From assembly GCF_003207795.1 (NCBI RefSeq), contig NZ_NIRT01000026.1, positions 1 to 39,248 of the forward strand: a DNA stretch of 39,248 nucleotides, in the 5' to 3' direction. The translations under genes and the position numbers were made by a program. Every line of letters begins with the position of its first letter. Position 1 is the stretch's first letter. Below are positions 1 to 39,248 of this stretch, piece by piece. Below the pieces are notes generated by a model that had not been told where the DNA came from, did no database searches, and saw only the letters and a list, made by a program, of their open reading frames with translations. Source of the DNA: Komagataeibacter nataicola. GTDB lineage: Bacteria; Pseudomonadota; Alphaproteobacteria; Acetobacterales; Acetobacteraceae.

Positions 1-38
1 TCCATCTGTTCATCCGTCAGCCAGAACAGGTCGCTCAT
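1..38 (-). CDS. IS5/IS1031-type transposase, N-terminal fragment cut by window edge
   Basis: Reading leftwards from an ATG at 38, the thirteen visible residues begin MSDLFWLTDEQM, the characteristic start of IS5-family transposases of the IS1031/IS12528 type found in acetic acid bacteria. A GGAG ribosome-binding site lies about seven bases upstream of the ATG. The rest of the gene, including the DDE catalytic domain, lies outside the window. The family assignment rests only on these residues and the upstream layout, so the exact element cannot be named. Confidence 0.75.
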   Translation of the reverse strand, partial: MSDLFWLTDEQM

Positions 39-100
39 CTTCAGTCTCCTTGCAGAGCCTGAATCAAAATTCCCTACAAAAATCAATGGGTCCTGAGCCT
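1..100 (-). mobile_element. terminal part of an IS5-family insertion sequence
   Basis: The stretch from the transposase ATG at 38 outwards to about 100 looks like the short non-coding end of an IS. Read on the minus strand, the probable terminus begins GGCTCAGGACCC at about 99-100 and is preceded by TTA, which would fit the TNA target preference of this IS group. The boundary is inferred from one end only, because the other end is outside the window. Confidence 0.55.
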
Positions 101-162
101 AAGGAATATCCTGCCCGGAACTTCAATTAAATGATAGATTCCAATAAAAAAAATAATTGAAA

Positions 163-479
163 CTAATAAAAAGTGGAGGGATCGAAGACCTGCTGATTGA
201 TGGTTGCCGTGGTGGCGTTTGCTCTGCGTTTAAAGCCCTGCTTTTCCATGAAGTCTTCATTGGCCTTTGAGCGATAGGCTGTGTCGGCCCAGACCATTGA
301 GGCCGTATTGGTTTGATCCAGCAGTCCCTCTCTCAATCGCGCGCCATCACTGGCGGTCGCATCTGTCGTCTTCCATTTTCGGATCAGTCAAAACTTCCGG
401 TCGATGGAAACATGGGATTTGTAGCCAAAGAACGGAATGGCGAGATCGCTGGATGGCGTGGTTCCATCTTCCTGCCGGT
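163..479 (-). pseudogene. decayed IS5-family transposase, central part with internal stop
   Basis: A minus-strand frame encodes LAIPFFGYKSHVSIDRKF, then a TGA stop at 388-390, then LIRKWKTTDATASDG and WADTAYRSKANEDFMEK. This is the DDE region of an IS5-family transposase and includes the Asp of WADTAYRS. The TGA sits where the family normally has Arg, so a CGA to TGA change is likely. After GFK the frame jumps to RRANATTA, which in intact relatives lies further downstream, so an internal deletion is also likely. Both ends of the gene are missing. The right end runs up to the pdxJ stop codon. It cannot encode an active enzyme. Confidence 0.8.
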
Positions 480-1229
480 TTATGCGCTCCGCGCTGCTGC
501 GATGACGGCCTTCATGTGCCCGATCACCGCAGGCAGTCCATCAAAAATGGCCTGCCCGATCAGGAAATGCCCGATATTGAGTTCCACCACCTGCGGCAAA
601 GCTGCGATGGGGGCCACGTTGTCGTAGGTCAACCCATGGCCCGCATGCACTTCCAGCCCGCAATGGGCGGCGTGGGCCGCGCCCGTGGTCAGGCGGCCCA
701 GTTCGATGGCGCGGGCGGCTTCATCGGGTGCATCGGCATAGGCGCCGGTATGCAGTTCCACCACGGCGGCGCCCAGTCTGGCTGCGGTTTCAATCTGTGC
801 GGCATCCGGGTCGATAAACAGCGAGACACGGATGCCTGCCCCGTTCAGCCGGGCAATGCGCGGGGCCAGCGTTTCGGCCTGTCCCACCACGTCCAGGCCG
901 CCCTCGGTCGTAACTTCCTGCCGCCGTTCGGGCACCAGGCAGCAGGCATGGGGGTGCAGGCGGGTGGCGATGGCGGTCATCTCCTCGGTCGCGGCCATTT
1001 CCATGTTGAGCGGAATGGCAAGTTCCGCGCGCAGGCGCTCGAGGTCGGCATCGCGGATGTGGCGGCGGTCCTCGCGCAGATGGGCGGTAATGCCATCAGC
1101 GCCCGATTTCTGGGCCAGGAGTGCTGCCCTGACCGGGTCGGGATGCGTGCCGCCGCGTGCATTGCGCACGGTGGCGACGTGATCGATGTTCACGCCCAGC
1201 CTGATGGCGGCGGGAGAAGATGCGCTCAT
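480..1229 (-). CDS. pdxJ: pyridoxine 5'-phosphate synthase PdxJ
   Basis: This gene encodes the cytoplasmic enzyme that condenses 1-deoxy-D-xylulose 5-phosphate with 3-amino-2-oxopropyl phosphate to form pyridoxine 5'-phosphate, the last ring-forming step of DXP-dependent vitamin B6 synthesis. The 249-residue product has the family length for a TIM-barrel PdxJ. The N-terminal strand [17 protein letters not shown] (residues 11-27) carries the conserved Asn and His. [17 protein letters not shown] near the C-terminus is the phosphate-binding segment. The start overlaps the end of pdxA by four bases (ATGA), so the two are translationally coupled and the two consecutive pathway enzymes are made together. 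An IS remnant begins directly after the stop codon, but the C-terminus looks complete. Confidence 0.96.
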
Positions 1230-2215
1230 GACCTGTTCCTGTGTTCGGCCATCTGCATGGCCATGCGCAGGGCTGCAACAAGGCTGGTAGGATCAGCCGT
1301 GCCGCGGCCTGCAATATCGAAGGCGGTGCCGTGATCGGGCGATGTGCGGATGATCGGCAGCCCCAGCGTGGTGTTGACCCCCTGCGTCATGTCGATGGTC
1401 TTGAGCGGGATCAGCGCCTGATCGTGATACATGCACATCGCCACGTCATAGCGTGCGCGGGCGGGGGGCGTGAACATGGTGTCGGGTGGCCATGGGCCGC
1501 TTACATCCATGCCGTGTTCGCGCAGCGCCTCCATGGCGGGGATGATGATGGTCTGCTCTTCCGTGCCCATGGTGCCGCCTTCGCCTGCATGCGGGTTCAG
1601 CCCGGCCATGGCGATGCGCGGGCGCGCAAGGCCAAAATCACGCATCAGGGCCGCATGGGTGGTGCGGGTGGCGGCGATGATGCCCCCGGTGGTGAGTTCA
1701 TCAAGAGCCCGGCGCAGGCTGACATGGATGGTAACGGGCACCACGCGCAGTTCGGGGCAGGCCAGCATCATCACCTCGCGCCCCGGCACGTTGCACAGGG
1801 CGGCGAGATATTCCGTGTGGCCGGGATAGGCGAAACCCGCCTTCTTGAGCACGATCTTGCTGATGGGGTTGGTCACCACACCGGCTGCATGCCCGTGGCG
1901 GGCGAGTTCCACCGCGCGCGCGATGGAAGTGGTGATGGCATCCGCATTGCGGCTGTCCGGCTGTCCGGCCACGACGGGGGCGGCCAGCGTCACCGGCAGC
2001 ACCGGCACGGCATCGGCAAACACGCCTGCGGCTTCCCCCATCGTGCCGATCTCGCGCACCGGCACGCCGTGGCGGCCAATCAGGGCCGCATCGCCAATAA
2101 CGGCAAAAACCGTGGCGCCCGCCCGCATGGCCTGCCAGGCGCCTGCGGTGATTTCCGGCCCGATTCCGGCCGGGTCGCCCATGGTCAGGGCCAGGGGGGC
2201 GCTGGCCTCAGGCAT
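1226..2215 (-). CDS. pdxA: 4-hydroxythreonine-4-phosphate dehydrogenase PdxA
   Basis: PdxA oxidises 4-phosphohydroxy-L-threonine with NAD(P)+, giving the aminoketone substrate of PdxJ. The 329-residue product begins with the family signature [13 protein letters not shown] (about residues 10-22). The three divalent-metal His ligands of the family correspond to His164 in IHVSLRRAL, His209 in NPHAGEGG and His264 in [24 protein letters not shown] follows at about 291-303. The gene sits between an M20 peptidase gene, whose last eight bases overlap its start, and pdxJ, which overlaps its end by four bases. All three should therefore come from one transcript. Start and product are secure. Confidence 0.97.
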
Positions 2216-3614
2216 CGGTCGTGGCCATGGCGTGCAGGATGCGGATCCACGAGCGCATGCCCTTGTGGAAGGAGGTCAGGTCATATTTTTCGTTGGGCGA
2301 ATGGGCGCGGTCATCATCAAGGGCAAAGCCTACCAGCAGGGCGGGCATGCCCAGCACGCGCTGCATGTCGGCCGCCACCGGAATCGAGCCGCCACAGCCG
2401 ATGGTCACCGCAGGCGTGTTCCATTCCTCACCCAGTGCGCTCAGGGCGGGTTTGAGGCCAAAGGCATCATCGGGCAGGGTGCTTGCCACCGATCCGCCAC
2501 AGGGCGTGAACGTGACCGTGCAGTCCTCGGGCACCATGGTGCGGACATGGCTGCAGAAGGCCTGGCGGATATGCACCGGGTCCTGACCCGCCACCAGCCG
2601 GAAGGACACCTTGGCCACGGCCTCGCCGGGCAGCACGGTCTTGAAGCCCGCGCCAGTATAACCGCTGGAAATGCCATTGATCTCGAAGCTGGGGCGGCAC
2701 CATGTCTGCTCGATGGCAGTGTAACCTTTTTCGCCCGCCGGGCGTGACAGACCGACTTCGCCCAGAAAGGTTGCGTCATCGGGCGCAATCTCGCGCCAGC
2801 GCGCGCGCAGTTCGGGGGCCGGGTCCTGCACGCCCGCATAAAAGCCGGGCAGCGTTACCCGTCCTGTCGCCTCATCGCGGATGGAAGACAGCACTTGGCA
2901 CAGCACCTCGGCGGGGTTGCGCGCGGCATTGCCATAAATGCCGGAATGCAGGTCGCGGGTGGCGCAGCGCAGATGCACTTCCTCGCCCACCATGCCGCGC
3001 AGCGTGGTGGTGATGGCGGGCACGCCGGGCAGCATGGCGGTATCGCAGATCAGGCCGACATCGGCGCGCAGTTCCTTGCGGTGTTTTTCCATGAAGGGCA
3101 GCAGGCTGGGGCCGCCGCATTCTTCCTCGCCCTCGATCAGCAGCGAGATGCGCACCGGCATCTGCCCGGTTGTTGCCCGGATGGCGCGGATGGCCTCGAT
3201 AAAGGTCATGACCTGGCCTTTGTCATCCGAAGCACCCCGGGCGACGATGCGCTTCGTGCCATTTTCTCCCACAACCAGCTTCGGCTCGAACGGCCCGCTT
3301 TCCCACAGTTCCAGCGGATCGACGGGCTGCACGTCGTAATGGCCATAGAACAGCACATGCGGGCCTGCGGGCGGCGTGCGGTCATGGGCCGTGAGAATGG
3401 GGTGGCCGGGGGTTTCGTGCAGGGTCACGTCAAAGCCAAGGCCATCAAGTTCATCACGCAGCCATTGTGCTGCACGGCGGCAGTCATCGGCATGTTCGGG
3501 CTGGGTGGAAATGCTGGGAATGCGCAGGAAGGCAAAAAGCCGCTCAAGGGCCGCATCAAGCGTGCGGTCGGCCTGTTCCAGAACGGGAGAAAGGGAATGG
3601 GCGGGCGCGGTCAT
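2208..3614 (-). CDS. M20-family metallopeptidase (dipeptidase type)
   Basis: This is a cytosolic zinc peptidase of the M20 (ArgE/DapE/CPG2-like) dipeptidase group, 468 residues from the ATG at 3614. That ATG has a GGAG box about six bases upstream. The open frame extends further upstream, but the extra part is basic, low in conserved features and runs through an intergenic repeat. Visible motifs are FYGHYDVQP (metal ligand His92), RGASDDKGQ (Asp130/131), EGEEECGG (catalytic and metal Glu163/164), the CDTAM segment near 200, and AHSPNEKYD near the C-terminus (last His ligand). Between these lies the lid domain. The family hydrolyses dipeptides or N-acyl amino acids, but the substrate cannot be read from sequence. 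It heads the operon with pdxA and pdxJ. Why a peptidase is coupled to B6 synthesis is not evident. Confidence 0.92.
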
Positions 3615-3770
3615 GGAATCTCCGTTTGCTGCAGGCGGCGGATGGTCTGACCGCGCGCCATACCATACTTCAAGGCGCACGGACGGCGCGTATGACAGCA
3701 ACGGATCTGGCGGGCCGTCAAGGACAGGCGGGTGCAAAGGCTGTGGCAGGGTAAAGCCGTGGAAACCCTG

Positions 3771-3851
3771 AAAAGTTTTTGGCGAAGCTTTTTTCAAAAA
3801 GCTTCGAAAGCACGCCACTTTTTTGAAAAAAGGCAGCACCTCAAACCTTCT
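3771..3851 (+). repeat. dispersed palindromic intergenic repeat, copy 1 (full length)
   Basis: A two-hairpin element. A left arm AAAAGTTTTTGG is followed by the perfect stem GAAGCTTTTT-TC-AAAAAGCTTC at 3784-3805 (half A). Then comes a weaker GCCACTTTTTTG/AAAAAAGGCAGC stem (half B) and a decayed right arm ending near CACCTCAAACC. It lies 3' of the 94-residue minus-strand gene and 5' of the M20 gene. It is one of about ten related copies in this window. Confidence 0.8.
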
Positions 3852-3859
3852 GTTTTTTT

Positions 3860-4144
3860 TCAGCACTGCCCGTGCAGGAAGCCCAGCGCGGGCAGGGGAC
3901 GCCACGCGCGGGGCAGGTCGGCACGGCGATAGGGGCGGATGCTGTACTGCGGCACGGCCACCGCATTGCGCTCGAGGAAGGCGCGGTAAGCCGCGACCTG
4001 CTGGTTGCGCCACACGCAATCGGCCTCGGCGGCTGCGCGGGTGGCATAGATGCTGGCGATGCGCGTCTCGCGCCCGGTGCGGGCTTCCACCGCCCAGGAT
4101 TCGTCACGCCGCGCCGTGTTGCGAAAAACGACAACCTTGCCCAT
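3860..4144 (-). CDS. small protein of unknown function (94 residues)
   Basis: I do not recognise this protein. The frame is supported by an ATG at 4144 with a GGGAG box about eight bases upstream and by non-repetitive composition. A longer frame exists upstream, but those extra residues lack a ribosome-binding site. The product begins MGKVVVFRNTARRDESW and is a basic, mostly polar protein with a central Ala/Arg-rich helix-like stretch (TRAAAEADCVWRNQQVAAYRAFLERN). It has no signal peptide or membrane segment and ends in GFLHGQC. It is divergent from lapA, with about 120 bases between the two starts, and a dispersed repeat follows its stop. It could be a conserved Acetobacteraceae protein or, less likely, a spurious frame. 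Confidence 0.6.
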   Translation of the reverse strand: MGKVVVFRNTARRDESWAVEARTGRETRIASIYATRAAAEADCVWRNQQVAAYRAFLERNAVAVPQYSIRPYRRADLPRAWRPLPALGFLHGQC

Positions 4145-4264
4145 TGCCCCGCTCCCTGCACCCTGTGTGGTACAGGCAACCATGCCCGTGCTGCGCGATC
4201 AAGGCAGCGCCGCATGAATTGATTTTCTTGCAGGGGCTGGGTGTTGAGGGTAGGGAACAGGATC

Positions 4265-4690
4265 ATGATACGTCTTTTCATCACCCTGCCCGTGACCGTG
4301 GCGCTGATCATTTTCGCGGCCTGCAACCAGGCGCCAGTGGAACTGTCATGGCTGCAGTGGAAGTGGACGTCATCCCCCGGCGTGCTGGCCCTGCTCGTGG
4401 CCGCGCTGTTCTATGCCACCGGCTCGGCCAGTGTGTGGGTCGTGGTGCTGCGCCAGATCCGCCGCGCGCGCCGTGCCGAGCAGGAACTGCGCGCCCTGCG
4501 CGCCAGCCTGCCTGATACCGATGCGCCCGCCCGCACGCCGGGGCTGACATCGGCCCCGGCCAATTCCCCCATGCTCAGGGCCCATGTCGCACAGCAGCCG
4601 GTCGAGACTGCGCCCGCGCCCGTGGCGGAACCGGCTCCTGAAGCGGCCCCTCAGCCGCCGGCGCTGCCCAGGCCGCCCGAGCACTCCTGA
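4265..4690 (+). CDS. lapA: LapA-domain inner-membrane protein (DUF1049)
   Basis: A 141-residue inner-membrane protein with the LapA/DUF1049 layout. A first hydrophobic segment at about residues 2-23 (MIRLFITLPVTVALIIF) is followed by a short loop with a QAPVELSW motif, a second membrane segment at about 36-60, and then a basic RQIRRARRAEQELRALRASL coiled-coil stretch facing the cytoplasm. In Enterobacteria LapA acts with LapB to control LpxC turnover and lipopolysaccharide assembly; that role here is inferred from family membership. The last 60 residues are a Pro/Ala-rich tail. I chose ATG 4265, preceded by AGGGAACAGG, over the in-frame GTG at 4241. pyrF follows after 40 bases on the same strand, an arrangement common in alphaproteobacteria. 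Confidence 0.82.
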   Translation: MIRLFITLPVTVALIIFAACNQAPVELSWLQWKWTSSPGVLALLVAALFYATGSASVWVVVLRQIRRARRAEQELRALRASLPDTDAPARTPGLTSAPANSPMLRAHVAQQPVETAPAPVAEPAPEAAPQPPALPRPPEHS

Positions 4691-4730
4691 CCCCGACCAA
4701 CCCGCCATTTCTGCTTCTGGAGCACCGCCA

Positions 4731-5450
4731 ATGAGCCATGGACGGTCCACCCGCCTGATCGTTGCCCTCGACACCAAGGACACCGCACAGGCCGTGAGCT
4801 GGCGCGAACAGGTTGCGGGGCCTGCGGGCATGGTCAAGCTGGGGCTTGAGTTCACCTATGCCTGCGGGCTCGATGCGGTGCGCAGGGCGGCAGGCGGGAG
4901 CCCGCTCTTCCTCGACCTCAAGCTGCACGATATTCCCAATACCGTGGCTTCGGCCATTGGCAGCCTGGCCGCACTCCGGCCTGCCATGCTGACCATCCAT
5001 GCCAGCGGTGGCCGCGCCATGATCGCCGCCGCCCGCAAGGCGGTTGACGAGACCTTTCCCGCAGATGCCCGCCCGCTGCTGCTGGCCGTGACCGTGCTGA
5101 CCAGCATGGATGAGACCGCCCTGCACGAAACCGGGGTGGAAGGCAGCGTGGAGGCCCAGGTGCTGCGTCTTGGTGCGCTGGCCATGGATTCCGGAGCGGA
5201 TGGGCTGGTCTGTTCCTCACACGAGATTGCGCCGCTGCGGGCAGCACTGGGTGACAGGCCGGTGCTGGTGGTGCCCGGCATCCGCCCGGCAGGCAGCGCC
5301 CTGGGCGACCAGAAACGCGTCATGACCCCGGCACAGGCCAGCGCCGCCGGGGCGGACTGGATCGTGGTGGGCCGCCCCATTACCCGCGCTGATGATCCTG
5401 CGGCTGCGGCGGCTGCGATTGCCGCCGAACTGGAAAAAGCACGCTCCTGA
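4731..5450 (+). CDS. pyrF: orotidine 5'-phosphate decarboxylase PyrF
   Basis: PyrF decarboxylates OMP to UMP, the last step of de novo pyrimidine synthesis. The 239-residue product has LIVALDTKDTAQA at the N-terminus, the catalytic motif LFLDLKLHDIPNTV (Asp-x-Lys-x-x-Asp) near residues 59-72 and the phosphate-binding end VVPGIRPAG...DWIVVGRPIT. The start at 4731 has a TGGAG box about nine bases upstream; in-frame codons further upstream lie inside lapA and are rejected. The TGA stop is embedded in the edge of a truncated intergenic repeat, so the last few residues (LEKARS) may have been set by that repeat. Confidence 0.96.
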   Translation: MSHGRSTRLIVALDTKDTAQAVSWREQVAGPAGMVKLGLEFTYACGLDAVRRAAGGSPLFLDLKLHDIPNTVASAIGSLAALRPAMLTIHASGGRAMIAAARKAVDETFPADARPLLLAVTVLTSMDETALHETGVEGSVEAQVLRLGALAMDSGADGLVCSSHEIAPLRAALGDRPVLVVPGIRPAGSALGDQKRVMTPAQASAAGADWIVVGRPITRADDPAAAAAAIAAELEKARS

Positions 5451-5480
5451 AAAAAGGCGGCGGCCCAAAACTTTTATAAA
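5450..5480 (+). repeat. dispersed intergenic repeat, copy 2 (3' half only)
   Basis: GAAAAAAGGCGGC followed by GGCCCAAAACTTTTAT matches the right half (half B plus right arm) of the repeat family. The left half is missing, and the copy begins within the pyrF stop codon. Confidence 0.65.
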
Positions 5481-5509
5481 TTCACACACACGATGGTGGT
5501 GGAATCATC

Positions 5510-6136
5510 ATGACAGTCAGGGTCAAGATATGCGGCATCCGTGACGGGGCGGGGCTGGACGCCGCCTGTGCGGCCGGGGCCGACTGGGTGGGGTTCGTGT
5601 TTTTCAGCCGCTCGCCCCGTCATGTCACGGCTCCGCAGGCTGCCCCGCTGGTGCGTCGCCTGCCGCACGATGGCCCGCGCGCCATTGGTCTGTTCGTGCG
5701 CCCGACAGATGATGAAATCCGTCACGTGCTGGATACGGTCGCACTCGACGGATTGCAGATCTATGACACCGCCACCCGTGCTGCTGCCATCCGCGTGCAG
5801 TTTGGCGTGCCGGTGTGGCTGGCTGCCGGTATTGCTGTCCGCGCCGATCTGCCACAAAGCTGCGCGGTCGATGGGCTGGTGATTGAATCCCGCCCGCCTG
5901 CCGGGGCGCAGCGGCCCGGCGGCAATGCCCGGACCTTTGACTGGAGCCTGACCGAGGGCTGGCAGGCCCCGGCCCCGTGGATGCTCGCCGGTGGCCTGCG
6001 GCCCGGTAACGTGCGCGAGGCCGTGAGGCTCAGCGGAGCACGGGCGGTGGATGTTTCATCAGGGGTGGAAACCGCCCCTGGCGTCAAGTCGCCCGCGTTG
6101 ATCCATGAATTCGTGCGGGCGGCCCACGGGCTTTAA
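5510..6136 (+). CDS. trpF: phosphoribosylanthranilate isomerase TrpF
   Basis: TrpF isomerises N-(5-phosphoribosyl)anthranilate to CdRP in tryptophan synthesis. The 208-residue TIM-barrel protein begins VRVKICGIRDG, with the catalytic Cys in KICG. It continues with ADWVGFVFFSRSPRHV and ends with AVDVSSGVETAPGVK, which holds the catalytic Asp and the phosphate-binding Ser-Gly. The gene lies 59 bases after pyrF, separated by a half repeat. Many alphaproteobacteria have trpB and trpA directly downstream, but here the next gene is a convergent unrelated one, so trpF is detached from trpBA. A purine-rich GGTGGTGGAA precedes the ATG. Confidence 0.96.
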   Translation: MTVRVKICGIRDGAGLDAACAAGADWVGFVFFSRSPRHVTAPQAAPLVRRLPHDGPRAIGLFVRPTDDEIRHVLDTVALDGLQIYDTATRAAAIRVQFGVPVWLAAGIAVRADLPQSCAVDGLVIESRPPAGAQRPGGNARTFDWSLTEGWQAPAPWMLAGGLRPGNVREAVRLSGARAVDVSSGVETAPGVKSPALIHEFVRAAHGL

Positions 6137-6205
6137 AAGTGTTTTGGTGCCGCTTTTACGAAGCTGTTTGAAAAAAGCCTCACCAAAAGCGTTCTTCCGT
6201 CTCAG
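6134..6205 (-). repeat. dispersed intergenic repeat, copy 3 (diverged)
   Basis: AAAAGTGTTTTGGTGCCGC opens the copy at the trpF stop codon. A GAAGC...GAAAAAAGC segment and the right arm CACCAAAAGCG follow. It sits between the convergent ends of trpF and the Tyr/Pro-rich gene, in B-then-A order. Confidence 0.7.
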
Positions 6206-6208
6206 ACC

Positions 6209-6535
6209 CTAGCGGTAATAGCCGTAATAGGCCGGAGGTGGCGGGGGTGGCGGCGGCGGATAGGCATAGACCGGGTAGGGCGGCGGCGGATAACCGTAGG
6301 CCGGATAGGCATACCCATAGCCATAAGGCCGGTAGCGATAGGGCGACATGGCCACGCCCAGCGCGGTGCCGGCGGCCATACCCATGCCAAAGCCACCCCA
6401 GCCCCAGCCACGGTGCCAGCCGCCGCCCCAACCGGGGCCGCCGCGCCAGCCACCACCCCATGCATGGGCGGAAGGGGCAGGCAGAACGCCGACCAATCCC
6501 ATGGATACAGCCAGCAGCAGGGCCAACTTACGCAT
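6209..6535 (-). CDS. secreted Gly/Tyr/Pro-rich small protein
   Basis: The 108-residue product begins with a clear signal peptide, MRKLALLLAVSMGLVGVLPA, with likely cleavage after AHA near residue 25. The mature part is low complexity: a Gly/Trp block (WGGGWRGGPGWGG), a short alanine-rich segment with PYRYRPYGYGYAYPAY, then a run of nine prolines and AYYGYYR. An AAAGGAACC ribosome-binding site precedes the ATG at 6535. I cannot assign a function. It may be a surface or periplasmic protein of the glycine-rich type common in acetic acid bacteria. Intergenic repeats flank it on both sides. Confidence 0.7.
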   Translation of the reverse strand: MRKLALLLAVSMGLVGVLPAPSAHAWGGGWRGGPGWGGGWHRGWGWGGFGMGMAAGTALGVAMSPYRYRPYGYGYAYPAYGYPPPPYPVYAYPPPPPPPPPAYYGYYR

Positions 6536-6687
6536 CTGACGGGTTCCTTTTTCGTAGCGATACAGAACCGATATTGGCACGGATTGGCCAGATATCCAGA
6601 TCCGATGCCTCACCGTTCCGTGATGTTGTATGTCAGAACACTCCTGGAACAGGGCGTTTTCATGACAGTGTGCCCTCTTCCGACAGA

Positions 6688-6770
6688 TAAACGTTTTTGG
6701 GTGCTGCATTTTTTCAAAAAGACGGCGTTCTGCCGAAGCGTTTTGAAAAAAGCTGCACCAGAAACGTTTG
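6688..6770 (-). repeat. dispersed intergenic repeat, copy 4 (full length)
   Basis: Both outer arms are intact: AAACGTTTTTGGGTG on the left and CACCAGAAACGTTT on the right. Inside are a TTTTTTCAAAAA stem (half B, decayed) and a GAAGCGTTTTGAAAAAAGC segment (half A). The copy ends a few bases from the stop of the DUF721 gene. Confidence 0.8.
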
Positions 6771-6774
6771 CCTT

Positions 6775-7275
6775 TCAGCGACCCTGCCGGGCGCGGAGCC
6801 ATCCGCCCAGTGAAGCCAGCGCCTCTTTCAGCGGGCCATCAGGCATGTCGTCAATTTCCACGGGCGGCGGTGGTCTGCGCGGCGGGGCTGGGGGAGCGGC
6901 CTGCCGGGGTGGTGCGAGCAGATCCTGCACCATTTTCAGCCGCTTGACCACGCCAGTGCCGCAGGTGGTGTTGATGCGGGCAATGACGGTGGGAGCGAGA
7001 TGTTGCAGTTCCATCGCCACAGGCCCCTGGCAGCCCACCGTCAGCGTGCCGGCGGAGAGCTTGCGCGGCACGGTCAGCGCTGCCAGATGCGGGCCGACAA
7101 TATCCGCCCAGTCCGTCATCACCTGCACGGCGGCAGCCGACTGCCTGCGAAAGACCGGCTGGCTGATCTGGGGCAGGAGTGCCGCCATGCTGCGCGCGCG
7201 AAAGGCCCGGCGCGGCGGCTCGGCGGGAGCGTGGGCTTCGTTCTTTTTCTTGCTGCGTGGCGGCGGGTTCGTCAT
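6775..7275 (-). CDS. DUF721 (DciA-like) protein
   Basis: The 166-residue product has a basic N-terminal extension (PPPRSKKKNEAHAP), then a DUF721 domain at about residues 28-115. That domain includes TDWADIVGPHLAALTVPRKL and VGCQGPVAMELQHLAPTVIARIN. A Pro-rich linker and a short acidic/helical tail follow. DUF721 proteins include DciA, the replicative-helicase loader or operator of bacteria without DnaC; that role is inferred here. It lies next to mutY, as is common in alphaproteobacteria. The ATG at 7275 is only ten bases from the likely mutY start on the other strand, and its ribosome-binding site is weak. A later in-frame Met (MAALLPQIS) is an alternative. Confidence 0.8.
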   Translation of the reverse strand: MTNPPPRSKKKNEAHAPAEPPRRAFRARSMAALLPQISQPVFRRQSAAAVQVMTDWADIVGPHLAALTVPRKLSAGTLTVGCQGPVAMELQHLAPTVIARINTTCGTGVVKRLKMVQDLLAPPRQAAPPAPPRRPPPPVEIDDMPDGPLKEALASLGGWLRARQGR

Positions 7276-7285
7276 AAACGGGTCC

Positions 7286-8359
7286 GTGTTACCTTGTGCT
7301 ACCGATCTGTTACGCTGGTATGACCGGCACCGTCGCATTCTGCCATGGCGCGCGCTGCCCGGCCAGAAAATTGATCCCTATCGGGTCTGGCTGAGCGAGA
7401 TCATGCTCCAGCAGACCACGGTCACGGCGGTCATGCCCTATTTCGAGCGTTTCCTCGCGGCTTTCCCCGACGTCACGGCACTGGCCCGCGCGCCGCAGGA
7501 CCGGGTCATGGCGCTGTGGGCAGGGCTTGGCTACTACGCGCGTGCGCGTAACCTGCATGCCTGCGCGCAGGCCGTGGCGGCGCGGGGCGGGGTTTTTCCC
7601 GATACGGTGGAAGGGCTGCTGGAACTGCCGGGAATCGGCGCCTATACGGCAGCGGCCATTGCCGCCATCGCCTTTGGCCGCCCCGTAGTGCCGGTAGACG
7701 GCAACGTGGAGCGCGTGACCAGCCGCCTGTTCGCCCTGACCGACCCGCTGCCTGCGGCCCGCAAGGCCATTGCCGCCCGCGCCGTGACCCTGAACGCGGA
7801 TGCGCAGGCGAAAGCCCGCCCCTCCGATTTCGCGCAGGCCCTGTTTGACCTCGGGGCTGGCATCTGCACGCCGCGCAGCCCCGCCTGCGTGCTGTGCCCG
7901 TGGCGCGAAGCCTGTGCGGGCCATGCGCAGGGCATTGCCGCCACCCTGCCGCGTCGCGCGCCCAAACCCGTGCGGCCCGTGCGGCATGGCGTACATTTCT
8001 GCCTTGTGGATGAAGCCGGGGGCCTGCTGCTGGTCCGCCGCCCCGAAAAGGGGCTGCTTGGCGGCATGATGGGCCTGCCGGGGCCGCACTGGCGCGATGA
8101 CCCGTGGCCTGAGGCCGAGGCGCTGAGCCTTGCCCCGGCAGCGCCCCGCCTGCAACCACACTGGCGCATGGTGGGGCAGGTGAAGCATGTCTTCACCCAT
8201 TTCACCCTGCTGGTGGATGTGTACGCAGCGCGGATTGCGGCCTTTCCCAACAGTATGGCGGCGGCGGGATGCGTGCATTACCCCGGTGACGCAGCCGTGG
8301 CGCTGCCCTCGCTCATGGACAAATGCGTAAAGGTTGCACGCAAGGCCGGTATTTTTTGA
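7286..8359 (+). CDS. mutY: A/G-specific adenine glycosylase MutY
   Basis: MutY removes adenine mispaired with 8-oxoguanine. Visible features in the 357-residue product are SEIMLQQTTV with the catalytic Glu, the helix-hairpin-helix LPGIGAYTAAAI, VDGNVERV with the catalytic Asp, and the [4Fe-4S] motif C-x6-C-x2-C-x5-C in CTPRSPACVLCPWREAC. A C-terminal NUDIX-like domain for 8-oxoG recognition (HFCLVDEAGGLLLVRRPEKGLLGG) follows. The frame stays open far upstream through the DUF721 gene, but homology starts at LLRWYDRHRRILPW. The GTG at 7286, twelve or so residues before that, gives the expected length, and no ATG is available nearby. The start is therefore inferred. It is divergent from the DUF721 gene. 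Confidence 0.95.
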   Translation: MLPCATDLLRWYDRHRRILPWRALPGQKIDPYRVWLSEIMLQQTTVTAVMPYFERFLAAFPDVTALARAPQDRVMALWAGLGYYARARNLHACAQAVAARGGVFPDTVEGLLELPGIGAYTAAAIAAIAFGRPVVPVDGNVERVTSRLFALTDPLPAARKAIAARAVTLNADAQAKARPSDFAQALFDLGAGICTPRSPACVLCPWREACAGHAQGIAATLPRRAPKPVRPVRHGVHFCLVDEAGGLLLVRRPEKGLLGGMMGLPGPHWRDDPWPEAEALSLAPAAPRLQPHWRMVGQVKHVFTHFTLLVDVYAARIAAFPNSMAAAGCVHYPGDAAVALPSLMDKCVKVARKAGIF

Positions 8360-8419
8360 TTGACGCCGCCCTGATCGGCGCGGTTGAGTAACGGGTGTCC
8401 GATCAGGAAAGGGACCGTG

Positions 8420-8542
8420 ATGTTCGCTTTTGTCCAGATGCTTTCCCCCGTTGTGGCCCTGCTGGGCCTTGTTGCCGCCACCCGTTACTGTTCAGCTCCC
8501 GCGCGCGCCATGCAGCCGGTCCGGGTGCGCGCCCGGCGCTAG
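8420..8542 (+). CDS. 40-residue putative membrane or exported peptide
   Basis: Between mutY and hemH a short frame starts at ATG 8420 behind a strong purine box, AGGAAAGGG, at suitable spacing. It encodes MFAFVQMLSPVVALLGL and continues with a hydrophobic stretch to about residue 22, a Cys, an APARA sequence resembling a signal-peptidase site, and a basic Arg-rich tail (RVRARR). I do not recognise it. The ribosome-binding site and the membrane-like composition support a real small protein, but the length is too short for certainty. Confidence 0.45.
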   Translation: MFAFVQMLSPVVALLGLVAATRYCSAPARAMQPVRVRARR

Positions 8543-8613
8543 GATGCCCCCGTGCGGGGTGATGATCCGCTGTTCTTTTGCATCGCCCTCCGGCTTCCTG
8601 TAGCAGCCGAAGC

Positions 8614-9669
8614 ATGACATTCATTACCGTAAAGCGCGCGGCGGGGCATGAGGATGCGCCGCCGCGCACCGGGGTACTGCTGAGCAATCTTGGCACCCCC
8701 GATGGCACCGGCTATGGCGCGGTGCGTCGTTATCTGGCCGAATTCCTGTCAGACCGGCGCATTATCGAAGCCAGTCCCGTGATCTGGAAACCGATCCTGT
8801 ATGGCCCGGTGCTGACCTTCCGCCCGCGCAGGTCGGGCGAGGCCTATCATCGCATCTGGCATCATGACCGTGATGAAAGCCCGCTGCGCACCTACACGCG
8901 CGACCAGGCGGAAATGCTGGCCACTCGGCTGGCCGGTGATGACGTGCCGGTGGCGTGGGGCATGCGTTATGGCCAGCCCTCCATAAAGCAGGCGTTGCAT
9001 GAGCTGGTGGCGCAGGGGTGTGATCGTATCCTGCTTGCCCCGCTTTACCCGCAATACAGCGCCACCACCACGGCCACCGCCAACGACCAGGCGTTTCGTG
9101 CCCTCATGCGGCTGCGTAACCAGCCCGCCATCCGCACCCTGCCGCCCTTTGCCGACCATCCGGCCTATATCGCGGCCCTCGGGCGCTCGATCACGGCCCG
9201 GCTCGAAACGCTTGATTTCAAGCCGCAGATGATTGTCGCCTCCTTCCATGGCCTGCCCAGGGTCTATGTGGAAAAGGGCGACAGCTATGCCGATGAATGC
9301 GCGCGCACCATCATCGCGCTGCGTCGCGCCATGGGATATGACGCGCAGATGATGCCGCTCACCTTCCAGTCCCGCTTTGGCCCGGCCAAGTGGCTGGAAC
9401 CCTATACCGCGCCGTTTATCGAGTCGCTGCCCGCGCAGGGCATCGAGCGCATTGCGGTGATTACGCCGGGCTTCATTTCCGACTGTATTGAAACGCTCGA
9501 TGAAATCGGCAACGAGGCGGCGGAAGACTTCATCAAGGCTGGGGGCAAGGAACTGGCGCTGATCCCGTGCCTGAACAACTCGCCCGATGCCATAGACCTG
9601 CTCGAGACCCTGGTGCGCGAGGAACTGGCAGGCTGGCTGCCACGTAAACCGGCAGCCCCGGCTGGCTAA
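8614..9669 (+). CDS. hemH: ferrochelatase HemH
   Basis: HemH inserts Fe(II) into protoporphyrin IX, the last step of protoheme synthesis. The 351-residue product has the N-terminal signature GVLLSNLGTPDG, SFHGLPRVYVEKGD with the catalytic/metal His, and the ETLDEIGNEAAEDF helix with the conserved Glu residues near the C-terminus. Pro/Arg-rich loops (FRPRRSGEAY) are also typical. The ATG at 8614 gives the family length; an in-frame TTG at 8578 would add twelve residues. Neither has a strong ribosome-binding site. The enzyme supplies heme used by the heme A synthase and cytochrome c maturation genes elsewhere in this window. Confidence 0.96.
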   Translation: MTFITVKRAAGHEDAPPRTGVLLSNLGTPDGTGYGAVRRYLAEFLSDRRIIEASPVIWKPILYGPVLTFRPRRSGEAYHRIWHHDRDESPLRTYTRDQAEMLATRLAGDDVPVAWGMRYGQPSIKQALHELVAQGCDRILLAPLYPQYSATTTATANDQAFRALMRLRNQPAIRTLPPFADHPAYIAALGRSITARLETLDFKPQMIVASFHGLPRVYVEKGDSYADECARTIIALRRAMGYDAQMMPLTFQSRFGPAKWLEPYTAPFIESLPAQGIERIAVITPGFISDCIETLDEIGNEAAEDFIKAGGKELALIPCLNNSPDAIDLLETLVREELAGWLPRKPAAPAG

Positions 9670-9693
9670 GGCCATTCATGCCCGCAGACCAGA

Positions 9694-9773
9694 GAACGCT
9701 TCTGGTGAAGCTTTTTTCGAACAGCGTCAGGAAGTGCCGCCTTCGGGGAAAAAGGCGGCACCCGAAAATATAG
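9694..9773 (+). repeat. dispersed intergenic repeat, copy 5 (full length)
   Basis: CTGGTGAAGCTTTTTTCG (half A, right arm of the stem decayed) is followed by the perfect ten-base stem GTGCCGCCTT/AAGGCGGCAC at 9734-9743 and 9752-9761 (half B) and a right arm CACCCGAAAAT. It separates the convergent ends of hemH and the Gly/Trp-rich gene. Confidence 0.8.
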
Positions 9774-9785
9774 ATAATGCCCCGG

Positions 9786-10385
9786 TCAGGGCCGGTCGCA
9801 GCTTTCGGTCAGGTCGTTATAGACCTGCCCTTTGGGGCACGAAGCCCGCGGGCGCTGCGGCGTAGGCTGGCCCTGGCCCTGCATGCCGGGCTGCGGCTGT
9901 GCCGGAGCGGGTGCCAGCAGGGTGGACAGATCCTTGTCATAGACGGAGTCGTCTTCGGGTGCGTTATTGCCCGTGGCGTTATAGACTTCGGGTGCGGCCC
10001 GATAGCTGGCACTTGCCGCGGCAGCCCCCATCGCGGCCCCCGCGCCATAATAGCCGGGCCAGCCCCAGCCCCAGCCTCCCCAGCCACCGCCCCAGCCCCA
10101 TCCGCCCATGGGGTAACCCCAGCCGACATAGCCGGGGTAGTAGCCAGCACCCCATCCGCCCCAGCCCCATCCGCCATGCCATCCGCCCCAGCCGCCGCCG
10201 CCATGCCATCCGCCACCACCACCGCGCCAGCCCCCGCCACCACCATGCCAGCCTCCACCGCCGCCGCGAGGGCCGCCACCGCCAAAGCCACCCCCGTGGG
10301 GGGCAGCCTGGGCGGGCAGGCTCAGTGAGCCGCATGCGATCAGTGCCAGCGTCACGCCTGTCAGTGCCTGTTTCAGCTTGTGCAT
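9786..10385 (-). CDS. secreted Gly/Trp/His-rich protein
   Basis: The 199-residue product starts MHKLKQALTGVTLALIAC and has a signal peptide with a likely cleavage site after AQA at about residue 31. Residues about 33-105 are nearly pure Gly, Trp and His (GGGWHGG-type repeats) and pass into a Tyr/Pro/Gly stretch. The C-terminal third is different: an Ala-rich stretch, an acidic NNAPEDDSVYDKDL segment, a Pro/Gln linker and a small end domain CPKGQVYNDLTESC with two cysteines that could pair. An AGGA box lies eight bases before the ATG at 10385; a second in-frame Met five codons upstream is possible. No function is recognised. It resembles the Tyr/Pro-rich protein at 6209 in layout but not in sequence. 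Confidence 0.7.
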   Translation of the reverse strand: MHKLKQALTGVTLALIACGSLSLPAQAAPHGGGFGGGGPRGGGGGWHGGGGGWRGGGGGWHGGGGWGGWHGGWGWGGWGAGYYPGYVGWGYPMGGWGWGGGWGGWGWGWPGYYGAGAAMGAAAASASYRAAPEVYNATGNNAPEDDSVYDKDLSTLLAPAPAQPQPGMQGQGQPTPQRPRASCPKGQVYNDLTESCDRP

Positions 10386-10796
10386 GTTCCATTCCTGCAT
10401 GTCTTGATGGGGTTTATCGCAGAAAATCACCGATCGGGAAAAGACGCGGCAACGCCCGGTTCCATAACGCAGGGACAGTCAGGCCGGATGCCTGCCTGGC
10501 CACCAGTAAGGGGTGGACAGCGGGCGGGTCTGTGTTCCCTGTTCATGAACGGCATTTCTGCCCGGTTTGGCCCGATGTGCAAGCGTGGGGCGCCGGGTGG
10601 TAACACTCCGTAGCATATGCTCGGCGGTTCACGCCGCCCCATGGCTGTGAAACCGTTATCGCAACGGGCAAGACTTGGAAGCTGTCTGAAGCGCGTTATG
10701 TTACTTCAGAACCCATAAAAGTTTCCGGGGTCGCCTCTTTTCAAAAAAGCGCCCCCCAAAAAAACTCCGGATGATCCGTCGCGTCTTTCAGCAGGA
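10386..10796. other. 411-base gap without a recognised gene
   Basis: This gap lies upstream of the Gly/Trp-rich gene and downstream of ctaA (both minus strand). I find no convincing coding frame. It holds a short GGCG-GTTCA-CGCC hairpin near 10624-10636 and, at its right end, a shortened copy of the dispersed repeat. The promoter of the Gly/Trp-rich gene should be in the part nearest 10386. A small RNA is possible, but nothing in the sequence proves it. Confidence 0.5.
10716..10770. repeat. dispersed intergenic repeat, copy 6 (internally shortened)
   Basis: An ATAAAAGTTTCCGGGG arm, a CTCTTTTCAAAAAAGCG segment and a CCCCCAAAAAAACTCCGG arm remain, so one internal hairpin has been lost. It lies just 3' of the minus-strand ctaA gene. 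Confidence 0.6.
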
Positions 10797-11897
10797 TTAC
10801 GGTCGGCCAACCCCACGCAGCCGGTGCAGCGTGATGATGGCCGCCGTCAGCACGATGGCCGCACAGGTCTGATGCACTGTGCCCGCCCATACCGGCACGA
10901 CCAGCAGCAGCGTGGTCACGCCCAACGCATATTGCAGCAGCACCAGCCAGCCCAGCATGGCCAGGGCCGCATGCACGTCCTTGCCCAGTTGCGGCGTGCG
11001 CAGGCCGAGCACGATCGTAACACCAATCAGCACCGCCGTGGTGGTGGCCAGCAGCCGGTGGTCGAACTGGATGGCGGGAATGTTCTGGAACCAGTTCAGC
11101 CAGAAGGGATGCAGCTTCGCATAACCCTGCGGGATCAGGTGGCCATCCATGAGCGGAAAGGTATTGTAGGCAAAGCCCGCATGCGTGCCCGCCGTAAAGC
11201 CGCCCGCGATCACGGTCATGCCCACCAGCACGCAGATGGCCCAGACCAGCGCGTGCATGCGCCTGACTTCCGGCGTTGCGGGAATGAAGGCGGGGCGGGG
11301 CGTGCGCACGGACAGCGCCGTCCACAAGATGGCGATGTAGAGCGCGAAGGCGCAGCACAGATGCAGCACCAGCCGCACGGGGGCGACGGCCGTGCTGTCC
11401 GGGTTGAAGCCCGATGCCACCATGAACCACCCGATGGCGCCCTGCAGCCCGCCAAGCACGAAAAACAGCACCAGCCGCAGTGCCAGCCCCCGGCTCAGCG
11501 CCCCGGTGATGGAAAACCACACCAGCGGCACCAGCAGCACGAAGCCCATCAGCCGCCCCCAGAAGCGGTGCGTCCATTCCGCCCAGAAGATCTGCTGGAA
11601 GCCCGCAAGCCCGAATCCGTCATGCAGGATCTTGTATTGCGGGATGGTCTTGTACAGCTCGAACTGCCGCTCCCACTCCGCATGGCTCAGCGGCGGGATC
11701 ATGCCGGTGATCGGCCGCCAGTCCATGATGGACAGGCCCGAGCCGGTCAGGCGCGTGTACCCGCCAAGGGCGATCATGCCCACGAGCATGAAGCAGATGG
11801 CAAACAGCCATGTGGAGATACGCTGCCTGTTGCGCAGATCCTGCGCGGAAGGGGGCGTGCGGCCCATCAGGGAGCCAGTGGAAGGATATGCGGACAT
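10797..11897 (-). CDS. ctaA: heme A synthase (COX15/CtaA)
   Basis: An integral membrane monooxygenase that converts heme O to heme A for aa3-type terminal oxidases. The 366-residue product has eight predicted membrane helices and the four His-containing motifs of the alphaproteobacterial/mitochondrial COX15 type: [35 protein letters not shown] and [23 protein letters not shown] near residue 45 is the typical first extracytoplasmic loop. It is divergent from the VTT-domain gene with about 87 bases between the starts, so the promoters must share that gap. No oxidase subunit genes are nearby. Confidence 0.95.
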
Positions 11898-11984
11898 AAC
11901 CGGATTTAGACTGGCCTTGCAGTCAGCCGCAAGGCGATGCTAGGCGCGAAGGAACATATATTCCTCCACAACCGGGATGCACGC

Positions 11985-12677
11985 ATGACAGCACCGCACG
12001 CCGCACCGCCCGTGCCCGGGTTACAGGGCAGCCTGCGCGTGCTGGTCCGGCCCCTGCTTCTGCTGGCGGCCTTTGTTGCGCTGACGGTGGTGCTCGGTCG
12101 CCTGCCGGCCGTGCGCGAGATGCTGACAGCAGGGCATGGCCTGCATGCGCGCGCGGGCAGCGAGATCATGTTCGTGCTGGCGGCCAGCGCCTTCTGCGGC
12201 CTGGGTCTGCCCCGGCAGGCGGTATGCTTTGCCGCGGGCGCCGCTTACGGAATCGGCGCGGGATGCGCGCTGGCCACGCTGGCCACCGTAACCGGATGCG
12301 TGTGGGGCTATGGCTGGGGCCGCTGGGCGGGGCGCATGCGCATGCCCGCCCGCCTTGGTGCAACCCTGGCGCGGGTGGAAGGTTGCGTACGCGCAGCCCC
12401 CTTCGCCTCGGTGCTGGCGCTGCGGCTCATGCCGGTGGGCTCGGCGCTGCTGCTCAATCTGGCTGCGGGCATGCTGGGGGTCAGGGTCATGCCATTCATG
12501 CTGGCCACCCTGCTGGGCAGCCTGCCGCAGACCGTGGTGTTCGTGCTGGTGGGCACGGGCATGCAGCTTGGAGGTGGGGCGCGCATCGGGGTTGCGATCG
12601 GGCTGTTTGGCCTTTCCGCGCTGGTGGGGCTGTGGCTCATGCGCCGCATGCGCGGCCTGCGGCCATGGCAGGAGTGA
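11985..12677 (+). CDS. TVP38/TMEM64-family (VTT/DedA-like) membrane protein
   Basis: The 230-residue product has five or six hydrophobic segments and the VTT-domain core. AFCGLGLPRQAVCFAAGAAYG resembles the conserved FxxxGxPR-type reentrant loop, and APFASVLALRLMPVGSALLLNLAAGML corresponds to the R-x-x-P-x-x segment followed by a membrane helix. Family members are inner-membrane proteins, and some DedA-superfamily relatives act as lipid flippases or in proton-dependent homeostasis. The specific role here is unknown. I chose ATG 11985; an in-frame ATG 16 codons upstream is less likely because it lacks a ribosome-binding site. Confidence 0.85.
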   Translation: MTAPHAAPPVPGLQGSLRVLVRPLLLLAAFVALTVVLGRLPAVREMLTAGHGLHARAGSEIMFVLAASAFCGLGLPRQAVCFAAGAAYGIGAGCALATLATVTGCVWGYGWGRWAGRMRMPARLGATLARVEGCVRAAPFASVLALRLMPVGSALLLNLAAGMLGVRVMPFMLATLLGSLPQTVVFVLVGTGMQLGGGARIGVAIGLFGLSALVGLWLMRRMRGLRPWQE

Positions 12678-12763
12678 ATTGCAGCGATGTTGTAATTAGA
12701 GGGTGAAAAAATGGACCGCGCTGGTCTACTAGTCCCCACTGTCTTTTAATATTGGAGCGCCTC

Positions 12764-14062
12764 ATGGGCTCATCCGCAACGGCGGGCCGTCCGGCAGAAA
12801 CCCCCGTGCCCGAAACGACCGGCCGCCCCATGGGCTGGATCGCGATCCTGCTGGGGTTCCTGACCGCGGTCGGGCCTGTCTCGACCGATATCTACCTGCC
12901 TGCCTTCCCCGAGCTTGAAGCCACGTTGCATGGCCGTGCGGGCTCGGCGCAGATGACGCTGGCGGTGTGGTTCGTGGGGCTGGCCATCGGCCAGATCACC
13001 ATGGGCCCGCTATCAGACCGCTTCGGTCGCCGCAGGCCCATGCTGCTGGGCACGCTGGTCTATACGCTGGCCTCGGTCGGGTGCGCCATGGCGCGTGACA
13101 TTCCCACCTTTTCGTTCTTCCGCTTCGTGGCCTCGCTCGGGGCTTCGGCCAGCCTGATCATTCCGAGTGCGTGCGTGCGCGACATGTCGCATGGCAATGA
13201 ATCCGCGCGGCTGATGTCGCGGCTGGTGCTGGTGATGGGGGTCGTGCCCATCCTGGCGCCCACGCTGGGCGGGCTGGTGCTGTCGATCGCGTCATGGCGG
13301 TCGATCTTCTGGGCGGCGGCGGTTTATGGCGTGATCTGCATCGGGCTGATCTGGCGCGTGCTGCCCGAGACCCTGCAGCCCGCCAACCGCAGCGAGTTCT
13401 CGCCGGTCACCCTGTTCAGCCGCTATGTCATGCTGGCGCGCGATCGGGGGTTCATTACCCATGCCATGATCGCGGGCTTCGCGTGCTTCATGTCCTTTAC
13501 CTACCTGTCGGCGGCGCCTTCGGTGTTCATTCACCAGTTCGGGCTGTCGCCGGCGCATTTCGGCATGATGTTTGGCGTGTTCGCGGTGTGCATGATTGGG
13601 GCGTCGCAGCTCAACGGCGTGCTGGTGGGGCGTATTGACGCCGCCCGCATTCTTGGCGCTTCGGTGGGGGTTGCGGTGGCCGGCACCATGGCCATGACGG
13701 TGATGGCCGTTGTCATTGCATTCGCCATGCAGCATGGCGGCCACCCGCCGCTGTGGATGATGGGCCTGCTGATCCTGGCCATGATGGTCTCGCTGGGCAC
13801 GACCGGCATCGTCGGCCCCAATGCCACAGTGGGCGCGCTGGCCGACCACCCGCGCTTTGCGGGCAGCGCCTCGGCTTTTGTCGGCACGCTGCAATATGTG
13901 CTGGGTGCCGTGGCCGGTGCCTTCGTGGGCATGCTGCCCGCCAATTCGCCGCTGCCCATGGCGGGCGTGATGCTGATGGGGGCTGCGATCATGATGGTGA
14001 TGGTGCTGCTGCGCCCCGTGCGCGCACCCACGCCCATCCCTGCCGGGGCGGCTGAGGAATAA
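12764..14062 (+). CDS. Bcr/CflA-type MFS drug exporter
   Basis: A 432-residue, twelve-helix major-facilitator protein of the Bcr/CflA (DHA1) group, which exports drugs or metabolites in exchange for protons. VGPVSTDIYLPAFPELE at the first helix is the Bcr/CflA hallmark, and GPLSDRFGRRRPML is the conserved MFS loop between helices 2 and 3. The start at 12764 is preceded by TTGGAGCG at correct spacing. A Pro/Thr-rich cytoplasmic N-terminus of about 25 residues precedes helix 1. Substrate unknown. It follows the VTT gene by about 85 bases and could be cotranscribed or have its own promoter in the AT-richer stretch before it. Confidence 0.92.
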   Translation: MGSSATAGRPAETPVPETTGRPMGWIAILLGFLTAVGPVSTDIYLPAFPELEATLHGRAGSAQMTLAVWFVGLAIGQITMGPLSDRFGRRRPMLLGTLVYTLASVGCAMARDIPTFSFFRFVASLGASASLIIPSACVRDMSHGNESARLMSRLVLVMGVVPILAPTLGGLVLSIASWRSIFWAAAVYGVICIGLIWRVLPETLQPANRSEFSPVTLFSRYVMLARDRGFITHAMIAGFACFMSFTYLSAAPSVFIHQFGLSPAHFGMMFGVFAVCMIGASQLNGVLVGRIDAARILGASVGVAVAGTMAMTVMAVVIAFAMQHGGHPPLWMMGLLILAMMVSLGTTGIVGPNATVGALADHPRFAGSASAFVGTLQYVLGAVAGAFVGMLPANSPLPMAGVMLMGAAIMMVMVLLRPVRAPTPIPAGAAEE

Positions 14063-14246
14063 AATCTTCTTTCTCCCCGCCCTGACGCGTGATGGGTGCC
14101 AAAGCATGGGCGAGGGGTGCGGATGGGGTTGTCGGGCTGGCGCGTGGCGGCTACAGCGGGGGGCCGTCCAGTGGGCGACAGTTTCGTGAACGGGGCGTGT
14201 ATGTCCCGGATTTGTATGACCATGCAACGGGGACCGTGCACCGATC

Positions 14247-14777
14247 ATGACGACCGCCCAGATCGACCTGAAACAGTATATTCGCCATATCCCGGATTTT
14301 CCCAAGCCCGGCATCCTGTTCTACGATATCTCGACGCTGATGCGGAACGCCGATGCCTGGCAGATCGCCATGGGCCGTCTTGCCGCAGCCGTGGCTCCCT
14401 GGGCGCCCGATGTGCTGGCCGCCATCGAATCGCGCGGGTTCCTGACGGCGGCCCCGCTTGCCAGCCGTCTGGGCTGCGGGCTGGTCATGCTGCGCAAGCC
14501 CGGCAAGCTGCCGGGCGAGACGGTATCTTACAGCTATGACCTGGAATACGGCTCCGATTCGCTGCATATCCAGGCCGATGCCATCAAGCCCGGCCAGCGT
14601 GTTGTGGTGATGGATGACCTGCTGGCAACCGGCGGCACGCTGGTCGCCTCGGTGGCCCTGCTGCACAAGGTGGGTGCGAATGTGGTGGGAGCTGCCACCC
14701 TGATCGAACTGACCGGCCTTGGTGGCCGCGACCGGCTGGATGTACCGGTCAAGACGCTCGTCTCTTACGACGAATAA
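14247..14777 (+). CDS. apt: adenine phosphoribosyltransferase Apt
   Basis: Apt salvages adenine to AMP using PRPP. The 176-residue product has the usual length. It carries [15 protein letters not shown] at the N-terminus, [14 protein letters not shown], the [23 protein letters not shown] flexible loop and the PRPP-binding motif [13 protein letters not shown] at about residues 118-130. The start lacks a close ribosome-binding site (GGGGA about thirteen bases upstream). The 184 bases separating it from the exporter gene should contain its promoter. Confidence 0.96.
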
Positions 14778-14913
14778 CCCGCAGTCCGGGCGCTGGTGGC
14801 ATGCGGCATACGCTTTCTTCCATGCGGCCATTCGGCTGTCGGCCTGTTCGTACACCCGCTATGGTGTACGTTATGCAGGCATCGTATCTGGATAGGGGGA
14901 GCCACGCGCCGGG

Positions 14914-17148
14914 ATGAAAGGTCTTGAGCTTTCCCTGACCCGTTTTCAGGATCAGATACGGGCATTTTTCCGGCGGCTGTGGCCGCCGGGCATGACCCTG
15001 CGCCAGGACCATCTGCGGTGGCTGTATGCGCCGGGCATCTTCACCTTCGGCTATGCGCTGCGCACCACCATTACCTCGCTCATCGCGCTGGGCATTGCGC
15101 TGTGGTGGGAGCTTGGCAGCCCGCAATGGGCGGCGCTCACGGTGTGGATGGTGGCGCAGGGCACGCGCGGCAAGAGTGTGGCCAAGGCGCGGTGGCATCT
15201 GTTCGGCATGGTGGTGGGCACGATCTGTGCCGTGCTGCTGGTGGCGGCGTTTCCGCAGGCGCCGCTCATGTTCATCCTGCTGCTGGCCATCGGCATTGGC
15301 ACGTTCTGCTTTATCGGCACGCTGCTGCCTGGTCCCGCCACCATGACCAACTACCGCATTCACGGCATGCGGGCGAGCGGGTTTACCTACGCCATCATCT
15401 CGCTTGATGGCATTGCCGACCCGCAGAACATCTTCATGACCGCCATGTCACGCGCGACCTATATCGTGCTGGGCATCGTGCTGGAGAGCACGGTCTCCTC
15501 CCTGTTCCAGTTCAAGCTGGCCAAGCGCGCGGAAGACCGGCTGGCCGACAATTTCATGACCGCCATCAATGGCGCGGCCCAGACGCTGGCCTCCCTCCTG
15601 TCGGGTGACACGCAGGTGCTCAAGCAGGCGCGGGGCGTGTTCTCCAACATCACTACGCTGAGCGACCAGATCGAGTTTGCCGAGGTCGAGATGGGTGCTC
15701 ATCGCGGCCATGAGGGCGACCATGCGCGCGCGGCCCTTGCGCGGGTGGCCATGCTGCTCTCGCGCGGGCTGGACCTTGCCGCCCTCATGCAGGGGCCGGT
15801 GGGCCGCCCCGATGCCGCGTTCAACGCGACATCGAGCAAGGTGCAGGCCTTCCTCAAGGACATGGCGGGCGAGCTTGAGGCCAGTGATGACATCCACCCC
15901 GTGCTGGCCCGGCTGGCGGAACTGCAGGCGGCATGCCGGCAGAGCGTGGTGGATTCCCTCAACCAGGAAATGGGCAGCCCCGGCAGCCTGCCGGTTGATC
16001 CGCAACTGGTGCAGATGCTCTCGCAGCAGCGCATGCTCAATTACGCGCTGGGCCAGATCCTTGACGAGCTGGAGCAGGCGCTGATCCAGTTCGATGCCAG
16101 CCGCAACCCGCTGGCGCATGACCATTTTCACTACCGGCTCAAGACCTTCCGTGACTGGCAGCAGGCCTTTACCAACAGCCTGCGCGCCTCGGTTACCATC
16201 TTCGGGGCGGGGGTGATCTGGATCACGACCGCATGGTCGGCCGGGCTGACCTTCATCATGTTCGTCTCCATCGTGTGCAGCCTGTTCTCCACGCTGGAGA
16301 AACCGGCACTGGCCACCCGTGCCTTCCTTGGTGGCGCCATCATTGCCTCGGTCGTGGCAGGCGTGCTGGTGCTGTGGCGTCTGGCCTCACCCACTACATA
16401 TGAGATCATGGCGCTGTGCCTGTTCCTGCCCATGCTGGCGGGGGGGCTGGCCTTTGCCTATCCGGCGCTGATCCTCGGGGCTGTTTCGTACAACCTGTTC
16501 CTGCCCATCCTGCTCGGACCGGGCAACCAGAGCCGGCTGGATGAGGTGGCGTTCTTCAACACCGCCATGCCGCTCATAGTCGGGTTGTGGTATGCGATGT
16601 GGGCGTTCCGGCTGGTGCTGCCGTTCGATACGAACGACATGCGCTGGCAGATGCGCACCGGCATCCTGCGTGGGCTGCGCTATGTGGCGCGGGCGCGCAC
16701 GCTGCCCACCACGCTGTATGTGGTCGAGCATAACGTGGACCGCTTCGTGCGGCTGCTGACCAATGCGGAAAACACGCCTGACACCATTATCGATGCCTAC
16801 CTGCAGGGAATCCTGTCAGCCATGACCATCGGGCTGAATGTCATCCGCCTGCGCGCCATCCTTGAGCGCCACCTGCTGCCGCCCGAGGCGCAGCGCGTGG
16901 TGGGTGAGATGATGGGGCGCATGGCGCAGTTCAGCGGTCGCTATGGCGGGCATTACGGGCGCACGGCGCGCTCGGCCAAATTCGCCATCATGCACCTGCA
17001 GCAGCTTGCGGGGCAGGCCGACAATCTGGGCGTGCGGCTGGAAATAGACAGTGCGCTGGGGTGTCTTTACGTGATTTCGTTTGAACTGGACCACAACCAG
17101 AAATTCTTTGATGCCTCCAGCCCGTATCTGGATCCGGTCATGGCGTGA
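14914..17148 (+). CDS. FUSC-family membrane protein (YccS/AaeB-like putative exporter)
   Basis: The 744-residue product has the duplicated architecture of FUSC/aromatic-acid-exporter proteins: a first block of about six membrane helices (residues 45-200), a long soluble helical region (about 205-420), a second helix block (about 425-575) and a C-terminal cytoplasmic domain. Motifs such as GSPQWAALTVWMVAQGTRGKSVAKARWHLFGMVVGT match the conserved FUSC first block. Family members are linked to efflux of aromatic acids such as p-hydroxybenzoate and fusaric acid. The substrate here is unknown, and no periplasmic adaptor gene is adjacent. The start has AT-rich and GGGGGAG sequence upstream. Confidence 0.88.
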   Translation: MKGLELSLTRFQDQIRAFFRRLWPPGMTLRQDHLRWLYAPGIFTFGYALRTTITSLIALGIALWWELGSPQWAALTVWMVAQGTRGKSVAKARWHLFGMVVGTICAVLLVAAFPQAPLMFILLLAIGIGTFCFIGTLLPGPATMTNYRIHGMRASGFTYAIISLDGIADPQNIFMTAMSRATYIVLGIVLESTVSSLFQFKLAKRAEDRLADNFMTAINGAAQTLASLLSGDTQVLKQARGVFSNITTLSDQIEFAEVEMGAHRGHEGDHARAALARVAMLLSRGLDLAALMQGPVGRPDAAFNATSSKVQAFLKDMAGELEASDDIHPVLARLAELQAACRQSVVDSLNQEMGSPGSLPVDPQLVQMLSQQRMLNYALGQILDELEQALIQFDASRNPLAHDHFHYRLKTFRDWQQAFTNSLRASVTIFGAGVIWITTAWSAGLTFIMFVSIVCSLFSTLEKPALATRAFLGGAIIASVVAGVLVLWRLASPTTYEIMALCLFLPMLAGGLAFAYPALILGAVSYNLFLPILLGPGNQSRLDEVAFFNTAMPLIVGLWYAMWAFRLVLPFDTNDMRWQMRTGILRGLRYVARARTLPTTLYVVEHNVDRFVRLLTNAENTPDTIIDAYLQGILSAMTIGLNVIRLRAILERHLLPPEAQRVVGEMMGRMAQFSGRYGGHYGRTARSAKFAIMHLQQLAGQADNLGVRLEIDSALGCLYVISFELDHNQKFFDASSPYLDPVMA

Positions 17149-17193
17149 GGCGCAGCGGGATTTCTATGCTGATACTCATGAGGAACGTGATCT

Positions 17194-17230
17194 GAAGCTT
17201 TTTGAAAAAAGCTTCGCCAAAAACATTCTT
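17194..17230 (-). repeat. dispersed intergenic repeat, copy 7 (half)
   Basis: The perfect stem GAAGCTTTTT-GA-AAAAAGCTTC at 17194-17215 (half A) is followed by the arm GCCAAAAACATT. Half B is absent. It lies between the convergent ends of the FUSC gene and accC, just before a strong terminator. Confidence 0.8.
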
Positions 17231-17252
17231 ATGTTTTCAGGCCGGTCATAAA

Positions 17253-17288
17253 AAAAGCGACCCCTGCTTGCTGGCAGGGGTCGCTTTT
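17253..17288. terminator. strong bidirectional intrinsic terminator between FUSC gene and accC
   Basis: A perfect fifteen-base stem AAAAGCGACCCCTGC/GCAGGGGTCGCTTTT with a six-base loop TTGCTG. The A-run and T-run at its two ends let it work in both directions, serving the two convergent genes. Confidence 0.93.
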
Positions 17289-17325
17289 CTGTTTTGAGGC
17301 GCGATGGCAATCAGGCTGTGATCGC

Positions 17326-18675
17326 TTAGCCCTGCTGCTGGCGGGCCACGAAGTTTTCCAGCCAGTGGATGGTGTAGTCCCCCTTGCGGAACTGGGGGTC
17401 TTCGAGAATCTTGCGGTGCAGCGGAATGACCGTCTTCACCCCTTCGATCACGAATTCATCCAGCGCGCGGCGCATGCGCTCGATCGCCTCAAGGCGGGTC
17501 GGCGCGCGCACGATCAGCTTGGCGATCATGCTGTCGTAATAAGGCGGCACGCGGTAGCCCGCGTACAGCGCACTGTCGATTCGCACGCCCAGCCCGCCGG
17601 GCGGGTGGTAGACCGTGATCGTGCCTGGCGTGGGCATGAAGGTCTGCGGGTCCTCGGCATTGATGCGACATTCGATCGCGTGGCCGGAGAACTTGATGTC
17701 GGACTGGCTGTAGCCGATTGGCTCGCCCGCCGCGATGCGGATCTGCTCGCGCACGAGGTCCACGTCGCACACCATCTCCGTCACCGGATGTTCCACCTGC
17801 AGGCGGGTGTTCATCTCGATGAAGCAGAACTGCCCGTCCTGATACAGGAACTCCAGCGTGCCCGCGTTGCGGTAGCCGAGTTTGGTCAGGGCGGCGGTGG
17901 CGATCGCGCCGATCTCGTCACGCTGCCGGGCTGTCAGGGCAGGCGAGCCCGCTTCTTCAAGCAGCTTCTGGTGGCGGCGCTGCAGCGAGCAGTCACGCTC
18001 GCCATAATGCACCACGTTGCCATGCGTGTCGGCCATGATCTGCAGTTCGATATGGCGCGGCTTGTCGAGGTATTTTTCGAGATAGACCTCGTCATTGCCA
18101 AAGGCGGCGCGGGCCTCGGTGCGGGCAACGCTCCATGCCTCTTCAAGGTCAGCCTCGGTGGGGGCGACCTTCATGCCGCGCCCGCCACCGCCTGCCGCAG
18201 CCTTGATCAGCACGGGGTAGCCGACTTTCGCCGCGACCTCGCGCGCCTGCTCCAGGCTTTCCAGCGCACCATCCGAGCCGGGCACCAGCGGCACGCCCAG
18301 CGCCATCATGGTGGTCTTGGCGGTGATCTTGTCGCCCATCATGCGGATATGTTCCGCCGTCGGCCCGATGAAGGTCAGGCCGTGGGCCTCGACCGTCTCG
18401 GCAAAATCGGCGTTTTCCGACAGGAACCCGTAGCCGGGGTGAATGGCGTCCGCCCCGGTGATGGTGGCCGCCGAGAGGATGGCCGCGACATTGAGGTAAG
18501 AATCGCGGCTGGCGGGCGGCCCGATGCACACGGCTTCATCCGCAAGGCGGACATACATGGCATCCGTATCGGCCGTGGAGTGCACGGCAACGGTCCGGAT
18601 GCCCAGTTCGCGGCAGGCCCGCAGGATGCGCAGGGCGATCTCGCCACGATTGGCAATGAGGATCTTGGAAAACAT
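17326..18675 (-). CDS. accC: acetyl-CoA carboxylase, biotin carboxylase subunit AccC
   Basis: AccC carboxylates biotin on AccB using ATP and bicarbonate, the first half-reaction of malonyl-CoA synthesis. The 449-residue product carries the whole family layout: [20 protein letters not shown] at the start, [15 protein letters not shown], the ATP-grasp Gly-rich loop [27 protein letters not shown] with the catalytic residues, and [12 protein letters not shown]. The start overlaps the accB stop by one base (TAATG). It is the last gene of the aroQ-accB-accC set and is followed by a bidirectional terminator. Confidence 0.98.
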
Positions 18676-19139
18676 TACTCTATGATGACCAGCGCTTCGC
18701 CGAACTCGACCGGGTCGCCGGACTGCACCAGAATCCGGCTGACCGTGCCAGCGCGCGGGGCCTTGATCTGGTTGAAGGTCTTCATCGCCTCGATCAGCAG
18801 CAGCGTCTGGCCTGCGGCCACCTGCTGGCCTTCGGATACGAAAGCGGGCGAGGACGGATCGGGCGCCAGGTAGGCCACGCCCACCATCGGGCTGGTCACC
18901 GCGCCGGGGTGCTTGGACAGGTCGGCCGGGTTGGCGGCGGGCGGGGCCACGGGCGTGGGCGCAGCCGGTGCGGCGGCCACGGGGGCCGGGGCGGGCACGG
19001 CATGCGCCACGGGGGCGGCGGCGCGCACCACGCGGATGCGGTTGTCCTTTTCCGCAATCTCGATTTCGGTCAGGCCGGTATCGGTGAGAATTTCAGCCAA
19101 TGCCCGTATGGCATCCGCATCCACGAGCAGTCGGCTCAT
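18675..19139 (-). CDS. accB: acetyl-CoA carboxylase biotin carboxyl carrier protein AccB
   Basis: AccB carries the biotin that AccC carboxylates. The 154-residue product has an N-terminal helical segment, an Ala/Pro-rich linker (about residues 42-75) and a C-terminal biotinyl domain. Biotin attachment is at the Lys of [12 protein letters not shown] near residue 118. The ATG at 19139 has a GAGGA box about six bases upstream and overlaps the aroQ stop in an ATGA. A longer in-frame extension through aroQ is not real. Transcription from the aroQ side should give all three products from one message. Confidence 0.97.
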
Positions 19140-19591
19140 TGATCGTCCTCGTCCAGAATCATGTCTGTCATGGCCTGAAGCGCCAGGGCATACCCCCGTA
19201 CGCCCAGCCCGCATATGACGCCAATGGCGGCCTGGGAGACGTAGGAGTGATGACGAAAGGCTTCACGGCGGTGAATGTTGGAGATGTGCACCTCGATCAC
19301 CGGCAGATCAACGGCGAGCAGCGCGTCGAGTATGGCAACCGAGGTGTGGGAATAGGCCGCCGGGTTGATGATGATGCCGCGTGCGCGGCCCCGGCATTCC
19401 TGTATCCATGAAACGAGTTCCCCCTCGCCATTGGTCTGGCGGAAGTCGATGGCTACATCGAGCCGTTCGGCTGCCTGCACACAGACCTGTTCCACGTCGT
19501 CAAGCGTGGCATGGCCATAGACTTCGGGTTGCCGCAGTCCGAGCATGTTCAGGTTTGGGCCGTTCAGCACGGCAATGAGAGGGCGCTCCAT
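19136..19591 (-). CDS. aroQ: type II 3-dehydroquinate dehydratase AroQ
   Basis: AroQ dehydrates 3-dehydroquinate to 3-dehydroshikimate in the shikimate pathway. The 151-residue product has the type II signatures LNGPNLNMLGLRQPEVYG (with the catalytic Tyr), IINPAAYSHTSVAILDAL and EVHISNIHRREAFRHHSYVS (catalytic His). The ATG at 19591 gives the family length. The open frame extends upstream to a TTG at 19705, but that part lacks similarity. The overlap with accB is the common alphaproteobacterial aroQ-accB-accC arrangement. Its promoter should lie in the divergent gap shared with the RlpA-like gene. Confidence 0.97.
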   Translation of the reverse strand: MERPLIAVLNGPNLNMLGLRQPEVYGHATLDDVEQVCVQAAERLDVAIDFRQTNGEGELVSWIQECRGRARGIIINPAAYSHTSVAILDALLAVDLPVIEVHISNIHRREAFRHHSYVSQAAIGVICGLGVRGYALALQAMTDMILDEDDQ

Positions 19592-19723
19592 GATGCACGC
19601 GCCTAGCACGCCCGCCGTCCGGTTCCAAGTCCGATCATGCGGCTTCCCCCCTGACAGGACCGCCTGCGCCCGGCTTGCGGGCTGAATTATGTCATGGAGG
19701 TCCAATTATGTTATGGTGGCTTT

Positions 19724-20266
19724 ATGACAGGAAAAACCGATCACCAGCGCGCGGGCGGCGAACGGAGCGGCAATACGGCGCGCTTCGGGGCAACCGTGGC
19801 GGTAGCGTGCCTGATGCTGGCGACATCGGGCCTGCTCAACGCGGCGCAGGCGGCGGCGCGCCATGCGGTGGCCACCACCCGGCACGGGGGCCGCGCCAGC
19901 GTAAGGCGGCCGCCCGCCATGGCGCATGTGCCTGCGAACTGGAACCAGCACGGCCTGGCCAGCTGGTATGGCACGGGCAGGCAGAGCGGGCACGCCACCG
20001 CCTCGGGCGAGCAGTTCGACCCTGATGCGCTGACCGCCGCCCACGCCCAGCTGCCGCTGGGCACGCGGGTCAGGGTGCATGCCCTCAGCACCGGGCGCTC
20101 GGTCGTGGTCCGGGTCAATGACAGGGGGCCGTATCATGGGCATCGCATCATCGACCTGTCGCCCGAGGCCGCGCGGCAACTCGGCATCCTGGGCCGTGGT
20201 GTCTCGACAGTGGAAATAGAACCCGCGCGCGGGGCGGATGAGGAAGTGGCCAGCGCCACGCGCTAG
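19724..20266 (+). CDS. rlpA: RlpA-like septal-ring lytic transglycosylase family protein
   Basis: The 180-residue product has an N-terminal hydrophobic export segment (about residues 22-42, ending AAQAAARHA), a basic linker and a double-psi beta-barrel at about 75-165. The barrel carries the RlpA signatures GLASWYGTGRQSGHATASGEQFD, AAHAQLPLGTRVRV, VVVRVNDRGPYHGHRIIDLS and AARQLGI. RlpA proteins act in the periplasm on peptidoglycan stripped of stem peptides. No SPOR domain is present and I see no clear lipobox, so this is a short form. The ATG at 19724 is preferred over 19694. Confidence 0.88.
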   Translation: MTGKTDHQRAGGERSGNTARFGATVAVACLMLATSGLLNAAQAAARHAVATTRHGGRASVRRPPAMAHVPANWNQHGLASWYGTGRQSGHATASGEQFDPDALTAAHAQLPLGTRVRVHALSTGRSVVVRVNDRGPYHGHRIIDLSPEAARQLGILGRGVSTVEIEPARGADEEVASATR

Positions 20267-20322
20267 GGGCTGCATCAGGCAGGCCGCCTGAAACGGCAGG
20301 CCCGAGAGTGCCCTGAAATCAT

Positions 20323-20362
20323 GAAAGTTGCTGGTGAAGCTTTTTTCAGAAAGCTGAAGCCT
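20323..20362 (+). repeat. dispersed intergenic repeat, copy 8 (5' half)
   Basis: GAAAGTTGCTGGTGAAGC, TTTTTTCAGAAAGC and TGAAGCCTCACGCG correspond to the left arm and half A of the family. The copy lies between the convergent ends of the RlpA-like gene and the BrkB-family gene. Confidence 0.7.
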
Positions 20363-20390
20363 CACGCGCCCGCAGGGGCCAGCGCGCCTC

Positions 20391-21332
20391 CTAGAGGCGC
20401 TGATGCTTGGTCCAGCCTTCCATGATCTTGTCGGGCGAGCAGCGCAGTTTCATCTCGATCTCGAGTCCCGCATTCAGTTCCGCGCCGAGCAGCACCACGT
20501 AGGCCGAGACATAAAACCACATCATGATGGCGATGAACGCACCCAGCGGACCATAGGTGGCGCTGTAGCCCGCGATATGGCTGACATAATACGAGAACCC
20601 CGCCGAGGAGAGCAGCCACAGCAGCGTGGCCCCGATCGAGCCGGGCAGGATGCACCGCCAGTACGTATGGGGCCGGTTGGGGCCAAAGCGGTACAGCACT
20701 GAACACAGCGACAGCACGAACAAAAGCATGAGCATTGGCCCGCCCATGCGCACCAGCAGCTCGACCGAGCCGGGCGGGGGGGCGAGTTCAAGCTTCTGCG
20801 GCAGGTAGTCGAGCAGGAACGGCAGCCCCACCATGAGGGCCAGCGTGAGGATGCCGCCGCAGATCGAGCAGAAGGTCAGCGCCATGCCCATGGCCTGAAA
20901 GCGCAGGAAGCTGCGGGTCTCGGGCGTGTTGTAGGCCACGTTCATCGCCAGGATGAGCGAACGCGTGGCAGCCGAGGCCGACCACGTGGCGATGGTGGTC
21001 GATATGATCAGGTTCAGCGTAAGGGATGAATGCGATTCGGCCACCAGCAGGTGGATGCGCGCGCCGATCATGTCATAGGCCGCAGGCGGCAGAAGGTTGC
21101 GCAGCACCACGAGCTGGGGTTCCACCGTCTGCGGGTCGAACAGGAGGCCATAGAGCGAGATGAGCGTGCTCATGGCCGGAAACAGCGACAGCGTGGCGTA
21201 GAACGCACAGCCTGCCGCAGCCAGCGTGATCTGGTCGGATACGATGTTGCGGGCGACCTGCCGCAGCACTTTCCTGACCTGCTGCATGGAAAAATGCGGC
21301 AGGTGTCGCGCGGGCGGGGGTATGTCCGTCAT
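20391..21332 (-). CDS. YihY/BrkB-family inner-membrane protein
   Basis: A 313-residue protein with about six membrane helices and the family core motifs: AAAGCAFYATLSLFPAMSTLI, NVAYNTPETRSFLRF, LPGSIGATLLWLLSSAGFSYYV and YGPLGAFIAIMMWFYVSAYVVLLGAELNAGLE. The family was once annotated as ribonuclease BN or serum-resistance BrkB. Its true role is unknown, though a transport or envelope function is likely. The ATG at 21332 has no clear ribosome-binding site. An in-frame TTG at 21362, with AGGACAAGAAG upstream, is an alternative that adds ten residues. Confidence 0.88.
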   Translation of the reverse strand: MTDIPPPARHLPHFSMQQVRKVLRQVARNIVSDQITLAAAGCAFYATLSLFPAMSTLISLYGLLFDPQTVEPQLVVLRNLLPPAAYDMIGARIHLLVAESHSSLTLNLIISTTIATWSASAATRSLILAMNVAYNTPETRSFLRFQAMGMALTFCSICGGILTLALMVGLPFLLDYLPQKLELAPPPGSVELLVRMGGPMLMLLFVLSLCSVLYRFGPNRPHTYWRCILPGSIGATLLWLLSSAGFSYYVSHIAGYSATYGPLGAFIAIMMWFYVSAYVVLLGAELNAGLEIEMKLRCSPDKIMEGWTKHQRL

Positions 21333-21399
21333 ATCGATTTCAGTAGATGAGGAACCAATCAAGGCGGGCTTCTTGTCCTGTTATGTGGTGGCACGCCGG

Positions 21400-21710
21400 G
21401 CGCGGAGTGGATCGGTCTGTGTGTATTGTGCCACTATCGTGTGATCCTAAAGGAAAAATTACGGATCGTGAGGATTTTTCTATTGCGTCAGGCGCGTATT
21501 GTGCGCATATGCGCTCCCTACGCAACAACGCACGTGCCACTGGCCCTCTGAGGTTACGCAACGACGTCAAGCGTTCTGGCAATCGGGCCACCACATGGTG
21601 GGGGTCCTTATTGGTCGCTGGTCCGTTAGACCGTTTCGCAACATCTGTCCGTTTGTGCAATTCCAGAATTGTGTTCATCCGGGCGGCAGTACAGAAGGGA
21701 TTTGGGTGCG
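21400..21710 (+). ncRNA. structured leader of the ornithine decarboxylase gene, speF-type candidate
   Basis: The 378 bases between the BrkB-family gene and the decarboxylase contain no clear independent gene but several pairing elements. TTGCGT at 21483-21488 can pair with ACGCAA at 21520-21525 or with a second ACGCAA at 21556-21561. GTGCG at 21501-21505 can pair with CGCAC at 21529-21533, which would compete with the first helix. CCACC-ACAT-GGTGG forms a hairpin at 21588-21601. Alphaproteobacterial ornithine decarboxylase genes are known to carry a conserved leader, the speF motif; placing this region in that family is inference from position and structure, not from a covariance search. Confidence 0.45.
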
Positions 21711-22841
21711 ATGACTCCCAAAATCGCTCGTTATCTGGCTGAGCAGGCTCCTGCCACGCCATGCCTTATCGTTGATGTCGACCGGGTGGAAGAACGCTAC
21801 CGCGCCCTGCGCGAGGCGCTGCCGCTGGCCCGGATCTACTACGCCGTAAAGGCCAACCCCGCCCGTGAGATCCTGACCCGCCTCGTGGGTCTTGGCTCGT
21901 CGTTCGATGCCGCCTCGTGGGAAGAGATTTCCATGTGCCTCGAAGCAGGCGCGCGCCCGGCGGATGTCTCGTTCGGCAACACGGTCAAGAAAGCCTCGAA
22001 CATCGCCCGCGCATTTGCCGCAGGCGTGGACATGTTCGCCTTTGACTGCGCGGAAGAGCTCGAGAAACTGGCCCGCCATGCGCCGGGCTCGCGCGTCTAC
22101 TGCCGCCTGATCGTGGAGAACGAGGGCGCTGACTGGCCGCTGTCGCGCAAATTCGGCACGACACTGGACAATGCGCGCGATCTGATGCTGCGTGCACGAG
22201 ACCTTGGCCTCGACCCCTATGGCCTGTCCTTCCACGTGGGCAGCCAGCAGACCGAGACTGGCGCGTACGAGGCGGCTATCGCCCGCGTGGGCATGCTGTT
22301 CACCGATCTCAAGGCCGCGGGGCTTGACCTGCGCATGGTCAACCTCGGCGGCGGGTTCCCCATCCGCTACCGTGACGACGTGCCGGGCATCGACCGTTTC
22401 GCCGTGGCCATCAGCCACGCCATGACCGAGCATTTCGGCAATGACCTGCCGGAAATGATCATCGAGCCGGGCCGCTTCATGGTGGGCGACGCTGGTGTGG
22501 TGTCATCGGAAGTGGTGCTGGTCAGCCGTCGTGGCATGGATGACGGCGTGCGCTGGGTCTATCTCGACATCGGGCGCTTTGGCGGCCTGGCCGAGACCGA
22601 GGGCGAGGCCATCCGCTACGGCATCCGCACCCCGCATGATGGCACGGCGACCGGCCCGGTCGCCATTGCAGGCCCGACCTGCGACGGGGCTGACATCATG
22701 TATGAAAAGACCCCCTACGCCCTGCCGCTGGGGCTGGAATCGGGCGACAGGATCGAACTGCTCTCCACCGGGGCCTATGTTTCGACCTACTGCTCGACCG
22801 GGTTCAATGGCCTCAAGCCTATCCAGGAACACTATATCTGA
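21711..22841 (+). CDS. ornithine (or lysine/ornithine) decarboxylase, fold III
   Basis: A PLP-dependent decarboxylase of the alanine-racemase fold, 376 residues, which makes putrescine from ornithine and, in some relatives, cadaverine from lysine. PLP binds Lys47 in YYAVKANPA. Other family motifs are the SFHVGSQQTE loop, GGGFPIRY, EPGRFMVGDAG for the phosphate, and the active-site Cys in GPTCDGADIMYE from the partner subunit, followed by AYVSTYCSTGFNG. The length matches the bacterial fold-III ornithine decarboxylases of alphaproteobacteria. The ATG at 21711 has AAGGGA about eleven bases upstream and follows a long structured leader. A GNRA-loop hairpin lies just after the gene. Confidence 0.94.
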   Translation: MTPKIARYLAEQAPATPCLIVDVDRVEERYRALREALPLARIYYAVKANPAREILTRLVGLGSSFDAASWEEISMCLEAGARPADVSFGNTVKKASNIARAFAAGVDMFAFDCAEELEKLARHAPGSRVYCRLIVENEGADWPLSRKFGTTLDNARDLMLRARDLGLDPYGLSFHVGSQQTETGAYEAAIARVGMLFTDLKAAGLDLRMVNLGGGFPIRYRDDVPGIDRFAVAISHAMTEHFGNDLPEMIIEPGRFMVGDAGVVSSEVVLVSRRGMDDGVRWVYLDIGRFGGLAETEGEAIRYGIRTPHDGTATGPVAIAGPTCDGADIMYEKTPYALPLGLESGDRIELLSTGAYVSTYCSTGFNGLKPIQEHYI

Positions 22842-22876
22842 TTGCGTTCAGCACGAGCTGAACACGTGTGAATACC

Positions 22877-22906
22877 AGGGCGGCAGGACGAAAGTCTTGC
22901 CGCCCT
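22877..22906 (+). terminator. stem-loop after the ornithine decarboxylase gene
   Basis: AGGGCGGCAGGAC-GAAA-GTCTTGCCGCCCT is a thirteen-base stem with one G-U pair and a GNRA tetraloop. No T-run follows, so it may be a 3'-end stabiliser or a poor intrinsic terminator rather than a strong one. Confidence 0.6.
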
Positions 22907-22958
22907 GCGTGTATCGGGGGGATACACAGGGCAGTTCCATCCATGCCGGAGGTGTTTC

Positions 22959-23372
22959 TTGCCCGTGTTCCGTGTTTCAACGCTGCGTTTGCTGGGCCTG
23001 TCCTTTATCGGGTGCGTCGTGGCGGCGCGGGCGTTTGCAGCCCCCGTGCTGGTTCACGCCACGCCATCGGCGGGGCAGCATGTGCCTGCGGGCAATGTGG
23101 CGATCAAACTGAACTATAACAGCGTGATTGACCCGTTCCGCGCGCGCCTGCTCCTGCTTGGGCCGAGCGGCGTGCCGCAACTGCTCGCGGCTTCTCCCAG
23201 TGATGACGAACAGCAGGGCCTGGCCACCACCGTAACGCTGACACCGGGGCATTACGTGCTGCACTGGCGCATGCGCGCCCCCGGCGGCACGCCTGCGGAG
23301 GGGAACCTGCCGTTTGACGTGGACCCCGCAGGTGCCCCCGCCGTCGCGGCAGCGCCTGCTGGCAGGAAATAG
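22959..23372 (+). CDS. CopC-domain-like exported protein lacking the usual copper-site motif
   Basis: The 137-residue product has a signal peptide (cleavage likely after AFA near residue 28) and one immunoglobulin-like CopC/YobA domain. VLVHATPSAGQHVPAGNVAIKLNYNSVIDP matches the first half and LTPGHYVLHWRM the last strand. CopC proteins bind periplasmic copper. Here the normal SADGHPVSG segment, which carries Asp and His ligands, reads APGGTPAEG, and His is not at the mature N-terminus. Copper binding through the classical site is therefore unlikely. Translation starts at TTG 22959, six bases after a GGAGG box. No copD lies next to it. The stop is nine bases from the stop of convergent ccmB. 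Confidence 0.78.
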   Translation: MPVFRVSTLRLLGLSFIGCVVAARAFAAPVLVHATPSAGQHVPAGNVAIKLNYNSVIDPFRARLLLLGPSGVPQLLAASPSDDEQQGLATTVTLTPGHYVLHWRMRAPGGTPAEGNLPFDVDPAGAPAVAAAPAGRK

Positions 23373-23381
23373 CCGCCTTCC

Positions 23382-24062
23382 TTATTCCACCGCCGCCCGC
23401 AGCCCCGCACCCGCGGCGAGCGGGCAGAGCGGAAGGGCCGCGGCAAGGAACGCGCCGAGCAGTTCAAGGTCCGGCCCCCATGACAGGCCGGTCTGCGCCG
23501 CATCGAGGGCGGCCGCGCCAAAGATCAGCGCGGGCGTGGTCAGCGGCAGCACCAGCAGCGGCAGCAGCACGCCGCCGCGCCGCGCGCCCAGTACGACCGA
23601 CGCCGCCATGCCGCCAATGAGCGAAAGGATGAGCGTGCCGAGGAACAGCCCGGTCAGCAGCACCATCATGGAGGTGGTGGGCATGCCGAGCATGATGGCC
23701 AGCGGGCCTGCGGCCAGCAGCAGGGGCAGGCCGGTGGTCAGCCAGTGGGCGATCATCTTGGCCAGCGCAATGAGCGAGGGCGGCAGGCCGGTCATGAGCA
23801 GCTGGTCCAGTGAGCCATCTTCCAGCTCCGAGCCGAACAGCCGGTCAAGCGGCAGGAGGGCTGCGAGCAGCGCGCACACCCACACGATGCCCGGCGCCAT
23901 GCGCCGCAGCAGCTCGGGCGAGGGGCCAAGGGCGAGCGGGAACAGCGCACCTGCCAGAATGAAGAACAGCACCGCCCCCAGCGTGTCGGCCCCGTGGCGC
24001 AGCGCCAGCCGGAGGTCGCGTTCGAGAATGGCGGTGATGAGGGCGGGAATCCGGAGTGTCAC
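23382..24062 (-). CDS. ccmB: heme exporter subunit CcmB
   Basis: CcmB is the membrane subunit of the CcmAB ABC transporter, which works with CcmC, CcmD and CcmE in system I cytochrome c maturation. The 226-residue product has six hydrophobic helices and the family start LRIPALITAILERDLRLALRHGADTL, then LFGSELEDGSLDQLL and a central MLGMPTTSMMVLLTGLFLGTLILSLIG. Its start overlaps the ccmA stop by four bases (ATGA), so the two subunits are coupled. No ccmC or ccmE gene follows in this window. Confidence 0.94.
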   Translation of the reverse strand: MTLRIPALITAILERDLRLALRHGADTLGAVLFFILAGALFPLALGPSPELLRRMAPGIVWVCALLAALLPLDRLFGSELEDGSLDQLLMTGLPPSLIALAKMIAHWLTTGLPLLLAAGPLAIMLGMPTTSMMVLLTGLFLGTLILSLIGGMAASVVLGARRGGVLLPLLVLPLTTPALIFGAAALDAAQTGLSWGPDLELLGAFLAAALPLCPLAAGAGLRAAVE

Positions 24063-24742
24063 AGCAGGTCGTCCTCGGGGAAATCCTCCAGCGGCTGGGG
24101 GATGTCGGATTCGTTCAGCCCCGGTAGCGCATGGGTGCGGGCATCGGGCAGGGGCAGGGGAACATGGGTGGTTGCAATCACAATTCCGCCAGCCTGCCGG
24201 TGGGCGGCGAACAGGGTGCCAAGCAGCCCCATCGTGTTGATATCCAGCCCCAGGCTCGGCTCATCGAGCAGCCATAGCGGCGCCTGCGCCAGCAGCACGC
24301 GCGCCAGCGCCGCGCGCCGCTTCTGCCCCGCCGAGAGCATGCGCGCGGGCAGGTCGGCCAGACCGGAAATGTTAAGTGATTCCATGCACAAGTCAGGATT
24401 TCCGCCACTTGCGCGGGCTGCCAGCGTCAGGTTCTCGCGCAGTGTCAGCCCCAGCTTGAGCGCATCCTGGTGGCCCAGATAGGCCACCCGTCCCGCATGC
24501 TGGCTGCGATCGGCCAGCGCATCCACGCCAGACCACAGCACATGGCCGCCTTCCGGTTTGTGCAATCCCGCCAGCACGCGCAGCAAGGTGGACTTGCCAG
24601 CCCCGTTCGGGCCGGTCAGGAGCAGGGCGTCACCGGCCTCGAGCGTAAAGCCGACACGGTCCAGAACCAGCCGTTCACCGCGGAAAACCGAGATGTTTTC
24701 CACTTCCAGCAGGGGGCGGCCGGGGGGGGTAAAGGCAGGAAT
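24059..24742 (-). CDS. ccmA: heme exporter ATP-binding subunit CcmA
   Basis: CcmA powers the release of holo-CcmE during cytochrome c maturation. The ABC domain is complete: [18 protein letters not shown], Walker [15 protein letters not shown]-loop YLGHQDALK, signature [16 protein letters not shown] and Walker [13 protein letters not shown]. The start is unusual. No ATG or GTG lies at the right place. The best candidate is an ATT at 24742, nine bases after a GGAGG box, giving 227 residues; a TTG at 24787 would add fifteen residues but has no ribosome-binding site. The end overlaps ccmB by four bases. Confidence 0.92.
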
Positions 24743-24826
24743 GACGGAAATCCTCCGGGCAATGGGTCGATGGTGGGGGCAAGGCAAAAAAATGCCTGCT
24801 CCCGGTTTCTTGTTACCGGCTCCAGC

Positions 24827-24854
24827 TTGTGTCGCAACCGCGTCCGGGTATGTT
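24827..24854 (+). promoter_or_regulatory. candidate housekeeping promoter of acnA
   Basis: TTGTGT at 24827-24832 and TATGTT at 24849-24854, spaced by sixteen bases, resemble sigma-70 -35 and -10 boxes. They would start a transcript with a leader of roughly 125 bases before the acnA ATG. Confidence 0.4.
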
Positions 24855-24985
24855 CTACCACCGTTGGGAGATCAAGCAGGTTGTCCCCGACAAGGTCACA
24901 AACCCCGCGCCACGAAAAAAGGCAGCGGAGGACATACGATCACACGGGACGATCCGTTGCTGATGCCTCGGAGGAAACAAAGCCA

Positions 24986-27679
24986 ATGAAGACGGTTGGG
25001 CACGACTCACTGAAAACGGGCCGCACACTGAACGTGGACGGCAAGACCTACCATTATTTCTCAATCCCGGAAGCGGAAAAGACCATCGGTTCCGTCAGCC
25101 GCCTGCCGGTCAGCCTGAAAGTGCTGCTGGAAAATGTGCTGCGGTTCGAGGACGGGCATTCCTACTCCGTAGAAGATGCCAAGGCCATTGCCGACTGGCT
25201 GAAGGAAGGGCGCAGCACGAAGGAAGTGCCCTTCAAGCCCGCGCGCATTCTCATGCAGGACTTCACCGGCGTTCCCGCCGTGGTTGACCTTGCCGCCATG
25301 CGCGACGGCATTCTCAAGCTCAAGGGCGACCCGCAGAAGGTGAACCCGCTGGTTCCGGTCAACCTCGTCATCGACCACTCGGTCATGGTGGACGTGGCTG
25401 GCACGCCCGAAGCGCTGCAGGACAACGTGACCATCGAGTTCGAGCGCAATGGCGAGCGTTACGCCTTCCTGCGCTGGGGGCAGGAAGCGTTCGAGAACTT
25501 CTCGGTCGTGCCGCCGGGCACGGGCATCTGCCATCAGGTGAACCTCGAATACATCGCCCAGGCGGTGTGGACGGCGAATGTGGGCGGCAAGGACTATGCC
25601 TACCCCGACACCCTGTTCGGCACCGACAGCCACACCACCATGGTCAACGGCATGGGCGTGCTGGGCTGGGGTGTTGGCGGCATCGAGGCGGAAGCGGCCA
25701 TGCTCGGCCAGCCCATCGCCATGCTGATCCCCGATGTGATCGGCTTCAAGATGACCGGCAAGCTGCCCGAGGGCGCCACCGCCACCGATCTGGTGCTGAC
25801 GGTTACACAGATGCTGCGCAAGAAGGGCGTTGTCGGCAAGTTCGTCGAGTTCTTCGGCCCCGCCCTTGACCACCTGCCGGTAGCCGACCGCGCGACCATC
25901 GCCAACATGGCGCCGGAATACGGCGCGACCTGCGGCTTCTTCCCCGTTGATGATCTGACGCTGGATTACCTGCGCCAGACCGGCCGTGAAGAGCACCGCA
26001 TCAAGCTGACGGCGGAATACCTCAAGGCGCAGGGCATGTTCCGCCACGCCGAATCCGCCCACCCCGTGTTTACCGACACGCTGGAACTCAACCTCGAGAC
26101 CATCGTGCCCTCGATCGCAGGCCCCAAGCGCCCGCAGGACCGCGTGGTGCTCAAGGGTGCCGACAAGGCGTTCGAGACCGAACTGACCGGCAGCCTGGGC
26201 GTGCCCGCGGCCGACAAGGACAAGAAGGCCAAGGTGGCTGGCACCAATTACGAGATCGGCCACGGCGACGTGGTGATCGCGGCCATCACCTCGTGCACCA
26301 ACACCTCCAACCCCGCCGTGCTGATCGCGGCAGGGCTCGTGGCGAAGAAGGCGCGCGCGCTGGGCCTCAAGCCCAAGCCGTGGGTCAAGACCTCGCTCGC
26401 GCCGGGCTCGCAGGTGGTGACGGATTACCTCAACCGCGCCGGCCTGCAGGATGAGCTGGACGCGATGGGCTTCAACACCGTGGGCTACGGCTGCACGACC
26501 TGTATCGGCAACTCCGGCCCGCTGGAAGATCACATCGTCGATGCGATCGAAGGTAACAAGCTGGTGGCGGTTTCGGTGCTGTCGGGCAACCGTAACTTCG
26601 AGGGGCGCATTTCGCCGAACGTGCGCGCCAACTATCTGGCGAGCCCGCCGCTGGTTGTGGCCTACTCCCTGCTGGGCACGATGCGTGAGGACATCACCAC
26701 CACGCCGCTGGGCACCTCCAAGGACGGCAAGCCGGTGTACCTGAAGGACATCTGGCCCACCAATCACGAGATCGCTGCCCTCATGGGTTCCGCCATCACG
26801 CGTGAGGAGTTCATCAACCGCTACAAGCACGTAAGCCAGGGCACGAAGGAATGGCAGGCGCTGAAAGTGGCCACCGGTTCCGAGACCTACAAGTGGGATG
26901 CGTCCTCCACCTACGTGCAGGACCCGCCGTACTTCCAGGACATCACGCCCGAGCCCAAGTCGCGTGGCGACATCATCGGCGCGCGCCTGCTGGCGCTGCT
27001 GGGTGACAACATCACCACCGACCACATCTCGCCTGCCGGCGCGATCAAGGAAAGCTCCCCCGCGGGCAAGTATCTTGAAGAGCATGGCGTGGCGAAGAAG
27101 GACTTCAACTCCTACGGTTCGCGCCGTGGCAATGACCGCGTGATGGTGCGCGGCACGTTTGCCAACATCCGCATCAAGAACGAGATGCTGCCCGGCACCG
27201 AAGGGGGTGTTTCCAAGCACTTCCCCGATGGCAAGGAAGGCTCCATCTATGATGTGGCGATGGAATACAAGAAGGAGGGCGTGCCCCTGGTCGTGATCGG
27301 CGGCAAGGAATACGGCATGGGCTCCTCGCGCGACTGGGCAGCCAAGGGCACCCTGCTGCTGGGCGTGCGTGCGGTCGTGGCCGAGAGCTTCGAGCGTATC
27401 CACCGTTCCAACCTGGTGGGCATGGGTGTGCTGCCGCTCCTGTTCGAGGAAGGCACGACACGCAAGACGCTGGGCCTGAAGGGCGACGAGACCTTCGAGA
27501 TCCGTGGTCTGGACAAGATCACGCCCCGCATGACCATGACTATGACCATCACCCGCGCCGATGGCTCCAAGCAGGACGTACCCCTGCTGTGCCGTGTCGA
27601 TACGCTGGATGAGGTGGAGTATTTCCGCAATGGCGGCATTCTCCAGACCGTGCTGCGTGGCATGACCAAGGCAGCCTGA
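24986..27679 (+). CDS. acnA: aconitate hydratase AcnA
   Basis: Aconitase interconverts citrate and isocitrate in the TCA cycle with a [4Fe-4S] cluster. The 897-residue product has the length of AcnA/IRP-type aconitases. The cluster ligands are in [13 protein letters not shown] and [13 protein letters not shown]. Other signatures are [41 protein letters not shown] and the C-terminal swivel domain [26 protein letters not shown]. The ATG at 24986 follows a GGAGGAAAC box. The frame stays open further upstream, opposite ccmA, but that part is not coding for aconitase. Two hairpins follow, the second a clear terminator. Confidence 0.98.
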
Positions 27680-27691
27680 TAACAGGCAGCG

Positions 27692-27715
27692 CCATCCCGG
27701 TCCGTGTCGGGATGG
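27692..27715 (+). terminator. first hairpin after acnA
   Basis: CCATCCCG and CGGGATGG form an eight-base stem around an eight-base loop. It is followed by GAGAGATGAGG rather than T residues, so it may assist or stabilise the 3' end upstream of the true terminator. Confidence 0.5.
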
Positions 27716-27725
27716 AGAGATGAGG

Positions 27726-27760
27726 ACGGCGGCCCGTATCATGCGGGCCGCCGTTTTTTT
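27726..27760 (+). terminator. intrinsic terminator of acnA
   Basis: An eleven-base GC-rich stem ACGGCGGCCCG/CGGGCCGCCGT with a seven-base loop runs directly into seven T residues (27754-27760). This is a textbook rho-independent terminator. Confidence 0.92.
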
Positions 27761-27904
27761 ATGGCCGCTCATCTATGCGTGAGTGGTATAAGTTACCTCT
27801 GCGTTAAACACATATCGGCGGTGCCTTTTCTCTGTATTGTGTATAAATACGATGCCGTTTAAAGCCGGGATAGTGTAATAACATGCCGGATATGATGAGG
27901 CCCC

Positions 27905-28801
27905 ATGGATCTGCTTTCTGCCTTGCATAGCTTTGTCCGTGTGGCTGCAACGGGATCATTCTCTGCCGTATCAAGGGAGACGGGGGCAAGCCAGCCCACC
28001 ATTTCCCGCCATATCGCCCTGCTTGAGGCCCATTACGGCGCAACCCTGTTTGCCCGCACCACCCGCAGCCTGATGATGACGGAAGACGGGCGCAGCCTCC
28101 TGCCACATGCTTATGAAGTGCTGGAGATTCTTGAAACGGCGGAAACCGCGCTGGGCCGCAGACGGGCTTCGGTGTCGGGGCTGGTGCGGCTGGGTGTGAC
28201 CACGGCGTTTGGCTTGTACCTAACCAGCAGGCTGAGCAGCCTGCTGGAGGAACATCCCGACCTGTCGGTTGAACTGGTCATGCGCGACGGGTTTGGCGAC
28301 CTGGTGGAGGAAGGGCTCGACCTTGCCATCCGCATTGGTTCCATTGCCGAGGGCTCGCTGATCGCCCGTCGTCTGGGCTCGGTGCATCGCTGCGTCATCG
28401 CCTCAAGCGATTACCTTGCCCGCCGTGGCACGCCCACCCATCCGCGCGACCTGCTCAATCACCCCTGCATTGCCTACAGCTATGGCGGCACACGGCATGA
28501 CTGGCAGTTCACCCGCAAGGGCGAGAGCGAGACCACGGTGGCGGCCAACGGGCCATTCCGCGCCAATAGCAGCGAGGCCGTGCTCCAGGCCGTGCGCGCG
28601 GGGCTTGGCATTGGCATGCTGCCGACATTTCAGGTGGAAGAGGACATCGCGGCAGGTCGCCTCGTGCACCTGTTGCCGGAATGGACAATTCCCGAGCTGC
28701 CTTTCTATGCCGTGCATACCGGCCCGCGCACGCTGCCGCTACGCACGCGCACGGTGCTCGATTTCCTGATCGAGATATCGGACGTGCTGCGTCAGGGCTA
28801 A
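27905..28801 (+). CDS. LysR-family transcriptional regulator
   Basis: The 298-residue product has the LysR layout. A winged helix-turn-helix lies at residues 1-60 (MDLLSALHSFVRVAATGSFS, SQPTISRHIALLEAHYGATLF). A linker helix follows, then a two-lobe inducer-binding domain from about residue 90, with GLGIGMLPTFQVEEDIAAGRLVHLLPEW near the end. It resembles the subgroup that often controls nearby oxidoreductase or efflux genes. Unlike most LysR genes it is not divergent from a target: acnA lies upstream on the same strand with its own terminator, and a convergent gene lies downstream. Its regulon cannot be guessed. GAGG lies four bases before the ATG. Confidence 0.92.
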   Translation: MDLLSALHSFVRVAATGSFSAVSRETGASQPTISRHIALLEAHYGATLFARTTRSLMMTEDGRSLLPHAYEVLEILETAETALGRRRASVSGLVRLGVTTAFGLYLTSRLSSLLEEHPDLSVELVMRDGFGDLVEEGLDLAIRIGSIAEGSLIARRLGSVHRCVIASSDYLARRGTPTHPRDLLNHPCIAYSYGGTRHDWQFTRKGESETTVAANGPFRANSSEAVLQAVRAGLGIGMLPTFQVEEDIAAGRLVHLLPEWTIPELPFYAVHTGPRTLPLRTRTVLDFLIEISDVLRQG

Positions 28802-28825
28802 ATATAAAGAATTGATAAAAAACAA

Positions 28826-28906
28826 TAAAAGTTTTTGGATGCCGCCTTTGTTCAAAAGGCGGCGTTTTTCTGAAGCGTTTTGAAAACAGCTTAACCAGAA
28901 ACTTTC
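28826..28906 (-). repeat. dispersed intergenic repeat, copy 9 (full length)
   Basis: ATAAAAGTTTTTGGAT opens the copy. A perfect nine-base stem GCCGCCTTT/AAAGGCGGC at 28841-28849 and 28855-28863 (half B), GAAGCGTTTTGAAAACAGC (half A) and the right arm ACCAGAAACTTTCAG follow. It lies between the convergent ends of the LysR gene and the 311-residue membrane protein. Confidence 0.85.
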
Positions 28907-28915
28907 AGGTGCCGT

Positions 28916-29851
28916 TCAGTCCAGCGGGTTGCCTTCGCCGGGGCGTGGGGCCGCCGGGTCAGTCGAAAGCCGGGCGCGTTGCTCCTCGCTTGAGGCCAGC
29001 ATGTCGCTGTTGAAGCCATCATGCAGCACCGGCGCCCAGCCCGCCATCCACGTATTCATGCGTTTGACGAAGTCACTGGCTGCCGGTTGCTGCGCCAGCG
29101 TCTCCTTGGTCCAGAAATCGGGTGAACGCAGGATCTTGGTATCATTGAGATTAACGGGGTTGAGATAGACCGTTACTGTCTCCCCATTGATATTGTCATC
29201 GGGGGCAGGCGTGCTGTTGACCCATTTCGCCCTGAGCAGCACCGGCGGCAGCACGAAGTCCTCCTGCTTGAGTTGCGTGGCAATGATGCTCATATGGTCG
29301 ATGGCGGCAGGGTCAATCAGGCGCGTGAGCCAGCATTCCATCATGGGCGGGTGGCTGGTCACGATATGCGCCATGTAGTTACGGTCATCATGGCATTCTT
29401 CATCAATCGCAGGATTGGCCGCAGCCGGTACTGGCTGGGTCGTGCCGCTGGCTATGATCATGCCGGTCACGATATGGCCCTGCACCCGCACCAGAACATT
29501 TTCCAGCACTTCGCCATGCGGGCCTGCGGCGATGTTGACGAGCGGGTGCCACACGCCAGCAGGGAGCGGCAGGATGCGCCCGGCAAACGGAATTGCCTTC
29601 GTCAGCCGGTCGGTCACGGGCATGATGGTCACGACCCCATCCCCCGGGCCACCGGCCTGGTCTGCATCGGCGGGCGTGTCCTGCATGCCAAGGCGGTTAT
29701 GGATGGCGGTCGCGATCTGCGCCATGCGGGGCAGCCTGCGTGTCAGGTATCCCGGCGGGAAAACAAACGTCAGCACCACGAAGGGCACAATCAGGTACAG
29801 GCACAGCCGCCATAGCGGCGCACGATACCAAAGGCGCGAAAAAGCGGACAT
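28916..29851 (-). CDS. uncharacterised single-pass membrane protein, AAA+ operon partner
   Basis: I do not recognise this 311-residue protein. It has one strong membrane helix near the N-terminus (about residues 13-33, LWRLCLYLIVPFVVLTFVFP) preceded by basic residues, which predicts a cytoplasmic tip and a large periplasmic domain. The domain has three conserved-looking patches: PLPAGVWHPLVNIAAGPHGEVL, EECHDDRNYMAHIVTSHPPMMECW with two Cys and three His, and VNGET-like strands ending in a Pro-rich tail. It lies 66 bases downstream of the AAA+ ATPase gene on the same strand and should share its transcript. The Cys/His cluster could bind metal or form a disulfide, but this is inference. Confidence 0.72.
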   Translation of the reverse strand: MSAFSRLWYRAPLWRLCLYLIVPFVVLTFVFPPGYLTRRLPRMAQIATAIHNRLGMQDTPADADQAGGPGDGVVTIMPVTDRLTKAIPFAGRILPLPAGVWHPLVNIAAGPHGEVLENVLVRVQGHIVTGMIIASGTTQPVPAAANPAIDEECHDDRNYMAHIVTSHPPMMECWLTRLIDPAAIDHMSIIATQLKQEDFVLPPVLLRAKWVNSTPAPDDNINGETVTVYLNPVNLNDTKILRSPDFWTKETLAQQPAASDFVKRMNTWMAGWAPVLHDGFNSDMLASSEEQRARLSTDPAAPRPGEGNPLD

Positions 29852-29917
29852 TCAGCAGGCCATGCCTTTCGCCATGCAGGAGGCCACGGGGGCAGCGCGG
29901 AACAGCGTGGCCATGGG

Positions 29918-31189
29918 TCAGGAACTGATCCGGGCCTGCTGCGCCTCGCTCTGATCCGCAATTTCGGCCACGATGCCATCTTCGTTCTGCACCACGCGCA
30001 CCAGTTTGGCACCCTGCTGGCGGGCGGTGATGAGCGAGTCGCTGATCATGTCCTCGATCGAGCGGGCCAGATCGCGCGCACTGGCGGCAGGGCCCATGCG
30101 GTCCTGACGGCGCATGACCTCGAACAGCAGGGCGGGGTCAATGCCCCCGGTTTCGACCTTGAGGCCATAGCTGTCGATCATCGACTCGATTTCCAGCGCG
30201 GAAACGCGGGCAATGTCCAGCCCTTCCAGCGGGCGGAACACGAAAATGCGGTCCAGCCGGTTCAGCACTTCCGGCGCGAAGCCGGCCTGGCGCAGCGCCT
30301 CGACCGACTCGGCACGCATCTTGTCAGGCTCATCCGCCAGCCGGTCCGCGATTTCGGACAGCGCATCGGTGGCGATGTTCGATGTCAGGATGAAGATGCA
30401 GCGCACGGTCGAGATCTGCTGCCCTGTCGAGGCCTCGGTCACATGCCCGTCATTCCACGCGGTGAGGAATTTCTTGAACACATCAGGGTGCGCTTTCTCG
30501 ATTTCATCGAGCAGCACCACCGCATCGGGCTTTTCCTTCAGGCCGCCGGTCAGCTTGCCGTAGGTGTCCGAGCCGACATAGCCCTTGGGCGAGCCGAACA
30601 GCTGCGTTGCGGCATGCGGCGAACTCATCTGCGTCATGTCGAAGTTGAGCAGCGGGCGGTCGAGCTGGCGGGCGAGCTGTTTGGCAAGATAGGTCTTGCC
30701 CGTGCCCGGCGGGCCAGCGAGCAGGAAGATCCCCACCGGCTTGCCACGCACCTGCAGGGCCAGGCGGCGGCGCAGCTGGGTCGCCACGTCCTCGCATACC
30801 TGGTCCTGACCGATCACGCGCGCGCGCAGGCTGGCGGCGAGCTCCTCGGCGTCGATCACGGTTTCTTTCTGTTCGCGCGCCAGCATTTCTTCAAGCGCGC
30901 TACGATTGGTCAGCCTGGCCAGTACGTCCATCATCCATCCCCGTCTGCGTCGGATTCCCTTGCGGGCGAGTTTTTCGGCCCGGCTCTCGAACCACAGCCC
31001 GCTCAGCGCCAGCAGGGCGCTCGCCGCCGCTATGACCGGATAGGCCGGTGCGCACCATTCCATGAAATGCCGCATGCTGGCGAGCGAAAGATGCAACGCC
31101 ATGGCGGCCTGAAAACTGCCGAGCACCAGAAAAATAACCATGGCGATCGGCACGACCCGTTCCATCAGGATCGGATAGAGCGGCTTCAT
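29918..31189 (-). CDS. membrane-anchored ClpB/ClpA-like AAA+ ATPase
   Basis: The 423-residue product has two N-terminal membrane helices (about 13-33 and 50-68), a basic stretch RRRRGWM and then a single AAA_2-type ATPase module. Walker A GPPGTGKT is at 159-166, the GYVG substrate-gripping pore loop at 203-206 (in GSPKGYVGSDTYGKLT), Walker B VVLLDEIEKAH from 224, sensor 1 ILTSN at about 267-271, and the Arg-finger region LNRLDRIFVFRPL near 320. A Clp C-terminal small domain follows. It corresponds to the second ring of ClpB/ClpA without the N-domain, first ring or middle coiled coil. An intact pore loop suggests it threads polypeptides. Its start overlaps the upstream gene by four bases (ATGA). 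Confidence 0.88.
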   Translation of the reverse strand: MKPLYPILMERVVPIAMVIFLVLGSFQAAMALHLSLASMRHFMEWCAPAYPVIAAASALLALSGLWFESRAEKLARKGIRRRRGWMMDVLARLTNRSALEEMLAREQKETVIDAEELAASLRARVIGQDQVCEDVATQLRRRLALQVRGKPVGIFLLAGPPGTGKTYLAKQLARQLDRPLLNFDMTQMSSPHAATQLFGSPKGYVGSDTYGKLTGGLKEKPDAVVLLDEIEKAHPDVFKKFLTAWNDGHVTEASTGQQISTVRCIFILTSNIATDALSEIADRLADEPDKMRAESVEALRQAGFAPEVLNRLDRIFVFRPLEGLDIARVSALEIESMIDSYGLKVETGGIDPALLFEVMRRQDRMGPAASARDLARSIEDMISDSLITARQQGAKLVRVVQNEDGIVAEIADQSEAQQARISS

Positions 31190-31824
31190 TGCACCACAAC
31201 CCCGATGACAAGATTGGCCCCGCGCATCAGCACCGGCAGCGGCGTGGGCCCCGGCACGAACACCGCCCCCGCATGCACGCCCATCGGCCCCGGATCGCCC
31301 GCTGGCGTGATCGACACATTGCCTGCTATGCGGATGGGCAGGATCACGCTGCGGGGCTGCGGCCCGAGATGCACGGTCTGCACGAGACCAAGGGATTCCA
31401 CGTTCACGACCGCTCCGCCGCCTGTCATGTCATACATCGGCATGTCGGCCAGTATGATCTCGCGCCGCCGCAACGCCGCCATGATCTCTGCCTGCTGCTG
31501 CAGCGTAAAGTTGGTCTGGCGCAGCATGTCCGCCGCGCGCTCGGGCGAGATCATGGGCATCTCGCCCATCATGTCGGGCCTGCCCTGCACCGGCGCGTTG
31601 AGCATAAGGTGATTGCCGCCACCGCCACGGCCGCCGCCAGCCTCGGCTGCGACGGGGGGCGTCTGGTTGCCGCTACCGCCTTCCTGCGGGGTGAGGAAGC
31701 CGCCTGCGCCCAGGCCCCCGCCTGCCACAACGGCCGCGATCAGCCCCACTACAACCAGCTTGCGGCTGGATGAGCGTTCGCTGCGTTCCCGTGTCGGTTC
31801 CGGCGGGGAGGGCGTGGGCATCAT
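31186..31824 (-). CDS. uncharacterised membrane-anchored protein, first gene of AAA+ operon
   Basis: I do not recognise this protein. From the ATG at 31824 it has 212 residues. A charged cytoplasmic N-terminus rich in Ser/Arg/Glu is followed by one membrane helix at about residues 24-46 (KLVVVGLIAAVVAGG...), a Gly/Asn/Pro linker, then an exported domain. That domain has a helical part (SPERAADMLRQTNFTLQQQAEIMAALRRREIILADMP) and a beta-rich end finishing GANLVIGVVVQ. The stop overlaps the AAA+ ATPase start, so the two are coupled. No ribosome-binding site precedes 31824; in-frame ATGs further upstream (for example near 31900, behind AGGAC) would extend it toward rimP. Confidence 0.65.
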   Translation of the reverse strand: MMPTPSPPEPTRERSERSSSRKLVVVGLIAAVVAGGGLGAGGFLTPQEGGSGNQTPPVAAEAGGGRGGGGNHLMLNAPVQGRPDMMGEMPMISPERAADMLRQTNFTLQQQAEIMAALRRREIILADMPMYDMTGGGAVVNVESLGLVQTVHLGPQPRSVILPIRIAGNVSITPAGDPGPMGVHAGAVFVPGPTPLPVLMRGANLVIGVVVQ

Positions 31825-31906
31825 GCGTACATAATGTGTGCGAGGCGGGGCGGATGGCAAGATGTTAAGAGAGAGGAAATGTAACCCCCGCGTACCCATA
31901 TAGTCC

Positions 31907-31935
31907 TTGCGGTAAGACATGGCGTGACCTATGTT
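31907..31935 (+). promoter_or_regulatory. candidate promoter of the rimP-nusA-infB operon
   Basis: TTGCGG at 31907-31912 and TATGTT at 31930-31935 are separated by exactly seventeen bases and match sigma-70 spacing. Transcription would begin near 31942, which excludes the ATG at 31931 as the rimP start. Confidence 0.5.
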
Positions 31936-31954
31936 GCGGATTATTCCTTCATTT

Positions 31955-32620
31955 ATGGTTTTTTCTTTGGGGGGTGGCCGCAGGGCTGCCTTTTTTGCAT
32001 TGGACGCTGATCTGCCTTTCCTGTCGGGCCTCGATGCCCGCATCGCCGCAATGGTCGCCCCCGCGCTGGCCGACATGGGGTTTGACCTCGTGCGCGTGGC
32101 GGTGCTGGGCCGCGAGTCCCCTACCGTGCAGATCATGGCGGACCGTGCCGATGGCACGCTCCTCGTCATTGAGGACTGCGAGCAGATCAGCCATGCGGTT
32201 GGCGCGATACTGGACGTGGAAGACCCGCTGCCCGGCGCGTGGACGCTGGAGGTCTCGTCGCCCGGTATCGACCGTCCGCTGACGCGCGCGAAGGACTGGG
32301 AGCGTTTTGCCGGTCACCTTGCCCGCGCCGAGATGAACCTGCCCATTGAAGGCCGCAAGCGTTTTGCCGGGATCGTGCTCGGCGCGCGCGAGGGCCATGG
32401 CCTGATGCGGCTCGATGACGGGAGCGAGGTTTCACTGCCTTTCGCTGAAATGCGCAAGGCGCGCCTTGTCCTGACCGATGAACTGATCGAGGCGAGCGCC
32501 CGGATGATGAAGCCGGCCGCAAGCCCCGAGGAGACTGGCCTGGAGAAAGACCCTTCCCCGGCTGAAGACCGCAAGCCCGGTGTTAAGTCGGGTCGCAAGT
32601 CGGCCCGCAAGGCCAATTGA
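31955..32620 (+). CDS. rimP: ribosome maturation factor RimP
   Basis: RimP assists 30S subunit maturation. The product has the DUF150 fold. An N-terminal alpha/beta domain includes [25 protein letters not shown] and [38 protein letters not shown] is the family signature, and an SH3-like C-terminal barrel follows ([24 protein letters not shown]). A Lys/Arg-rich tail of about 40 residues extends past it. The start is uncertain: ATG 31955 has no ribosome-binding site, ATG 31931 overlaps the likely -10 box, and a TTG at 31999 begins closer to the conserved part. It is the first gene of the nusA-infB operon. Confidence 0.92.
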
Positions 32621-32640
32621 ACGATGTTGTGGAGACACTG

Positions 32641-34179
32641 ATGGATACGTCCGTTGCCCGTCCCGAACTGCTGCTGGTGGCCGATGCCGTAGCGCGGGAA
32701 AAGTCGATTGACCGCGAGGAAGTGCTCGAAGCGATGGAGCAGGCCATCCAGAAGGCCGGCCGCGCGAAATACGGTCATGAAAAGGATATCCGCGCCACCA
32801 TCGACCGCCGCACCGGCGATGTGCGCCTGTCGCGCTGGACCGAGGCGGTCGAGGCGGTGGAGAACGAGGAAACACAGATCCCGCTCTACATCGCGCGCAA
32901 GTTCAAGCCCGAGATCCAGCTTGGCGAATACCTGATCGACCCGCTGCCGCCCATCGATTTCGGGCGCATCGCGGCGCAGACGGCCAAGCAGGTCATTGTC
33001 CAGCGCGTGCGTGAATATGAGCGCCGCCGCCAGTTCAATGACTTCAAGGACCGCGTGGGCGAGATCGTCAACGGCACCGTCAAGCGCACGGAATATGGCA
33101 ACCTGCTTGTCGAGATCGGCGATGCGGAAGCCCTGCTGCGCCGCGATGAGCTGATCCCGCGTGAAAGCTTCCGCAACTCCGATCGCGTGCGCGCCTATAT
33201 CTATGACGTGCGTGACGAGCCGCGTGGCCCGCAGATCTTCCTTTCGCGCACGCATCCGGCGTTCCTCGCCAAGCTGTTCGCGCAGGAAGTGCCCGAGATC
33301 TATGATGGCATCATCGAGATCAAGGCCGTGGCGCGTGATCCCGGTTCACGTGCCAAGATGGCCGTCATCTCGCGTGATGCCTCGATCGACCCCGTCGGCG
33401 CCTGCGTGGGCGTGCGTGGCCGCCGCGTGCAGGAAGTGGTCAAGGAACTCCAGGGCGAGAAAATCGATATCATTCCCTGGAGCCCGCAGGCCGCGACCTT
33501 CGTGGTCAACGCCCTCGCCCCGGCTGAAGTCAGCAAGGTGGTGATGGATGAGGAAGCGGGCCGCGTCGAGGTTGTCGTGCCCGATGACCAGCTCAGCCTG
33601 GCCATCGGTCGCCGCGGCCAGAACGTGCGCCTTGCCAGCCAGCTGACGCGCTGGGACATCGACATCCTGACCGAGGCCGAGGAATCGGAGCGCCGTCAGG
33701 AAGAATTCCGCCGCCGCAGCAACCTGTTTGTTGAAGCGCTTGATGTGGATGATGTCATCGCGGGCCTGCTTGTGACCGAGGGGTTCCATTCCATCGAGGA
33801 ACTGGCTTTTGCCGACCCCGAGGAACTGGCCGGCATCGAAGGCTTTGATGAGGACGTGGCCAGCGAACTGGTCCGCCGCGCCGAAGGCTATCTGGCGGGT
33901 CAGGAAGAAGAACTCGACAACAAGCGCCGCACGCTGGGCGTGAGCGATGATATCGCCGTGCTGGGCGTGTTCACCAACCAGATGCTGGTGACGCTGGGTG
34001 AAAAAGGCGTGAAGACGCTGGATGACCTGGCCGACCTGGCTGGTGACGAACTCGTCGAGATTCTGGGCAGCGATGCCATTGACGAGGACGCGGCCAACGA
34101 GATCATCATGGCGGCGCGCGCCCACTGGTTCGATGGTGATGAGGCGAAGCCCGCGCAAGAGGAGACGTCCGACGTCTGA
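32641..34179 (+). CDS. nusA: transcription termination/antitermination factor NusA
   Basis: NusA binds RNA polymerase and nascent RNA and controls pausing, termination and antitermination. The 512-residue product has the N-terminal polymerase-binding domain (residues 1-125), an S1 domain ([28 protein letters not shown]), two KH domains ([31 protein letters not shown] and [23 protein letters not shown]), and an alphaproteobacterial C-terminal part with two acidic helix-hairpin-helix repeats. The ATG at 32641 has a TGGAGA box close upstream and lies 20 bases after rimP. Confidence 0.97.
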
Positions 34180-34213
34180 GCAAACCGACCTTAACGCGGA
34201 AGATCAGGAAGGC

Positions 34214-34846
34214 ATGGAGCCTGAAGAGCGCGGTCCGCTGCGCCGTTGCGCCGTGACCCGGCTCCGGCTGCCCAAGGAGGAAATGATCCGGTTTGTCATT
34301 TCCCCCGATGGAGTCGTGATCCCTGATCTTTCCGCACGGCTGCCCGGACGGGGAATTTGGTTGAGCGCACGCGCGGATGTGCTAGAAACAGCACGCACAC
34401 GCGGCGTATTTGCTCGCGCGGCGAGGGGAAGGGTTGTTATTCCCCCTGACCTGACCCATCTTGTGCAGGATGGTCTTCTGCGGCGCATGATGGATGTCGC
34501 AGGGCTTGCACGGCGGGCCGGGCAGATTGTCTGTGGTTTCGCCAAGGTGCGTGAGTGGGTTGTGGGCGGTCGTGCCGGTCTGGTCATACAGGCCGCCGAT
34601 GGCAGCCCCGACGAGAGGAAGAGAGTTTTGTCTGGTGCACGGGAACTGCCGGTTGTGGCTGTTCCTACGGCATTGGGTCTGGGTGCGGCATTTGGCCGCG
34701 ACCATGTTGTTCATGCAGCGATTCTGCATGGTGAACTGGCGCGTCGATTCCGTATCGAGAGTGAACGTTTTGCGGGTCTGTCCGGCAGGATTGGCCCGAA
34801 TTCGGCGGATCGTTCCGCCGGACGGTGTGAACAGGCGGGTACATGA
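34214..34846 (+). CDS. ylxR: YlxR (DUF448) fused to an L7Ae-like RNA-binding domain
   Basis: The 210-residue product joins two RNA-binding modules that are separate proteins (YlxR and YlxQ) in Firmicutes. Residues 5-85 are the YlxR/DUF448 domain ([41 protein letters not shown]). Residues about 95-190 are an L7Ae/L30e-like domain ([38 protein letters not shown]). The fusion is frequent in alphaproteobacteria. The ATG at 34214 follows AGGAAGG closely. The stop overlaps the infB ATG by four bases. A function in ribosome or RNA metabolism is inferred from the domains and operon. Confidence 0.9.
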
Positions 34847-37536
34847 GCGAAGGCAACGATCAGGATCAGGGTAAGGGACGCTTGTCTCTGCGGCCGGCGG
34901 GCCGCAGGGAGGTCGGACGGACGGTAGATGCCGGTTCCGTGCGACAGAGCTTCAGCCATGGTCGTTCAAAGGTGGTTCAGGTCGAGGTGCGCAAGAAGCG
35001 CGGGGCCGGGGCCGCAGGTAACGGATCGGGGCCGGCTGGCGGTCGCGCCGGTGGTCGGGGCGGTCGCGCGCTGACGGCAGCGGAACTGGCGACACGCCAG
35101 CGCGTGCTTGATGAGCAGCGCCGCGCCGCCATCCAGCGCGAGAAAGAGGCTCGAGAGCAGGAGAAGATCACGATCCTCTCCGCTGCGGAAGAAGCCCGCC
35201 GCGCTGAAGAGGAAAATGCCCGCCGCGCCGAAGAAGAGGCACGCGCCAAGGCAGATGCCGCCGCTGCGGTCGAGGAAGCCCGCAAGCAGGAGGCCAGCAA
35301 TGCGCCTGCCCCTGCAGCGCCCGACTCGACAGATCCCGCGGGTCCGGTTGTTTCGTCCGTGCCCATTCCCGGTGAAGTGACGCTGGCCCCCCCGATGCAG
35401 CGCCTGCGCCCGCTGGCCGAGCGCGCGATCATGCCCGCCCAGCCGCTGCGTCCGTCGCGCCCTGCTGGTGGTGGTGGTGCCGCCACTTCACGCCCCGCAG
35501 GCGGTGCTGGCGAGACGCTGCGCCTGCGCACGGGCCGTGCGGATGGTGGCGAGGAAGAACGTCGTCCCAGTCGTCGCCCTGGCAATGCCGTGCCGAACCG
35601 CCGCCCCTCGGGTGGCGCCAAGAAAAACAACGACAGCCGCCGTGCTGGCCGCATTGACGTGCAGGCCGCGATCGAAGGGGATGACGACAAGACCCGTTCG
35701 CTCGCCTCGGTCCGCCGCCAGCGCGAGCGCGAGCGCCGTCAGGCCGAACTTGAACGCCTGCGCTCCGACCAGGTGCGCGTGGTGCGCGATGTTGTCCTGC
35801 CCGAGAGCATTACGGTGCAGGAACTCGCCAACCGCATGGCCGCCCGTCAGGGTGAGGTCATCAAGGCGCTGATGAAGATGGGCGTGATGGCCACCGTGAC
35901 CCAGTCGCTCGACGCGGACACGGCGGAACTGATCGTGCAGGAATTCGGCCATCGCGTGCGCCGTGTTTCCGACAGTGATGTCGAGATCGGCATCGAGGGC
36001 ATTGAGGACAGTGAAGAAGATCTGCGGCCGCGTCCGCCGGTCGTGACCGTGATGGGTCATGTCGATCACGGCAAGACCTCGCTGCTCGACGCGCTGCGCA
36101 CCACCGATGTCGCCAATGGCGAAGCCGGTGGCATTACGCAGCATATCGGTGCGTATCAGGTCACGCTGGCCTCGGGTGCCAAGATCACCTTCATCGATAC
36201 GCCGGGCCATGAGGCGTTTACCGCCATGCGTGCCCGTGGCGCCTCGGTGACCGACGTGGTCATTCTGGTGGTGGCCGCCGATGACGGCGTGATGCCGCAG
36301 ACGATCGAGGCCATCAAGCACGCCAAGGCGGCTGATGCTCCGATCATCGTGGCCATCAACAAGTGCGACAAGCCGGGTGCGAACCCCGACCGCGTGCGCC
36401 AGGAACTGCTGAACCACGAGATCGTGGTGGAAAGCATGGGTGGCGATACGCAGGATGTCGAGGTCTCGGCGCTCAAGCGCACGGGTCTGGACAAGCTTGA
36501 GGAAGCGATCCTGTTGCAGGCCGAAATCCTTGACCTCAAGGCCAATCCCGACCGGGTGGCCGAAGGCTCGGTGATTGAAAGCCGCCTTGACCGTGGGCGT
36601 GGTCCGGTTGCGACCGTGCTGGTCCAGAAGGGCACGCTGCGCCGCACCGACATCGTGGTGGCCGGGGCCGAATGGGGCCGCGTGCGCGCCATGATCGACG
36701 ACCGCAACCGCCAGCTTGGCGAGGCGGGTCCGTCCATGCCGGTTGAAATCTTGGGTATTACCGGGGTGCCGGGCGCGGGTGAGCCGTTCGTGGTGGTGGA
36801 AAACGAGAACCGCGCCCGCGAAATCTCCGAGTTCCGCCAGCGCGTGATCAAGGAACGCATGGCCGCTGGCCAGACGGCCGCACGCGGCACGCTCGACCAG
36901 ATGCTTGCCCGCATTCAGGCCGGCGCGCAGAAGGAAGTTGCGGTTCTGATCAAGGCCGACGTGCAGGGTTCGGCGGAGGCGCTTGAAGCCACCGTGCAGA
37001 AGCTGGAGCATGAGGAAGTCAAGATCCGCGTGCTCAACGCCACCGTGGGCCAGATTACGGAAAGCGACGTGCAGCTGGCCAAGGCATCGGGTGCGATCAT
37101 CATCGCGTTCAATGTCCGCGCTACGGCGCAGGCCCGTGAGCTTGCACAGCGCGAGGGCGTGGACATCCGCTACTACTCGATCATCTACCAGGTGGCGGAT
37201 GACGTGGAGCAGCTGGTGCGTGGCAAGATCGCGCCCAAGCATCGCGAGAAGTTCCTGGGTTATGCCGAGATCCGCAAGGTTTTCGAAATTACCAAGGTGG
37301 GCAAGGTTGCTGGCTGCTACGTGACCGAAGGTGTGGTCAAGCGTGGCTGTGGCGTGCGCCTGCTGCGTGACAACGTCGTGATCCACGAAGGCGAGCTGAG
37401 CCAGCTCAAGCGCTTCAAGGATGACGTCAAGGAAGTGGCGCGCGGTTACGAATGCGGCCTGTCCTTTGCCGGGTATAATGACCTGCGCGAGGGTGACGTG
37501 GTCGAGTGTTATGAAATGGAACTCGTCCCGGCATGA
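34843..37536 (+). CDS. infB: translation initiation factor IF-2
   Basis: IF-2 is the GTPase that brings initiator tRNA to the ribosome. The 897-residue product has a long charged, Ala/Pro/Arg-rich N-terminal region (about 1-300) with a Glu/Ala/Arg helical stretch, then an IF2_N domain. The G domain follows, with G1 [12 protein letters not shown] near residue 404, G3 DTPGHEAF, G4 NKCD and a SALK-type G5. The beta-barrel, the linker and the fMet-tRNA-binding C2 domain come after that, ending [12 protein letters not shown]. It starts inside the ylxR stop (ATGA) and ends inside the rbfA start (ATGA), so the three are coupled. Confidence 0.98.
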
Positions 37537-37979
37537 GCCGCAATTCATCCAGAAAAGGGATGAGCGAGAACGGGCCGGCAGGGAAACTTGCCGGCCATTC
37601 CGCGTCTGGTCCCTCGCAGCGCCAGCTGCGCGTGGCGGAAGAAGTCCGTCGTGTGCTGGCGGAAATATTTGCCCGCACCGAATTCCGTGACCCGGATCTG
37701 GCCGATGTGCGCATTACGGTTACCGAAGTGCGTATTTCGCCCGACCTCAAGCATGCCACGGTATTCGTGGCGCGGCTGGGCCGGAGCGACGTAGCGGAAC
37801 TGCTGCCTGCGCTCAAGCGTGTGACGCCGTTCCTGCGCACCCGCCTATCGCACGCGCTCAGGCTGCGTGGCGTGCCGGACCTGCACTTCCAGCCTGACAC
37901 GGCGCTCGATTACGCCATGGAAGTCGATACTATGCTGCGCCAGCCTGAAGTGCAGCGCGACCTCAAGGATGAAGACTGA
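37533..37979 (+). CDS. rbfA: 30S ribosome-binding factor RbfA
   Basis: RbfA is a cold-shock-associated factor in late 30S assembly and 16S rRNA 5'-end maturation. The 148-residue product has a polar N-terminal extension of about 28 residues and then the KH-like RbfA fold. [42 protein letters not shown] (with the Ala-kink segment) and [24 protein letters not shown] are all typical. It begins at ATG 37533, overlapping the infB stop. An in-frame ATG nine codons later is possible but lacks the coupling. It is the last gene of the operon; no truB or rpsO follows in the window. Confidence 0.96.
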
Positions 37980-38035
37980 GCTGCACGGCAGATCGGGTGG
38001 TTTTGATCTGACTTACGCTGTGGCTCCCTGAAACA

Positions 38036-38080
38036 GTAAAATGTTTTGGTGAAGCTTTTGCAAAAAGCTTCAGATGGCAC
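38036..38080 (+). repeat. dispersed intergenic repeat, copy 10 (5' half)
   Basis: AGTAAAATGTTTTGGT is followed by the stem GAAGCTTTT-GC-AAAAAGCTTC (38051-38071) and CAGATGGC. This is the left arm plus half A. It lies between the convergent ends of rbfA and the MCE gene. Confidence 0.8.
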
Positions 38081-38099
38081 TGTGAAAAACCAGTTCATG

Positions 38100-38136
38100 A
38101 AAAAGGCCGGTCGGGCAATGCCCACCGGCCTTTTTT
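38100..38136. terminator. bidirectional intrinsic terminator between rbfA and the MCE gene
   Basis: AAAAAGGCCGGT, an inner GGGC-AAT-GCCC, and ACCGGCCTTTTTT form one long stem with a single bulge, an A-run on one side and a T-run on the other. It can end transcripts from both convergent genes. Confidence 0.9.
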
Positions 38137-38162
38137 CATATCGTGGGCGGGTGAATGCCCGG

Positions 38163-39134
38163 TCAGTTGCGCCGCCCCATGAGCAGGAGTTGCGGGTTGC
38201 GCTCCACGTCGGTTGCAAACCCGCGCAGGGCGGCGGCGGCGGCGGCAAGGTCACGCAGTGACGAATCGATATTGGAGCGGTCAGCCGAACTCGGGGCGGT
38301 AATGTCATGCAGCCCGGCCAGCGCGCCACGTGCCTCGGTCACCGTATCGTTGGAGTTGACCAGCAGCGTGTGCAGCTCGCCGCCCCGCGCATCAAGCTGG
38401 GCGGTGCCGGTATCGGCCAGATGGTCGATGGAGGCCAGCGTAGTGTCCATGCGTTTGTCGAGGTCGCGGATGGTATCGGTCGCGGTATCGACCGTCACGC
38501 GCGTATGGTCGGATGTGGCGCGCACGCTATCCACCAGGGGCGGCAGGTCCTTGTCCAGCTTGTCGGCTAAGGTGCGGATGCTTACCAGCATGGCGTCGGC
38601 ATTGTTGGCGATGTTCTTGAGCGGCAGGGCCGTCAGGGCATCGGTCAGCTTCTGCATTTCCGATTCGCGGGTCGGGATCTCGATCAGCGGGCTCAGGCCG
38701 GGATGCAGGTGGGCGGGGATGCCGGGGTCGAAGGTCAGGTCGATTTCTTCCTGCCCGGTCACGAAGCTCTGCATGTGCAGTTCGGCGCGCAGCCCGTTTT
38801 CAATCAGCCTGGGCAGTTCGTTGGCATCGAGCGCGCGGCCATGCGAGCCCGCCATGCGCGCGCCATTGGCCTCAAGCTCCACCGTGACCGGAATATAGGC
38901 CTGATGGGTCTGCGGATCGAACTGAACGGCGATATGGTCCACATGGCCCACCTGCACGCCATCGAACGTGACCGGCGCGCCTACGCCAAGCCCGTTGATC
39001 GGGCTGTCAAAAATGACCACGGCGCGATTGGTGGGCGAAAAGGGATGAAACTGTCCGAACAGCGCTATGGCCGTCACACCAAGCAGGGCTCCACCCAACA
39101 CAAATGCACCGACCGTGGTCTGCCGTTCAGCCAT
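38163..39134 (-). CDS. MCE/MlaD-family lipid-transport protein
   Basis: The 323-residue product has an N-terminal membrane helix (about residues 8-27, VGAFVLGGALLGVTAIALFG). One MCE domain follows at about 37-120 (VVIFDSPINGLGVGAPVTFDGVQVGHVDHIAV...AYIPVTVEL, then LIENGLRAELHMQSFVTGQEEIDLTF). A long helical region (about 155-310) with heptad-like spacing comes after it. MlaD proteins form a hexamer with the MlaE permease and MlaF ATPase and move phospholipids between the membranes. The GVGAPVTFDGVQVG motif and long helical tail fit the MlaD/PqiB-like group. MlaE and MlaF genes, normally upstream, are not visible because an IS begins about sixteen bases before this start codon. Confidence 0.88.
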   Translation of the reverse strand: MAERQTTVGAFVLGGALLGVTAIALFGQFHPFSPTNRAVVIFDSPINGLGVGAPVTFDGVQVGHVDHIAVQFDPQTHQAYIPVTVELEANGARMAGSHGRALDANELPRLIENGLRAELHMQSFVTGQEEIDLTFDPGIPAHLHPGLSPLIEIPTRESEMQKLTDALTALPLKNIANNADAMLVSIRTLADKLDKDLPPLVDSVRATSDHTRVTVDTATDTIRDLDKRMDTTLASIDHLADTGTAQLDARGGELHTLLVNSNDTVTEARGALAGLHDITAPSSADRSNIDSSLRDLAAAAAALRGFATDVERNPQLLLMGRRN

Positions 39135-39153
39135 GGTGTTCAGGTCTCCCTAG

Positions 39154-39248
39154 CAGCCTGTCGGGTTGGGGTACCCTGTGAAGGGGTAAGGCTGTAGAGT
39201 GTCGCGATGAGCCGCTTCATCCCGTTTGACCGATCCCAGCCGTATCTT
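39154..39248 (+). mobile_element. start of an IS1182-family insertion sequence, cut by window edge
   Basis: A CTAG tetranucleotide at 39150-39153, a known type of target site for this family, is followed by CAGCCTGTCGGGTTGG, which may be the terminal inverted repeat. A transposase start then begins at 39207. The boundary is inferred from one end only. Confidence 0.5.
39207..39248 (+). CDS. IS1182-family transposase, N-terminal fragment cut by window edge
   Basis: ATG at 39207 opens MSRFIPFDRSQPYL, which runs to the window end. This N-terminus is typical of IS1182-type transposases, which usually continue LPPSLDDWLPEDHLARF. Only fourteen residues are visible, so the family call rests on this segment and on the adjacent non-coding end. 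No strong ribosome-binding site is seen immediately upstream. Confidence 0.65.
   Translation, partial: MSRFIPFDRSQPYL

Follow-up and report, generated by a model that had tools for sequence, protein, structure and literature searches.

In the sections of the literature account cited here, REP and BIME elements lie downstream of coding regions, between co-directional or convergent ORFs, occur as inverted pairs and at times overlap a stop codon with their termini; the same sections place Acetobacteraceae among the families without CGTC repeats (PMC3733652). The cited part of the report on MITEAba12 from Acinetobacter describes a short non-autonomous element that is mobilised by a co-resident IS, has target duplications and carries internal stop codons (PMC6382973).

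The window analysed here is a stretch of 39,248 nucleotides from Komagataeibacter nataicola. It carries a repeat that is probably a 162-bp IS5-type MITE together with its decayed remains, found almost only downstream of genes. Like the REP and BIME elements described in the cited sections, the Komagataeibacter element also lies downstream of genes, forms an inverted pair and sometimes sits on a stop codon (PMC3733652). It shares their location at gene 3' ends and their rarity in divergent gaps. Unlike them, it is 162 bp long, has DDE-type ends and duplications, and is found in a genome in which no RAYT was detected. With MITEAba12, as far as the cited part of that report goes, it has in common the short non-autonomous form, the target duplications, stop codons within the element and, presumably for the Komagataeibacter element, mobilisation by a co-resident IS; the duplications of MITEAba12 are 9 bp, and a predicted terminator, an orientation preference or a 3'-end rule are not described in that part (PMC6382973). 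The element is best read as a new MITE family that occupies the REP-like 3'-end niche. A literature search that included Komagataeibacter together with MITE, judged by titles and abstract openings, found no report of such an element.

Copies in the window

A profile search with a model built from copies in 839 kb of the same genome gave ten merged elements in the window and recovered all ten positions claimed by the sequence-only reading, while a Markov-1 control of equal size gave no matches at E<=1. By covariance model, four of the ten copies are full-length and the others are halves, partial copies or a half with flank; both orientations occur, and here too the earlier description was accurate. 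The copies are as follows, with merged elements in brackets.

3770..3852, plus strand: full core, orientation A, 3' of the ORF at 3860-4144 (minus strand); covariance model E 2.6e-15, nhmmer 1.4e-20 (3770-3850)
5442..5475, plus strand: half core, directly after the pyrF stop codon; nhmmer 5.9e-4 (5442-5475)
6135..6193, minus strand: partial core, overlapping the trpF stop TAA in the convergent gap trpF/ORF6209; nhmmer 1.3e-7 (6135-6193)
6688..6770, minus strand: full core, orientation B, 3' of dciA (stop 6775; DciA Pfam match); covariance model E 5.4e-15 (6689-6769)
9693..9774, plus strand: full core, orientation A, convergent gap hemH/ORF9786; covariance model E 1.1e-10 (9695-9770)
10717..10763, minus strand: partial, one-hairpin copy, 3' of ctaA; nhmmer 5.5e-4 (10717-10763)
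17184..17264, minus strand: half core and flank, convergent gap FUSC/accC, adjoined by a canonical terminator at about 17250-17291; nhmmer 1.9e-9 (17184-17264)
20323..20356, plus strand: half core, 3' of BrkB; nhmmer 2.0e-6 (20323-20356)
28826..28907, minus strand: full core, orientation B, convergent gap LysR/ORF28916, with a MITE-arm remnant, ATTGATAAAAAACAAT, on its left side; covariance model E 6.5e-15 (28827-28906)
38038..38082, plus strand: half core, convergent gap rbfA/MlaD, adjoined by a canonical terminator (by eye); nhmmer 8.7e-7 (38038-38082)

None of 4227 Rfam families reached its gathering score in the window. The hairpin repeat itself was correctly recognised from the letters; the whole unit was not, as the repeat is an 82-nt core inside a 162-bp element with GAGACTGTTTGAAAA ends.

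We count six convergent pairs in the window, five of them with a copy, close to the seven and six given previously. Three pairs have Pfam matches on both sides (FUSC/AccC, CopC/CcmB and RbfA/MlaD) and three have one partner without a Pfam match (trpF/ORF6209, hemH/ORF9786 and LysR/ORF28916); tblastn relatives are present for ORF6209 and ORF9786. A possible seventh pair with a copy, the ORF at 19724-20266 (plus) and BrkB (minus), comes from the gene caller, whose first run called the opposite strand. The copy-free exception is indeed CopC/CcmB, with a gap of 9 bp. Divergent gaps number six on recount rather than seven, and all lack a copy as claimed. The copy at 6689 had been called in a 'divergent' gap because the gene caller overlooked dciA (6775-7338, minus strand, Pfam DciA); the copy comes after the dciA 3' end.

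Architecture and target duplications

The full element is a 162-bp non-autonomous transposon with inverted ends GAGACTGTTTGAAAA around the 82-nt palindromic core, which itself consists of two related arm-plus-hairpin units in inverted order. Its length is mostly 160-163 bp (range 148-165), which is too short for a transposase gene. The exact end is present in 18 of 19 Komagataeibacter genomes (backward control, 0). From 149 exact ends across the 19 genomes, 59 stretches were taken for analysis, comprising 19 with a visible end pair and 40 with single exact ends (30 in G161, 6 in G162 and 4 in G165). In 15 of the 59 stretches the exact end lacked a partner; the remainder gave 47 rows and 46 distinct copies, 39 of them with both neighbours called.

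Among the 19 copies exact at both ends, 18 have a perfect 3-bp target duplication, which is TNA in 17. The wider young set has a duplication in 31 of 46 copies (TNA in 28) and no matching duplication in 15. The element thus shows these traits of a MITE: terminal inverted repeats, a duplication of fixed length, a short body without a transposase gene and many copies.

Placement in the genome and among young copies

The bias to gene 3' ends outside the window is strong, not absolute. Taking gaps of at least 30 bp, copies occupy 47 of 82 convergent, 41 of 282 co-directional and 7 of 102 divergent gaps in 839 kb of the own genome, and 66 of 92, 43 of 276 and 5 of 110, respectively, in 800 kb of a relative, G165. 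Divergent gaps hold 7 of 101 gap-placed elements in the own genome and 5 of 117 in G165; from gap length, about 32 would be expected in either genome. The divergent-gap counts are probably overestimates, since genes overlooked in calling add to them. The strict 3'-end placement noticed in the window is therefore matched by the same bias in both genomes, and placement in proportion to gap length, which was looked for in both, did not occur. In co-directional gaps, 33 of 44 copies are at most 40 nt away from the upstream stop codon (median distance 22 nt).

The own genome carries at least 150 cores by covariance model, few of which keep both MITE ends. A family search of 150 genomes gave any match in 10, and at least 30 matches per genome only in the own genus (3 genomes including the own) and in g73 (2). 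The element is common in Komagataeibacter and a sister genus, probably Novacetimonas.

Young copies are already placed in this way: the 39 that can be classified divide into 21 convergent, 18 co-directional and no divergent positions, where 27.6% of TNA sites are expected to be divergent (P=3e-6). For ten young copies the insertion site is exactly a stop codon (12.6% expected, P=0.02), and eight of these have a matching duplication. For the expected shares, TNA sites were counted in the own genome and G165 instead of in the genomes that carry the young copies. Sixteen of 46 young copies have an older core no more than 150 bp away. Since copies with intact ends are already biased, the 3'-end bias need not reflect function.

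Candidate transposases

A TNA duplication is a trait of the IS1031 group of the IS5 family. The GAGACTGTTTGAAAA ends and the 3-bp, mostly TNA duplications favour a DDE transposase of the IS5 family over a RAYT. The MITE resembles the IS1031 group in ends that begin with GAG, in 3-bp TNA duplications and in the domains of the candidate partner transposase (DUF4096 and DDE_Tnp_1); it differs in its large double-hairpin core and its position at gene 3' ends.

The genus does have IS5-family elements whose ends are similar, but the genus search found none that is autonomous and matches the MITE at both ends. The closest candidate is a 1,397-bp IS5-family element of G162 with TTA on both sides. Its right end agrees in 19 of 20 nt with the left end of one MITE subfamily (alignment score 35; best of 20 shuffles, 27), while the other MITE end scores 25 against it, as do shuffles. 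The left end of the 1,397-bp element has diverged and was set by eye where the duplication fits; relatives in G161 also differ in this end. Across the 19 genomes, a transposase at least 90% identical appears, among the matches listed (E<=1e-30), only in G162, the source, and as fragments in G161, and G162 and G161 are the genomes with the most exact MITE ends (24 and 47). In the own genome, transposases of this type are only 41-45% identical, and two of four have internal stops.

Further candidates of 883-884 bp have GAGCCTGTTTG(G/A)AAA-like ends and no matching 3-bp duplication; over the longer end their match scores are little or no better than those of shuffles. An element of the own genome, which we take from its length and ends to be IS1031-like, has different ends, GAGCCTGATCCGAAAGTTTT. 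G162:C52:11044-12089 was rejected as an IS candidate, as it consists of MITE ends around another gene.

Spread as REP/BIME elements by RAYT, a Y1 tyrosine transposase, would account for the placement downstream of genes in co-directional and convergent gaps, the inverted dimers and the high copy number, and the majority linker GAAGACGCC of own-genome copies does have CGTC on the B strand by the GC hairpin. This origin is nevertheless highly improbable: Y1_Tnp (PF01797) has no match in the own genome, where 5 of 14 control genomes are positive, the ends and duplications are of DDE type, the young MITE consensus has no CGTC, and GTAG is absent from both consensuses (by eye). The REP/MITE-like spread proposed earlier thus holds for its MITE part, given the GAGACTGTTTGAAAA ends and duplications, and is not supported for a RAYT in the own genome.

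Survival of the core

Identity to the majority consensus is 0.85 in the core and 0.57 and 0.58 in the arms (null 0.50 and 0.47), values that understate the arms because subfamilies differ. A profile search of 1.64 Mb, with models mainly from young copies of other species, to which the subfamily limit partly applies, gave 329 core-half matches against 38 arm matches (about 9:1); 37 of the 38 arms have an adjoining core.

Conceivably, the 82-nt core was at first a mobile unit in its own right and was captured later by one IS5-type MITE; core-only copies would then always have been arm-free. Nine of 16 cores with at least 92% consensus match have no detectable arm on either side, some orthologs have the core-only state in common, and several core-only copies have the edges GATAAAAG...CTTTTATC. 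We consider this history unlikely, as the mean composition flanking core-only copies resembles the MITE arm pattern and many copies retain one or two eroded arms; the searches made for the whole element also brought up neither a duplication nor an enzyme belonging to the edges of the core.

Possible terminator function

Alternatively, most 3'-end copies may now be working terminators or mRNA 3'-end stabilisers, in which selection preserves the double hairpin with its A-tract and T-tract as the arms are lost; we regard this as a serious possibility somewhat short of even. The core persists where arms are lost (329:38), the median distance to the upstream stop is 22 nt, and core-only copies (72 of 116 full cores) are A-rich upstream and T-rich downstream over about 8 nt in a window of 64% GC, but these flanks also look like residual MITE arm. 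Orientation is biased to the strand that reads a GC-hairpin and a U-rich tract: orientation B accounts for 29 of 42 copies in co-directional gaps of the own genome and the young set (P=0.02), while G165 alone gives 17:11 (P=0.34). Just 45 of 119 full cores score as canonical terminators, each in a single direction, and the consensus scores in orientation B only.

A naive count suggested that cores replace canonical terminators, which occur in 7 of 69 short convergent gaps with a core and in 10 of 21 without (P=0.0005). This difference was gone with size-matched pieces, and canonical terminators beside cores are not depleted (26 of 112 against a mean of 18; in co-directional gaps, 14 of 80 against 19). 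RNAalifold gave a consensus of 6 pairs only, because the hairpins were misaligned, and structure was therefore counted on consensus-anchored rows; 38 arm-pair candidates yielded 36 full cores, of which 35 were aligned and counted. In these 35 cores, compensatory changes (13 against 12.4 in shuffles) and broken pairs (150 against 152) show no excess, so base pairing bears no sign of selection. Orthologous cores are no more conserved than the remainder of the gap (identity 0.77 in each). The bidirectional terminator suggested from the sequence is not borne out by covariation, conservation or size-matched loss of canonical terminators, and the mRNA 3'-end stabiliser and topological element named alongside it are likewise hypothetical roles. 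Resemblance to bidirectional intrinsic terminators lies in the A-tract, stem and T-tract flanking core-only copies and in the convergent placement; in contrast, the core is a three-way junction with an AU-rich base stem, and canonical terminators of other sequence share some gaps with it.

Proposed mechanism and implications

In the MITE reading, an IS5-family transposase would move the element in trans, and the element would be kept, or would land, almost only downstream of genes. Every TNA triplet reads TAA or TGA on one of the two strands; where a copy lands on a stop codon of this kind, the stop is duplicated and preserved. Copies inside genes or promoters would be purged or never made. 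Over time the arms would disappear and the core would remain, often 5-30 nt from the stop codon. More tentatively, the core hairpins may serve some genes as 3'-end hairpins, either as an intrinsic terminator in orientation B or as a barrier to exonucleases, and such a role would account for the survival of the core beyond that of the arms. A rather doubtful extension makes the transposon a supplier of gene ends: it would land harmlessly on the last codon and bring a 3'-end hairpin module, more than half of the convergent junctions being re-equipped in this way, with the arms then discarded and the working core kept.

A DDE-type MITE thus reaches the 3'-end niche of RAYT-borne REP elements, in genera of cellulose and vinegar producers. 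For strain engineering the element is both a marker and a hazard, with a copy in more than half of the convergent gaps (at least 30 bp) in two Komagataeibacter samples.

Orthologous junctions

Young and old copies coexist and orthologous junctions differ among relatives, so that targeting, selection and function can be directly tested against one another. Among nine orthologous pairs full-length in both species, three cores are inverted. At 28826 the G165 core is inverted relative to the own genome and the flanks are shared, likewise at C35:120121; in both cases the core has therefore flipped in place. These inversions favour gene conversion or template switching between palindromic cores, which would keep cores alike without selection while the arms decay. 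Such a process is nonetheless an improbable explanation, given that a mean difference of about 23% remains between orthologous cores and that 52 of 104 merged elements are shorter than 70 nt.

At the junction orthologous to 3770..3852, the core is also present in K. melomenusus, two K. xylinus strains and G. entanii, and seven other Komagataeibacter species with the locus covered have no core at E<=0.05. The 9693..9774 copy likewise varies in presence between species at the orthologous place, and the 20323 copy has no counterpart at the G165 ortholog. At the pyrF junction (5442), G165 carries a full core at the equivalent site, and its copy at the ctaA junction (10717) has a MITE arm. In each of the six other species compared, inspection by eye shows a canonical terminator in the FUSC/accC gap.

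Placement of the repeat at gene junctions

The window, contig 30 in a draft genome of 3.67 Mb, encodes a ferrochelatase that shares 97% identity with the Komagataeibacter melomenusus enzyme and 94-95% with those of K. xylinus strains. Sequence inspection and a profile search found the repeat at all ten positions (10/10) where the sequence-only reading had placed it. Its consensus, TAAAAGTTTTTGGTGAAGCTTTTTTCAAAAAGCTTCAGAAGAACGCCGCCTTTTTGAAAAAAGGCGGCACCCAAAAACTTTTA, is predicted to fold into two hairpins closed by an outer stem (-38.5 kcal/mol, z -7). Each half of the 82-nt core is an arm-plus-hairpin unit; the two units are related and stand in inverted order, and a half copy thus consists of one of them. 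Three window copies folded on both strands gave z from -0.4 (3769-3853, plus strand) to -5.7, and a single long hairpin is the preferred prediction for the copy at 6688.

A covariance-model search of the whole genome returned at least 150 matches, those listed all at E<=7.1e-4. Placement was scored in 839 kb (the window and 800 kb out of six contigs), in which a profile search at E<=0.05 gave 104 elements after merging, half of them (52) at least 70 nt long; its Markov control gave no match at E<=1. Among gaps of at least 30 bp, elements occupy 47/82 convergent, 41/282 co-directional and 7/102 divergent ones; one element lies inside a called gene and two lack a flanking pair. The corresponding counts in 800 kb of G165, a relative's genome, are 66/92, 43/276 and 5/110. 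Placement proportional to gap length, which would have contradicted the 3'-end pattern first described, predicts about 32 divergent elements in each genome against the 7 and 5 found (P=2e-9 and 9e-11), and even these are probably overestimates because our home-made gene caller misses genes, such as dciA. In co-directional gaps the element follows the upstream stop by a median of 22 nt (<=40 nt in 33/44), and the downstream start is within 40 nt in 4/44. The observation holds up and is general.

The repeat as the middle of a MITE

Some copies, both at relatives' orthologous junctions and at other sites of this genome, sit within a longer sequence with ends like GAGACTGTTTGAAAA. This exact 15-mer occurs in 18 of 19 genomes of the genus, and its backward control in none. 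Nineteen copies from seven genomes have both ends exact and measure 161-165 bp; all but one carry a perfect 3-bp target duplication (17 TNA, 1 ATA). When the set is widened to 46 distinct young copies, those with MITE ends kept, a duplication is present in 31 and is TNA in 28. By these features the longer element is an IS5-type MITE, and the ends and duplications establish that the repeat is mobile. At G162:C52:11044-12089 (stretch L145:1545-2590), a gene with what we take to be a cytochrome-c-like CxxCH motif is flanked on both sides by MITE copies; the whole unit measures 1,046 bp and is like a small composite transposon.

A RAYT origin, one of the options raised from the sequence alone, is unsupported in this genome. 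The genus has candidate IS5-family elements with ends similar to the MITE's; as none matches it at both ends, the mobilising enzyme is one that we infer. One candidate, in the relative G162, is 1,397 bp long, with TTA at either side (left end set by eye) and a transposase with DUF4096 and DDE_Tnp_1 domains; its right end agrees at 19/20 positions with one MITE subfamily's left end. Other candidates, of 883-884 bp, have GAGCCTGTTTG(G/A)AAA-like ends without a matching 3-bp duplication. Among matches listed at E<=1e-30 in 19 genomes, transposases at least 90% identical to that of the 1,397-bp candidate occur only in G162 and a second relative, G161, there as fragments of 92% identity located at the ends of contigs. 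Exact MITE ends are most numerous in the same two genomes (24 and 47, respectively).

Copies of the IS5-family candidate at L292:866-2262 and from base 1 of L301 and L302 (G162:C62, G161:C16 and G161:C48) share the transposase end (~91% alike) and resemble one another at the right end, and the DNA between transposase and right end varies per copy; this may perhaps be an IS with changing cargo. Near the contig's left end, window 229-432 (minus strand) matches DDE_Tnp_1 weakly (22.3 bits, under the cut-off) and contains one stop; it is perhaps a transposase remnant. A MITE copy lies 15 nt downstream of an IS630-type transposase gene on a Novacetimonas hansenii plasmid, and another, in the relative G135, ~55 nt downstream of a DDE transposase gene and on the opposing gene's stop codon (stretches L165:1419-2662 and L162:1001-1162).

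Young copies and orthologous junctions

Young copies already obey the placement rule. The 39 with both neighbours called comprise 21 convergent, 18 co-directional and no divergent cases, against 16%, 56% and 28% expected from TNA sites (P=7e-8 for convergent, 3e-6 for divergent). These data fit insertion targeting and rapid loss from promoters and genes alike. A stop codon is the exact site of ten young copies (12.6% expected, P=0.02), of which eight have a matching duplication, and an older core lies within 150 bp in 16/46. Seven were unclassifiable; in two of these (stretches L148 and L185) the sole neighbour gene has its start facing the copy.

At 178 orthologous junctions comparable between this genome and G165, the element is present in both at 33, here only at 3 and in G165 only at 3; visual inspection shows a full copy in this genome as well at one of the three G165-only junctions, and remnants at others of the six in the genome scored element-free. 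More distant species show a mosaic of presence and absence. The hemH locus lacks an element in ten Gluconacetobacter species, G. entanii not among them. By eye, a canonical terminator directly follows the hemH stop in N. hansenii, and in N. maltaceti and G. entanii the element separates the two.

Three of nine orthologous pairs that are full-length in both species are inverted. At window 28826 and C35:120121 the flanks are common to both species, and at window 28826-28907 so is an arm remnant, relative to which the core is inverted; the core has therefore flipped within its arms. Such a flip could come from template switching in the palindrome or from conversion by another copy.

Persistence of the core

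The repeat is an apparently new MITE family in a REP-like niche, and the survival of its palindromic core is its most unusual trait. Core and arm models of roughly equal length, built on young MITEs and seven older ones, gave 156 and 173 matches for the core halves in 1.64 Mb and 15 and 23 for the arms, although arms of older subfamilies may escape the arm models. Information content is 36-38 bits for the arm models and 31 bits for the core models. A core adjoins 37 of the 38 arm matches, and in 72 of 116 full cores neither side scores above the 95% null for an arm. Given so few arm matches and so many armless cores, cores outlive arms or also arise armless.

One reading of this persistence is selection for a 3'-end function. 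In its favour we count the A-rich and T-rich flanks of cores and the excess, in co-directional gaps, of orientation B, in which a GC hairpin precedes a U-rich stretch (29/42 in this genome and young copies, P=0.02; 17/28 in G165 alone, P=0.34). Against a core function, compensatory changes match shuffles (13 vs 12.4 cells; broken, 150 vs 152), and orthologous cores are no better conserved than the remaining gap (identity 0.77 vs 0.77; gene ends 0.90; core higher in 14/32). Canonical terminators also persist beside many young copies (convergent 14/21, 10 expected; co-directional 8/18, 5 expected).

In short convergent gaps a canonical terminator occurs in 7/69 with a core and 10/21 without; this apparent depletion disappears with equal-size pieces from core-free gaps (26/112 vs a mean of 18; co-directional 14/80 vs 19). 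By eye, a canonical bidirectional terminator lies near accC at window 17250-17291 and likewise in the six other species shown; the accC-side terminators differ in sequence among species and are present with or without the repeat.
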